From IMG/VR virus record IMGVR_UViG_3300042515_003128, positions 1-38,668 of that record: DNA of 38,668 nt; one strand, 5' to 3'. A program made the position numbers and the translations under genes. This stretch comes from a virus. This document shows, piece by piece, positions 1 through 38,668 of this stretch (within the stretch, counting starts at the first letter, position 1; every line of letters starts with the position of its first letter). Below the pieces are notes generated by a model. That model had not been told where the DNA came from. It searched no databases and was given only the letters and a program-made list of their open reading frames with translations.

Positions 1-74
1 GGCTCTGACACCGAAACCGGCACCCAATCACCGCCCCACTCACCAAACCCAGCAAATCCGCCCAAACCGCCGCC

Positions 75-121
75 CCTTGACACGGTAGGGGTCACAGGTT
101 CGAAACCTGTATCGCGCACCA
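75..121 (+). other. attP core: 3' half of tRNA-Val(GAC)
   Basis: The segment can be laid onto a tRNA. The anticodon loop TTGACAC (77-83) has anticodon GAC (79-81). It is followed by the 3' anticodon strand GGTAG, variable loop GGGTC, T arm ACAGG-TTCGAAA-CCTGT (94-110), acceptor strand ATCGCGC (111-117), discriminator A and CCA (119-121). The bases 5' of the loop (CGCCCC) do not pair with GGTAG, so the 5' half is absent: this is a tRNA fragment, not a gene. Integration here would rebuild the host tRNA-Val gene from the phage-borne 3' half. The integrase gene lies 160 bp away, as expected for attP. Confidence 0.85.
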
Positions 122-137
122 TGCGGAATTGTTCGAG

Positions 138-161
138 AAAAGGCCCTTCGGGGCCTTTTTT
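138..161 (+). terminator. Intrinsic terminator of the tRNA fragment
   Basis: A 9-bp stem, AAAAGGCCC / GGGCCTTTT, closes on a UUCG tetraloop (147-150) and runs into a T tract. It lies 17 bp after the CCA end, so it is probably the host tRNA-Val terminator carried with the att sequence. It also shields the integrase gene from transcription out of the tail operon or the host tRNA. Confidence 0.9.
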
Positions 162-207
162 GTTGCCCTTCCGCGGTGTGGGGGCCGGGCGGGCGGCGGG
201 CTTGGTT

Positions 208-269
208 GCCGGTTGAATGCCGGTTCAAACGGTTTTACACGGGTTGCGTTCTGGCACCATTTGGCACCA
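208..269. promoter_or_regulatory. Helically phased direct repeats between attP and int
   Basis: GCCGGTT occurs at 208-214 and 219-225 (11-bp period). TGGCACCA occurs at 252-259 and 262-269 (10-bp period), ending 11 bp before the integrase start. Pairs spaced by one helical turn beside an att core are typical of arm-type integrase or excisionase binding sites, or of an operator controlling int. The repeats are seen directly; the role is inferred. Confidence 0.5.
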
Positions 270-280
270 GTCTGGGCCGC

Positions 281-1387
281 ATGGCAGGCAAGGTCACGGT
301 CAGGCGGGTGAAGCGGCGGGGGGAATGGCGCTGGTGTGTTGATCGGGTGGAGCAGGGGCGGCGGGTGCGGGAGTTTTTCCGCGCGGCCCAGGAGGCGGAG
401 GCGCATGCGGTGGCGTTGCGACGGCAGCGGAGCGTCGCGGGGGATTCGTGGATCCGGCTGTCGGCGGCGGAACGGGCCGAGCTGATCGAGGTCTATGCCG
501 CCGCGCGGGCGCGGAATGTGTCGCTGCGGGACGTGTGGCAGGAATGGTGCGCGCAGGCGCCCAGCCGGGCCAAGGCGACGCCGACGCTCGCCGCGGCCGT
601 GTCGGCCTGCCTGGAGGCGAAGCGCGCGGCCGGGCGGCGGGAGCGTTATCTGTCCGCGCTGTCCGCGGCGCTGGGGCAATTCATCCGGGGGCGCGAGGAA
701 CTGGCCCTCGGCAGCGTGACGCGGCTGGAGATTCAGGCGCATGTGGGCGCGGTGGCGTCGCTGCATTCGCGGGCGACGCGGCTCAACCGGCTCTCGACGC
801 TGTTTGCCTGGGCGGTGCGCGCCGGGCATCTGGACGCCAATCCGTGCGACCGCATCGAGCGCGTGACGCCGGAGCAACGCCCGCCGCTAATCCTCACGCC
901 GGAGCAGGCGCATCACGCGCTGGCGTTCACGCGGGACCATTGGCCGCGGTATCTGGCGTGGCTGGCGCTGACGTTGCTGGCCGGCGTGCGGCCCGAGGAG
1001 GCCGAGCGGTCCGAATGGTCCGCCATCGCCCCGGGCCATGTCGTGATCGCGGCGCAGACGAGCAAGGTTCGCTGGCGGCGCGTGGTGCCGCTGATGCCGC
1101 TGGCGGCGGAATGGCTCGCGGAAGCGCGAAAACGGGAGGCGGAATTGCCCCTGCCGTCGATCTCGCTGAAGCGGTTTCGGCGCAAGCTGCGGGATGAACT
1201 GAAGCTGCCGAAGTGGCCCGCGGACCTGCTCCGGCACACGGCGGCGAGTTACCTGCTGGCGGAGCACCAGGACGCGGGCAAGGTGGCGTCGTGGCTCGGG
1301 AATTCGGCCGGCGTGCTGCTGCGGCACTACCGGGAACTTGTCACGCGGGACGAGGCGGCGCGGTTTTGGACGCCGCAGGGGGGATGA
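281..1387 (+). CDS. int: Tyrosine recombinase (phage integrase)
   Basis: This 368-residue protein catalyses site-specific recombination between attP and a host tRNA-Val gene. The C-terminal catalytic domain is readable: first arginine in LLAGVRPEEAERSEW, the lysine in QTSKVRWRRVVPL, the second arginine box in DLLRHTAASYLL, and the tyrosine nucleophile in LLRHYREL. The N-terminal part looks like the usual arm-binding and SAM-like core-binding regions. The frame stays open upstream to 176, but the ATG at 281 (MAGKVTVRRVKRRG) starts the basic, family-like sequence; upstream residues come from the att region. There is no clear Shine-Dalgarno sequence. The stop TGA is supplied by a family-A repeat arm that begins there. 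It is transcribed away from att. Confidence 0.95.
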   Translation: MAGKVTVRRVKRRGEWRWCVDRVEQGRRVREFFRAAQEAEAHAVALRRQRSVAGDSWIRLSAAERAELIEVYAAARARNVSLRDVWQEWCAQAPSRAKATPTLAAAVSACLEAKRAAGRRERYLSALSAALGQFIRGREELALGSVTRLEIQAHVGAVASLHSRATRLNRLSTLFAWAVRAGHLDANPCDRIERVTPEQRPPLILTPEQAHHALAFTRDHWPRYLAWLALTLLAGVRPEEAERSEWSAIAPGHVVIAAQTSKVRWRRVVPLMPLAAEWLAEARKREAELPLPSISLKRFRRKLRDELKLPKWPADLLRHTAASYLLAEHQDAGKVASWLGNSAGVLLRHYRELVTRDEAARFWTPQGG

Positions 1388-1412
1388 ATTTGGAAGGCAG
1401 GAAGGCAGGAAG
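1384..1412 (+). repeat. Family A repeat arm (forward)
   Basis: ATGAATTTGGAAGGCAGG followed by a second GAAGGCAGGAAG unit. Its TGA is the stop codon of the integrase. The matching reverse-complement arm is not next to it; the next element is a family C arm at 1568, with the 49-codon leftward gene between them. Confidence 0.8.
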
Positions 1413-1562
1413 CTAGGCCTGAAGCCGAAGCAGGTTGCGGATGGCCTCCGCCTGCGTCTTGCCGTGTTTTTTGAGCTTGGGCAGGTCGGCCGCATAGGCG
1501 CGCACCAGCTTCGTGGGCTCTTTCTTGGGCTGGCCGGGGCCGCGTTTGGTTGGGGTGCTCAT
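1413..1562 (-). CDS. Small basic protein, possible RHH-type DNA-binding protein (49 aa)
   Basis: A 49-codon leftward ORF begins MSTPTKRGPGQPKKEPTK and ends in an amphipathic helix (KTQAEAIRNLLRLQA). The basic N-terminus, short beta-like LVRAYAADL segment and two predicted helices resemble minimal ribbon-helix-helix (Arc/CopG-type) regulators, but the match is by eye. It lies convergent to int, between a family A arm and a family C arm. It may be a regulator or an accessory gene acquired with the repeats. The composition is protein-like (KKEP, conserved hydrophobic spacing), which argues for a real gene despite its size. Confidence 0.6.
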   Translation of the reverse strand: MSTPTKRGPGQPKKEPTKLVRAYAADLPKLKKHGKTQAEAIRNLLRLQA

Positions 1563-1567
1563 GGGTC

Positions 1568-1594
1568 AACAGCGAAGGCGCGAAGGCGCGAAAC
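1568..1594 (+). repeat. Family C repeat arm (forward)
   Basis: CAACAGCGAAGGCGCGAAGG and following GCGCGAA. The same family occurs at 11374 (forward) and as reverse complements at 11724, 12849 and 27756. Confidence 0.75.
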
Positions 1595-1611
1595 CGGGGC
1601 GCGTGTAGGGG

Positions 1612-1830
1612 TCAGGCGACAACTGCCCGAACCACCGAAAACGATCCATCGTCGTTGCGCAACTCCATGCCGACTTCAGCCACTTCATTTACCCGGAAGC
1701 GGAAATTCCAAAAGGTGCGGCGGGCATTTTTTGAAAGGCGGCTTTCGGTGACAATGGCAACCAGACCCGGATTCCGGGCAACAATATTGGACGCCATTTC
1801 AATCTGATTTTGCAGTTCGCTCGTTTGCAT
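1612..1830 (-). CDS. Small protein with its own leaderless promoter (72 aa, unknown)
   Basis: The protein starts MQTSELQNQIEMASNIVA and has a mixed helix/strand character with a basic centre (SKNARRTFWNFRFRV) and an acidic C-terminal part (ELRNDDGSFSV). I recognise no family. The ATG at 1830 lies 6 bp after a good -10 box, so the mRNA is probably leaderless or nearly so, and a 24-bp palindrome overlaps the -35 box. A dedicated, repressible promoter inside the leftward region is typical of a lysogen-expressed (moron) gene or a regulator that controls itself. It is separated from the upstream leftward operon by a family B hairpin. Confidence 0.75.
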   Translation of the reverse strand: MQTSELQNQIEMASNIVARNPGLVAIVTESRLSKNARRTFWNFRFRVNEVAEVGMELRNDDGSFSVVRAVVA

Positions 1831-1836
1831 GGGCAA

Positions 1837-1875
1837 TAGATATGCCCTGCCGGAATACTCGTCAACAAGTATTCC
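1837..1875 (-). promoter_or_regulatory. Sigma70-like promoter with palindromic operator
   Basis: On the minus strand, -35 TTGACG (1865-1860), 17-bp spacer and -10 TATCTA (1842-1837) lie 6 bp from the ATG at 1830. The perfect inverted repeat GGAATACT / AGTATTCC (1852-1859 and 1868-1875) flanks the -35 box, so a dimeric repressor bound there would block polymerase. The sequence is seen; the function is inferred. Confidence 0.65.
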
Positions 1876-1913
1876 GTTTCCCGGTGCGATTTTTTCAGGG
1901 CGGCCCACGGGAA

Positions 1914-1993
1914 AGGCAGCAGGGAGAATGCAGAATGAGGAAGGGGCAAACGCTGCGGTTTCTGCATTCCGCATTCTTCCTTCTCCATTCTTG
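1914..1993. repeat. Family B hairpin repeat
   Basis: Left arm GAGAATGCAGAATGAGGAAG pairs with right-arm TTCTGCATTCCGCATTCTTC across a short GC-containing loop. It lies between the stop of the leftward gene at 1997 and the promoter at 1837-1875, and may act as a terminator-like separator. Confidence 0.75.
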
Positions 1994-1996
1994 CGC

Positions 1997-2212
1997 CTAG
2001 GGCGTGAGGCGGAAGGTCTGCCGCACGCCTTGCTTTTGGACGAGCCAGGTGTCGCCGGTCCAGCGGTCGAGGATGAGGGCGCGGGAGCCCTCGGCGCGAT
2101 CCCAGGCGAGCGGGGTGACGTCGTAGCGTAGCAGCCACGCCAGCACCGCCAGCGCGAGCAGGAAGCAGGCGGCCAGCAATCGGGAGCGGGAAGCCGGGGC
2201 GACGTCAGACAC
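1997..2212 (-). CDS. Small single-pass membrane protein (71 aa)
   Basis: Starting at GTG 2212 the protein reads MSDVAPASRSRLLAACFLLA, giving a short N-terminal tail, one hydrophobic segment (about residues 11-27, LLAACFLLALAVLAWLL) and a roughly 45-residue soluble tail with DRWTGDTWLVQKQGVRQTF. The GTG start overlaps the end of the upstream gene by 8 nt (GTGTCTGA), supporting translational coupling and one leftward operon with the zinc-ribbon membrane protein. Unknown function. Superinfection exclusion is a common role for small membrane proteins beside phage immunity genes, but nothing here proves it. Confidence 0.65.
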   Translation of the reverse strand: MSDVAPASRSRLLAACFLLALAVLAWLLRYDVTPLAWDRAEGSRALILDRWTGDTWLVQKQGVRQTFRLTP

Positions 2213-2594
2213 GGAAGGAGTGGGCAAGCTGTTGGCCGGCAGGGGTGCCGAGCGGAATGAGGTCGCGGGCGCCGCAGCCGGGGCAGAGGGCGTGCTGATC
2301 GCGCAGGCGCTTGAGGCCGAAGGCAATCGTGGCGACCAGCAGAAGCAGGCCGAGCGGCCAGAAGGTGAAGACCGCGATGAGCGTCGCCACGATGAGCGCG
2401 CATTGAATCAGGAAACCGACGACGCCGCTCCAATCGCCGGCCTGGGGCTTGCCAACGGTGCCGCACCGCCGGCAGATGTGCGAGCCGCCGGGCTCGGCCA
2501 GGACGGTGAAGGCCCGGCCGCAGGCGCCGCAGGTCGTGTCCCCGGGCGTAGCGAGCGCCAGCAGGACGCCGCAATGGGGGCAGGGGTGATTCAT
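2205..2594 (-). CDS. Zinc-ribbon membrane protein (129 aa)
   Basis: The N-terminus has two CxxC pairs (HPCPHCG and TCGACGR) and a third (ICRRCGT), then two hydrophobic stretches (about residues 58-90, with FLIQCALIVATLIAVFTFWP and GLLLLVATIAFGL), then a final CPGCGA. This is a double zinc ribbon with a membrane hairpin between the Cys pairs. The ATG at 2594 overlaps the stop of the upstream RHH gene (ATGA), so the two are coupled. No specific family is recognised. Its place in a probable lysogenic operon suggests a prophage-expressed function such as exclusion; this is inference. Confidence 0.75.
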   Translation of the reverse strand: MNHPCPHCGVLLALATPGDTTCGACGRAFTVLAEPGGSHICRRCGTVGKPQAGDWSGVVGFLIQCALIVATLIAVFTFWPLGLLLLVATIAFGLKRLRDQHALCPGCGARDLIPLGTPAGQQLAHSFRV

Positions 2595-2809
2595 TTCCCC
2601 CCGGGTGTTGGAGCGCTGGGGCCAGTGATGTTCACCCGGTAGGTCGGCAAAGCCTCCTTGAGGGCCGCGGGCGGAAAGCGGCGGTCGTATTCCGTGCGGA
2701 TCAGTTCCTCGATGAAGCCGGAGAGATCGCGATGACCGCGCTTGGCCATCACTTCGCGGGCCATTTCGTGGACCCGGCTTTCCATGGAGATGTTGCGTCG
2801 TTCCTTCAT
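2591..2809 (-). CDS. RHH-like DNA-binding protein (72 aa)
   Basis: The first 45 residues fit an Arc/MetJ-type fold: basic strand (KERRNISMESRVHEM), helix (AREVMAKRGHRD), turn and helix (LSGFIEELIRTEYDRRF). The remainder is a Pro-rich tail. It starts with ATGA overlapping the stop of the RHH-like gene transcribed before it and ends with ATGA overlapping the zinc-ribbon gene. Two RHH-like genes in one leftward operon opposite two more on the right suggests that the lysis-lysogeny switch uses RHH repressors rather than a CI-type helix-turn-helix protein. It could also be an antitoxin, but no toxin gene is evident. Confidence 0.7.
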   Translation of the reverse strand: MKERRNISMESRVHEMAREVMAKRGHRDLSGFIEELIRTEYDRRFPPAALKEALPTYRVNITGPSAPTPGGK

Positions 2810-2991
2810 CGGCCCAACTCAAGACCCGAATCGCGTCGAAGGCAACTGCGGACGTAGTCGCTGAGCCCAGCGTAGCCGCGGCTCGCCAGCAGGGGGCTGA
2901 TTTCCCGCGCCAGTTGCTTGGGCAGGGAGATGTTGATGCGGACCGCGCCGACGGGCGCCGGGGATTTTACAAGGGAATCACTTGTCTTCAT
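2806..2991 (-). CDS. RHH-type repressor candidate (61 aa)
   Basis: Reads MKTSDSLVKSPAPVGAV and then the RHH core: strand VRINISLPKQL, helix AREISPLLASRGY, helix SDYVRSCLRR. It is the first gene of the leftward operon and faces the control region that holds four TGCGCA sites, so it is the best candidate for the phage repressor that binds them. The start at 2991 leaves only 6 nt to a -10-like TATTGC, so the message may be leaderless. An in-frame ATG lies 10 codons upstream but would sit inside the promoter. Confidence 0.75.
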   Translation of the reverse strand: MKTSDSLVKSPAPVGAVRINISLPKQLAREISPLLASRGYAGLSDYVRSCLRRDSGLELGR

Positions 2992-3125
2992 GCGTGCGCA
3001 ATATGCGCAATTAGCGCGCATTGCAAAACCTATTTCGCTCCGGTGTTTCTCGCTTTGCGCACGTTTTACACAAAAACCGTTTTTTCGCTTGTGACCGTGC
3101 CTGTCGTGTGTATTCTTTGCGCAAG
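2992..3125. promoter_or_regulatory. Divergent early/lysogenic control region with four TGCGCA sites
   Basis: TGCGCA occurs at 2995, 3004, 3056 and 3118, with a related CGCGCA at 3015. Leftward promoter: -35 TTGCAA (3021-3026), 17-bp spacer, -10 TATTGC (3003-2998), start codon 6 bp on. Rightward promoter: -35 TTGTGA (3089-3094), 16-bp spacer, -10 TATTCT (3111-3116), start codon 9 bp on. The TGCGCA sites overlap the leftward spacer and -10 and the rightward start point, as operators would. Short palindromic sites in multiple copies fit RHH repressors. Box positions are by eye. Confidence 0.65.
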
Positions 3126-3326
3126 ATGAAACGCAGCAAGCGTCCGGTGAATGTGGTGATGACGGAGGAGACGATCCAGAAGGCCAAGGCGCTCCAGACG
3201 GCGGAGACGCGGCCGAGCCTGTCCAACTTGGTGGCGGTGCTGATCGTGCGCGAGCACGCCCGGGTGTTCCCGAATGCGCCGGCCTTTGTCGCCGAAACGA
3301 CCCCCGAAACCGCGGTTGCGGCCTGA
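3126..3326 (+). CDS. RHH-like regulator, first rightward gene (66 aa)
   Basis: The core RPVNVVMTEETIQKAKALQ, a short link and SLSNLVAVLIVREHAR gives the strand-helix-helix pattern of an RHH protein. It ends with an acidic/Ala tail. As the first gene rightward from the divergent region it occupies the position of cro in lambdoid phages, and may be the antagonist of the leftward RHH protein. The start is 9 nt from the -10 box and overlaps a TGCGCA site, which suggests autoregulation. The cro analogy is positional only. Confidence 0.7.
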   Translation: MKRSKRPVNVVMTEETIQKAKALQTAETRPSLSNLVAVLIVREHARVFPNAPAFVAETTPETAVAA

Positions 3327-3334
3327 GGCACATC

Positions 3335-3493
3335 ATGAAGGCAAAAAGCAAGGCCATGACGGTGCGCTGGGAGGCAGGCGAGCTGGCCGCAATGGCCGAG
3401 GCCGCCGCCGGGCGCGGCACGCGGCTTACGAATTTGGTGCGGCATTGGGTCCGCCAAGGCATCGCCGCCGAACGGCGGCAAAACCAGAACTGA
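3335..3493 (+). CDS. Very small RHH-like protein (52 aa)
   Basis: Reads MKAKSKAMTVRWEAGELAAM, then a Gly-rich turn and LTNLVRHWVRQGIAAERRQ. A basic beta-like start (MTVRWEAGE) followed by two helices is the minimal RHH layout. It starts 8 bp after the previous stop in the same rightward transcript. With the 66-residue protein and the two leftward proteins it makes an unusual cluster of four RHH-like genes around one control region. Confidence 0.6.
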   Translation: MKAKSKAMTVRWEAGELAAMAEAAAGRGTRLTNLVRHWVRQGIAAERRQNQN

Positions 3494-3508
3494 AGGAAAG
3501 GCAAAGGC

Positions 3509-3727
3509 ATGAGGAACCAAGCAAAGATTTTGGCGGCGGCGGGTGGCGCAGGTTGCGTTACGTCGGGAGAAGTGAGCCGGGGCGGATTGTCTGCCGCGCC
3601 GGGGATTGAGGGGAATCGAAAGCCCACCCGCCGCCTGCTCCCGTTTTCGGCCCGCTGGGAGTTTGCCCGCGCGGCCGGCTCGCACGCGTTGGCCCGGGCC
3701 AACTTCTTTGAAGGGAGGCTGGCGTGA
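3509..3727 (+). CDS. Unknown early protein (72 aa)
   Basis: A 72-codon ORF with a purine-rich leader (AAAGGCAAAGGC before ATG). The N-terminus is Ala/Gly-rich and the second half is basic and aromatic (NRKPTRRLLPFSARWEFARA). The stop overlaps the next start (GTGA), which supports translation of both. No family recognised. The Gly-rich first half makes its reality less certain than that of its neighbours. Confidence 0.5.
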   Translation: MRNQAKILAAAGGAGCVTSGEVSRGGLSAAPGIEGNRKPTRRLLPFSARWEFARAAGSHALARANFFEGRLA

Positions 3728-4041
3728 AGGCAGAAGTGGGAATGCAGAAGGCAGAAGGGGCCAGCGCGTTGCCGCCGACGGATGGCACGACGTTTATGGC
3801 CGAGGCGCGCGTGATCTGGGATGACGGCGCATTTGTCACCGTGGATCCGGTCGTGGGCCGGATGCGCTTTTCGGAGTCGGGCGAGCTGGTCTGGGCGCTC
3901 GGGGGCTTGTCGGTGCGCGGCTCGCTTGACGCGCAGGTGAAGATTGACCGCTGGACGCACGCGCCGCAGCCGGGCCGCACGTTTGCCTGGTTGCGTGATC
4001 CCCGCGGCGAGCCCGCCTATGACGACGGAGGTGACTGGTGA
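3724..4041 (+). CDS. Unknown early phage protein (up to 105 aa)
   Basis: The frame is open from GTG 3724, but the first 18 codons are translated from a half copy of the family B repeat (GAAGGCAGAAG...ATGCAGAAGGCAGAAGGGG). The conserved-looking protein may begin at the ATG at 3796 (MAEARVIWDDGAFVTVD). That part is rich in beta-like and charged residues (VVGRMRFSESGELVWALGG, QVKIDRWTHAPQPGRTF). It ends YDDGGDW with GTGA overlap to the next gene. Function unknown. Confidence 0.7.
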   Translation: MKAEVGMQKAEGASALPPTDGTTFMAEARVIWDDGAFVTVDPVVGRMRFSESGELVWALGGLSVRGSLDAQVKIDRWTHAPQPGRTFAWLRDPRGEPAYDDGGDW

Positions 4042-4313
4042 GTGCCGTTGCCATGAGCGGGGAGCGCAAAGCCGGCAATCCGGCCACGCCGAGTCAGGTC
4101 AACTTCCGGCGGTTGCTGAATACGCGGTGGCAGGGGGTGACTTGGAAGCTGGTGATCAACTCGGGGCTGCGGGCGACGGCGTCGGCGGTCGAGGAGCTGG
4201 TGCCGGGGGTCTGGTCGCTGAATGGCAAGCTGTTCGCGCTGGAGAACATCACGGACATCCATTTCGACGCGACGGGCAATGTCGTGATCTCCGTGGAAAG
4301 GGAGCGGCCATGA
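4038..4313 (+). CDS. Unknown early phage protein (91 aa)
   Basis: Begins at GTG 4038, overlapping the upstream stop (GTGA); an internal ATG six codons on is an alternative. The protein has alternating basic and hydrophobic segments (NFRRLLNTRWQGVTWKLVI, LFALENITDIHFDATGNVVI) that suggest a small alpha/beta domain. It ends by ATGA overlap with the excisionase-like gene, so it belongs to a tightly coupled early operon. No family recognised. Confidence 0.7.
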   Translation: MSAVAMSGERKAGNPATPSQVNFRRLLNTRWQGVTWKLVINSGLRATASAVEELVPGVWSLNGKLFALENITDIHFDATGNVVISVERERP

Positions 4314-4669
4314 GCAACCTGCCGCCGCAAGTTCCGGGGTCGCTGCCGTGGGGCGCCAATGCCGACAGCGTGCTGACGGTCGCGCAGATGGCGACGTGGC
4401 TCCAGATCAGCCAGGACACGTTGCGCGAACGGGCCAAGCGGGGCGAGGTGCCGGGCTTTCGCGAGGGGGACGAGTGGCGGTTTCATCCGCGCTCCTACCT
4501 GGCCGCCAAGGGGCAGATCGCCAGCCGCTGGGACGAGGCGCTGAACGCCTGGACGAAGCTGACGGGCGGCATCGTGACCGATCCCGACATCAAGCGGTCG
4601 TTCTGGAAGACGTTCCCCCGTGAATTTGCGTGGTTCGACGCGCACGGCCCGGCCGTGCCGGCGACCTGA
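4310..4669 (+). CDS. Excisionase-family (HTH_17) DNA-binding protein (119 aa)
   Basis: Residues about 20-68 read SVLTVAQMATWLQISQDTLR, then ERAKRGEVPGFREGDEWRF and HPRSYLAAKG. This is the winged-helix pattern of the excisionase/MerR-like HTH_17 family (VAxxLxVSxxTxxxxxxxGxxPxxxxGxxWRF). The C-terminal half (TGGIVTDPDIKRSFWKTFP) is extra and unrecognised. It is the only candidate here for the recombination directionality factor that helps Int excise the prophage. It may instead be a transcription regulator, since this fold serves both. Confidence 0.8.
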   Translation: MSNLPPQVPGSLPWGANADSVLTVAQMATWLQISQDTLRERAKRGEVPGFREGDEWRFHPRSYLAAKGQIASRWDEALNAWTKLTGGIVTDPDIKRSFWKTFPREFAWFDAHGPAVPAT

Positions 4670-4679
4670 AAGGACTACC

Positions 4680-4877
4680 ATGACCGAGGACGATTACATC
4701 AAGGCGGCCTACCTGATGAACAAGTGGATGGCCAATGGCCAGAAGGTGGTGATCAAGCCGGAGGCGATGGCCGCCGCGCTGCGGGATGCCTTTCGCGCCG
4801 GGCAGGTGGCGGGGCGGGCCGAGCGGCCGAGCACAGTTTCCGCCAAGGATTTGCTGGATTCAGTTTTTCGCCGGTGA
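4680..4877 (+). CDS. Unknown small acidic/helical protein (65 aa)
   Basis: Reads MTEDDYIKAAYLMNKWMANG, then KVVIKPEAMAAALRDAFRAG and a helical C-terminus (SAKDLLDSVFRR). The ATG follows GAAAGGACTACC, which contains a usable AAGGA. The composition is that of a folded helical protein. No family recognised. It is probably the last gene before a weak terminator-like structure. Confidence 0.65.
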   Translation: MTEDDYIKAAYLMNKWMANGQKVVIKPEAMAAALRDAFRAGQVAGRAERPSTVSAKDLLDSVFRR

Positions 4878-4888
4878 GTGCCGGCGGG

Positions 4889-4947
4889 CCGGGGAGCTTG
4901 GTGTGTTTCTGGACAGTTACAGCATTGGGAACCCCGGAGTTTTTTTT
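4889..4947 (+). terminator. Weak terminator-like structure with T8 tract
   Basis: CCGGGG (4889-4894) can pair with CCCCGG (4932-4937) across a long loop, followed by AG and eight T residues (4940-4947). The long loop makes it a poor intrinsic terminator, but the T tract is striking in DNA of this GC content. Confidence 0.3.
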
Positions 4948-4959
4948 GGAGCGAAGAAC

Positions 4960-5100
4960 ATGAGACGGAACCAACCACGCAACGACGCCGTGAGCCGCGG
5001 CCTGCGCACGAAGCAGCAGGCGCTGGATTACATGCGGAAGACCGGCTCACGGGACTTTCGCGCCGCCGTGGATGCCGTCCGCAAGAACGACCGGCCATGA
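4960..5100 (+). CDS. Small basic protein (46 aa)
   Basis: Reads MRRNQPRNDAVSRGLRTKQQ and continues ALDYMRKTGSRDFRAAVDAVRK. It is strongly basic, with two amphipathic helices, consistent with a nucleic-acid-binding peptide. It follows the T-tract structure and is preceded by GGAGCGAAGAAC, where GGAG may act as the ribosome site. Unknown function. Confidence 0.5.
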   Translation: MRRNQPRNDAVSRGLRTKQQALDYMRKTGSRDFRAAVDAVRKNDRP

Positions 5101-5210
5101 AGCTTCCCGATTCTGCCCACGCCCCTGCCGGGGCCGGAAGTGTGACCTTCCGAGCAGCCGTGAGGACATCCCCTGTCCGCGGTGCCGGCCCCGGCCTTCT
5201 CTTTTCCTGA
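5097..5210 (+). CDS. Possible 37-codon ORF overlapping a structured RNA (doubtful)
   Basis: The ATG overlaps the previous stop (ATGA), and the frame stays open for 37 codons (MKLPDSAHAPAGAGSVTF and a Gly/Ala-rich end, GAGPGLLFS). The low-complexity end coincides with the strong stem at 5127-5195, so the open frame may be a by-product of that structure. Confidence 0.25.
   Translation: MKLPDSAHAPAGAGSVTFRAAVRTSPVRGAGPGLLFS
5127..5195 (+). ncRNA. Candidate three-way-junction RNA or terminator
   Basis: The outer stem GCCGGGGCCGG (5127-5137) is perfectly complementary to CCGGCCCCGGC (5185-5195). It encloses two small hairpins: GGAAG-TGTGAC-CTTCC (5136-5151, sharing two G residues with the outer stem) and GGACA-TCCCC-TGTCC (5164-5178). 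A pyrimidine-rich CTTCTCTTTTCC follows, so it could serve as a terminator or as a small structured RNA or leader for the gene at 5219. No known RNA family is recognised. Confidence 0.5.
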
Positions 5211-5218
5211 TTCAAGCC

Positions 5219-5620
5219 ATGACTGCGACGCGAAAATTTAACTGGTCCGTCCCTACGAAGCCCGCCGTGTCCGAGGGGGAACATTCGGCGCTGTTTGCCC
5301 TGGGCTCGCCCGAGGACATCGCGGCCATCGTGCGCAAAGGCATTTCGTCCGGGCTGCTGGTGCCGCGGAAGACGCCCGCGAAGGCCGTATCGGTGCCGCT
5401 GGCGAAGCGGGACCGGCCGCCGGAACGGGCGCTGCGGGGCGAGGCGGAAGGCCAGGTGCGGCAGATGTGGATCCGCACGCAGCGGGGCGAGAGCGCCCGG
5501 GACATCGCGGTGGCGCTGAAGGTGAGCATCGCCAGCGTGCGCCGGCTGGTCGCCGAGATCCGCAAGGGCGAGCGCGCCCTGCCCCGGCCCACGGCGACCG
5601 AGCAGGTGCGGAGGCATTGA
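5219..5620 (+). CDS. HTH-containing early protein (133 aa)
   Basis: The N-terminal part (MTATRKFNWSVPTKPAVSEG) is unrecognised. Residues about 78-117 (EGQVRQMWIRTQRGESARD, IAVALKVSIASVRRLVAEIR) form a helix-turn-helix of the resolvase/Trp-repressor type: GESARDIAVALKVSIASVRRL. It is therefore likely a DNA-binding regulator of early or late transcription. The start lies 9 bp after the pyrimidine tract of the structured RNA and has no Shine-Dalgarno sequence (ATTCAAGCC), so the RNA structure may influence its expression. Confidence 0.7.
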   Translation: MTATRKFNWSVPTKPAVSEGEHSALFALGSPEDIAAIVRKGISSGLLVPRKTPAKAVSVPLAKRDRPPERALRGEAEGQVRQMWIRTQRGESARDIAVALKVSIASVRRLVAEIRKGERALPRPTATEQVRRH

Positions 5621-5663
5621 GATTTCGGCAGAGAAGGCAAACCACAAACACAGAAGGCAAGGC

Positions 5664-6257
5664 ATGCAAACATTGAAGGAAGTGCGAGTTGAGATCGAGG
5701 GCATCCGCCCGCTGATCCTGCACAACGGGCTGCTCGCAGACCCGACGAACGAAACCGTGCGCGCCATGAAGCGCATCACGGCGAAGAAGAACAAGAAGAC
5801 GGACGCGGACAATGAGGAGCTGGCCCGGCTGGAATGGCTGGGTGGCTGGTATTTGAACGCGGACGGACGGCCCTACATCCCGGCGGCGAACATCGAGCGC
5901 ATGGTGCTCGACGGCGCGCGCAAGCTGCGGCTGGGCAAGGACTGCCAGGCGGCGGTCTTCTGCGAGGAAGATCAGGTGACGCTCCAGCATGACGAGCTGG
6001 ACGGCAAGAAGGTCGAGAAGCTGGCGGGCGATCCGCGCTTTGCCATCCGCTGCGGCGTGGTCGTGACGCAGAAGCGCATCATCCGCGTGCGGCCGATGGT
6101 GCCGACGGGTTGGCGGCTGGTCTTCCGGCTGAACTACGATTCGGGGGTTATCAACCTGTCCTCGATCCGGCAGGCGATCACGGATGCCGGGATGCTGTGC
6201 GGCCTGGGCGATTGGCGCCCGAAGTTCGGCCGGTTCACCGCCAAATTCTCCGAGTAA
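5664..6257 (+). CDS. Conserved-looking phage protein, GLGDWRPKFGRF type (197 aa)
   Basis: Reads MQTLKEVRVEIEGIRPLILH, with KKTDADNEELARLEWLGGWY in the middle and a Gly-rich end GLGDWRPKFGRFTAKFSE. I recall similar phage proteins (early gene, LHN-x-L-A-D-P start, GLGxxRPxFGRF end) that are annotated only as hypothetical. The repeated beta strands and Gly-rich tail are reminiscent of RAMP/Cas7-like single-strand nucleic-acid binders, which is speculation. Its place just before the replication genes fits a DNA-metabolism role. The stop and the next start overlap (TAATG). Confidence 0.8.
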   Translation: MQTLKEVRVEIEGIRPLILHNGLLADPTNETVRAMKRITAKKNKKTDADNEELARLEWLGGWYLNADGRPYIPAANIERMVLDGARKLRLGKDCQAAVFCEEDQVTLQHDELDGKKVEKLAGDPRFAIRCGVVVTQKRIIRVRPMVPTGWRLVFRLNYDSGVINLSSIRQAITDAGMLCGLGDWRPKFGRFTAKFSE

Positions 6258-6748
6258 TGGAAACGCCTGCCCTCAACCCGAGCGTGGATCTGCGGCGGTT
6301 GCCGCTGTGGAAGGACACGCTGGCCAAGATGGAGCCGATCACCTTTGGCAGCCGCTGGCGCACGGAATGGCTGGAGGAGCAACTGTGCGCGCGGCGGGAT
6401 CAGCCGGAGTTCTGCTTCGGCATTGATCACCTGAACCGGGCGATTCGCCCGCGGGGCTTTGTGCTGACGTGCCGGGGCGAAAGTGGCGTGGCTTACCGCA
6501 CGCTCCACGCCGACGAGATTCCCGAATACCTGGCGACCAAGGAAGAGCGGGCGAAGGCGCACTTGCGCAATGCGGAGACGGTCGCGGCGGGCGTGCTGAT
6601 GAATCCCGAGGCGAACCTGACGACGCTGGAACGCGAAGCGATCGAGCACAAGCAACGGAACCTCGCGCTGAAACTGGCGCTGCTCCAGCGGCACGAAGAC
6701 CCGGTGATTGATCCGGCGCTGCGCACGGCCGAACTGAGAAAACCCTGA
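6257..6748 (+). CDS. Unknown early phage protein (163 aa)
   Basis: Starts METPALNPSVDLRRLPLWKD; the ATG overlaps the upstream stop (TAATG). Central motifs are ITFGSRWRTEWLEEQL and FCFGIDHLNRAIRPRGFVLT. The C-terminal third is a long charged helix (TLEREAIEHKQRNLALKLAL). It is probably a partner of the preceding protein, since the two genes are translationally coupled. No family recognised. Confidence 0.75.
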   Translation: METPALNPSVDLRRLPLWKDTLAKMEPITFGSRWRTEWLEEQLCARRDQPEFCFGIDHLNRAIRPRGFVLTCRGESGVAYRTLHADEIPEYLATKEERAKAHLRNAETVAAGVLMNPEANLTTLEREAIEHKQRNLALKLALLQRHEDPVIDPALRTAELRKP

Positions 6749-6789
6749 TGCACGCGAGCCCGCCAGCAACCAGCAGCCTGCCCACATCC

Positions 6790-7030
6790 GCCGCACCGGC
6801 TTGGTGCGGCGCAGTGGGCGGGGCGGGGCTAGGCACGGCCTGCCGCGGCGATGCGCGGCTGGGCGAGGCAATGCGCGGCTCGGCCTGGCGCGGCAAGTCC
6901 ACACACGGCGCATCGGGAACGGTGCGCCGCAGTGGGCCAGGCGCTGCGGGGCCGGGCGTGGAACGGCAGTGCGAGGCCAGGCTGGGCAAGTCCACACACG
7001 GCGCATCGGGAACGGTGCGTCGCAGTGGGC
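6790..7030. repeat. GC-rich hairpin-repeat region upstream of the primase-helicase (gap 6749-7124)
   Basis: No convincing gene lies at 6749-7124. Two 46-bp copies of GGCAAGTCCACACACGGCGC... (6892-6937 and 6985-7030, 93 bp apart) differ at one base. Each forms a 10-bp hairpin, CGGCGCATCG-GGAA-CGGTGCGYCG, with a GNRA-type GGAA loop. A third, diverged hairpin lies at 6790-6810 (GCCGCACC-GGCTT-GGTGCGGC). All three are followed by CGCAGTGGGC. Placement directly before the replication gene suggests a replication origin (iterons) or a structured RNA. Confidence 0.7.
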
Positions 7031-7124
7031 GCGGCACGTCTTGGCGTGGCAGTGCCCGGCGCGGCGAGGCAGGTCGAGGTCCGGGGCGCGACGGATACGC
7101 GCATTCACTTTTTTGAGCTGAGGC

Positions 7125-9185
7125 ATGTCACGCGTTGATCACATTTTGAAGCTGCTTGGAGCCGATGAGGCGAAGGGGCGCACGCCCTGCCTGATTCCCA
7201 TTCCGGCGAAGCAGAAGGGGCCGGTGTTCCCGGATTGGAACAAGGTGGATTGGGAGCGGATGCAGGATGAGGATTACCGGGCGCAGCTCGAAGCGTCGCC
7301 GAATCTGGGCGTCATCCTGGGCAAGCAGTCGGGGCCGCTGGCGACGGTGGACATTGACGTCGAGGAATACGTGGGGCCCTTCCTGGAGGCGAATCCGCGG
7401 TTGCGTCAATGCCTGCGGACGCGGGGCGCGAAGGGCTGCCAGATTTGGGCGTGGTTGAAGCCGGACCCGAAGCTGGTGGGCCTCGGGCTGCCGAATTGGC
7501 AGCGGGGTTTTCCCGATCAGCGGTTCAACATTCCGCATCGGGTGGTGACGCAGCCGATGGCCGACGGCAACGGCGGCACGAAGGAAGTGCCGCTGGTGGT
7601 GATGGAATGGCGGGCGGGGGCGACGCAGAGCGTGATCCAAGGCATTCACCCGAGCGGGAACGAATATCGGGTGGTCGTGGAGGCGCCGCCGGCCGAGATC
7701 AGTTTCCGGGACATTATCTGGCCGGAGTATCTGAAGGCGCCGTGGCGGGATGATTTGTTCAAGGCGGTCGAGGCTTTGGCCGGTGATCCGTTCACCACGA
7801 CCTCGGACGGGCTCAGCCTGGCCCATCATTTTTGGGCGGCGCACTACGCGCTGATCCATGACGTCGTCTTCGAGCCCGATGAATCCCGGTTTTACGCCTA
7901 CAACCCGGTGACCGGGGGCTGGGAGAGCCGGATCGAGGCGCAGATGTTTACGGAGATCAGCCGGGATTTGCTGCGCCTCGGGCGGGATTTGCCGGGGCAG
8001 GCCGGCCAGCTGCTCGCGGGCTCAACGGGCCGCTCGATCAAGAGCGTTTCTGCCATTGCGAGTTTCCTCCAGGGGGAAGTCGCCAAGCCCCGGGTGTTTG
8101 AACGCGAGCCCGGCGTGATTCACCTGGAGAACGGGATGTTGGACGTGCGGACCAATCCGCCGTTCCTGGACTCCTTTTCGCCGAACTATTTCTCGCGGAA
8201 TCAGGTGCGGCACAATTACGCGCCCGGGGCGCCGTGTCCGCTGTGGAAAGACAAGCTGCTGGCCGACGCGTTGGATTCGGATGACCAGGTGCTGCTGCAG
8301 AAGCTCGCGGGCATGTGCTTGCTGGGAAACAACCTGCTTCAGCGCATCGTGATCCTCACGGGGAATGCGGGCGCCGGCAAAAGCCAGATCGCCCAGGTGA
8401 TTCAAGGCATCATTGGGCGGCACAACGTGGCGCAGCTCCGCACGGAGCACCTGGACGAACGCTTCGAGGCGGAGGGTTTCATCGGCAAGACGCTGCTCGT
8501 GGGCTCGGATGTGCCGGGGAGCTTCCTGAATCGGGCCTCGGCGTCGCAGCTCAAGTCGCTGACGGGCGGCGATTACCTGCAGGCCGAAATCAAGGGCGGT
8601 CGGCGCGTGGACATCACGGGGAATTTCAACGTCATCATCACCTGCAACAGCCGGCTCGTGGTGAAGACCGACGAGGATTCGGGCGCGTGGCGTCGTCGTC
8701 TGGTGATCCTGGCCTTTAACCGGCCGCCGCCGGCCGAGAAGATTCCCGACTTGGCGAAGCTGATCTTGGCGACCGAGGCGTCCGGGGTGCTGGACTGGAT
8801 GATCGAAGGGGCGCGCATGGTGCTGCACGACGTCGAGGCGCACGGGCGACTGGTGATGGCCCCGGCGCAGGCGCAACGCATCGAGGCGCTGCTGAATGAG
8901 TCGGAGAGCGTGCGGCATTACGTCGAGACGGCGTTGGAGCGCGTGGATCGGGCGCAGGGACAAACGACGACGACGGAGGAGCTGTTGGAGGCTTATCGGG
9001 AATTCTGCGCCGAGCGGGGCTGGAATGCCTTGGCGGACAGCACCTTTCTGAATCAGTCGCGGGACTTGGTGCTGCGGGTGCATTCACTGAGCCAGAGCAA
9101 CGATATCAAGCGCAAGGTGGGCGACCGCGATTCGGTGAAGCGGGGATATCGGCATCTGAAGATCAAGGGAGGGCCAGAGGAATGA
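7125..9185 (+). CDS. Primase-helicase (AEP prim-pol plus D5/P4-type SF3 helicase)
   Basis: A 686-residue replication protein. The N-terminal region (about 1-200) looks like a bifunctional primase-polymerase: LGVILGKQSGPLATVDIDVE carries the acidic pair D76/D78. The C-terminal region is a D5_N plus superfamily-3 helicase: D5-like ENGMLDVRTNPPFLDSF and NYFSRNQVRHNYAPGAPCPL, Walker A GNAGAGKS (413-420), sensor-like IITCN (about 504-508) and arginine residues at about 523-525 (AWRRRLVIL). It should prime and unwind phage DNA at the origin, in the manner of P4 alpha-type proteins. The start follows GCTGAGGC, a fair ribosome site, and lies 95 bp after the hairpin repeats. The stop overlaps the next gene (ATGA). 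Confidence 0.9.
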   Translation: MSRVDHILKLLGADEAKGRTPCLIPIPAKQKGPVFPDWNKVDWERMQDEDYRAQLEASPNLGVILGKQSGPLATVDIDVEEYVGPFLEANPRLRQCLRTRGAKGCQIWAWLKPDPKLVGLGLPNWQRGFPDQRFNIPHRVVTQPMADGNGGTKEVPLVVMEWRAGATQSVIQGIHPSGNEYRVVVEAPPAEISFRDIIWPEYLKAPWRDDLFKAVEALAGDPFTTTSDGLSLAHHFWAAHYALIHDVVFEPDESRFYAYNPVTGGWESRIEAQMFTEISRDLLRLGRDLPGQAGQLLAGSTGRSIKSVSAIASFLQGEVAKPRVFEREPGVIHLENGMLDVRTNPPFLDSFSPNYFSRNQVRHNYAPGAPCPLWKDKLLADALDSDDQVLLQKLAGMCLLGNNLLQRIVILTGNAGAGKSQIAQVIQGIIGRHNVAQLRTEHLDERFEAEGFIGKTLLVGSDVPGSFLNRASASQLKSLTGGDYLQAEIKGGRRVDITGNFNVIITCNSRLVVKTDEDSGAWRRRLVILAFNRPPPAEKIPDLAKLILATEASGVLDWMIEGARMVLHDVEAHGRLVMAPAQAQRIEALLNESESVRHYVETALERVDRAQGQTTTTEELLEAYREFCAERGWNALADSTFLNQSRDLVLRVHSLSQSNDIKRKVGDRDSVKRGYRHLKIKGGPEE

Positions 9186-9811
9186 AGCCCGGCTTTGAGA
9201 AGCGCGAGGACTTGGGCAAGCGCCGGGAGATCGCCGCGGAGTTGTTCGGCGCGATCCGTTGGAAGAGCCAGACCCATGGCTTTGCACGGTGCCCAGGCGA
9301 GGGCGCGCATTCGGGCAAGCGTGGGCCTAGGGACTTTGAGGTGCTGCTGAATGGCGTGCCGTGTTGTCGGTGCTTTCACAAGAGCTGCCTCGCGATAGTG
9401 GAGGACGCGAAGAAGAAGCTGCGTTCACGGATCGGCAAGGCGGAATGCGTCCGCGTTTCCACCTCCGCCGGCATCGCGCTACGGAAACGGACGTTCACGC
9501 TCGGCCGGCCCACGCCATTCGGGCGTAGCCAGAAAAATAACGTCCGAGGTGTCAGTGTTGCCGAAATGCTTCTCGGACGGGTCGGACGGGACAAAGACAA
9601 CACCTCACGCACCTACGCGTCATGTAAAGAGGTTGTGTTTAAGCCGTCCGACCCGTCCGAACTAGGGGAAAAAGTAGAAACCGGGGTGACAGTAGCCGGA
9701 ACCACCCAAGCCCCCGCCCCCCTGCCCAGCGCGACTAAGGAATCTTTTTTCTGCCCCCCCAACGCAGGTGGCAAAGCTCCAGTGCAAAACGGGCACGAAG
9801 TAAATTCCTGA
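9182..9811 (+). CDS. Zinc-binding protein coupled to the primase-helicase (209 aa)
   Basis: The first 95 residues hold a likely zinc site, CPGEGAH...CCRCFHKSC, ending AKKKLRSRIGKAE. The CPG-x-H ... CxH-x-SC arrangement recalls the zinc finger of DNA primases, so it may complete the prim-pol encoded just before it; the two genes overlap by ATGA. Beyond residue about 110 the sequence becomes low-complexity (PSDPSEL, TTQAPAPLPSATKES), and a 17-bp inverted repeat lies in the DNA. The C-terminal half may therefore be a late addition or a disordered linker. Confidence 0.7.
   Translation: MKPGFEKREDLGKRREIAAELFGAIRWKSQTHGFARCPGEGAHSGKRGPRDFEVLLNGVPCCRCFHKSCLAIVEDAKKKLRSRIGKAECVRVSTSAGIALRKRTFTLGRPTPFGRSQKNNVRGVSVAEMLLGRVGRDKDNTSRTYASCKEVVFKPSDPSELGEKVETGVTVAGTTQAPAPLPSATKESFFCPPNAGGKAPVQNGHEVNS
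9573..9660. repeat. 17-bp perfect inverted repeat at the GC-skew switch
   Basis: TCGGACGGGTCGGACGG (9573-9589) and CCGTCCGACCCGTCCGA (9644-9660) are exact reverse complements with a 54-bp spacer. Each arm is itself made of TCGGACGG-type units. The element lies in the low-complexity end of the zinc-protein gene, where strand composition changes from G-rich to C-rich. It may be a terminator, a replication element or a binding site. Confidence 0.7.
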
Positions 9812-9826
9812 CCGCCTTCCGTTTCC

Positions 9827-10567
9827 ATGTCTGCACCCGCCCACATCGTCAACCAGCGCGCCGCCGAATACGGCGTCACGGCCCGCACCGTGCGCAACTG
9901 GCGCTCCGCCGGCGCGCCGTTGGCCGATGCCGCCGCCCTCGCCGAATGGCTGCGCGTCCACGACCGCCTGCCGGATCGCGCCGCCCGCGTCGGCGAACCC
10001 GTTGACGCCCGGATCCAAGCCGCCCTCGCCACCGACTGGACCGCCCTGGAAAGCGCCGACCTCGCCCAACGCCGCGGCGACCTCGAAACCTGGTCCGCCC
10101 TCGCCGGCCGCAAGATGCGCGCGGCCCTCGATGCCGAGGCCCACGGCGAATTCACCCGCTGGCAAAAGATCTACCTCGCCTTCCACGGAGCCGCCCTCCA
10201 AGCCCGGCTCGCCCAGGCCAAGCTCGGCATCGACACCGGCGACCTCATCACCCGCGTCGAATGCGAGCGCGTCCTCCACGCCTTCATCAACCGCCTCTGC
10301 CTCGGCATCCAGCACACCCGCGACCACCTCGCCGCGCGCCTGACCAACATCCCCTTCGAGACCGAGATCGCCGATCACCTGGAGACCGCGCTCATCACCC
10401 GCGCCCTCCTCGATCCCGTCAACGCCGCCCTCGCCCACGCCGCCGCCATCGGCCTGCCTCCCTGGGTGCCCGCCGCCTGCGAACGCGCCATCGCCGACCA
10501 CCTTGCCGCCGGCCTCGACCAACTCGCCGCCCGCCGCGCCCAAACCCTTACCGATCCCCAAGCATGA
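9827..10567 (+). CDS. Terminase small subunit (Nu1-like) candidate (246 aa)
   Basis: The N-terminal winged-helix motif NQRAAEYGVTARTVRNWRSA, then AGAPLADAAALAEWL, matches the Nu1-type DNA-recognition domain (QxAxxxGVSxxTVxxWxxxG). A long helical region follows (about residues 60-240). Small terminases bind the packaging site and feed DNA to the large subunit, which is encoded 2.4 kb downstream. The insertion of four or five genes between the two subunits is unusual and coincides with repeat arms. The domain could also belong to a different HTH protein, but its size and the following packaging genes favour terminase. Confidence 0.7.
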   Translation: MSAPAHIVNQRAAEYGVTARTVRNWRSAGAPLADAAALAEWLRVHDRLPDRAARVGEPVDARIQAALATDWTALESADLAQRRGDLETWSALAGRKMRAALDAEAHGEFTRWQKIYLAFHGAALQARLAQAKLGIDTGDLITRVECERVLHAFINRLCLGIQHTRDHLAARLTNIPFETEIADHLETALITRALLDPVNAALAHAAAIGLPPWVPAACERAIADHLAAGLDQLAARRAQTLTDPQA

Positions 10568-10872
10568 ACACCGACAGCCAAACCAAATCAACGGACACCT
10601 CGGACTCCCCTCTGCTTCGCCCCGTGGCGAAGGAAGAGGCCAACGCTGAAGCGAGCGTGGGCAAAGCGACGGAGGCCGATCCCGGCAGCCCCGTGCGCCT
10701 CAGCCTCGAAGTGATCGTTCACCTGCCGCACGTCCCTGCCTCCGAGCGCGAGCGCATTGCTCGCAAGGCGCGCGAATCCATGGAGCAGGCCGTCGCCCTC
10801 CCGTTCCGTCACTGGGAGACTCGCATCACCACCGGAGCCGTTTGGCTGCCTGCCGCTGCGTCTAGCTGCTAG
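10564..10872 (+). CDS. Unknown protein in packaging region (102 aa)
   Basis: Starts MNTDSQTKSTDTSDSPLLRP, a disordered acidic/Ser-Thr tail of about 45 residues, then a compact beta/alpha segment VRLSLEVIVHLPHVPASERE and RIARKARESMEQAVALPFRH. The ATG overlaps the upstream stop (ATGA). It ends near TAGCTGCTAGCTCCCTGCC, a short host-style repeat. No family recognised. Confidence 0.65.
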   Translation: MNTDSQTKSTDTSDSPLLRPVAKEEANAEASVGKATEADPGSPVRLSLEVIVHLPHVPASERERIARKARESMEQAVALPFRHWETRITTGAVWLPAAASSC

Positions 10873-10891
10873 CTCCCTGCCTAAACCCGCC

Positions 10892-11374
10892 ATGCACCCC
10901 GAAGACCTGAGCACCCCGGCCGTCCGGCTACGCGAGCCCGCCGTCGACTTCCCGCACGAACTCCTCGACCGCCCCGAGGACATCGCCCGCGAGGAACTCC
11001 AGACCGTGCTCGGCCGCGCCGTCAGCCCCGAGGACACCCGCCGGCTGTTCGTGTGGCACCTCAGCCGCCAGCACGCCGACTCCGCGGCCGAGTGGACCGT
11101 TCTGGAGCGCGTCCTCCTCTGGATCGGCGGCGCCCGCCCGGCCGACTACCGCGCCACCGGCCGGGGCGCCAGCCGCCCCGCCGAGACCGAAGCCGAGACC
11201 AGCGAACGCCGCGTTGGCCTCCGCGCCGCCATCGCCCTGGCCGAATTCGTGCCCCACGGCCAGCACGCCTACAGCACCCGCTCCCTCGCCAAGATCTTCG
11301 GCGTCAGTCACGGCGAAGTCTTTCGCCTCCGCCAAAACCTCCGCGCCATCACCCCGGCGCAAGAGCCGATATAA
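10892..11374 (+). CDS. HTH-containing unknown protein (160 aa)
   Basis: Starts MHPEDLSTPAVRLREPAVDF. The C-terminal 40 residues hold a helix-turn-helix-like segment, YSTRSLAKIFGVSHGEVFRL. The middle (RRLFVWHLSRQHADSAAEWT) is helical. It lies between the two terminase genes, so a packaging-site or late-transcription role is possible. It is followed at once by a family C arm (AACAGCGAAGACGCGAA). Confidence 0.65.
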   Translation: MHPEDLSTPAVRLREPAVDFPHELLDRPEDIAREELQTVLGRAVSPEDTRRLFVWHLSRQHADSAAEWTVLERVLLWIGGARPADYRATGRGASRPAETEAETSERRVGLRAAIALAEFVPHGQHAYSTRSLAKIFGVSHGEVFRLRQNLRAITPAQEPI

Positions 11375-11434
11375 ACAGCGAAGACGCGAACGGCATGAAG
11401 GCAAAACAATCTGGAAAGCAGGAATGCAGGAAAA
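11374..11434 (+). repeat. Composite repeat arms C plus A, left border of the 103-codon gene
   Basis: Family C arm AACAGCGAAGACGCGAA (11374-11390) is followed by a family A arm CTGGAAAGCAGGAATGCAGG (from about 11410). Their reverse complements lie in mirrored order at 11701-11754, so the two composite arms bracket the gene between them. Confidence 0.75.
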
Positions 11435-11706
11435 GCAAAAGCAGAAGGCCGCCCCAACTCACGCTGGAGCAACACCGGGAACTTGGTCGCGCCCTGAGGA
11501 CGGCAAACGAAGCAATCGTGTTTCTTTGGGCTTTCGGTTTGTGGAAAAGTTCCGAACTCGGCGGCCTTCGCGCGAACGCAGCTCACTCGGCCCTGTTGCA
11601 GCTAAGGAATGAAATGGATTCCATCGTTTGCCGGGAGCACAAGACCATTGAAGATGCGCAACAAATCTACATTGGCCCGGGCGACCAACCTTGGGCCGTT
11701 TCCTGA
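11395..11706 (+). CDS. Repeat-bracketed accessory protein (103 aa, unknown)
   Basis: The first 15 or so residues (MKAKQSGKQECRKSKS) are translated from the family A arm. The body (LTLEQHRELGRALRTANEAI, FLWAFGLWKSSELGGLRANA) is a helical protein with Trp residues and an ending QIYIGPGDQPWAVS. It lies inside inverted composite repeats and its base composition is less C-rich than its neighbours, which suggests cargo moved in with the repeats. No family recognised. The true start may be downstream of the repeat-derived codons. Confidence 0.65.
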   Translation: MKAKQSGKQECRKSKSRRPPQLTLEQHRELGRALRTANEAIVFLWAFGLWKSSELGGLRANAAHSALLQLRNEMDSIVCREHKTIEDAQQIYIGPGDQPWAVS

Positions 11707-11754
11707 TTTCCTGCCTTCCAAATTCTTCGCGCCTTCGCGTCTTCGCTGTTCAAA
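11701..11754 (-). repeat. Composite repeat arms A' plus C', right border of the 103-codon gene
   Basis: TCCTGATTTCCTGCCTTCCA then AAATTC, followed by TTCGCGCCTTCGCGTCTTCG and CTGTT. Mirror image of 11374-11434; ends 5 bp before the methyltransferase start. Confidence 0.75.
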
Positions 11755-11758
11755 ATCC

Positions 11759-12628
11759 ATGACCCTCTTCCCCGAACTTGCCCCCGAGCCTGTCGCCAGC
11801 GCGCCGGCCGAGGCCCCGCGCCGGGCCATGCCCGTGCCCGAGGTCTGGTCTGATTCGTGTGAGGAAACCGCCGTCCTGTTCGGCCTCGCCGCCCGGGCGC
11901 CCGTGCAGGCCATCGTCACCAGCCCGCCCTATTGGTCAGTCCATCGTTACACCAACGCCGCGGTCTGCGAAATCGGCTGGGAATCCACGCCCGACGCCTA
12001 CGCCCAGCGCCTTGCCCGCCTGTTCGCCCTGCTCCGCGACACCTGCCTCACCCCGCAAAGCACCCTCTGGATCAACCTCGCCGACGTCATGAACGATGCC
12101 GACTGGGGCATCCGCGACAAGTCCCTGCCGGAAAAGACCCTGCTCGGCCTGCCCTCGCGCTTCCTCCTGGCGATGCTCGCCCAGGGCTTCACCTGCCGCA
12201 GCGAAATCGTCTGGACCAAAACCCGCGGCCTCATCGAAAACCCAACCGACCGGCCCACGCGCACCGACGAGCGCGTCTTCCTCTTCAGTTGCGGCCCCGG
12301 CTACTACTTCGACGCCGCGGCCCTCAGCGAACCCGACGACCTCGGCGGCCGGCGCAATGGCCGCAACCAATGGGCCCTCGCGCCCGATCAGGACTCCGCC
12401 GCCTACGCCCGGCACCCGGCCATCATGCCCCGCGCCCTCGCGCAACGCTGCATCCTCGCCGGCACGCGCCCCGGCGACCTCGTGCTTGATCCCTTCTGCG
12501 GCACCGGCACGACCCTGGCGGTCGCCTACGCCCACGGCCGGCGCGCCATCGGCCTCGAACTCAATCCCGCCTACGTCGCCCAGGCCCGCGCCCGCCTCGC
12601 CGCCACGACTCCGGGATTCCCGCTTTGA
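11759..12628 (+). CDS. DNA methyltransferase (SPPY type, N4-cytosine or N6-adenine)
   Basis: A 289-residue beta-class amino-methyltransferase. The catalytic motif TSPPYW is at 54-59, and the AdoMet-binding motif LDPFCGTGTT at 243-252 is followed by GRRAIGLELNP. This motif order (IV before I) defines the beta class. TSPPYW is common in N4-cytosine enzymes, so m4C is slightly favoured. No restriction partner is nearby, so this is an orphan phage enzyme, probably protecting DNA from host restriction or marking packaging or transcription sites. It lies between repeat elements, just before the large terminase. Confidence 0.9.
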   Translation: MTLFPELAPEPVASAPAEAPRRAMPVPEVWSDSCEETAVLFGLAARAPVQAIVTSPPYWSVHRYTNAAVCEIGWESTPDAYAQRLARLFALLRDTCLTPQSTLWINLADVMNDADWGIRDKSLPEKTLLGLPSRFLLAMLAQGFTCRSEIVWTKTRGLIENPTDRPTRTDERVFLFSCGPGYYFDAAALSEPDDLGGRRNGRNQWALAPDQDSAAYARHPAIMPRALAQRCILAGTRPGDLVLDPFCGTGTTLAVAYAHGRRAIGLELNPAYVAQARARLAATTPGFPL

Positions 12629-12656
12629 TGAATCTGGAAGGCAGGAAAACAGGAAC
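12628..12656 (+). repeat. Family A repeat arm, left border of the 85-codon gene
   Basis: ATGAATCTGGAAGGCAGGAA then AACAGGAACC, overlapping the last base of the methyltransferase stop (TGATGAAT). Its mirror arm is at 12914-12939. Confidence 0.75.
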
Positions 12657-12662
12657 CGACGC

Positions 12663-12920
12663 ATGACGGCACAGCTTGAATTCTTCCGCACCGCTCCGAA
12701 GGCGACGGATGCCAACATCGACTGGGACAGCGTCACCGGCCTCGACCTCGCCAACGACATCAGTCTGGCCAAGCGGTGGGAACGTGAGGTTAACCGACCC
12801 TTTGCCCGCCGCATCAACAAATGGCGCCGCCGCATGAAGAATTCGTCCTTTTCGCGCCTTCGCGTCTTCGCTGTTGGTCTCCCCGCTCCTAGCTCCCCGC
12901 TCCCTGCCTCAGATTCCTGA
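12663..12920 (+). CDS. Repeat-bracketed small protein with repeat-derived tail (85 aa)
   Basis: The body MTAQLEFFRTAPKATDANID then WDSVTGLDLANDISLAKRWE and a basic helix (RRINKWRRRMKN) is about 60 residues. The last 25 codons (FSRLRVFAVGLPAPSSPLPA) are translated family C' repeat sequence, so the original stop has been lost or displaced. The gene lies between A arms at 12628 and 12914 and looks like cassette cargo. Unknown function; possibly a DNA-binding protein given its basic helix. Confidence 0.65.
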   Translation: MTAQLEFFRTAPKATDANIDWDSVTGLDLANDISLAKRWEREVNRPFARRINKWRRRMKNSSFSRLRVFAVGLPAPSSPLPASDS

Positions 12921-12939
12921 TTTCCTGCCTTCCAAATTC
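12849..12939 (-). repeat. Family C' and A' arms upstream of terminase
   Basis: C' arm TTCGCGCCTTCGCGTCTTCG (from about 12850), a stretch of CTCC-type repeats, then A' arm TTCCTGATTTCCTGCCTTCC plus AAATTCA ending at 12940. The A' arm abuts the terminase ATG directly, so the terminase start is defined by the repeat edge. Confidence 0.75.
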
Positions 12940-12940
12940 A

Positions 12941-14707
12941 ATGTCCTCGCTTCCTCCGCCCCGCTTCATTGGCACCCTCGAATGGGCCGAGCGCAACCTC
13001 CGTGTCGGCGACGGCGCGTTTCGGGCGGCCGACTTCCCCTGGCTCGGGCCCATTGCCCGCGAGGTCGACCGCCGGCGCGGCTGCACGTTCGGCCTCATGT
13101 TCCCGCCGCAGGTCTTCAAGACCCTGTTTCTCCAGATGCGCGCGCTCCGCAACATCGCCGTCGAGCCCGGCCGCCAGCTCTTCTACTGCCTGAACGGCAA
13201 GGACGCCGCCGATCTCGCCGACGAAAAGCTCTGCCCCCTGCGCGACAGCGTGCCCGCCGTCATGGCCCACTTCCCGCACGATCCCGATGCGCGCGGCGGC
13301 AAGCAGATCTGGAAGGCCATCGACGCGCCCTTCAGTCTGCTCGGCGCCGAAAATCGCAACCATCGCAACAGCCGCTCCGGCCGCACCATCTACCTCGACG
13401 AGCCCTGGCAATTCGAGCCCGGCTGGATCCCCGAGATCATCGCCCGGTCCGATTCCTACCAATGGCAGCGCCAGATCATCCTCGCCACGACCGCCCCGAG
13501 CGTCGACGACGAGGTCGATGTGCTCTGGCGCACGTCGAGTCAGATGAACTGGCACGTCGTCTGCCTGCATTGCCGCGAGCGCGTGCCGCTGGAATTCGGC
13601 GAACCCGATTCGCCCGGCGGCATCAAGTGGGACAGCGACGAGCACACCCGCGAGCCCGACGGCTCCTGGAAGATCGAGGTCGCCAAGCTCACCGCCCGCT
13701 GGCATTGCCCCGCGTGCAATCAGGTCACGCTCTACGATCCCAAGACCCTGCGCGAACTCAACGACCCTGCCCGCGGCGCCGGCTACGTGCAGGGCAATCC
13801 CGCGCCCGACCCACAGGTCCACTTCTGGCGCGGCAACGCCTTCCTCATGCGCGACTGGCGCCAGCTCGTCGGCGAATGGCTGGCGGCCTGCAACGCCAAA
13901 CGCCGCGGCAGCCTGGAGGCCACCGAGGACTTCTACCGCAAGAAACGCGTCGAGTCGTGGGATCCCATGAAGGTCACGCGCCGCACGAACGACCTGCCCG
14001 TGGGCGACTACGACCTCGGTGATCCGTGGGCCGACGAGGGCAAGATGGCCGACGGCGCGCCGATGCGTTTCCTCTGGGTCGACGTGCAGCGCGATCACTT
14101 CTGGGCCGTCGCCCGGCAATGGAGCCCCAACGCGCAAAGCCGCCTGCTGCACTTCGAGCGCCTCTGGGAAGGCAGCCAGATCGAGGCCCTGCGCAACCGC
14201 CTCGGCATCCCGCCGAATCACGTCGTGCTCGACGAGGCCTACAACGCCGACCTCGTGCACCAGATCTGCACCGCCTACCATTTCCTCTGCGCGAACGGCG
14301 TCTCGGCCCGGGCCTTCCCGCATCACGACGGCGTGCGCCGCATCTTCGGCGAGCCGCGCACCATCGACCCCTTCCTCGGCCGGTCGAATCAGGGCATGCA
14401 ATGGTGCGTCGGTTTCCATTACGCGTCCGAAGGCGCCAAGGACCGGCTCGACACGCTCCGGCAGGCCCGCAGCGCCGACGGCAAACCGCTCTGGACCATT
14501 GCCCGCAACGCGCCCAGCGAATACGTCGAACAAGCCTACGCCGAGGCCAAGATCCGCAAGCGCCACCCGAAGAACAACGGCTGGTTCTACGAATGGAAGA
14601 AGCTGCGCCCGGACAACCACGCCTTCGACATGGAATGCGGCCAGGTGATCAGCGCCAGCATGTGCGGCCTGCTGACGGCCACCAGCACGGCGGAGAGTGA
14701 GGAATGA
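12941..14707 (+). CDS. Terminase large subunit, GpA family (588 aa)
   Basis: The ATPase-nuclease motor that packages DNA into proheads. The ATPase region has a P-loop-equivalent PPQVFKTLFLQ (55-65, K60/T61) and Walker B TIYLDEPWQ (about 149-157). A zinc-finger-like insert has CLHC (208-211) and CPAC (256-259), a GpA hallmark. The C-terminal nuclease part begins FLWVDVQRDHFWAVARQW. The length matches GpA proteins. The usual glycine before the P-loop lysine is replaced by phenylalanine, an unusual variant. There is no Shine-Dalgarno sequence; the start abuts a family A' arm. The stop TGA lies in a family B arm. Confidence 0.9.
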   Translation: MSSLPPPRFIGTLEWAERNLRVGDGAFRAADFPWLGPIAREVDRRRGCTFGLMFPPQVFKTLFLQMRALRNIAVEPGRQLFYCLNGKDAADLADEKLCPLRDSVPAVMAHFPHDPDARGGKQIWKAIDAPFSLLGAENRNHRNSRSGRTIYLDEPWQFEPGWIPEIIARSDSYQWQRQIILATTAPSVDDEVDVLWRTSSQMNWHVVCLHCRERVPLEFGEPDSPGGIKWDSDEHTREPDGSWKIEVAKLTARWHCPACNQVTLYDPKTLRELNDPARGAGYVQGNPAPDPQVHFWRGNAFLMRDWRQLVGEWLAACNAKRRGSLEATEDFYRKKRVESWDPMKVTRRTNDLPVGDYDLGDPWADEGKMADGAPMRFLWVDVQRDHFWAVARQWSPNAQSRLLHFERLWEGSQIEALRNRLGIPPNHVVLDEAYNADLVHQICTAYHFLCANGVSARAFPHHDGVRRIFGEPRTIDPFLGRSNQGMQWCVGFHYASEGAKDRLDTLRQARSADGKPLWTIARNAPSEYVEQAYAEAKIRKRHPKNNGWFYEWKKLRPDNHAFDMECGQVISASMCGLLTATSTAESEE

Positions 14708-14789
14708 AGAATGCAGAATGCAGAATGAAGAATAAAGATGGGGCCGGCCTGCCGGGGTTTCTGCATTCTTCATTCCCCCTTCTGCCTTC
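14701..14789. repeat. Family B hairpin repeat
   Basis: Left arm GAATGAAGAATGCAGAATGC (from 14702) and right arm TTTCTGCATTCTTCATTCCC (from 14758) flank a GC-rich loop with GCCGGCCTGCCGG. The terminase stop codon lies inside the left arm. Confidence 0.85.
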
Positions 14790-14803
14790 AGGCCGCTTGG
14801 CGG

Positions 14804-14830
14804 CCACCATGGACGGCGGGCGCGTAGGGC
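14804..14830 (+). promoter_or_regulatory. CCACCATGGACGGC leader, copy 1
   Basis: CCACCATGGACGGC, then GGGCGCGTAGGGC, then the ATG at 14831. The internal ATG (14809) is 22 nt before the gene start and in another frame. The AGGG just before the start may help initiation. Confidence 0.6.
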
Positions 14831-15103
14831 ATGGCATTGGCTACCGTTCCCGCGGGTCCGTTCCTCGGGTGGACCGCGACCGAGATCAACACCCGGCTCG
14901 CGACCCTCAAGGCTTACCTGATCGCGCGGACGCCCGGCGAAGGCCAGATCACCAGCGCCAGCGTGAACGGCAAGGCCTGGCAATACGATCCCCGCGGCGG
15001 CATGACCGTCGCCGAGGAAATCGCCGCCCTCCAGGAAGCCCTCGCATGGGTCGATGACGACGCCCTGGTCATGCCCAACGAACAGGTCTTCTCGGCAAGG
15101 TAA
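14831..15103 (+). CDS. gpW-like head-completion/connector protein (90 aa)
   Basis: The layout WTATEINTRLATLKAYLIAR then ITSASVNGKAWQYD and EEIAALQEALAWV follows the small head-tail connector family of lambda gpW: N-terminal helix, a beta hairpin with the ASVNGK-W-Y motif, and a C-terminal helix. It lies between terminase and portal, exactly where gpW sits in lambda. It should complete the portal vertex after packaging. The gene starts right behind leader copy 1. Confidence 0.75.
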   Translation: MALATVPAGPFLGWTATEINTRLATLKAYLIARTPGEGQITSASVNGKAWQYDPRGGMTVAEEIAALQEALAWVDDDALVMPNEQVFSAR

Positions 15104-15115
15104 CAACCGGAGGAA

Positions 15116-15303
15116 ATGAATTTGGAAGGCAGGAAAGCAGGAACATAGAAAGCCTTGCCCGTAACCCGGGCAAATGAGCAGACAGGGGAACGTGCCCGAA
15201 GTCTGCGCAGTCGGGTAAAAGTAAACCCCGGCCGCTACCCGTCGGCGTAACAACAGCGCGGGAAAATTTGGTTTCCCTTCCTGCCTTCCTGCCTTCCAGA
15301 TTG
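15116..15303 (+). ncRNA. Repeat-bracketed four-hairpin structured segment
   Basis: A forward family A arm (15116-15143) and a reverse arm (15274-15303) flank about 130 bp with no gene. It contains four hairpins in series: TTGCCCG-TAACC-CGGGCAA (15155-15173); GCAGAC...GTCTGC (15178-15206, with an inner GGG/CCC); CGGGTA...TACCCG (15212-15241); and GGGAAA-ATTTGG-TTTCCC (15260-15277). The outer A arms can pair to close the whole. It looks like a small structured RNA carried as cargo between the A arms, upstream of the portal gene. No known RNA family is recognised. Confidence 0.55.
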
Positions 15304-15322
15304 ATCCGGTCTTCGCCCCTTT

Positions 15323-15349
15323 CCACCATGGACGGCCGCCGCGCTAGGC
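15323..15349 (+). promoter_or_regulatory. CCACCATGGACGGC leader, copy 2
   Basis: CCACCATGGACGGC, then CGCCGCGCTAGGC, then the portal ATG at 15350. Internal ATG at 15328, again 22 nt before the start. Confidence 0.6.
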
Positions 15350-16939
15350 ATGTCGTCGCCGAAGTCCGCCGCCCGTCCGCGCCGCGTTGCCTCCCCGCGG
15401 GGGAATCGCGGCGCCGGCCGGATTCAGGCGGTCGCCACCGATGGCAGCAATACCGGCGGCGTCGGGCAGTTCCTTTACCCGGGCAGCCAGGACGGCACGC
15501 AACGCGGCTGGCGGCCTGAGGTCGGCCGCGACATCGCCCGGCTCGTCACGCAATTCCGCCATCGGGCGATGGTCTCCGATGGCCGCTACATCTACACCAG
15601 CAGCGGCCAGGTCCGCGGCGCGGTCAAGGAGAAGGCCGATTACACCATCGGCTCGGCCTGGCGCCCCGTCTATCTCGGCGCCGACAAGACCTTCGCCGAC
15701 GCCTTCAATGCGACCATGTCGCGCTGGACCGAAAACTGCGACCTGCGCGGCCGGCCCTTCTCGCTCGCCCGCAACGCGCACATCGCCTGCAAGTGTTTCG
15801 ACACCGACGGCGACTTCTTCATCCTGCTCACGAAGAACGAGGCCGGCGAACCGCGCCTGCAATTCCTGGAGGCGCACCGCGTCGGCTCGCCCTGGGGCGA
15901 AACGCTCCTGCCGCTCGACGTGCGCCTGCCGAATGGCCGCCTGCTCAAGGCCGGCAGCATCTTCCTCAACGGCATCGTCTACGACGACTTCATGCGCCCT
16001 CTGGCGTATAATCTCGTCCAGCCGGACGCCTTCCTGCTGCCCTACAGCGCCCGCGTCCGCGACCAATACCAGTTCCTGCCGGCCGAGTCCGTGATTCATG
16101 GCTTCGATCCCGAATGGTATTCGCAAGGCCGCGGCATCCCGAGCCTGATCTACGGCATCCTCGATTGGTATGACCTCAGCGAAATCCGCGAGGCCGAGAA
16201 GATCGCCACGAAGGCCACCGCCCGCGTGGCCATGATCGAGAGCAACGAATCCGGCCGCGCCGGCCTGCCGAACGCGCACCTCGCCGCCGGCTCCGGCGTG
16301 ACGTCCCTCGACGACATCGACACGCGCAACAAAGTCATCTCCGCCGGCCTGATCCGTTACTTCAAGGCGAACGCCGGGCACAAGCTCGAAGCCTTCCAGC
16401 CCGAGCGGCCGAACCGCGATTTGGCCGACTTCCTCGATCACATTGCCCGCAGCGCGCATCGCGGCCTCGGCTGGCCGATTGACATGCACGACATGAGCAA
16501 GATCGGCGGCGCGGCCGTGCGCTCGGTCATGGGCCAGATCCAGCGCAGCGTCGCCCAGCGGCAGGACGCCCTCTGGACGCCGCTGCTGTCCGCCGTGCTC
16601 TACGCGACCGGCGCCTTCCTGGGCACGGGCGCGCTGCCCTTCACGCGGGATTGGTGGAACCTCGCCTTCACGCTGCCCAGCAAGCCCAGCGTGGACATCG
16701 GCCGCGACAGCCAGAACCGCCGCGCCGACGTCGCCATGGGCCTGCGTTCGCTCAGCGAGATCGCCGAGGAAGACGGCAGCACCGCCGAGGAACTGCTCCG
16801 CCGCCGGGCCAACGACTGGCTGCTCCGCGAACGCATCGCCACCGAAACCGGCGTGCCGCCCACGGCCATCTTCAATCCCGACGTCGAGGTCGGCCAGCCG
16901 ATGGAGCCCGCCATCACGCTTAACGATCCCAACGCATGA
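15350..16939 (+). CDS. Portal protein, lambda gpB family (529 aa)
   Basis: Dodecameric vertex ring through which DNA enters and leaves. Family-like features: early ARLVTQFRHRAMVSDGRYIY, then NCDLRGRPFSLARNAHIACK, DGDFFILLTKNEAGEPRLQF, the VIHGFDPEWYSQGRGIPSLI turn typical of lambda portals, and a C-terminal EEDGSTAEELLRRRANDWLL clip/tail helix. The length agrees with lambda gpB (about 530). It begins behind leader copy 2, and its stop overlaps the protease start (GCATGA). Confidence 0.92.
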   Translation: MSSPKSAARPRRVASPRGNRGAGRIQAVATDGSNTGGVGQFLYPGSQDGTQRGWRPEVGRDIARLVTQFRHRAMVSDGRYIYTSSGQVRGAVKEKADYTIGSAWRPVYLGADKTFADAFNATMSRWTENCDLRGRPFSLARNAHIACKCFDTDGDFFILLTKNEAGEPRLQFLEAHRVGSPWGETLLPLDVRLPNGRLLKAGSIFLNGIVYDDFMRPLAYNLVQPDAFLLPYSARVRDQYQFLPAESVIHGFDPEWYSQGRGIPSLIYGILDWYDLSEIREAEKIATKATARVAMIESNESGRAGLPNAHLAAGSGVTSLDDIDTRNKVISAGLIRYFKANAGHKLEAFQPERPNRDLADFLDHIARSAHRGLGWPIDMHDMSKIGGAAVRSVMGQIQRSVAQRQDALWTPLLSAVLYATGAFLGTGALPFTRDWWNLAFTLPSKPSVDIGRDSQNRRADVAMGLRSLSEIAEEDGSTAEELLRRRANDWLLRERIATETGVPPTAIFNPDVEVGQPMEPAITLNDPNA

Positions 16940-17796
16940 CGCCCTACCCCCGCATTGCCGCCGCGCTCCTGTCCGCCCGCTGGTGCATCACGCCCGCCGC
17001 GCTCGCCGCCATCCGCAACACCTTCGAGGCCGCCTGCGCCGGCCGGCTCCGCGCCGATGAGCACATGCCCATGCCCGGGCAGCCCGACGATTACGAGGAG
17101 GCCGAGCCCGTGATGGACAAGGGCATCCTTGTCGTGCCCGTGCATGGCGTCTGCGCCCGTTACCTCTCCGCGATGGAAACGGACTGCGGCGGCCTCGACC
17201 TGAATGACGTCGAGAAGACGCTTCGCGAAGCGCAAGCCGATCCGCGCGTGCAGGGCATCGTGCTGCATTTCAACTCGCCCGGCGGCACCGTGACTGGCAT
17301 TCCCGAGCTGGCGTCCCTCATTCGCACCATCAGCGAGACCAAGCCCGTCATCGCCTTCACGGATGCCCAGTGCTGCTCCGCCGCCTACTGGCTCGCGAGC
17401 GCCTGCGATTCCATCGTCGTCACGCCCACGGCCGACGTCGGCTCCATCGGCGTCTATTCCGCGCTGGTCGATGAATCGGCCGCCTGGGCGCAGGAAGGCT
17501 ACAAGCTGGAGCTGATGAAGGCCGGCAAGCACAAGGCGATGGGCATTCCCGGCCTGCCGCTGGCGCCCGAGGACCGCGCCCTCATCCAAGCGGAAGTCGA
17601 TTCGATCTACGCCATGTTCACGGCGGACGTCGTGGCCAATCGCGCCCGCAACGGCGCCACCGTGGCCGAAGACACGATGCAGGGGCAGACCTTCATGGGC
17701 GGCACCGCCGTCGCCGTGGGCCTTGCGGATCGCGTCGTGGGCAGCCTCACGGACCTGCTGGCCGCGCTCACCATGGACGGCCGCGAAACTCAGTAA
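16936..17796 (+). CDS. S49-family prohead protease (lambda gpC-like, 286 aa)
   Basis: An SppA/S49 serine protease that matures the prohead. FNSPGGTVTG (112-121) forms the oxyanion loop, the nucleophile is Ser148 in CCSAAYWLAS, and the lysine base is K198 or K200 in KAGKHKAMG; the spacing of about 50 residues matches S49 phage proteases. In lambda the scaffold is nested in the same gene; here a separate scaffold-like gene follows. The last codons (LTMDGRETQ) come from a CACCATGGACGGC sequence resembling the late-gene leader, a sixth, coding copy of that motif. Confidence 0.9.
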   Translation: MTPYPRIAAALLSARWCITPAALAAIRNTFEAACAGRLRADEHMPMPGQPDDYEEAEPVMDKGILVVPVHGVCARYLSAMETDCGGLDLNDVEKTLREAQADPRVQGIVLHFNSPGGTVTGIPELASLIRTISETKPVIAFTDAQCCSAAYWLASACDSIVVTPTADVGSIGVYSALVDESAAWAQEGYKLELMKAGKHKAMGIPGLPLAPEDRALIQAEVDSIYAMFTADVVANRARNGATVAEDTMQGQTFMGGTAVAVGLADRVVGSLTDLLAALTMDGRETQ

Positions 17797-17823
17797 CGTC
17801 GGAAAACCTATGCAAAAACTACG

Positions 17824-18309
17824 ATGACCATCTTCGGCAAATCCGCTCGCGACACGTTCCTGATGGCCGCCCTCGCCCAGGCCGGCATCACGGAAGAAAC
17901 CGTCACCGCCGCGCAGGCGGCGAACACCCTGGCGTTCCTCGGAGCGAAGAGTCCGCAGGAACAGGCGTTGCACAGCGACCTCCTGCAAGCCCGCGAGGAA
18001 AATGCCAAGCTCAAGGCGCTCGAAGCCAGCCTCAAGGGCACGGCGATTTCGCTCGGCGCGACTGAGTTTTCCGTGGAAGCCATTACCGCCGCGGTCGAGG
18101 CCCGCGAATCCGCCGCCCGCCAGGCCGGCGAGGACGCCGCCACGCTCCGCGCCGCCAGCGAACTCGCCGCCCGCGGCCATGCGCCAGTCGCCACCGCGCC
18201 CGGAGCCGCCGCCGACAACGCCCAGAAGAAACCCGGCGAAGGGCTCACGGGCCTCGCCAGGGTCACCGCCATTTTCCAGGCCGAGCAGGTTGCTGCGCGG
18301 CAGAACTAA
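17824..18309 (+). CDS. Scaffold-like coiled-coil protein (161 aa)
   Basis: Long Ala/Glu-rich helices (LHSDLLQAREENAKLKALEA, AVEARESAARQAGEDAATLR) form a probable coiled coil, followed by a disordered Ala/Pro linker and a short C-terminal helix GLTGLARVTAIFQAEQ. Its position between prohead protease and major capsid protein, its length and its coiled-coil nature are those of internal scaffolding proteins. The C-terminal helix would contact capsid subunits. No direct family match is claimed. Confidence 0.7.
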   Translation: MTIFGKSARDTFLMAALAQAGITEETVTAAQAANTLAFLGAKSPQEQALHSDLLQAREENAKLKALEASLKGTAISLGATEFSVEAITAAVEARESAARQAGEDAATLRAASELAARGHAPVATAPGAAADNAQKKPGEGLTGLARVTAIFQAEQVAARQN

Positions 18310-18327
18310 ACCCAAACCAAACGATTC

Positions 18328-19251
18328 ATGCCACACACCCTGCTCGACATCGCGAAGCTTAACGGCTCCGACAAAGTCGTGGGCCTGATCGAGGAGTCTC
18401 TGGTGCTTGCGCCGGAAGTCTCGCTCTTTCCTGCTCGCACCATCCGCGGCACGTCCTACAAGACCGTCGTCCGCACTGCCCTCCCGACCACGCAGTTCCG
18501 CGCCGCCAATGAAGGCGTGACGGGCTCGCAATCCACGTTCACCAACCGCCTCGTCGAGACCTTCATCCTCGACGCGCAGATCAAGGTCGACAAGGCCGTG
18601 GCTGATGCCTACGAGGACGGCCCCGCCGCGCTCCAGGCCATCGAGGCCGCGGGCGTCGTCGGCTCCGCGCTCAAGTTGCTTGGCAGCCAGATCTGGTATG
18701 GCCTCGGCACGGGCGGCGACAGCAAGGGCTTTCCCGGCGCGCTGGGCATGCACGATACGACCAACATGGTCGTCGATGCCACCGGCAGCACCGAAGACAC
18801 CTGCTCGTCTGTCTGGGGCGTGAAGTTCGGCCCGCAATACGCCCAGATGGTGCTGGGCAACAACGGCTCGCTGACCCTCTCCGACTGGATGTCGCAGCAG
18901 GTCACCGACGCCAACAGCAAGCTCTTCACGGCCTACTGTGCCGCGCTGACGGCGTATCCCGGCCTGCAAGTCGGCAACCTCTACAGCGTCGGCCGCATCA
19001 AGAAGCTGACCGAGGATTCCGGCAAGGGCCTGACCGATGGCCTGGTCGCGAGCCTGCTCCAGAAGTTCCAGACGAACCTGGGCATGTTCCCCGACGTGCT
19101 GTTCATGACCCCGCGCTCGCTTTACCAGCTTCGCGCCAGCCGCACCGCCACGACCCCGGGCGGAACGCCCGCGCCGATCCCCACCGAGGTCTTCGGTGTG
19201 CCGATCCAAGTCACCAACCAGATTCGCAACAACGAGAAGCTGGCCCTGTAA
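18328..19251 (+). CDS. Major capsid protein (307 aa)
   Basis: Reads MPHTLLDIAKLNGSDKVVGL, then an N-terminal arm, SYKTVVRTALPTTQFRAANE and GVTGSQSTFTNRLVETFILD. The C-terminal half has DSGKGLTDGLVASLLQKFQT and a closing beta segment PTEVFGVPIQVTNQIRNNEK. The order of elements (N-arm, E-loop, P-domain helix, A-domain with a GVPI-type edge) fits an HK97-fold capsid protein. It follows protease and scaffold, as expected. No decoration-type lambda gpD is evident unless the next gene fills that role. Confidence 0.85.
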   Translation: MPHTLLDIAKLNGSDKVVGLIEESLVLAPEVSLFPARTIRGTSYKTVVRTALPTTQFRAANEGVTGSQSTFTNRLVETFILDAQIKVDKAVADAYEDGPAALQAIEAAGVVGSALKLLGSQIWYGLGTGGDSKGFPGALGMHDTTNMVVDATGSTEDTCSSVWGVKFGPQYAQMVLGNNGSLTLSDWMSQQVTDANSKLFTAYCAALTAYPGLQVGNLYSVGRIKKLTEDSGKGLTDGLVASLLQKFQTNLGMFPDVLFMTPRSLYQLRASRTATTPGGTPAPIPTEVFGVPIQVTNQIRNNEKLAL

Positions 19252-19283
19252 CTCACCCAAGCGACCCCTAACTACCCAAGAAC

Positions 19284-19712
19284 ATGGCCAACGAATTCGC
19301 CAGAAATCGGCAAGACGCGTCGCTTAATCCAGCGACCTTCGCCCTGCCCACCACGCTGCTCGCCGCGGGCTCCAAACAGAGCGCCGCGATTGACCTCGGC
19401 GCCGACACCTACGAGAACGAAAGCTTCGAACTCGAACTGAGCATCCCGGCGCTCAGCTCCACCATTGCGCCGGCGGCCTCGACCGGTGGCGTGACCTACG
19501 CCATCGAGTCCGGCACGACCAGCACGTTCACGACCGCGACGCGCACGATTGTCTCGCAGACGATTGCGGGCAGCGCCAACGGCGTGGCCGAAACCGCGCT
19601 GCGGTGCCGCGTGCCCAGCAACTGCGAACGCTACGTTCGCGCCCGCGTCACTCTGGCGACCACTTGCACGGATGCCAGCGCCGTCGCCGGCACCCTCACG
19701 ATTCGCTTCTGA
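19284..19712 (+). CDS. Capsid decoration/cement-like protein (142 aa)
   Basis: Starts MANEFARNRQDASLNPATFA. It is rich in Thr/Ala beta strands (IDLGADTYENESFELELSIP, TRTIVSQTIAGSANGVAETA, VRARVTLATTCTDASAVAGT). Small all-beta proteins right after the major capsid gene are usually cement or decoration proteins; the DLGAD-type region resembles Bbp16-type cement proteins, which I recall but cannot confirm. Virion role likely. Confidence 0.6.
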   Translation: MANEFARNRQDASLNPATFALPTTLLAAGSKQSAAIDLGADTYENESFELELSIPALSSTIAPAASTGGVTYAIESGTTSTFTTATRTIVSQTIAGSANGVAETALRCRVPSNCERYVRARVTLATTCTDASAVAGTLTIRF

Positions 19713-19814
19713 TCGGCCGCCTTCCCGATCGGAACTCATGCCGGCGCCGCCCTTGACTCACGTCGGGGGCGGCGTTTTGGCGGAGACTCCACCGAAGGCA
19801 CACAGAATGAAGGC

Positions 19815-20948
19815 ATGAACGAAATCGAAGGCACCCCGAAGAAAGTCCCCACGCTCTCCGCCTGCTTCATCGCAGGCAATGAAGCGCATTGCATCGGCAA
19901 CATCCTGCGCGACATCCGCGACCACGTCGACGAGGTCGTGATCGTCAAGGCCGTAGGCAATCAGATGCACGATTCCACGGCGCTGGTCGCCCTGGATTGC
20001 ATCGCCGAAAAGAAGCTGCACCTCGCCTCCTACGGCAACCGAGACGAAGACCTCCCGCACATCGATGACTTCGCCGCGGCCCGCAATAAGTCGTTTTCTC
20101 TGGCCGACTCCGACTGGATCCTCTGGCTCGACTGCGATGACCGCGTGACGCCCGAGAACATGGCCCGCATCCGCGAAGCCATCGCCACCGTGCCCGACGA
20201 CGTCAACGCGCTGTTCTGCAGCTACGCCATCGCCGACAAGGGCTCCGTGATCCTGCGCGAACGCCTGATCCGCAACGGCAAGGGCAAGTGGCGCGGCGCC
20301 ATTCACGAAACCTGCGTCGTCGAGGGCAAGGCGCTCGAATGCCCGCAGATCGTCATCCATCACACCGACCCTGACCCGGCCAAGAGCGAAGGCAGCGCCC
20401 GCCGCAATCTGGCGATCCTCGACCGCGTCCTTGAGCAATACCCGCGGCACCTCTTCTACCGCCACGCCGAGCACGTCCGCCTGGGCAACGTGGACGCCGC
20501 CCGCGCCGACGGCCTGGCCGCGCTCGCTTGCCTGCACAAGGACAAAGCCGAGGAGCGTTACCTCGTGCACCTGAACCTCGCCGAACTGGAGCCCGACCGC
20601 GCCGAGGGCCACCTCGCCGCCGCCGTGCAACTCCAGCCGCACCGCCGCGAAGCCTTCGCCATGCTCGTGCAATATCACACGCGCCGCGGTCAGGTCAGCC
20701 AAGCCACGTCCTACTTCCGCATGCTGGATGCCTTGCCCGTGCCCGCGCCGCTGCCGTGGACGCATCAAGCCTGCTGGTATGGCAAAGCCTGGGGCCGCCA
20801 ATACCTGCGCGTGCGCCTGCTCCGCGCCGCCGGCCAGCACGACCAGGCCGCCGGCGAACACGCCGCCAACCTGCTCGACCCCGAATACCGCGCCCAGACC
20901 GCCGCGCTGGATCTCGACCAACCGCCCCAAGACACAAACCCGAACTGA
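19815..20948 (+). CDS. GT2-family glycosyltransferase with TPR-like C-terminus (377 aa)
   Basis: The N-terminal domain (about 1-180) follows family-2 glycosyltransferases of the WcaA type: LSACFIAGNEAHCIGNIL, then FAAARNKSFSLADSDWILWL with the metal-binding DCDD (106-109), then WRGAIHETCVV. The usual GSTDGT nucleotide-binding loop is altered (AVGNQMHDST). The C-terminal half has TPR-like helix pairs (GLAALACLHKDKAEERYLVH). It sits inside the head operon, between the capsid genes and SSB, which is not a normal position. It may glycosylate virion proteins or modify host surface sugars. Other options are inactive remnant or host-derived cargo. Confidence 0.85.
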   Translation: MNEIEGTPKKVPTLSACFIAGNEAHCIGNILRDIRDHVDEVVIVKAVGNQMHDSTALVALDCIAEKKLHLASYGNRDEDLPHIDDFAAARNKSFSLADSDWILWLDCDDRVTPENMARIREAIATVPDDVNALFCSYAIADKGSVILRERLIRNGKGKWRGAIHETCVVEGKALECPQIVIHHTDPDPAKSEGSARRNLAILDRVLEQYPRHLFYRHAEHVRLGNVDAARADGLAALACLHKDKAEERYLVHLNLAELEPDRAEGHLAAAVQLQPHRREAFAMLVQYHTRRGQVSQATSYFRMLDALPVPAPLPWTHQACWYGKAWGRQYLRVRLLRAAGQHDQAAGEHAANLLDPEYRAQTAALDLDQPPQDTNPN

Positions 20949-20949
20949 A

Positions 20950-21366
20950 ATGGCCGCCTTCAATCAAGTCACCCTCATCGGCAACCTGACGCGGACGCCC
21001 GAGCTGCGCTACCTGCCGAAGGGCACCGCGGTTTGCCGTGTCTCGCTCGCGATCAATCGCAAGTGGCGCACCGAAGCCGGCGAGGAACGCGAGGAGGTCA
21101 CCTTCGTGGACTGCGACGCGTGGGGCAAAACCGCCGAACTCATCGCCGCGTATTGTCAGAAAGGCGACCCGCTGTTCGTGACCGGCCGCCTCAAGCTCGA
21201 CACCTGGAAGGACAAGACCACGAACGAAGACCGCAGCCGCCTCGGCGTCGTGATTGAGCAGATGCAATTCCTCCGCCCCAAATCCGCCGGCGACCGCCCG
21301 GCCAAACCCAAACCCGCCCCCGCCGCCGCCCCGGCCTCGCCCATCGACGACGACGTCCCCTTCTGA
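20950..21366 (+). CDS. ssb: Single-stranded DNA-binding protein (138 aa)
   Basis: A bacterial-type OB fold: FNQVTLIGNLTRTPELRYLP, CRVSLAINRKW, VTFVDCDAWGKTAELIAAYC, GDPLFVTGRLKLDTWKD and IEQMQFLRPK. A Pro/Ala linker leads to an acidic tip IDDDVPF, which would recruit host replication and repair proteins. The gene lies in the head operon rather than with the primase-helicase, implying late expression. It starts one base after the glycosyltransferase stop. Confidence 0.95.
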   Translation: MAAFNQVTLIGNLTRTPELRYLPKGTAVCRVSLAINRKWRTEAGEEREEVTFVDCDAWGKTAELIAAYCQKGDPLFVTGRLKLDTWKDKTTNEDRSRLGVVIEQMQFLRPKSAGDRPAKPKPAPAAAPASPIDDDVPF

Positions 21367-21367
21367 G

Positions 21368-21400
21368 CCTTCTGCCTTCTTCATTCTCCCTTCTGCCTTC
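21368..21400 (-). repeat. Family B right arm only
   Basis: CTTCTGCCTTCTTCATTCTC then CCTTCTGCCTTC, directly after the SSB stop and just before the ATG at 21403. There is no matching left arm next to it. Confidence 0.75.
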
Positions 21401-21402
21401 AG

Positions 21403-21735
21403 ATGAGCACCTTCTCCGATCTCGTCGCCCGCGCCCAGCAACACGCCGAGGGCATCGCCGGCACCGCCGTTCGCATTGATGGCGTGGGCACGGTCCTGAC
21501 CGGCGTCATCGACCGCAGCACGCACCGGCAGGAGCTGGGCGACGGCGGCTTTGCGCCCGAGGCCAACGCCACGCTCTCGCTGTCCAAGTCGCAGCTCGAA
21601 GCCGTCTGGATTCCCTGCCTGGGCGCCATCGCGACCGTCGAGGGCCGCAAATACAAGGTCGTGATGGTCGAGGAAGACGACGCCGCCTACAATCTCGGCC
21701 TGATGGACCTCAGCCAGCGCAAGCGCGCCTCGTAA
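21403..21735 (+). CDS. Head-tail joining protein candidate (110 aa)
   Basis: Starts MSTFSDLVARAQQHAEGIAG. The rest is a small beta domain (VRIDGVGTVLTGVIDRSTHR, LSLSKSQLEAVWIPCLGAIA, YKVVMVEEDDAAYNLGLMDL), typical of lambda FII-like and other head-tail joining proteins that include a 'G-x-Y-KV...VEED' ending. Position after capsid genes and before a large gpZ-like protein agrees. The start is directly behind a B arm. Confidence 0.6.
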   Translation: MSTFSDLVARAQQHAEGIAGTAVRIDGVGTVLTGVIDRSTHRQELGDGGFAPEANATLSLSKSQLEAVWIPCLGAIATVEGRKYKVVMVEEDDAAYNLGLMDLSQRKRAS

Positions 21736-21736
21736 C

Positions 21737-22543
21737 ATGGACTTCCAATTCGACCAGCGCGATTTTGCCAAACAACTGGACCGGCTCAGCCGCGTGGTCC
21801 GCAAGGACACGGGCGAACTGCTCCGGGCGCAAACTCGCCTGTTCGTGGCCGATGCCTGCGCGCTGACGCCGCCGACCGGCGGCAATCCCCTCGGCGCGGC
21901 CGGCACCGCCCGCAATGCGACCAGCCTCCCAGGCAATTCCCTGTCTGCCCGCAAGCAGGGGCAGGACGCCGTGGCGCGCGACATTCGCCGCCTGTTTCTG
22001 AGTTTCGACGACTTGGAAATGGCCAAGGGAGAAGGGCGAATGGCGGTCAATCTGCGGGGCCTGCTCCGCGCCGGGCAATACGGCACCGCGCTCCAGGTGC
22101 TGGACCGGGCCGGCGTGCGGGTCGAGAGCATCGAAGCCACGGCGACGGTCGAAGTCCTGAACCGCCACCGGGACCGCCGCGGGCGGGTCGTTCGCGGTCG
22201 CCGCGTGCTGGTGCGCGATGGCCGCTCCATCGTGCGCCTGCTCCGCTCCCAGCAAGCCCTCGTCGGCCGGGCTAAGGCCGGCTGGAAACGCGCCGCCGAT
22301 GCGCTCGGTCTGCGCCTGCCCCGCTGGATCACGCGCCACGAGGAGCCGGGCATCTTCACGGAGCAAGGCCGTGGCGACAACCGCTCCATCATCGTCGGCA
22401 ATGCGCTGGGCTATGCGCAGAAGCTGGATCAAACCGCCAACATCATGAACCGCGCCTATCGGAACCGGCTGCGGAATCTCCGCGCCCAGGTCGAAGCCGC
22501 CACCGCCGCGGCGGCGCGCAAGGCCGGTGCCCGGGTGAAGTAA
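21737..22543 (+). CDS. Minor tail/tail-completion-like protein (268 aa)
   Basis: Starts MDFQFDQRDFAKQLDRLSRV and VRKDTGELLRAQTRLFVADA, followed by TPPTGGNPLGAAGTA. The pattern 'helix, C-A-x-TPP' is seen in phage tail-completion proteins of the gpZ / HK97 gp10 type. The remainder is strongly basic and helical (RHRDRRGRVVRGRRVLVRDG, NALGYAQKLDQTANIMNRAY). The start overlaps the end of the previous gene closely (TAACATGG). Assignment rests on context plus this pattern. Confidence 0.55.
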   Translation: MDFQFDQRDFAKQLDRLSRVVRKDTGELLRAQTRLFVADACALTPPTGGNPLGAAGTARNATSLPGNSLSARKQGQDAVARDIRRLFLSFDDLEMAKGEGRMAVNLRGLLRAGQYGTALQVLDRAGVRVESIEATATVEVLNRHRDRRGRVVRGRRVLVRDGRSIVRLLRSQQALVGRAKAGWKRAADALGLRLPRWITRHEEPGIFTEQGRGDNRSIIVGNALGYAQKLDQTANIMNRAYRNRLRNLRAQVEAATAAAARKAGARVK

Positions 22544-22615
22544 GAAGGCAGAATGCAGAATGAAGAAGGGCGCGGCCGGCCGGTTTCTGCATTCTTCATT
22601 CCCCCTTCTGCCTTC
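22543..22615. repeat. Family B hairpin repeat
   Basis: Left arm GAAGGCAGAATGCAGAATGA (from 22544) and right arm TTTCTGCATTCTTCATTCCC (from 22583) around a GGCCGGCCGG loop. It begins at the stop of the upstream gene. Confidence 0.85.
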
Positions 22616-22629
22616 GGCGCTTCTCGCGC

Positions 22630-22656
22630 CCACCATGGACGGCCGCCGCGTCAGGT
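22630..22656 (+). promoter_or_regulatory. CCACCATGGACGGC leader, copy 3
   Basis: CCACCATGGACGGC, then CGCCGCGTCAGGT, then ATG 22657. Internal ATG at 22635, 22 nt before the start. Confidence 0.6.
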
Positions 22657-23028
22657 ATGCCAAACGAGATCACGCTGTCGTCGGGACTGACCGCTTCCAA
22701 GGGCGGCTTGAACGTGTCGCCGGCCACGACCAGCAAGACGCTGGACATGTCCGGCAGCAACATGAACGACGGCAGCACCGCCGCCGTCACCGCCAGTTGG
22801 ACCGCCATTGAAATGGGCTCGCTCACTACCGGCGCGGATTACTGGGCGCACCTCTATAATCTGGACGGGAACAACTTTGCCACCGTGTCGCTCAATGCCA
22901 GCACCACGCACGGCGTGATTCCGCCCGGGGCGTTCTGGGGCCCCTGCAAGATCCCGAGCGGCGTGACCGTGTCGGTCAAGGCCGATACCGCCGCCCTCAC
23001 CATTGGCACCGTCGTCTGCGCGGCATGA
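22657..23028 (+). CDS. Small beta-rich virion protein (123 aa)
   Basis: Reads MPNEITLSSGLTASKGGLNV, then TAAVTASWTAIEMGSLTTGA and YWAHLYNLDGNNFATVSLNA, then GVTVSVKADTAALTIGTVVC. An all-beta, Thr/Ser-rich protein such as phage decoration or tail-tip subunits have. It lies behind leader copy 3 and directly before the 1216-residue protein, with which it is probably co-expressed. No family recognised. Confidence 0.6.
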   Translation: MPNEITLSSGLTASKGGLNVSPATTSKTLDMSGSNMNDGSTAAVTASWTAIEMGSLTTGADYWAHLYNLDGNNFATVSLNASTTHGVIPPGAFWGPCKIPSGVTVSVKADTAALTIGTVVCAA

Positions 23029-23031
23029 CGC

Positions 23032-26000
23032 ATGCCCCTGCTCTTTACGCAGGCCCGCGAGGTTTTGGCCGGCCAGCCGATCCGGGCCGGCGACTTGGCG
23101 TCCGTCGCCCGGGCGATCAACTCGCGGCGCTGGAGCGGCATCGGCGACTGGAACTATCGCCTCGCCTACTACTTCCACGTCGGGCTTTTCAAGAAACCGC
23201 GTAACGACGAGGGCAGCCTTGCCACGCCCGAAAGCGAGTTCTGGAACTTCTACCAGATGCTCCGCCCCAAGGCCGCCGAGTGGCCCACGACCGGCCCCGG
23301 CGAACCGCAGGGCGCCAACCTCGCGAATCACTTGAACGTGTTCGTGCTCGGGTCCGAGGCGCTGAACCTTGACAGCGAACGCATCCGCATCGAGGCCGTG
23401 CCGGTCAATCTGGCGACCCGCGAGGATCCCGCCGATCCGCTCGTCGCCGCCGACATCTGGGAACTCGGCAAGGCGCAGCGCGGCGCCTTCGATCCCACGA
23501 GCGGCGACTACGGCTCGCCCATGTTCACGCTCGGCGTCAGCTACGGCTACATCCGCGGCAGCCTCACGGGCACGCACGGGCTCAGCTACGGCGGCTATTT
23601 CCCGCGCCCAAACAACGCCGGCACCTGCGCCCCGATTGACGATGGCCAGGGCGGCGACTTCTACCCCCCAGACCTTCAAATCTTCTTCACGAACCTCGCC
23701 ACCGAGGAGGTCGTCAGCTATTCCGGCACCTGCCCCGAAAAGCCCGAGGATGTCGCCTGGGTGGCCTACACGCCCTTCGCCTACTTCGTTTTTGGGAACG
23801 ACGGCAGCGTCGATTACTACTCCAAGGCCGAGTGGATCGAGGGCCCCTACACGAACAACGCCGAGCTTTCAAAGGCCAACGCCAACGCCATCTCGCGCGC
23901 CGTGGCCGAGTATGCTGCCGGCTTCCGGGGCGACGAGACGCAGCGCCTGCGCCCCGATGGCGGCCAGGCCTCGGCCTTTCGCACGCAGGAATTCCTCGCC
24001 AGCCAATACGCCCTCGCCCCGCAGATCGGCTGGAACACGGGCGACGCCATCCGGCCGTTTTATCCCCGGTGGCAACTGACCGGCGCGGATTCGCTGGCCG
24101 TCTTCCCGCAGGAACTCGACTGCAACTTCGGCGGGCGCGACTTCAACTTCCCGCCCGGCACCTTGGCGACGCACGTCCTCGTGATGGCCCGCGGCGTCGC
24201 CGCCCAGGGCACGGTCGTCGTGCGGATTCGCGACAACGACGAGCTGATTCAATCGGTCACGCTTACGGCAAATTCGGCCGGCGATGCCGCGCAAATCGTC
24301 CGGCTGGCCGAGGCCCGGCACTTCGCCGCGTTCGGCGTGGAGATCGACAGCGAATTCAGCTTCTCCGCCGCCGAGGGCTACGTCGCCGTCGAGACGACCT
24401 GTCTGCTGGAATACAAGCCGCAGCTTTACGACCTCTACGCGACGCTCCGCCGCAGCAGCTACCGCGGCGGCATCGACCTCGACGGCCGGGGCATCGACGA
24501 GGATCTGGCGCGCGACATCTTCATCCGTTACCGGGACTACGGCGCAATCGTGCCCGTGTCCGAGATTGGGCCGGGCATGGATTCCGTGCTGAACCAGAAC
24601 GCCGTCTTCGATGCCGCCCGCGAGCTGTCGAAATGCGTGCGGCTGCTGAACCGGCACCAGTTCGTGGGCTACGCCGTGCAGGACGGCAAGTCCATCCTTT
24701 ACCTCCGCCGCTGGGCGCTGGGCATGTCGCACAATGTCCCCATCGACCTCCTCGAAGGCATCGCGCCCGCCCCCGAGGCCCCGGCGACCGATGGCCTGAC
24801 GCGGGGCCGCCAATACCGGGTCGTGACCGGCGCGGTGCAGCACGAGGGCGAGCAATTCAACGCCGGCCAGACCTTCACGGCGCGCACGGCGATCTATTCC
24901 GGCACCGGCACCCTGCGCGAGGCCGACGGCATCTTCGCGGCCTACCCGGGCGGCTTTTCCAATGGCTGGTGCGTGGACTTCACCTTCCGGCCCTACTACT
25001 GGAGCAATTCGAGCATCTGGAAGCCCGACAGCTACGCCGACATCCTGAACGTCCTGGGCGACCGCTGCACGCTGGATGACACGAACATCGCCCGCGACAA
25101 CAACACGTTGCTCCATGTCGGCTACGGTCAGCGGCCGCTCTACACGTCCGAGACGCCCAGCGGCTACCGCTACATGCCCACGCCCGGCACGCCGTTTAAT
25201 CCGCCCTACGCCAACGGCGGAGCGACGGTGCCCTTCATGCGGTCGTGCCGCATCTACGAACCGCCCGTGCGGGTCGAAAGCGCGGTGATCGACGACACCT
25301 GGACCGCCAGCTTCGGCGAGCAGATCGTGAAGGTGACGATGACCGGCCGCGTGCATCATCATTCGACGGCGCCCAGCTCAATCAGTTCCTCGCTCGCCAG
25401 TTGGAACCTGACGGACTTGGCGGCCGAGGTCTTCGATTACCGCACGACCGAAAACGCCCTGCGCGAATACCTGCTCCAGCAGCAGAGCGGTCGCCGCGCC
25501 GGCAATGCCGGGGCTGGCGATGCTGCCTTCACCTCGGGCCTGCCGACCGGCGGCGACGTCTTCGGGACCGTCTTCCCGACGCTGATCTTCACGAAGGACA
25601 TTCCCGAGCCCTACCTCGACGGCAACGCCACGCTGGAGCCCGGCACGGATTCGCCGGCCCTCAGCGAACATCTGCGCCTCGTCGAGCTTTACCTCCGCGC
25701 CGGCTGCGAAGGCTTCGTGGATGGCCGCGAATCCGCCGCCCAGGCCTGCGACAATTCCAATACGACGCTCTACGATTACACGTTCGAAAACCTGATGTTC
25801 GATGCCGACCAGAATCGGCATGTGCCGCTCCTGCCGGTCGATGTTCGGCCCGACAATCCGCAGGGGCACGGCCCCATGCCGATGACGTATCTTTACGCCG
25901 GCACGTTCAACACCCTCGCCCGCGCCGTGAACCGGCTTCGCACCGCGCGCCTGATGCTGCCAATGACCCTGGAGCATCGCGTCACGACGTATGTCCACAC

Positions 26001-26682
26001 CCGCGACGTCACCAATCTGGTTCGAAACGCCACGAGCGCCCGGGCCATTGACGACGGCTGGAGCAAGGCCTCGGGGGTCGACTTCTCGATCTGGCTGCGC
26101 GCCGCGAGCGAAACCGAACTCGGCACGCCGACAGTCGGCGCGTGGACGCCGGGCGCGGGTGGCGGCGTGGCCACAAGCGTGGATCTGAGCAGCACCGGCT
26201 CGACGGCGACGCTCACGACGACCCGACAAGCCATCGAGTTTCGCTGGTCGCCCGACGGCAGCTTTGAAAACGCCATGCCGCCCGACCTTGCAGCGTTGGT
26301 CGATCTGGGCAATGCCGGCGTCATTTTCCAGCGGCAGGTCCTCCAGACGGTTGGCCGCTATGTGCGCGTTGCCGGCGAAACCAACGGCACCACCTGCAAT
26401 AACACGGCCTCCGGCACGGTCCACGTCTGGAGCCTCGGCCCCGGCTCCGGCGAGGCCGTGCTCTGGGACGCCGAGGTCACCAACGAAGATCCGACCTGCG
26501 TGCTGCTGACGGCCGATGCCAGCGAGGACACTCCGAGCGGCGACGTCTACATCTCCGACAGCGCGGGCAACACGAATCCGGCGTGCGTCGGCGGCAACAC
26601 CCGCTCGACCAACCTCACGGCGGTCGTCGGCAACACCCCGGCCGTGACCGTGCCCGTGCAGGCCTACGCCGCCGGGGACTGA
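23032..26682 (+). CDS. Large unknown virion protein (1216 aa)
   Basis: Begins MPLLFTQAREVLAGQPIRAG and DLASVARAINSRRWSGIGDW. The protein has many Tyr/Trp/Asp-rich beta segments (HGLSYGGYFPRPNNAGTCAP, CVDFTFRPYYWSNSSIWKPD) and Cys residues, and ends in Thr/Val-rich strands (STNLTAVVGNTPAVTVPVQA). It is the largest protein with no recognised family. Position after head genes, before the tailspike, and the apparent absence of a tail hub elsewhere make it the candidate baseplate/tail-tip protein. The region near residue 620 (GLTRGRQYRVVTGAVQHEGE) resembles repeats seen in phage tail proteins, a weak clue. Confidence 0.8.
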   Translation: MPLLFTQAREVLAGQPIRAGDLASVARAINSRRWSGIGDWNYRLAYYFHVGLFKKPRNDEGSLATPESEFWNFYQMLRPKAAEWPTTGPGEPQGANLANHLNVFVLGSEALNLDSERIRIEAVPVNLATREDPADPLVAADIWELGKAQRGAFDPTSGDYGSPMFTLGVSYGYIRGSLTGTHGLSYGGYFPRPNNAGTCAPIDDGQGGDFYPPDLQIFFTNLATEEVVSYSGTCPEKPEDVAWVAYTPFAYFVFGNDGSVDYYSKAEWIEGPYTNNAELSKANANAISRAVAEYAAGFRGDETQRLRPDGGQASAFRTQEFLASQYALAPQIGWNTGDAIRPFYPRWQLTGADSLAVFPQELDCNFGGRDFNFPPGTLATHVLVMARGVAAQGTVVVRIRDNDELIQSVTLTANSAGDAAQIVRLAEARHFAAFGVEIDSEFSFSAAEGYVAVETTCLLEYKPQLYDLYATLRRSSYRGGIDLDGRGIDEDLARDIFIRYRDYGAIVPVSEIGPGMDSVLNQNAVFDAARELSKCVRLLNRHQFVGYAVQDGKSILYLRRWALGMSHNVPIDLLEGIAPAPEAPATDGLTRGRQYRVVTGAVQHEGEQFNAGQTFTARTAIYSGTGTLREADGIFAAYPGGFSNGWCVDFTFRPYYWSNSSIWKPDSYADILNVLGDRCTLDDTNIARDNNTLLHVGYGQRPLYTSETPSGYRYMPTPGTPFNPPYANGGATVPFMRSCRIYEPPVRVESAVIDDTWTASFGEQIVKVTMTGRVHHHSTAPSSISSSLASWNLTDLAAEVFDYRTTENALREYLLQQQSGRRAGNAGAGDAAFTSGLPTGGDVFGTVFPTLIFTKDIPEPYLDGNATLEPGTDSPALSEHLRLVELYLRAGCEGFVDGRESAAQACDNSNTTLYDYTFENLMFDADQNRHVPLLPVDVRPDNPQGHGPMPMTYLYAGTFNTLARAVNRLRTARLMLPMTLEHRVTTYVHTRDVTNLVRNATSARAIDDGWSKASGVDFSIWLRAASETELGTPTVGAWTPGAGGGVATSVDLSSTGSTATLTTTRQAIEFRWSPDGSFENAMPPDLAALVDLGNAGVIFQRQVLQTVGRYVRVAGETNGTTCNNTASGTVHVWSLGPGSGEAVLWDAEVTNEDPTCVLLTADASEDTPSGDVYISDSAGNTNPACVGGNTRSTNLTAVVGNTPAVTVPVQAYAAGD

Positions 26683-26685
26683 CCC

Positions 26686-26919
26686 ATGCAATTTCGCATC
26701 CAGGGGAAAATGCGCCGGCCGACCAATCCGCGGCCACCGCCCGTGACCCGCCGCGAGGCCGCCTGCCGCGCCTGCGAATGGTTCAACGCCCCGCAGCAGA
26801 AGTGCGCGCACCCCAACACGGCGACCTGGGCGCGCTGCTGGAGCTGCCTGAGCCGCGACCGCCCCTGGCTCAAGCCCGGCGGCCACGACGCCTGCCCGCT
26901 CGGCGCAAAGGGGGAATGA
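26686..26919 (+). CDS. Small Cys-rich protein (77 aa)
   Basis: Six cysteines: CRACEW, QKCAHPN, ARCWSC and DACPL. The C-x2-C ... C ... C-x2-C ... C spacing suggests a zinc or Fe-S site. The N-terminus is basic and Pro-rich (MRRPTNPRPPPVTRREA). The stop is supplied by the family A arm that begins here, and the next gene's ATG overlaps it. Unknown function; similar Cys-rich proteins occur beside tail genes in other phages as I recall. Confidence 0.7.
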   Translation: MQFRIQGKMRRPTNPRPPPVTRREAACRACEWFNAPQQKCAHPNTATWARCWSCLSRDRPWLKPGGHDACPLGAKGE

Positions 26920-27710
26920 ATTTGGAAGTCAGGAAAGCAGGAACAGCCGAGAGCACAGAGCCGGTGCGGATCACGCTCGGCGATTTGACCGCCACGCTGT
27001 TTCGTGGGGACTGCCTCACCGTGCTTGCGTCCTTCAAAAGCGACTCGGTCGAAATGATTTGGACGGATCCGCCATACGGTCACTCGAATCACGTCGGCGA
27101 CCTAAATGCCAGGCTGAACGACTACCGCGAAATCGCTGGCAGCCCAATCGAAAACGATGGCCCATTGGAAATGCGCGCAGTCGTGGACGGGATGCTGACT
27201 GAAGCGGCGCGCGTTTTGCGGCCTGACTGCTGCTGCTGCTGCTGCTGCTGCTGCGGCGGCGGCGGCCCGCGGCCCACGTTTGCCTGGGTGGCAAATCGTA
27301 TGGACTGCTCCGGCTTGGAGTTTTTTCACTCGATCATCTGGGACAAAATGAATCCCGGCCTCGGGTGGCGATATCGCCGGCAGCACGAGATGATCATGGT
27401 TTCGCATCGGAAAGGCGGAAAGCTGGCATGGAACGATGACTATCCGGCGCAGCCAAACGTGATGCGGATCAGCAAACCCCGCGGCGATTTGCATCCGAAT
27501 GTGAAGCCCGTGGAGCTAGTGCAACGCTTTATCCAGCAGCACACGGCAAAAGCCGAAACCGTTCTCGACCCGTTCATGGGCAGCGGCACGACCGGCGTCG
27601 CCTGCCTGCGCACGGGCCGGAACTTCATCGGCATCGAGAAAGACCCAAAACACTTTGCCACCGCCGTCGAGCGCCTCGAACGCGAGGCCCGCCAAGGCGT
27701 CCTCCTTTAA
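26916..27710 (+). CDS. DNA methyltransferase with poly-Cys/poly-Gly tract (N6-adenine type)
   Basis: A beta-class methyltransferase: WTDPPYG (49-55), then HPNVKPVELVQRF (193-205), then the AdoMet motif LDPFMGSGTTG (217-227). DPPY is typical of N6-adenine enzymes. Residues 105-117 are nine Cys and four Gly encoded by a TGC/GGC tract. The first nine residues (MNLEVRKAG) are translated from the family A arm, so the native start may be a GTG at about 26963 before VRITLGDL. Inverted A arms lie on both sides (26916 and 27721). Orphan enzyme, no restriction partner seen. Confidence 0.9.
   Translation: MNLEVRKAGTAESTEPVRITLGDLTATLFRGDCLTVLASFKSDSVEMIWTDPPYGHSNHVGDLNARLNDYREIAGSPIENDGPLEMRAVVDGMLTEAARVLRPDCCCCCCCCCGGGGPRPTFAWVANRMDCSGLEFFHSIIWDKMNPGLGWRYRRQHEMIMVSHRKGGKLAWNDDYPAQPNVMRISKPRGDLHPNVKPVELVQRFIQQHTAKAETVLDPFMGSGTTGVACLRTGRNFIGIEKDPKHFATAVERLEREARQGVLL
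27228..27266 (+). repeat. (TGC)9(GGC)4 trinucleotide tract in the methyltransferase gene
   Basis: TGC repeated nine times (27228-27254), then GGC four times (27255-27266). Slippage would add or remove whole Cys/Gly residues without a frameshift, so it could tune but not switch off the enzyme. Confidence 0.95.
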
Positions 27711-27720
27711 AGAGCCCGTC

Positions 27721-27786
27721 TTTCCGTTCCTGCCTTCCTGCCTTCCAGATTGATCTTCTTCGCGCCTTCGCGCCTTCGCTGTTCAA
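27721..27786 (-). repeat. Family A' plus C' arms, right border of the methyltransferase
   Basis: GTTCCTGCCTTCCTGCCTTC then CAGATTG, followed by TTCGCGCCTTCGCGCCTTCG and CTGTTC. Mirror of the A arm at 26916-26944; the methyltransferase lies between them. Confidence 0.8.
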
Positions 27787-27793
27787 TTCTTCC

Positions 27794-27821
27794 GCACCAT
27801 GGACGGCGGCGGCGCTGAGGG
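27794..27821 (+). promoter_or_regulatory. CACCATGGACGGC leader, copy 4
   Basis: CACCATGGACGGC, then GGCGGCGCTGAGGG, then ATG 27822. Internal ATG at 27799, 23 nt before the start; that short frame (MDGGGAEG) stops at 27823-27825. Confidence 0.6.
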
Positions 27822-30800
27822 ATGACTCGCTTCGCGGTCGCCCTCATCCTTTTCGCGGTGCTGTCCTGGCCGACCCGGGCGCAGACTTTTATCCGCAGCC
27901 TGCCGACGTCCACCAACGTCACCTCGGCAACCAAGGTGCCCGTCGACGACGCGACCTACGGCACCCGCGCCATCACGGTCAACAACCTGCTGGTCGGCGT
28001 GTCGACCAATCCCGCCGTGCTGGCCGCAATCACCAACGTCGTCACCGACGTCTCGACAACCCTGCTCGGCAACAAGCTCGACACGACCAACGGCACTGCC
28101 GTGAACCTCACGGGGTCGTTGTCGAACATTAGTCTCGGTGGCACCACAATTTACAGCGGCGCAGGTAGCAACGATCTGACTGCCAACACGCTTTTCAACC
28201 TTGGCCTGCGGGGCGTCAACGGTGAGACGGTCAGCGTGTATCCAACAGCGCACACAACCAAAAACATCGCCAGCCTCGTTGGACTCAACACCGGACTGGT
28301 AACCACCAACGCGACCGTCGAAGTGCGCGGTTATTACGAGCCCGGCGACGGTGGCGGCGGGACGTTCTATTACGCGCCGTTTGAGGCCACCAACACCGGC
28401 ACCGTGTTTCAGGCCGGAAGCGCCTCGTTTGTCTGGAAGCGTCTTTTTGATGGCAATGTGACCCCGGAAATGTTCGGCGCCGTGCCCTACAAGGTCGCCT
28501 ACTCGCCCTACTTCAACGAGTCGCTTTCAACCAACATGCCGGGCACGGCGGACTTCTCCGTGTGGATGGACTGGCAGGTTCCGACGTATTCGAGCGACAC
28601 GACTTTCGCCGAGGGTGTGCTCCGCTGGCAGGGGAGTTCCGGGCTTGGCCGTGACGTGGAAGCCTACGGCGCGACAAATTATTTCGAGGTTCTGGTCCGC
28701 GGCACCAGCGGCAGCAGCTCAACCGGCAGCGGCGCCGGCAAGCTGACGGCCACGCCCAACCCGTTCCTCGCTTACCAAGGGACGCGAATCCAAGTCACCA
28801 TCGCCCGCACCAACGGCGTGTTCAAAGTCTACCGCGGGACCAACGACATCACGTCCAGCTTCGCGATAACCAATTCGTCGGACTTGGCCGGCGAGATTGG
28901 CAACGGCGCGACGACCGGCATCCTGTCCACGTCGCCCACGTCGGCCAATTTGCCGCGACAGCCGGTGTTTGAAATCCGCACCTTTGGCTCCGCGCTCACG
29001 CTCGCCCAAATCGCGGCGGCCGGCAGCGCGACCAATTACACTGCCACCGTTTCCTCACTTAACACGGCGACCAGCTTCACCGACTCTGGCCCGGCGATTC
29101 AGGCGGCGCTGGATTACGCCAAGGCGGCGGGCATCGGCGCTGTGACGCTGGGTGGCGGGCAGTATTTCAGCGGGCAGCAGATCAACATCCCAACCCGCGT
29201 TTCGCTGGTCGGCGTCGCGCCGTCGCAATGGTCTGGCGAATCGCCGCGGATGAATAACCCGGTCAAGCTCTCGCTGCTCTGGTCGGCGACCAGCGTGAGT
29301 AATCTGGTGTCCATCAATGCGGCCAATTCGGACACGACGTATCGCAACCTGAACACGACGTTCGGCGACGGTTCCTACGGCACGAATTACTTCACGGGCG
29401 CGTCGGTCCGGGACTTGTGGCTGGACGCGAGCGCGGTGCGATACGCCACGCCGCTGGACATCTACAAGGTCAGCAATGTCACGGCGGAAAATCTTACCCT
29501 GCAACAATGGGACGGCCCGATGTTTCGCGTTTATCAGGGCAACGGAATCGAGATTAAAAAGATTCACGGGACGCGATCCATCGGCGTCATGCGTCCGCCC
29601 TACGTGATTCAGACCGCCGACAGCTACGTGACCGACTGCGATTATGGCGGTTTTGAAGGCGTGGGCCTGTTCATCTACGGCAACAAGAACAAGATCAACG
29701 GCAACTTCATCTGGAACGCCCAGGCATTCAGCACCGCGTTGACGGCGCCAACGGTGGACACGGGCGCCGATACGTTCACGTCCGCGAGTTATCGCTTCTA
29801 CACCGGAATGCCGGTCCGGTTCAGCGCCAACGGCGGCACGCTGCCGAGTCCGCTGTCGGAATCGACGCTGTATTTCGTTGTGCGGGTGGATGCGGACACG
29901 TTCGGCGTGAATAGCCAATACGACCAAGGCGCGGCCGGCGGTGCGTTGCAAGGTGTGAAACTGGACCTCACGACGGGCGGCTCCGGTTCGTGGCGCGTGT
30001 TTCCCTACGTGCCGGCGGAAGCAAACATCACCATCTTTAAGGGCGATGACAACGAAGTGCTCGGTGGCCGCTTTGACCAGAGTTACGGCTCCGCAGTTCG
30101 GCTAGATCAAAGCTATTGGAACAAGGTATCGGCGAATCTGGCGGAGGCGGGATACAACAACGCGACCAACATTCCGTCGGTCCTCATCACGGGAGGCGGC
30201 ACCAACATCGTCACCGATGCGACGATGGGGCGCACGCGGAGCGCAAGCCAGTCCGCTATCGGAGTGCTGATGACCAACACGGTCGGGAACGTGGTGCGCG
30301 ACAATGTTTACGTGAATCAGGACTGGCCCGTGGTGATTGACAGCGCCACCGCGCTGGCGCTGCCGGATGTGTTCACGCCGGACGGCAACGTGGTCGTTGG
30401 GCGCGCCTCGCTTTCCTCATCGGCGACCACGGGCTTCCTGTATGTGCCCGGCACGACTGGCACGCCGGCCGGAACGCCGACCGCAGTTTCAGGACAAATC
30501 CCGCTCACCTTCGATGCGTCGAACCGCCTGCTCTACTGGCACGACGGGACCAAGTGGCAGCGGTGGCAATTCTACCCGACCGACGCAACCGGCTCGGTGC
30601 AAGTGGACACTGCCGGAACGATGACGCTGATGCAGACCAACAACACGCCGCTGATACTGACCAGCATCGGTTCGCTCTCCACGCAGACGCGAAATGCCTA
30701 CGCCGCTTCCAAGGGAACCGCCTACGGTGTGCGCGACATCGCTTATCGTTTTAACGGGACGCCATCCGCTCCGGCGGGCCTGACTGGGTATGATACCATC

Positions 30801-31466
30801 TACACATTTCAGGCCGGAGGTTACAACGGCAGCGCGGCGTCCGGGGCTGCGGCTGAGATAGAGATATTGACCAGCTTTCAGACGTGGAGCCCGACCAACA
30901 ATGAAACGCTGATCAATTTCAAGACGACTCCGAACAACTCAACCAGCCGTGGCACCGTGTTGCAACTGGGCGGGAACTATGCCGCCGTCACGGGTTCGGC
31001 CAGTGTGTCTGGCACGTTGGCGGCGAGCACTACAATCGAACTCGGCCACGCCTCTGACACCACGCTTTCGCGGTTGAGTGCTGGGCAGTTAGCCGTTGAA
31101 GGCGTTCAGGTCGCGCTCAAGCCCACGACCGAGACGCTCACCTACTCAGGGGGCACCAACGTCACCATCACCGCCGGCAAAGGGCCAAACCAACGCAGCG
31201 TGCTGACGGTCACGAACAACTTCCAGTTGCTCTGGTCCGGGTTGACGGACAACGACGGCGGCGTGGTGCATCTGATTCCTGACACCACCAACCGAACCAT
31301 TCTCGTCAGTTCACCCGGCCGCGCCGCGGGCAGCTCCGCCGCCACGGCGACGGGCTCAACCACACTCACGATTACCGGCGCCACGAACGGCTGGGCGGAA
31401 CTCGCGTGGAGCGTCGTTCCGGTCGGCGGCACCAACCGCGTGTCGGTCAACCTGGGAGCTTACTGA
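27822..31466 (+). CDS. Tailspike/pectate-lyase-like protein with signal peptide (1214 aa)
   Basis: Residues 1-21 (MTRFAVALILFAVLSWPTRA, cleavage before Q) form a classic Sec signal peptide. A tailspike head-binding-like part follows (VRGYYEPGDGGGGTFYYAPF, WKRLFDGNVTPEMFGAVP), then a LamG-like insert (TADFSVWMDWQVPTYSSDT), then a pectate-lyase-type beta-helix (TSFTDSGPAIQAALDYAKAA, TLGGGQYFSGQQINIPTRVS, YVTDCDYGGFEGVGLFIYGN), and a fibre-like C-terminus (GHASDTTLSRLSAGQLAVEG). It likely binds or cleaves host surface polysaccharide. A secretion signal on a virion spike is unusual. Starts behind leader copy 4. Confidence 0.88.
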   Translation: MTRFAVALILFAVLSWPTRAQTFIRSLPTSTNVTSATKVPVDDATYGTRAITVNNLLVGVSTNPAVLAAITNVVTDVSTTLLGNKLDTTNGTAVNLTGSLSNISLGGTTIYSGAGSNDLTANTLFNLGLRGVNGETVSVYPTAHTTKNIASLVGLNTGLVTTNATVEVRGYYEPGDGGGGTFYYAPFEATNTGTVFQAGSASFVWKRLFDGNVTPEMFGAVPYKVAYSPYFNESLSTNMPGTADFSVWMDWQVPTYSSDTTFAEGVLRWQGSSGLGRDVEAYGATNYFEVLVRGTSGSSSTGSGAGKLTATPNPFLAYQGTRIQVTIARTNGVFKVYRGTNDITSSFAITNSSDLAGEIGNGATTGILSTSPTSANLPRQPVFEIRTFGSALTLAQIAAAGSATNYTATVSSLNTATSFTDSGPAIQAALDYAKAAGIGAVTLGGGQYFSGQQINIPTRVSLVGVAPSQWSGESPRMNNPVKLSLLWSATSVSNLVSINAANSDTTYRNLNTTFGDGSYGTNYFTGASVRDLWLDASAVRYATPLDIYKVSNVTAENLTLQQWDGPMFRVYQGNGIEIKKIHGTRSIGVMRPPYVIQTADSYVTDCDYGGFEGVGLFIYGNKNKINGNFIWNAQAFSTALTAPTVDTGADTFTSASYRFYTGMPVRFSANGGTLPSPLSESTLYFVVRVDADTFGVNSQYDQGAAGGALQGVKLDLTTGGSGSWRVFPYVPAEANITIFKGDDNEVLGGRFDQSYGSAVRLDQSYWNKVSANLAEAGYNNATNIPSVLITGGGTNIVTDATMGRTRSASQSAIGVLMTNTVGNVVRDNVYVNQDWPVVIDSATALALPDVFTPDGNVVVGRASLSSSATTGFLYVPGTTGTPAGTPTAVSGQIPLTFDASNRLLYWHDGTKWQRWQFYPTDATGSVQVDTAGTMTLMQTNNTPLILTSIGSLSTQTRNAYAASKGTAYGVRDIAYRFNGTPSAPAGLTGYDTIYTFQAGGYNGSAASGAAAEIEILTSFQTWSPTNNETLINFKTTPNNSTSRGTVLQLGGNYAAVTGSASVSGTLAASTTIELGHASDTTLSRLSAGQLAVEGVQVALKPTTETLTYSGGTNVTITAGKGPNQRSVLTVTNNFQLLWSGLTDNDGGVVHLIPDTTNRTILVSSPGRAAGSSAATATGSTTLTITGATNGWAELAWSVVPVGGTNRVSVNLGAY

Positions 31467-31467
31467 G

Positions 31468-31866
31468 ATGAACGCTGTTTCCATCGAACTGATCTACACG
31501 AAGCTGCGTGCCATTGGCGTGCGCGACATCGTGCTCATGGACTCGGCTTACGTCGCGCCATCGCCGGAATGGTTGCGGGAGTTTGGTGGCTACATCGCCG
31601 GCAACAAACTGGAGTTTATCCCGGAAACATTCGACTGCGAGCAGTTTGCCCGCTGGGCCGCGCACGAAGCAGACCTTGCATTGGTCAAAGCTGGCTTGCG
31701 CGATGCCGGTCACACTTTTGGAGAAGCGTCCTGCTTGCAGGAACGCTCTGCCCATTCACTCAACCTCTGCCTGTGCTCCGATGAAATACTCTATGCGTTT
31801 GAACCCCAGACGGGCTTGGTCACTCCTGCTGATGGTTTTGCTGTGTGGACTCGCGTGCGGATGTAA
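31468..31866 (+). CDS. MOA-like (papain-fold) cysteine protease candidate (132 aa)
   Basis: Key residues: Cys57 in TFDCEQFARWAA, His96 in SAHSLNLCLC, and Glu112 in YAFEPQTG. The C-H-E order and spacing (39 and 16 residues) recall the C-terminal papain-like protease of the agglutinin MOA (as I remember, C215-H257-E274, spacing 42 and 17). Phage proteins with the DC-x-x-FA ... H-x-x-N ... EPQT pattern exist. It follows the tailspike and opens the lysis-like gene group, so it may replace an endolysin or process virion proteins. The start follows the spike stop after one base. Confidence 0.65.
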   Translation: MNAVSIELIYTKLRAIGVRDIVLMDSAYVAPSPEWLREFGGYIAGNKLEFIPETFDCEQFARWAAHEADLALVKAGLRDAGHTFGEASCLQERSAHSLNLCLCSDEILYAFEPQTGLVTPADGFAVWTRVRM

Positions 31867-31903
31867 GACACCGCCCACGTATAACCCACCCGCCATGCGA
31901 TGA
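31781..31903 (+). CDS. Nested small lipoprotein-like ORF (40 aa)
   Basis: In another frame inside the end of the protease gene: MKYSMRLNPRRAWSLLLMVL, then LCGLACGCKTPPTYNPP. Basic n-region, hydrophobic core, Cys at the end of the signal and a short Pro-rich tail resemble an Rz1-type outer-membrane spanin. The lipobox is imperfect (LAC/CGC). A second ATG at 31793 is possible. The stop overlaps the next start (ATGA), which supports expression. Confidence 0.5.
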   Translation: MKYSMRLNPRRAWSLLLMVLLCGLACGCKTPPTYNPPAMR

Positions 31904-32658
31904 AAACGCTCCTCCTTTCCCTCCTGCTCGCGCTCCGCTGCTACGCGCCGACGCCGCTGTTCTTTGCGCAGAACGGGGCGAGCGCGGCGGCATTCAGCCC
32001 GGCCGACGTTTCCGGGCTCACGATCTGGCTGGTTGCCGATGACATTTCCGGGGCCGATGGCGACACGGTGCAAACATGGTCAGCGCGCACCCCGACCACG
32101 ATTAACGCGACGCAAGCCACGCTCGCTTCGCGCCCCACGCTTCAGACCGGCGAAGTCAATGGGCACAATGCAGTGCTCGCGGACGGCGTAAACGACCTGA
32201 TGACCCTTTCCGCGTCCGTATCCTCAACGGCCAGTTGGACCGTGTTCTCGGTGCAGAAACGCTCGGCCAGCGGGTCGCTGGGCTACGCGCTGGCAACGGC
32301 GTCAATCACTCCCCCCTACAGCCCGATCGAATACGGCTCACTCTCTCGGCTTTATGTCGCATCGAGGACAGACCAGAAACACGCCACAATCCCAAGCCAT
32401 GCGTGGCACGTGCTCACCGGCCAGGATGCGTCGGGAACGCTCAATGCGTGGGTGGATGGAACGGCTCAAACCCTGACCGCGGCCTCCGCCACCGGCACAA
32501 CTGACTTTGACCGGCTGTTTGCGCGGTCAAACTTTGAGTTTTCAGCCGTCTATGTGGCCGAGCTGATCTTCTACAACCGAACACTGACCACGACGGAGCG
32601 GCAGAACGTGGAGGCTTACCTACGGTCAGCTGAGAAATATGGGACCCCTGCGCCATGA
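31900..32658 (+). CDS. LamG/concanavalin-like protein with signal peptide (252 aa)
   Basis: Starts MKTLLLSLLLALRCYAPTPL with a signal-like hydrophobic core and a probable cleavage near FFAQ-NGASA. The mature part is a laminin-G-like beta sandwich: VSGLTIWLVADDISGADGDT, VNGHNAVLADGVNDLMTLSA, WTVFSVQKRSASG, WHVLTGQDASGTLNAWVDGT, then VAELIFYNRTLTTTERQNVE. LamG domains bind carbohydrate. A secreted or surface sugar-binding protein next to a tailspike that also has a signal suggests a module acting outside the cytoplasm. Overlap with the next gene (ATGA). Confidence 0.8.
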   Translation: MKTLLLSLLLALRCYAPTPLFFAQNGASAAAFSPADVSGLTIWLVADDISGADGDTVQTWSARTPTTINATQATLASRPTLQTGEVNGHNAVLADGVNDLMTLSASVSSTASWTVFSVQKRSASGSLGYALATASITPPYSPIEYGSLSRLYVASRTDQKHATIPSHAWHVLTGQDASGTLNAWVDGTAQTLTAASATGTTDFDRLFARSNFEFSAVYVAELIFYNRTLTTTERQNVEAYLRSAEKYGTPAP

Positions 32659-33035
32659 GAATCATCCTTGCCATCCTGCTCGCAATACTCCCGCTCGCGC
32701 TGTTGGCGCAAACCTCCACGGTCATCATCGTTCCCGCGCACCTCCGCGACGCGGCCAACGCGGTGGCCAAGGCAGAGTTCGATCCGCTTGGCGGCGAGTT
32801 CACGTTCACCGCGGCGCTGGTCACGTTGCCCGCAACCAACGTGACGCACTTCTGGTGCGCGACGCCGTTCTCCGCAACCAATCGCGCCAAGCTCAACGTG
32901 TTGGCCAACACGCCGCCGTTTGCCGGCGTGACGCTGGTGCTGGACTACGACCTCACCAACGGCGCCGCACCCTTCGAGTTCCTCGCCACCCACGGCCTCG
33001 CGACTTACTCGCCCACAATGTTTACACAACCATGA
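32655..33035 (+). CDS. Small exported protein (126 aa)
   Basis: Reads MRIILAILLAILPLALLAQT, a strong signal peptide with cleavage likely at LLA-Q. The mature part is beta-rich (STVIIVPAHLRDAANAVAKA, GEFTFTAALVTLPATNVTHF, PPFAGVTLVLDYDLTNGAAP). It is the third protein of this block with a Sec signal. Unknown function; it is probably exported with the LamG protein or as part of the same structure. Confidence 0.75.
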   Translation: MRIILAILLAILPLALLAQTSTVIIVPAHLRDAANAVAKAEFDPLGGEFTFTAALVTLPATNVTHFWCATPFSATNRAKLNVLANTPPFAGVTLVLDYDLTNGAAPFEFLATHGLATYSPTMFTQP

Positions 33036-33036
33036 A

Positions 33037-33396
33037 ATGGCACCCATCAGCCAGGGCGACGTATGGAAACGCCTGAACGCAATGGCCGACCGACTCACCC
33101 ATCTGGAGCCGGTAGTAGACGCGCTGCGGGAACAAGCCAACCGCACCGAGGCGCGCTTGGATGATTTTGAGAAGGAAGCCCGGGGCCGCTGGGAGGCACA
33201 CAACAACCAAATGCACACTCTGAAGACCGACATCACCGCCGAACTGCACAACCTCAAGTCCGAGCAACGCGTCCACGTCGCGGTCGTGGGTCTGGTCATC
33301 GGCATTCTCAGCTTCCTCGGCATCACCATCGGCGGCTGGGTCATCAAATCCTCCCTCGATTCCGTGCGTGCTAGCATCAACACCCAACAACGATGA
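33037..33396 (+). CDS. XhlA-like lysis-associated membrane protein (119 aa)
   Basis: A long coiled coil (DVWKRLNAMADRLTHLEPVV, REQANRTEARLDDFEKEARG) is followed by one C-terminal transmembrane segment (VVGLVIGILSFLGITIGGWV). This is the layout of XhlA-type haemolysin/lysis proteins of phages. It begins just after the previous stop, followed closely by the holin-like gene, supporting a lysis cassette. Confidence 0.7.
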   Translation: MAPISQGDVWKRLNAMADRLTHLEPVVDALREQANRTEARLDDFEKEARGRWEAHNNQMHTLKTDITAELHNLKSEQRVHVAVVGLVIGILSFLGITIGGWVIKSSLDSVRASINTQQR

Positions 33397-33707
33397 ACGA
33401 AGAAACGCTCATTGCCGGCCTGCTTGATACCTATTCCGCCAAACACGGCTGGCTCGCCGCCGCGCTGACGTGGATCGGCACCGCCCGCGTCGCCTTCAAG
33501 CTGGTTTCCGGCAAGCTGGAGGAAGCCATCGCGGCCTTCGTGGAATTCAGCGTCTCGACCAAGGACGCCGATGCCGTGGACCGCATTAACGCCCTGTTCG
33601 CCAGCCGCACCTATCGCCTGCTTGCTTTCCTCGCCGACTACATCGCCAGCGTGAAACTCCCGCTCCAAGCCCGGACCGGCCAAACGGTGAACATTCCAAA
33701 ACCATGA
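33393..33707 (+). CDS. Unknown lysis-cassette protein, weak holin candidate (104 aa)
   Basis: Starts MNEETLIAGLLDTYSAKHGW, with amphipathic or partly hydrophobic helices (LAAALTWIGTARVAFKLVSG, TYRLLAFLADYIASVKLPLQ). The hydrophobic stretches are shorter than typical holin helices, so holin is a positional guess. The ATG overlaps the previous gene's end (ATGA) and the stop overlaps the next start. Confidence 0.55.
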   Translation: MNEETLIAGLLDTYSAKHGWLAAALTWIGTARVAFKLVSGKLEEAIAAFVEFSVSTKDADAVDRINALFASRTYRLLAFLADYIASVKLPLQARTGQTVNIPKP

Positions 33708-34156
33708 AGACCCCAAAAACCGACATCTACGGCCGCCCGATTCCGTGGCACGACAAAGTGGAATGGTGGATTGAGGACCATCTGGGCAAGATACTCCTTT
33801 GCCTCATGCTGCTTGGCATAGGCTGTTTCTTTGCCGGATGCGCTTCCACCAAAGCCAACAGCCAAAAGACCCTCGCCGGCATCCAATACGGGGCCGACGC
33901 CGCCATGAAGCTGTGGGCCGGCTACGTGGTGCGCGAACAGAAGCGCGCCGATGCCTTGCCCGATGGCCAGCGCGAAGCCGCCCACGCGAAGCTCCTCGAA
34001 CGCCGGCTCCAAGTGGACGATGCGCGGCGGAAGTTCTCCGCCGCATGGGCCACCGCCTTTGCCGCCGCCCGCTACGACACGCAGCAACCGGCCGCCGGCC
34101 AGGTGCTGAGCCTGCTCACCAACCTCGAAACCACCGTCAACGCCTTCGCCAAATGA
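33704..34156 (+). CDS. Lipoprotein-like membrane protein (150 aa)
   Basis: About 30 N-terminal residues (MKTPKTDIYGRPIPWHDKVE) precede a hydrophobic segment ILLCLMLLGIGCFFAGCAS with a lipobox-like AGC. The rest is helical and charged (LPDGQREAAHAKLLERRLQV, QVLSLLTNLETTVNAFAK). The long n-region is odd for a lipoprotein, and the segment could be a plain anchor. In this lysis-like group it might be a spanin partner. The last codon overlaps the next ATG. Confidence 0.65.
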   Translation: MKTPKTDIYGRPIPWHDKVEWWIEDHLGKILLCLMLLGIGCFFAGCASTKANSQKTLAGIQYGADAAMKLWAGYVVREQKRADALPDGQREAAHAKLLERRLQVDDARRKFSAAWATAFAAARYDTQQPAAGQVLSLLTNLETTVNAFAK

Positions 34157-34335
34157 CTGCCATCGCCATCCCGCTTGCCATCGAAGCCGCCAAGGCTCTT
34201 GCGCCGTTTGCCATCGATGTTCTCCGGCTGCTGAAGCAACGCGGCGAACTCACGCCCGAGCAGATCGCCGAACTGCAAGCCCTCAACGCCAAGACCGAAG
34301 CCGACTACGTGAAGGCAGCCGGCGGAAGGGAATGA
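34153..34335 (+). CDS. Small helical protein (60 aa)
   Basis: Reads MTAIAIPLAIEAAKALAPFA, then IDVLRLLKQRGELTPEQIAE, and LNAKTEADYVKAAGGRE. Alternating Ala/Leu helices suggest a small membrane-associated or coiled protein. Begins by ATGA overlap; its TGA stop is supplied by the family A arm that starts here. Last gene of the lysis-like group. Confidence 0.6.
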   Translation: MTAIAIPLAIEAAKALAPFAIDVLRLLKQRGELTPEQIAELQALNAKTEADYVKAAGGRE

Positions 34336-34409
34336 ATCTGGAAGACAGGAAAGCAGGAACCGAGCAGACCGGCCCGGTTCCCTTCCTGCCTTCCTGCCTT
34401 CCAAATTGA
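34332..34409. repeat. Family A palindromic hairpin (complete, short loop)
   Basis: Left arm ATGAATCTGGAAGACAGGAA then AGCAGGAACCG, a short loop AGCAGACCGGCC, and right arm CGGTTCCCTTCCTGCCTTCC, TGCCTTCCAAATTG. Long imperfect inverted repeat: the empty form of family A, with no cargo between its arms. Confidence 0.85.
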
Positions 34410-34416
34410 ATTGCCC

Positions 34417-34737
34417 ATGACCCTCCAGGCCCTCGCCGACATCGCCACCGGCCGCACTGCCGAGCCGGCCCGCCTGGCGCCGAAGGACGCCGCCACGCTC
34501 GCCTCGATGCGCCGCATCATCGCCGAGGCCACGGGCCAGGCCCGGAAGGCAGAAGGCAGAATGAAGAATGCCGAAGCCGCCGGGCCTGCCCCGGTTTCTT
34601 CATTCCGCGTTCTGCCTTCTTCCTTCGCCCCGCCACCATGGACGGCGCCCGCGTCAGGTGACGATGATTGCCCACGCGCTCCAGCTCGCCGCCAAGCGTT
34701 ACCTCGCGGTAACGGTCGGCGGCATCGCGGCGGGTGA
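34417..34737 (+). CDS. Small protein whose C-terminus runs into a B repeat (106 aa, possibly truncated)
   Basis: The N-terminal 43 residues (MTLQALADIATGRTAEPARL, ATLASMRRIIAEATGQ) look like a real helical protein. From about residue 44 the frame reads through a family B hairpin and then through the leader and the start of the next gene (34664), overlapping it by about 70 bp. The original C-terminus was probably replaced or interrupted by the repeat insertion. Confidence 0.45.
   Translation: MTLQALADIATGRTAEPARLAPKDAATLASMRRIIAEATGQARKAEGRMKNAEAAGPAPVSSFRVLPSSFAPPPWTAPASGDDDCPRAPARRQALPRGNGRRHRGG
34544..34620. repeat. Family B hairpin repeat
   Basis: Left arm GGAAGGCAGAAGGCAGAATG (34544-34563) then AAGAATG, loop with GCCGCCGGGCCTGCCCCGG, right arm TTTCTTCATTCCGCGTTCTG then CCTTCTTCC. 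Same family as 14701 and 22543. Confidence 0.8.
34633..34663 (+). promoter_or_regulatory. CCACCATGGACGGC leader, copy 5
   Basis: CCACCATGGACGGC, then GCCCGCGTCAGGTGACG, then ATG 34664. Internal ATG at 34638; that frame (MDGARVR) stops at 34659-34661. An in-frame GTG at 34658 is an alternative start for the gene. Confidence 0.6.
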
Positions 34738-35239
34738 CGTCGCCAGCACGACGCACGGGCTCCCCCAGACCGTGTCCGATGGCGGCACGGCCAACCTGAC
34801 CGACACCGATGACGTGCCCCTGGCCGGCGGCCGGGCGCTGTTCTTCCTGGCGGGCGAGGACAACGATCACGCCGATCTGCCCTGCATCATCTGCGCCTGC
34901 ACCGGCACGTCGCAGCCGCCGGGCGACTTCACCGGCAACCAGATTGCCGAGCTGACGGTCACGATCCATTACCCGGCCGACGACATGGTCGATCCCGCCA
35001 ATCCCGGCGCCGGCAATCTCGGCGTCGCGACCATTGCCGAGGCCTGCCGCCAAGCCGTGGCCGATGCCCTCTACGTCGACGACTTGCCCGGCGAATTGAA
35101 CGACGCCCGGGAAGATGCGGATGCGCTCACCGTCATCGGCGTCGTCAGCAGCTTTGCCGACCGTCGCTTCGTCACCGAACGCGGCCGGGCCGTCGAATTC
35201 ACCGTCAGCCTCATGTGCGCTGGCCTCGATCTCACCTAA
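34664..35239 (+). CDS. Tail terminator/completion-like protein (191 aa)
   Basis: Starts MIAHALQLAAKRYLAVTVGG and ends RAVEFTVSLMCAGLDLT. N-terminal helix, then beta strands (ADLPCIICACTGTSQPPGDF, QIAELTVTIHYPADD) and a helix (ATIAEACRQAVADALYVDDL), a layout compatible with gpU-type tail terminators. It is followed by a tube-like gene, chaperone-like gene and tape measure, the normal tail order. An upstream in-frame stretch back to 34568 is repeat sequence, so ATG 34664 (or GTG 34658) is preferred. Confidence 0.6.
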   Translation: MIAHALQLAAKRYLAVTVGGIAAGDVASTTHGLPQTVSDGGTANLTDTDDVPLAGGRALFFLAGEDNDHADLPCIICACTGTSQPPGDFTGNQIAELTVTIHYPADDMVDPANPGAGNLGVATIAEACRQAVADALYVDDLPGELNDAREDADALTVIGVVSSFADRRFVTERGRAVEFTVSLMCAGLDLT

Positions 35240-35257
35240 ACCAATCCAAGAAACTTT

Positions 35258-35683
35258 ATGGCAGTGACTCAAAAAGGAATGGGCGTCGCCTGGGGCATCA
35301 CGACCTCCGGCTATACCTACACGGGCGCCGCGACCACGCTCAACGTCAAGTCGCTGGAGCAATCGCTGACGCGGGACGCCGAAATGGTTGAGGTCAAGGA
35401 CGCCAATGGCGAAGCCGCCGGCCTGGTGTTCTTCAATCCGACCAGCGAACTGACCCTGCGCGTCTATCCGTTCAACGCCACGACGCTGAGCGGCGCCGCT
35501 ACGGCCGCCGCCGCGCTTCCGGCGGTGGGCGACAAGTTTGTCATCACCGACGCCAGCGACGCCAGCATTGCGGGCGATTACGTCGTGATGCGTGTGGGCA
35601 AGACCCGCTCGTCCGGGGCGCAGGTTGAGTTTGACCTGACCGTGAAGAAGTGGGCCACGGACCTCTCCGCCACCATCACCTAA
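35258..35683 (+). CDS. Major tail tube protein candidate (141 aa)
   Basis: Reads MAVTQKGMGVAWGITTSGYT, then VKSLEQSLTRDAEMVEVKDA, PTSELTLRVYPFNATT, and DYVVMRVGKTRSSGAQVEFD. A compact beta protein with a short N-arm and the 'sVk...gG...tlT...P' style of tube subunits. Position just before the chaperone-like gene and tape measure supports it. Confidence 0.65.
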   Translation: MAVTQKGMGVAWGITTSGYTYTGAATTLNVKSLEQSLTRDAEMVEVKDANGEAAGLVFFNPTSELTLRVYPFNATTLSGAATAAAALPAVGDKFVITDASDASIAGDYVVMRVGKTRSSGAQVEFDLTVKKWATDLSATIT

Positions 35684-35686
35684 GCC

Positions 35687-36313
35687 ATGCCCGAAGGCCT
35701 CGCCGAACTCTACGCCCGCGCGCATGTGCCGGTCGCCTTCGAGGTGGCCGGCACGGCGCTCGAACCGTTCACGCTCGGCCATGCGATCTCGCTCGAAGTC
35801 CTCGGTCAGGCCGACCTCGCCGACGATGACCTCGCGGGCCTGCTCCTGGCGCTCGAAGTCTGCCGCCGGCCGCCGGGCGCCTTCCTGCGCGGCACGCCGC
35901 GGCTGGCCTTCCGCCTCGGCCTGCGCGTGCGCGCCTTCTGGCTCGGCGTGCGCTACGGTCCGCTCCGCCTGCTCCGCGAGATCCCCAAGTTCCGCGCCTA
36001 CTGCCGGCATTGGGGCCAGATGCCCAGCTTCCGCAACGATCCCGCCCAGGGCGAGAGCACGGCCGGCGCGCCCTTCCTGGAGCACCTGCTCGTCTGCCTG
36101 ATGGCCCGCCTCGGCTATTCCGAGTCCGCCGCGCTGGCCCTGCCGCTCGGCACCGCGCTGCTCCGTTACACGATCCACTGGGAAACCGAAGGCCGCCTCG
36201 AACTGGCGACCGATGCCCAGGACGAACTCGCCGCCGCCCTCACCGCCGACGCCGCCCAGCGGCACGCCGAAATCCTCGCCGCCGCTAACGCCCGTCTGGC
36301 GGCCTCTGCCTAA
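35687..36313 (+). CDS. Tail assembly chaperone-like protein (208 aa)
   Basis: Starts MPEGLAELYARAHVPVAFEV, then EPFTLGHAISLEVLGQADLA, and a helical remainder (LLALEVCRRPPGAFLRGTPR, LLVCLMARLGYSESAALALP). Sits between tube and tape measure, where the gpG/gpT chaperones lie. No slippery sequence or second downstream frame is evident, so there may be no frameshifted product. Stop and next start overlap (TAATG). Confidence 0.6.
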   Translation: MPEGLAELYARAHVPVAFEVAGTALEPFTLGHAISLEVLGQADLADDDLAGLLLALEVCRRPPGAFLRGTPRLAFRLGLRVRAFWLGVRYGPLRLLREIPKFRAYCRHWGQMPSFRNDPAQGESTAGAPFLEHLLVCLMARLGYSESAALALPLGTALLRYTIHWETEGRLELATDAQDELAAALTADAAQRHAEILAAANARLAASA

Positions 36314-37413
36314 TGGCTCTTAATCTCCTCGCCAAACTCGGCCTTGATATCAGCCCGTTCACCCGGGGGCTGAATGCGGCCCAGAACGCCGGCAAACGCA
36401 CGGCGGACGTGTTCGCGCGGGACATCGGTCCGTCCATCAAGGAAGGGCTCTTCGGCGCCCTGTCCGCCGGGGCCTTCGTCGGCGGGGCCAAGCAGATCAT
36501 CGACTACGCCGGGCGCGTGAATGACCTGAGCGAGCAATTCGGCATCGCCCGCGAGGAGATCCAGACGCTCGCCGGCGCGGCCGAGGACAGCGGACTGGAG
36601 TTCGAACGCCTCGGCGGGGCCCTCGACAAGATCGGCCAATCCCGGCGCGATGCCGCCGAAGGCAACGCCAAGCTGCGCGAGGAATTCGCCAAGTTCGGCA
36701 TCTCGCTCGCCGACCTCAACGACCCGGCGCGCAGCAACCTCGACCTGCTCAAAGCCATCGGCGTCGCCCTGGCCACGATGACGCCGACCGCGGCCATCCG
36801 TGAATCGTTCGGCGAATTGGTCGGCGAGAAAGGCCAGCGCCTGCTGGAGCTGGTCAAGACGCTGAAGGAACTGAAACCCATTTCGCTCCTGTCCGATTCC
36901 GAGATCAAGACGCTCGACGAATTCGGCGACCGGGCGAACAGCATCTTCCGGTCATTCAAGACGCTGGGCGGCCGGGCCCTGTCCGATGCGATCAGCTTCG
37001 GCGACGAGGTCGGCAAGGCCAACGGCGGCGGCATCAAGGGCGGCATGATGGGCGCCCTCGGCTTTCTCACGACGCTGCTCCAGGCGCCGATCAATGCGAT
37101 TACAGGGCAGGGCGCCTTCGGTCCCGAGGGCGCCACCGAGCCGCTGACGCCCGAGGAAATCGCCGCGGCCAAGGCGAACGTGAACGCGCCGCCGCTGTTC
37201 ACCGAAACGGAAAAGGCCGCCCGCACGGCTTCAGCCAAAATGTTGCCGACCTTCGATCCGCGTATTCCCGCCGGTGGCCTGGCTTCGGCCGGCCTCTTCT
37301 TCGGCGGCGCCGGCAATCCGCTGATTCGTGAATCCAAGCAGCAAAGCGAACTGGCTCGCCAATCGGTGGAAGAACTCAGACGCGTCCGCGCAGCCATCAG
37401 GGAGGAACTCTAA
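36313..37413 (+). CDS. Tape measure protein, short type (366 aa)
   Basis: Reads MALNLLAKLGLDISPFTRGL, the usual opening of phage tape measures, then KEGLFGALSAGAFVGGAKQI and long helices (RVNDLSEQFGIAREEIQTLA, DSEIKTLDEFGDRANSIFRS). At 366 residues it is short; with about 1.5 angstroms of tail per residue this predicts a tail near 55 nm. It determines tail length during assembly. No lytic domain seen. Confidence 0.8.
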   Translation: MALNLLAKLGLDISPFTRGLNAAQNAGKRTADVFARDIGPSIKEGLFGALSAGAFVGGAKQIIDYAGRVNDLSEQFGIAREEIQTLAGAAEDSGLEFERLGGALDKIGQSRRDAAEGNAKLREEFAKFGISLADLNDPARSNLDLLKAIGVALATMTPTAAIRESFGELVGEKGQRLLELVKTLKELKPISLLSDSEIKTLDEFGDRANSIFRSFKTLGGRALSDAISFGDEVGKANGGGIKGGMMGALGFLTTLLQAPINAITGQGAFGPEGATEPLTPEEIAAAKANVNAPPLFTETEKAARTASAKMLPTFDPRIPAGGLASAGLFFGGAGNPLIRESKQQSELARQSVEELRRVRAAIREEL

Positions 37414-37416
37414 GCC

Positions 37417-38253
37417 ATGGTCATCAAGGGCACTGTCACCCAATCGCTGACGCCCGGCGTCAGTTGGTCCCCGCGCGGCGGCCGGCTCGAAGAAGCCCGC
37501 GTCCAGATCCTGCACGCCGACCTTGCGGCCTACGAAACGACCGCGCAGGCCGCCGGCTACGAATACCGCTACGAGCCCGTCGGCAATTCGCCGGTCGGTG
37601 TTTTCAGCTACAAGCGGCCCCAGGCATCCCAGATCGACGAAGACCTCAGCGACACCTGGGCCGTGCGCTACATCACCGAACAGCGCGACATCTGGCTCGA
37701 TGACCTCGTCGTCGCCCAGATGGCGACCATCGCCACCGCCGACGCCCGGGCCCGCTTTAAGGCCGACATCGAGGCCATGCTCCGCGGAGAGACCAGCCGG
37801 CCCGCGCTGGTAGACGCCGATGGGATCACCACGCAGGCTGAGTATGACCTGACGACCGCCGACATCATCGCGAAGGCCGGCAAAGAAGGGGACGCCGCCT
37901 TCACGGCCATGACCAACGCGCTGGTCGACGACCTGAGCAACGGCGTGACGTCGCAATTCGTCAGCACCCCGGCGCTGGTCCGTTCCTCGGTGCGCCCCGC
38001 CTTCACGTCGCTCCAGCCCGTCTTCAGCTACATTAACAGCCTCTGCACCACCGCCGGCCTGCTGGCCTACGAAACCACGATCCCCAGCAACCTCGCCGCG
38101 GCGCTCACCGGCACCCTCAGCGCATACTACTGGCTGATGCAGGCGCCCACGATGGAGCAACAGGAAGACGGCCGCTGGCGCTACCAGCGCGAATACTGGG
38201 GCGTCCCGAGGATTGCCAATCTGCTCACCGACCGTATCGTCACCCCAACATGA
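37417..38253 (+). CDS. Unknown tail-module protein (278 aa)
   Basis: Starts MVIKGTVTQSLTPGVSWSPR. Contains YEYRYEPVGNSPVGVFSYKR, then long helices (RARFKADIEAMLRGETSRPA) and a C-terminal REYWGVPRIANLLTDRIVTP. Not recognised. Position after the tape measure suggests a distal tail protein. The end overlaps the last gene (ATGA). Confidence 0.65.
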   Translation: MVIKGTVTQSLTPGVSWSPRGGRLEEARVQILHADLAAYETTAQAAGYEYRYEPVGNSPVGVFSYKRPQASQIDEDLSDTWAVRYITEQRDIWLDDLVVAQMATIATADARARFKADIEAMLRGETSRPALVDADGITTQAEYDLTTADIIAKAGKEGDAAFTAMTNALVDDLSNGVTSQFVSTPALVRSSVRPAFTSLQPVFSYINSLCTTAGLLAYETTIPSNLAAALTGTLSAYYWLMQAPTMEQQEDGRWRYQREYWGVPRIANLLTDRIVTPT

Positions 38254-38465
38254 CCCCGCTGCCCACCACCCTCGTCGGCTCCAGCCGCGGCCGGATCACC
38301 CGCCGGATCGCGGCACTGGAGAATGTCATCTACGGCACCAATCCCAACGCCGCCGACGGCACCTTCATCACCCGCACCCCGCGTGGCACTTTCATCCGCT
38401 CCCGCTCCCGCGGCACCGCCGCCGGCACGGGCAGTCAGCAATCCCAAATCCCCCGCTGGCTCTGA
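38250..38465 (+). CDS. Small basic protein at the right end (71 aa)
   Basis: Reads MTPLPTTLVGSSRGRITRRI, then AALENVIYGTNPNAADGTFI and a basic Ser/Arg tail. Its stop (TGA 38463-38465) lies inside the terminal repeat, so its last codons reappear at bases 1-8 of the window. Unknown function; last gene of the late transcript before attP. Confidence 0.6.
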   Translation: MTPLPTTLVGSSRGRITRRIAALENVIYGTNPNAADGTFITRTPRGTFIRSRSRGTAAGTGSQQSQIPRWL

Positions 38466-38531
38466 CACCGAAACCGGCACCCAATCACCGCCCCACTCAC
38501 CAAACCCAGCAAATCCGCCCAAACCGCCGCC

Positions 38532-38578
38532 CCTTGACACGGTAGGGGTCACAGGTTCGAAACCTGTATCGCGCACCA
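38532..38578 (+). other. attP core, right copy (tRNA-Val 3' half)
   Basis: Second copy of the anticodon-loop-to-CCA sequence, identical to 75-121. In the integrated prophage the late gene end (38465) would lie on one side of one hybrid att site and int on the other. Confidence 0.85.
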
Positions 38579-38594
38579 TGCGGATTTGTTCGAG

Positions 38595-38618
38595 AAAAGG
38601 CCCTTCGGGGCCTTTTTT
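38595..38618 (+). terminator. Intrinsic terminator, right copy
   Basis: Same AAAAGGCCC-TTCG-GGGCCTTTT hairpin as at 138-161. On the circular genome it would end the late transcript before int. Confidence 0.88.
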
Positions 38619-38668
38619 GTTGCCCTTCCGCGGTGTGGGGGCCGGGCGGGCGGCGGGCTTGGTTGCCG

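Follow-up and report, generated by a model that had tools for sequence, protein, structure and literature searches.

The window analysed here, the whole 38,668-nt stretch of viral record IMGVR_UViG_3300042515_003128 (positions 1 to 38,668), carries three families of short inverted repeats, or arms, at gene boundaries; these arms occur in empty and loaded states, the cargo between them is swapped within docks, and the same cargo appears across docks and phage groups. Judged from sequence comparison, there is roughly a two-in-three chance that the A, B and C arms are REP-like repeats of Verrucomicrobiota-chromosome type that now act in Verrucomicrobiota phages as portable gene-boundary elements exchanging accessory genes. 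The exchange at the arms probably proceeds by short-homology recombination.

Arms were located with the consensuses A TGGAAGGCAGGAARNCAGGAA, B GAAKGMAGAAKGMAGAAKGMAGAA and C CGAAGRCGCGAAGGCGCGAA, allowing up to 3 mismatches. The scan identified 25 arms in the window, compared with a mean of 0.08 and a maximum of 1 in 100 dinucleotide shuffles of the window and 0 in its reversed sequence, which bears out the original prediction that inverted arms of three families recur at gene boundaries. The A arms were localized to 1391+, 11412+/11700-, 12635+/12914-, 15123+/15278-, 26923+/27727- and 34339+/34383-, the C arms to 1573+, 11726-, 12851- and 27759-, and the B arms to 1912+/1960-, 3726+, 14702+/14766-, 21377-, 22544+/22592- and 34545+/34603-. 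Hairpins form between paired arms, a single arm not being palindromic when the consensus is judged by eye. C arms had also been predicted on both outer sides of the A pair at 11404/11701; the right-hand C' arm is present (11726-11745), whereas the left-hand position (11374-11390) holds a partial copy that falls below the scan.

The arms delimit a series of docks. The 3' end of int carries a plus-strand A arm (1384-1412), which opens a variable site (1420-1999) that is different in G019, and an empty B/B' hairpin (1912-1990) lies within this site. After a lone plus-strand B arm (3726-3756), 14 nt in G019 stand in place of the following 320 nt. Dock D4 (11404-11745) comprises an A arm, a 103-codon gene (11395-11706), an A' arm (11700-11725) and the C' arm described above, and displayed four different states among the records covering it. 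D5 (12628-12940) is made up of an A arm, a leader MNLEGRKTGTDA ending in ATGA, an 85-codon gene (12663-12920), a C' arm (12851-12870) and an A' arm; its four different loads are the 85-aa gene, QueC with a 200-aa gene, a DUF5131 gene and a 128-aa gene. D6 (14702-14789), a B/B' hairpin overlapping the terL stop and empty in the window, is loaded with 577-731 nt in G017, L010, L012, L013, L014 and L016, and this B pair was also counted as a dock because the cargo held there by the relatives is A-flanked. D7 (15116-15306) consists of an A arm, a 134-nt hairpin segment (15144-15277) and an A' arm, with six different states among relatives; no Rfam match was obtained in the window at the gathering score, and no compensatory change was observed between two versions of the segment. 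D10 (26916-27778) contains an A arm, which possibly provides the cargo start codon (MNLEVRKAG...), an N6/N4 DNA methyltransferase gene (26916-27710), an A' arm and a C' arm; in G017, D10 is an empty B hairpin and D7 carries a related methyltransferase. The A/A' hairpin of D11 (34332-34409) is empty in the window, and G019 holds the 134-nt segment of D7 here (91.7%). Two further B/B' hairpins are empty: D9 (22544-22615) in the window, G017 and G018, with L022 and L023 spanning one side, and D12 (34545-34626) in the window, G017, G018 and G019. The cargo genes scanned, a subset of the cargo ORFs, matched methyltransferase, QueC, DUF5131, metallophosphoesterase, Dam and PHROGs of unknown function, or had no match. 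The sole integrase found was the phage tyrosine integrase at 176-1387. The 211-bp terminal repeat includes a tRNA-like 3' end.

Several arms overlap or adjoin the coding sequences beside them. As had been proposed, the TGA of an arm is the stop codon of the upstream gene in three cases, namely int (1385-1387), the Cys-rich protein (26917-26919) and the gene before the dock at 34332 (34333-34335); the terL stop TGA (14705-14707) likewise lies inside a B arm. The A' arm of D5, extended to 12940, adjoins the terL ATG at 12941, also in line with the proposal. An ATG is frequent in purine arms pointing downstream and overlaps the preceding stop at four docks. It was present in 25/57 upstream versus 2/31 downstream A arms (Fisher p 0.0002) and in 8/15 versus 0/29 C arms (Fisher p 0.00004); B arms showed no such bias (1/19 upstream, 0/16 downstream), and the majority of upstream A arms are without an ATG. 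In addition, a start-associated element, CACCATGGACGGC, is located on the plus strand at 14805-14817, 22 nt before the next ATG, with other copies at 15324, 22631, 27795 and 34634; it is conserved 22-26 nt before the ATG at five docks, 3' of the inverted repeats (D6, D7, D9, D10 and D12). The ATG bias of the upstream A and C arms, together with this element, suggests a role in expression, and thereby favours an alternative in which the arms serve solely as boundary elements for regulation or translation, akin to ESAS hairpins, while genes enter illegitimately anywhere and survive only at boundaries, which happen to bear arms. We consider this alternative unlikely, and the variation among related phages bears on it directly.

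The compared sequences were metagenome contigs or MAGs throughout. Of the 24 other phage records, twelve show differences from the window; these fall at 14 distinct sites, with at least one in each of the twelve. An arm is found within 40 nt of both ends of the variable site at 7 of the 14 and of at least one end at 9, and 5 have no arm at either end; only 5.5% of bases fall within this distance. The corresponding values (both ends; at least one end) in a second phage group were 4 and 7 of 12 for G008, 5 and 7 of 15 for G009, and 4 and 11 of 19 for G014, and permutation with random positions gave p <=0.0001 each for the window, G008, G009 and G014. When all pairs were pooled, 354 of 554 query breakpoints, which are not independent of one another, were within 40 nt of an arm. 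As a control within the same genome, arm-bearing gene junctions vary in 6/9 instances versus at most 3/24 for other junctions on a list drawn up by hand (Fisher p 0.005), which argues against the arms being boundary elements only. DNA that differs between arms while the flanks match had been anticipated, and it was seen in the window, at six docks, and in the second phage group as well. The near-identical relatives G018, L017 and L022 carry loads identical to those of the window where they overlap it, as expected of recent sisters.

The positions at which sequence matches end point in more than one direction. Where an A arm is kept, the match stops 0 to +4 nt from the inner end of the arm in seven distinct comparisons, all of left junctions: +1 for G017 at both D4 and D5, 0 for G019 and +4 for L013 at D5, 0 for L019 and +1 for G019 at D7, and 0 for G019 at D11. 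L010 and L012 repeat the G017 junctions and were not counted as distinct. These junctions are consistent with exchange by homology at the arms and weigh against genes simply surviving at arm-bearing boundaries. At D6, the match stops within the B arm at a shared ATGA (6 records), and it stops before the arm at D4 (L014, G019), D7 (G017, L013, L014, L016) and D10 (G017); such endings point to homology from gene ends or CACCATGGACGGC, or to an illegitimate event. In these swaps the arm family itself switches, which arm-to-arm homology alone is insufficient to explain. The change of arm family at one boundary, like the variable sites that are without an arm, is a point in favour of the boundary-element alternative.

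The occurrence of the same cargo between arms at different docks speaks against that alternative. The methyltransferase stretch of D10 (window 26912-27726) was found at D7 in L019 (94.8%), with a B hairpin on its right, and the hairpin segment of D7 recurs at D11 in G019, as given above. Two largely different phage groups share a 351-nt cargo stretch (99.4%), which lies in an A-A dock in G017 and in a C-C dock in G008, G011 and G014. All four combinations of D6 and D7 loads occur (window, L010, G017 and G019). On the other side, QueC cargo is without arms in L191 and L192 (87%), and L190 (88%) has an A arm upstream only. Among viral contigs, arms were present in the fetched 1.5-kb stretch at 4/21 QueC loci and 6/45 methyltransferase loci, one of the latter being a single weak C match; the arms thus seem tied to the phage and host lineage and not to the cargo gene. 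The idea that the cargo is a transposon bringing its own arms was rejected on these same counts.

Arms were also sought in Verrucomicrobiota genomes, where A and, more rarely, C recur as interspersed repeats, as the original prediction had suggested. The exact A pattern was found in 19 stretches of 7 MAGs titled Verrucomicrobia, Spartobacteria or Terrimicrobiaceae (GTDB genomes), with 41, 32, 22, 1, 8, 1 and 25 relaxed copies per genome in both orientations and 0 in the reversed control. The 19 host loci include 9 convergent pairs, with spacers of 12-60 nt in seven and of 115 and 1094 nt in two. Going by ORFs alone, no evident cargo gene lies within the host arm pairs with spacers of 100-330 nt. 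The B arm was absent from five A-arm hosts; it was matched in 3/38 relatives of G002, one of these by a single low-complexity match, and the reversed control gave 10 matches in 1/38. When 57 relatives of G007 were searched with TerL for a prophage of the same kind, 8 genomes gave a match, with identities of 24-35%.

The inverted terminal arms, the host copies in both orientations and the existence of empty and loaded states would fit a second alternative, in which each arm pair and the cargo inside it form a non-autonomous transposon, similar to a MITE or REPIN, that a host transposase (for instance a RAYT) mobilizes in trans. Y1 transposase genes were indeed detected in 7/7 arm-bearing hosts, but also in 5/14 control genomes, and no arm was found near any of the 4 Y1_Tnp loci examined, out of 24 matches in the 7 arm-bearing genomes regarded as candidate hosts. 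By eye, the arm consensus possesses neither the GTAG nor the CGTC tag of REPs (PMC3733652). At a fixed dock, furthermore, one load replaces another, and no transposase was present among the cargo genes scanned (the subset of cargo ORFs). We therefore regard a transposon as very improbable. The docking-site reading that prompted this work is retained with respect to the swaps at arms and the repeats in the host phylum, and its route through RAYT-like exchange with host REP elements gained no support. An assembly artefact, with different phages joined at shared repeats, would be compatible with every record being a metagenome contig and the arms being such repeats; it is the explanation to which we give the least credence, since the arms are short (20-35 nt) and identical loads appear across different metagenome records, the samples possibly not being independent (G017, L010 and L012 at D4-D6; L016 at D6; window, G018 and L017 at D6-D7).

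In the reading of the arms as portable boundary elements for gene exchange, the upstream arm often overlaps the end of the resident gene and may provide an ATGA stop-start overlap, and the downstream inverted arm precedes the next gene. An empty arm pair is a hairpin, and a loaded pair brackets either a structured RNA-like segment or small accessory genes, one or two at a time, the genes being DNA methyltransferases, QueC, DUF5131, metallophosphoesterase and unknowns. An incoming genome could pair arm with arm, which is possible because the docks share near-identical arms of the same polarity, and would swap the intervening DNA at various docks, leaving the flanking genes unharmed. From the junctions we infer that the arms recombine by homology or annealing; no match to a RecT/Red-type recombinase was obtained among the early genes searched (a subset of early ORFs). 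Translation of the cargo would be coupled to the upstream gene, whose ribosomes would continue into it, and the benefit would lie in anti-restriction and other accessory functions. A broader proposal, possible rather than probable, is that phages and Verrucomicrobiota chromosomes share a cassette-exchange system in which docks would combine recombination sites, hairpins and translation starts, so that accessory and anti-restriction modules might circulate without a dedicated integrase. Module boundaries are visible here and are repeated at numerous junctions, and a given cargo can be traced from dock to dock and from phage to phage; how phage genomes gain and lose accessory genes, a long-standing question, thus becomes directly testable. 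The arms also connect phage evolution with REP-like repeats of chromosome type, and they offer a sequence handle by which anti-restriction genes that have been exchanged, unknown genes and candidate RNAs can be sought in uncultured phages.

No description of such arms in Verrucomicrobiota phages was found among the papers listed in searches of the open-licence literature. Phage morons are likewise small accessory genes that sit as insertions between the conserved genes of a phage; unlike these, the window cargo has shared, interchangeable flanking arms. The mobile regulatory cassettes of T4-type phages (Arbiol et al. 2010) are reportedly gene-junction elements, proposed in the title of that work to mediate modular shuffling, and the cassettes (PeSL) are said to consist of a promoter and terminator stem-loops. 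In contrast, the window arms are host-type repeats in inverted pairs, the upstream one often bearing an ATG, and a given cargo occurs at several docks. Lambdoid boundary sequences, as generally described, each mark one module junction, whereas one window repeat family is common to many junctions, so that cargo can change position. Short conserved boundary sequences in lambdoid phages are mentioned in one account (PMC3029335). REP, BIME and REPIN elements of bacterial chromosomes are described as short multi-copy repeats that form inverted pairs, both orientations and composite structures (PMC3733652). The A arm resembles them in having 22-41 copies in 4/7 genomes and 1-8 in the other 3, in both orientations; the window arms differ in being phage-borne and not self-palindromic, without the GTAG or CGTC tag and with no linked RAYT found at the four loci examined. 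The SAS/ESAS of cluster K mycobacteriophages, as set out in the available excerpt, are inverted repeats, imperfect and separated by a spacer, that lie at gene starts beside a short conserved element upstream of the ATG, in many copies per genome (PMC3203893). The window arms are alike in being inverted repeats upstream of a start-associated element (D6, D7, D9, D10 and D12), this element being CACCATGGACGGC in the window and the 13-mer GGGATAGGAGCCC, near the start codon, in SAS; the ESAS repeats are 17-bp long with spacers mostly of 4-13 bp (PMC3203893). The same excerpt confines ESAS to the genome half with non-structural genes, reports no consensus SAS in M. smegmatis and describes no cargo between ESAS repeats (PMC3203893), whereas the window arms recur in genomes of the host phylum, adjoin structural genes and bracket swapped cargo.

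Scanning the window for arms (≤3 mismatches) recovered 25, as compared with an average of 0.08 over 100 dinucleotide shuffles and none in the reversed sequence. The arms form three purine-rich families, A, B and C, with an internal periodicity of 7–8 nt, and recur at gene boundaries, usually with the purine arm first and the pyrimidine arm (the inverted copy, A', B' or C') second. The spacers from a plus arm to the next minus arm in eight phage records fell into two classes, 20–91 nt (empty hairpins) and 134–1206 nt (docks loaded with cargo). Long hairpins were predicted for paired arms: z ranged from −3.3 to −5.8 among three empty pairs and was −6.2 at the loaded dock D7 (15116–15306). A further repeat, CACCATGGACGGC, is present at 14805, 15324, 17769, 22631, 27795 and 34634, lying at five docks 22–26 nt upstream of the next ATG, and its copy at 17769 codes for the protease C-terminus TMDGRETQ; it was also found in the phage records G017 and G019 and, at ≤1 mismatch, was not found in G008, G009, G010, G013 and G014. 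Other repeat types, GGAATGACCAATGAGCAATGAC and CTCCCCGCTCCTAGCTCCCCGCTCCCTGC, were seen within or next to cargo of G017, L013, L014 and L019 and at 12880–12912.

The window is probably a temperate tailed phage, since it encodes an integrase together with the terminase large subunit (TerL), portal, ClpP-type head protease and major head protein. Among named phages in the phage collection, Verrucomicrobia phage P8625 comes closest to it by TerL (28.7% identity). A direct terminal repeat of 211 bp (1–211 and 38458–38668) closes the 38,668-bp virus record and contains an apparent tRNA 3' half (TTCGAAACC T arm plus CCA), after which comes a hairpin with a run of Ts. This is probably the attachment site; no complete tRNA was called there by ARAGORN. 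A G-rich 93-bp repeat in two tandem copies, 81% identical, was noted at 6847–7032, upstream of the primase-helicase gene at 7125.

The original prediction held that the DNA between arms would vary among relatives while the flanks match, and such variation was observed. IMG/VR searches yielded 15 loci of 12 records with TerL and portal and 38 stretches with the arm pattern. The comparison covered 24 records, each set against the window and against the others (matches ≥150 nt, ≥85%). In 12 of them, DNA lying between matching flanks is unlike that of the window; the near-identical G018, L017 and L022 show no such difference. Once merged, the differences make up 14 distinct variable sites in the window, with both ends ≤40 nt from an arm in 7 and at least one end in 9, the share of the genome within 40 nt of an arm being 5.5%. 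For a second phage group, whose likeness to the window is limited to parts of 28.1–34.4 kb (87–97%, matches ≥120 nt), the corresponding numbers are 4 and 7 of 12 sites in G008, 5 and 7 of 15 in G009, and 4 and 11 of 19 in G014; variable-site counts are not independent because the records have common ancestry. Sites at arms in this group measured, phage versus phage, 16 versus 139 nt, 9 versus 263, 8 versus 573 and 0 versus 317, some of them being bordered by an arm on a single side. The tail block common to both groups stops at 34337, within the left arm of D11 (34332–34409), in G008 and G014. In a harder control, using a list of gene junctions in 7.1–38.3 kb compiled by hand, 6 of 9 arm junctions were variable versus at most 3 of 24 others. 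Exchange of cargo at the arms is well supported.

Loads are given only for records covering the dock. At D4 (11404–11745), a 103-aa gene is carried by the window and G018, a 152-aa gene by G017, L010 and L012, and a 135-aa gene by L014; G019 has a nearly empty C pair. D5 (12628–12940), before terL, holds an 85-aa gene (window, G018, L014), QueC plus a 200-aa gene (G017, L010, L012), DUF5131 (G019) or a 128-aa gene (L013). At the terL stop, D6 (14702–14789) is an empty B pair in the window, G018, L017 and G019 and contains 84- and 83-aa genes in G017, L010, L012 and L016, an 89-aa gene in L013, a 143-aa gene in L014 and a different load in L019, whose left flank is outside the contig. D7 is occupied by a hairpin segment (window, G018, L010, L012, L017), a methyltransferase (L019), a second methyltransferase matching the first at both ends (G017, L016), a metallophosphoesterase (G019) or a 69-aa gene (L014), and is an empty B pair in L013. 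The methyltransferase of D10 (26916–27778) is shared by the window and G018, with an empty B pair in G017. D11 is empty in the window, G017, G018 and G009 (the last by a match over 32557–34410) and holds the hairpin segment in G019; a C-type arm lies at the corresponding gene end in G008 and G014. D9 (22544–22615) and D12 (34545–34626) are empty wherever both sides are covered. All four combinations of D6 (empty or loaded) with D7 (hairpin segment or other) were found (window, L010, G017, G019).

In seven distinct comparisons in which the A arm was retained, matching stopped 0 to +4 nt from the inner end of the arm. The D5 loads have in common an upstream arm, altered at one or two positions of its outer end, and the A' arm before terL, except that a C-type stretch separates A' from terL in L013. 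At D6, the match stops within the B arm at the ATGA common to A and B arms. Matches stopping before the arm, with the arm family or composite changed, were seen at D4 (L014, G019), D7 (G017, L013, L014, L016) and D10 (G017).

The same cargo also occurs in different places. The D10 methyltransferase is found at D7 in L019 (94.8%), with a B hairpin and not an A' arm on its right side, and the D7 hairpin segment is found at D11 in G019. An A-A dock in G017 and its sisters has a 351-nt stretch in common (99.4% identity) with a C-C dock present in G008, G011 and G014. QueC and the 200-aa gene occur at D5 and, in L190 (88% identical), 72 nt downstream of an A arm, the downstream arm being absent from the fetched stretch; in L191 and L192 this cargo (87%) is without arms. 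In G019, a mini-hairpin at 26994–27095 apparently retains the first methyltransferase codons between its arms and seems like a deletion scar.

Profile matches of the cargo were N6_N4_Mtase (PF01555, 1.9e-29), QueC (PF06508, 2.3e-44), DUF5131 (PF07505, 3.6e-62), Metallophos (PF00149, 6e-5) and Dam (PF05869, 7e-12), and an A-A dock of G010 matched a PHROG DNA methyltransferase (9e-70); the scan covered part of the cargo genes, several of which gave no match. DNA modification is thus prominent among the named matches. In L187–L190, the QueC cassette is followed by the 200-aa gene (phrog_15826, no assigned function); the two are plausibly a 7-deazaguanine DNA modification pair, the pairing being a guess. 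A triplet-repeat run in the methyltransferase (27228–27266) encodes nine cysteines, then four glycines (three in L019). The hairpin segment (15144–15277), 134 nt of cargo, is predicted to form four hairpins and has no evident gene. It differs at 2 of about 100 aligned columns between phages that are 85–87% identical in the flanks there, has no Rfam match, and is a candidate RNA.

Arms may also serve as translation starts. The A arm, ATGAATYTGGAAGGCAGG, translates as MNLEGRKAG. At int, the Cys-rich gene and the gene preceding D11, the ATG of this arm shares bases with the TGA that ends the upstream gene; the B arm has the same overlap at terL. The methyltransferase ORF has a possible start within an A arm (MNLEVRKAG...), and the D5 arm opens a 12-codon leader ending in ATGA at the next start. 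With all records oriented with structural genes forward, ATGAAT occurs in 25 of 57 distinct upstream versus 2 of 31 downstream A arms, and ATGAACAG in 8 of 15 upstream versus 0 of 29 downstream C arms; B arms (1/19 versus 0/16) showed no start-codon bias. We infer coupled translation from the arms.

Seven MAGs of the GTDB collection, with titles naming Verrucomicrobia, Spartobacteria or Terrimicrobiaceae, have exact matches to the A-arm pattern; they contain 41, 32, 22, 1, 8, 1 and 25 relaxed copies, distributed over both strands (reversed control, 0). The family is lineage-restricted, as evidenced by a copy at ≤1 mismatch in 9 of 387 genomes sampled from the phylum (reversed control, 2/387). 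Empty hairpins and C-A-A'-C' composites are among the host copies, which at ten loci, judged by ORFs as the sole criterion, sit among long ORFs with no evident cargo. C arms (≤1 mismatch) were present in four of five hosts, 13 copies in total; B arms were in none of the five and in 3 of 38 relatives.

Overall, we consider it about two-thirds probable that accessory genes are exchanged via host-type repeats serving as portable gene-boundary elements, probably by short-homology recombination, a mechanism that we infer; the involvement of a REP-associated transposase (RAYT), also suggested originally, was not supported. Exchange at the docks works in the way proposed for the boundary elements of lambdoid and T4 phages, and the layout is similar to that of ESAS. 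We do not, however, class the arms with any of these, as they belong to a repeat type of the host phylum, are common to many docks and in many cases contain start codons.

Follow-up and report, generated by a model that had tools for sequence, protein, structure and literature searches.

Hairpins Upstream of the Primase Gene Alternate with Pentanucleotide Arrays

Why does a phage carry several copies of one strong hairpin directly in front of its primase-helicase gene? The question arose in the window, the whole 38,668-nucleotide stretch of viral DNA analyzed here (IMG/VR record IMGVR_UViG_3300042515_003128), for which an earlier note had proposed either selection on RNA structure or an SF3 helicase origin. 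The two 46-bp copies that it described are present at 6892–6937 and 6985–7030, with C6927/T7020 as the sole mismatch; on the + strand this difference changes a G-C to a G-U pair, and the stem pairing is kept. A third, diverged hairpin was likewise confirmed (H1, 6777–6822, conserved core 6780–6819). The 10-bp stem with its GGAA loop is present as described, but that description was undersized, having missed a 6-bp outer stem that lies beyond a 3×2 internal loop. RNA folding gives 15–18 pairs per hairpin, arranged as the outer stem (GUCCAC/GUGGGC; 9 bp in H1), the internal loop (ACA or ATC/CA), a 9–10-bp inner stem, and a loop of 4–5 nt.

All three + strand hairpins fold far better than their dinucleotide shuffles (z = −5.3, −5.1, and −5.4; 0 of 200 shuffles as good in each case). 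G·U pairs are confined to the + strand, and for the third copy the minus strand does about as well as shuffled sequence (z = −0.97). When H1–H3 are compared, every one of the 47 pair cells stays paired, and one pair has changed on both sides (C-G/G-C/G-U); 155 of 500 shuffles did as well, such that the three sequences are suggestive only and statistically not decisive. Rfam yielded no family for the hairpin region at the gathering threshold or at E≤5, nor any hammerhead ribozyme match between the arrays at these thresholds. Two weak snoRNA/miRNA matches were judged to be chance, and a tRNA explanation of the region failed, as did the nearest Rfam and coding explanations.

The hairpins are embedded in a + strand array of (GGCNN)n pentanucleotides (6817–7082), a feature absent from the earlier note. 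Autocorrelation at lag 5 is 0.44 between the hairpins versus 0.22–0.26 in the flanks, and 9 of 11 slots hold an in-phase GGY, which none of 1,000 shuffles of the region reached. Each unit consists of GGC (at times TGC, GCC, GTC, or GGA) followed by two variable bases, and the units form three blocks with a 5-nt period: A1 (6817–6896, 16 pentamers, GGC with GCC and TGC variants), A2 (6935–6989, 11 pentamers, two TGC and one GGA), and A3 (7028–7082, 11 pentamers, GTC and TGC variants). A structured 3′ tail follows A1 (H2, 6897–6937) and A2 (H3, 6990–7030), both assigned from folding and from the tails of relatives, while none was seen after A3. H1, a diverged tail-type hairpin assigned from folding and pair comparison, has no array before it. 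A terminator-like hairpin with a T-run ends the array block (7086–7114, + strand); this is a weak candidate, with 2 found versus 1.2 expected by chance. Given that some units depart from GGY, that no array precedes H1, and that A3 has no two-step tail, the locus is perhaps partly decayed; the deviations may reflect such partial decay, or tolerance of NGC in the window's clade.

Could the periodicity instead belong to a protein? An ORF at 6748–7116 (122 aa) might encode a low-complexity repeat, given that its ATG overlaps the preceding gene's stop codon and that the repeat length of 93 bp is divisible by three. The period, however, is 5 rather than 3, and two minus-strand frames are just as free of stops in this stretch of 74% GC. 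The earlier note had set a conserved protein frame across 6749–7124 against its RNA reading; in relatives the GGY spacing and the stem pairing are kept and no reading frame is, which leaves a protein repeat scarcely credible. A CRISPR array was also rejected, the “spacers” between the repeats being GGCNN pentamer arrays.

TRAP, a multimeric protein, binds RNA triplets that recur every 5 nt. The window array also presents triplets at a 5-nt period, but TRAP recognizes (G/U)AG triplets, is an unrelated protein, and acts in attenuation rather than DNA targeting, so that the likeness is one of analogy only.

A RAMP-Like Protein Is Encoded near the Arrays

Arrays of this kind are common among viral contigs, where a scan requiring seven exact GGCNN units gave at least 120 stretches. 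Among the matches listed, one protein family (phrog_4652) was encoded near the array in 83 of 120 loci, and in 81 of these 83 the array and the family gene lay on the same strand; the window's member is one gene upstream of its array. By comparison, a relative of this protein occurs in only 129 of 50,697 phage records (E≤1e-3), figures that come from different collections and searches and therefore give the direction of the association but no exact odds ratio. The other 37 of the 120 loci, among the matches listed, had no recognizable gene of the family (L003, L007, L013, L019, L062, L094, and others); some may be cut by contig ends, and others may carry more distant RAMPs.

The window gene (5664–6257, + strand, 197 aa) was identified by phmmer, profile, and predicted structure. 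Its product matches the Vipr protein of Escherichia phage SUSP1 (PDB code 36pp) with a phmmer E-value of 2.9e-20 and 29% identity, and the family profile matches the same entry, “SUSP1 Vipr protein,” at E = 1.4e-52. All sequences of the 69-member family alignment match phrog_4652, which is annotated as of unknown function, and no fitting Pfam or NCBIfam entry was found for the family. The AlphaFold model (pLDDT 96.5) resembles type III Csm3/Cas7 proteins by Foldseek (E down to 2.7e-06) and by VIA-align (Z = 11.5 over 138–159 residues at 12–13% identity). PADLOC matches to Csm3/Cas5 were weak (E of 0.024 and above) and were not counted as evidence. Sequence and predicted structure together make the protein a small RAMP of one domain and a homolog of SUSP1 Vipr. 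In a tree of the family it groups with L164, L165, L167, L017, and L067 (support 94/99), the first three being its closest relatives at 49%–55% identity.

The locus is compact, with vipr followed by an overlapping vap-like gene and then the three arrays. The vap-like gene (6257–6748, + strand, 163 aa; assigned by profile and model) starts within the vipr stop (TGATG), and its profile links 33 loci, among them that of the Felixounavirus wV8, where it finds the gene that follows vipr. Its model (pLDDT 87.9) has a predicted winged-helix-like N-terminal part and long helices. We found no significant PDB fold match for this model, and a vap search of the viral contigs returned nothing.

The Locus Resembles VIPR of Phage SUSP1

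VIPR (Viral Interference Programmable Repeat), described in 2026, is an RNA-guided, phage-borne relative of CRISPR. It combines a RAMP encoded by the phage with a vap gene, and its guide RNAs carry 9–16 GGY/NN repeats and end in a structured 3′ tail (preprint PMC13142463). In the published mechanism the guides read double-stranded DNA, skipping one base in each repeat, and the complex represses genes that belong to competing mobile elements; VIPR has been put forward as a possible ancestor of the CRISPR RAMPs (PMC13142463). The window holds all of the sequence features of such a system: vipr, a vap-like gene, arrays on the vipr strand, and tails. Given the match to 36pp and the Csm3/Cas7 fold, we therefore read the locus as VIPR, with vipr, vap, and three arrays. 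Region 6817–7082 is thus very probably its guide-RNA part, with H2 and H3 serving as guide 3′ tails and not as an origin.

SUSP1 (KT454805; PMC13142463), which belongs to type II of the seven VIPR types and served as a positive control, has GGT-type arrays on the vipr strand. The two systems share a homologous Vipr RAMP, pentamer arrays of GGY/NN units encoded on the same strand as vipr, a structured 3′ tail, and, as seen in the related phage wV8, a vap-family gene after vipr. They differ in that units are GGT-rich in SUSP1 and GGC/TGC in the window, in that one SUSP1 array lies upstream of vipr whereas all window arrays lie downstream of the genes, and in their tails, a pseudoknot in SUSP1 versus, under nested folding, a two-step stem-loop with an ACA/CA internal loop in the window. 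Such a nested fold suffices to account for the tails of the window; those of wV8 and SUSP1 differ by eye. The window is a complete, compact VIPR example from a different clade than SUSP1. In Escherichia phage wV8 (L129:3740–5320), an annotated 58-nt direct repeat, DR_4, flanks two hypothetical genes and coincides with parts of a VIPR locus, namely its GGTNN arrays and their tails.

Class 1 CRISPR RAMPs (Csm3, Cas7) share with the window protein the fold, a glycine-rich loop (GLGDWRPKFGRF), and the use of a modular repeat RNA. In contrast to those systems, the window has a single small RAMP, and its guides are interrupted GGY/NN units, not contiguous spacers. No other cas gene was recognized near the window Vipr, and the nearby proteins tested matched no Pfam CRISPR family.

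Two-Step Hairpins Recur at the 3′ Ends of Related Arrays

The arrays of L164, L165, and L167 run straight into a two-step hairpin of the window plan. In these relatives the tail consists of an outer stem ending in AC, a linker (ACA or CCA), an inner stem, a second linker (CA or AA), and GT plus the returning outer stem; the more distant loci L024, L047, and L036 carry the same two-step plan at their 3′ array ends. Stem letters have changed yet remain complementary, and ACA/CA persists in the internal loop, from which we conclude that the hairpin forms a tail of the RNA that has been conserved. The apical loops are TTCG, TTTG, CACGA, or TTACGG, and the window's GNRA loop (GGAA) is accordingly not conserved. 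Selection on RNA structure, one half of the original proposal, is supported by this recurrence at related 3′ array ends, with stems that differ and still pair, as the suggested check for compensatory changes would have it.

Two comparisons quantify the conservation. Of the 28 two-step hairpins that immediately follow in-phase GGY units on the 3′ side, 13 have linkers of the form [AC]NA/NA, as do 13 of the 574 located at other places in these sequences (Fisher p = 1.5e-12, with several of the 13 coming from the same or near-identical viruses); since the linker letters lay outside the search criteria, the test is free of circularity on that point. Across 15 tails, 98.5% of cells pair, with many pair types, versus 67.7% when the 3′ letters are shuffled (0 of 2,000 as high), a figure that is partly circular because most tails came from a search requiring pairing.

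The Locus Is Exchanged as a Block

An origin that extrudes DNA cruciforms or binds the adjacent P4-family primase-helicase is suggested by the strength of the hairpins and by their position directly upstream of the P4-type gene (TIGR01613, E = 1.6e-42). Alignment to the close relative L001 argues otherwise. Nucleotide identity is 93% up to 5222 and 88% from the primase ATG (7125) onward, while the L001 DNA between these points is unrelated to the window; we found no array in the corresponding interval and no vipr match in the L001 record. Since L001 keeps the flanks and lacks the block, 5223–7124 (+ strand) is an exchangeable cargo unit, swapped as a whole and ending exactly at the primase ATG. 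The proposed SF3 helicase origin does not hold up here, as L001 retains the primase region at 88% identity without the block, and across viruses arrays track a RAMP gene and not a helicase; considered as an origin element, the region is not kept beside the helicase gene of this relative. Homologous vipr units moreover occur elsewhere in unrelated surroundings, beside tail or structural genes (tail genes in LittleE and Medea1, for example), and the wobble pairs favor one strand only. We regard an origin as highly unlikely, and hairpins beside phage replication genes can thus be guide-RNA tails rather than origins.

A Proposed Mechanism and the Role of the Tails

The protein family, predicted fold, array, conserved tail, layout, and wholesale swap of the block are shown by the window and its comparison with relatives; from the published system (PMC13142463) we infer that the phage would express the RNAs, form an RNP, target DNA, and repress genes. 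By this analogy, the RAMP-like Vipr (5664–6257) would assemble on + strand RNAs of 16, 11, and 11 GGY-NN pentamers. As in SUSP1, Vipr would coat the pentamer RNA, and the NN letters would pair with double-stranded DNA at one-base skips, and the complex may then repress genes of competing mobile elements. H2 and H3 would end guides A1 and A2, probably as a handle and/or a processing site, the tail either anchoring assembly or marking the point at which a precursor is cut, perhaps by a host RNase.

A variant within the VIPR reading, and not an alternative to it, is that the hairpin is mainly an RNA-processing site (e.g., for RNase III-like cutting, or forming the following guide's 5′ end) and not a Vipr-bound 3′ handle. 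H1 precedes A1 and A3 has no tail, and the hairpins can therefore be read as preceding every array; other VIPR arrays also hold interspersed processing elements, namely hammerhead ribozymes (PMC13142463). Against this, the arrays of L164 and L167 end directly in the hairpin, even some that no hairpin of this kind precedes; the letters of the internal loop have been kept, and the published tails are 3′ (PMC13142463). We consider a mainly processing role rather unlikely. The comparison with relatives defines a tail structure on which both Vipr binding and guide processing can be tested.

The chances seem about even that VIPR clades carry interchangeable kinds of tail, among them pseudoknots and hammerheads, both already published, as well as two-step ACA/CA hairpins and tRNA-like minihelices, with the window clade's class absent from the main text of PMC13142463 and common to distant Viprs (the window clade, L024/L047, and L036). 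At other VIPR loci the arrays are interspersed with tRNA-like minihelices (L125:5205–5390, L126:1650–3140, L123:4700–4750, L108:1490–1810, L023, and L006), each an acceptor stem plus T arm (TTCGANT loop) with 9–12 nt joining and neither a D nor an anticodon arm. Ten were seen in the array regions of 5 loci, the one in Trine by eye, and examples come from mycobacterial phages, Gordonia phages, and related contigs. T-arm matches outside arrays mostly have 32–54 nt at the joining stretch, like full tRNAs. The minihelices, of which the main text of PMC13142463 makes no mention, could be RNase P-type processing sites.

Target Searches and Other Repeats in the Window

We searched for targets by the 1-nt-skip rule in viral contigs, bacterial genomes, and relatives, and under this rule none of the three gave a convincing target for the window guides. 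Guides A2 and A3 and repeats 1–9 of A1 had zero matches in the viral contigs, A1 and A2 had none in relatives, and no self-target was found within the window. Partial hits were attributed to chance; those in genomes fell mostly on a common PurH peptide, TLAEAWDKA, and the matches did not extend.

The window also contains repeats outside the VIPR locus. An interspersed repeat, GATGAATTTGGAAGGCAGGAAAGCAGGAA, occurs on both strands (1380–1413, 11401–11434, 12624–12657, 15112–15145, 26912–26945, and 34328–34361, plus inverted copies), and further families comprise AACAGCGAAGGCGCGAAGGCGCGAA and a TTCTGCATTCTTCATTC...CACCATGGACGGC unit; the first two families, GATGAATTTGGAAGGCAGGAAAGCAGGAA and AACAGCGAAGGCGCGAAGGCGCGAA, are present in L001 too. 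A 211-bp terminal repeat with one mismatch joins positions 1–211 and 38458–38668, and the window is therefore probably a complete genome, circular or terminally redundant, of about 38.5 kb. Finally, an imperfect 29-bp inverted repeat (TCGGACGGGTCGGACGGG) lies at 9573–9660, inside ORF 9182–9811.
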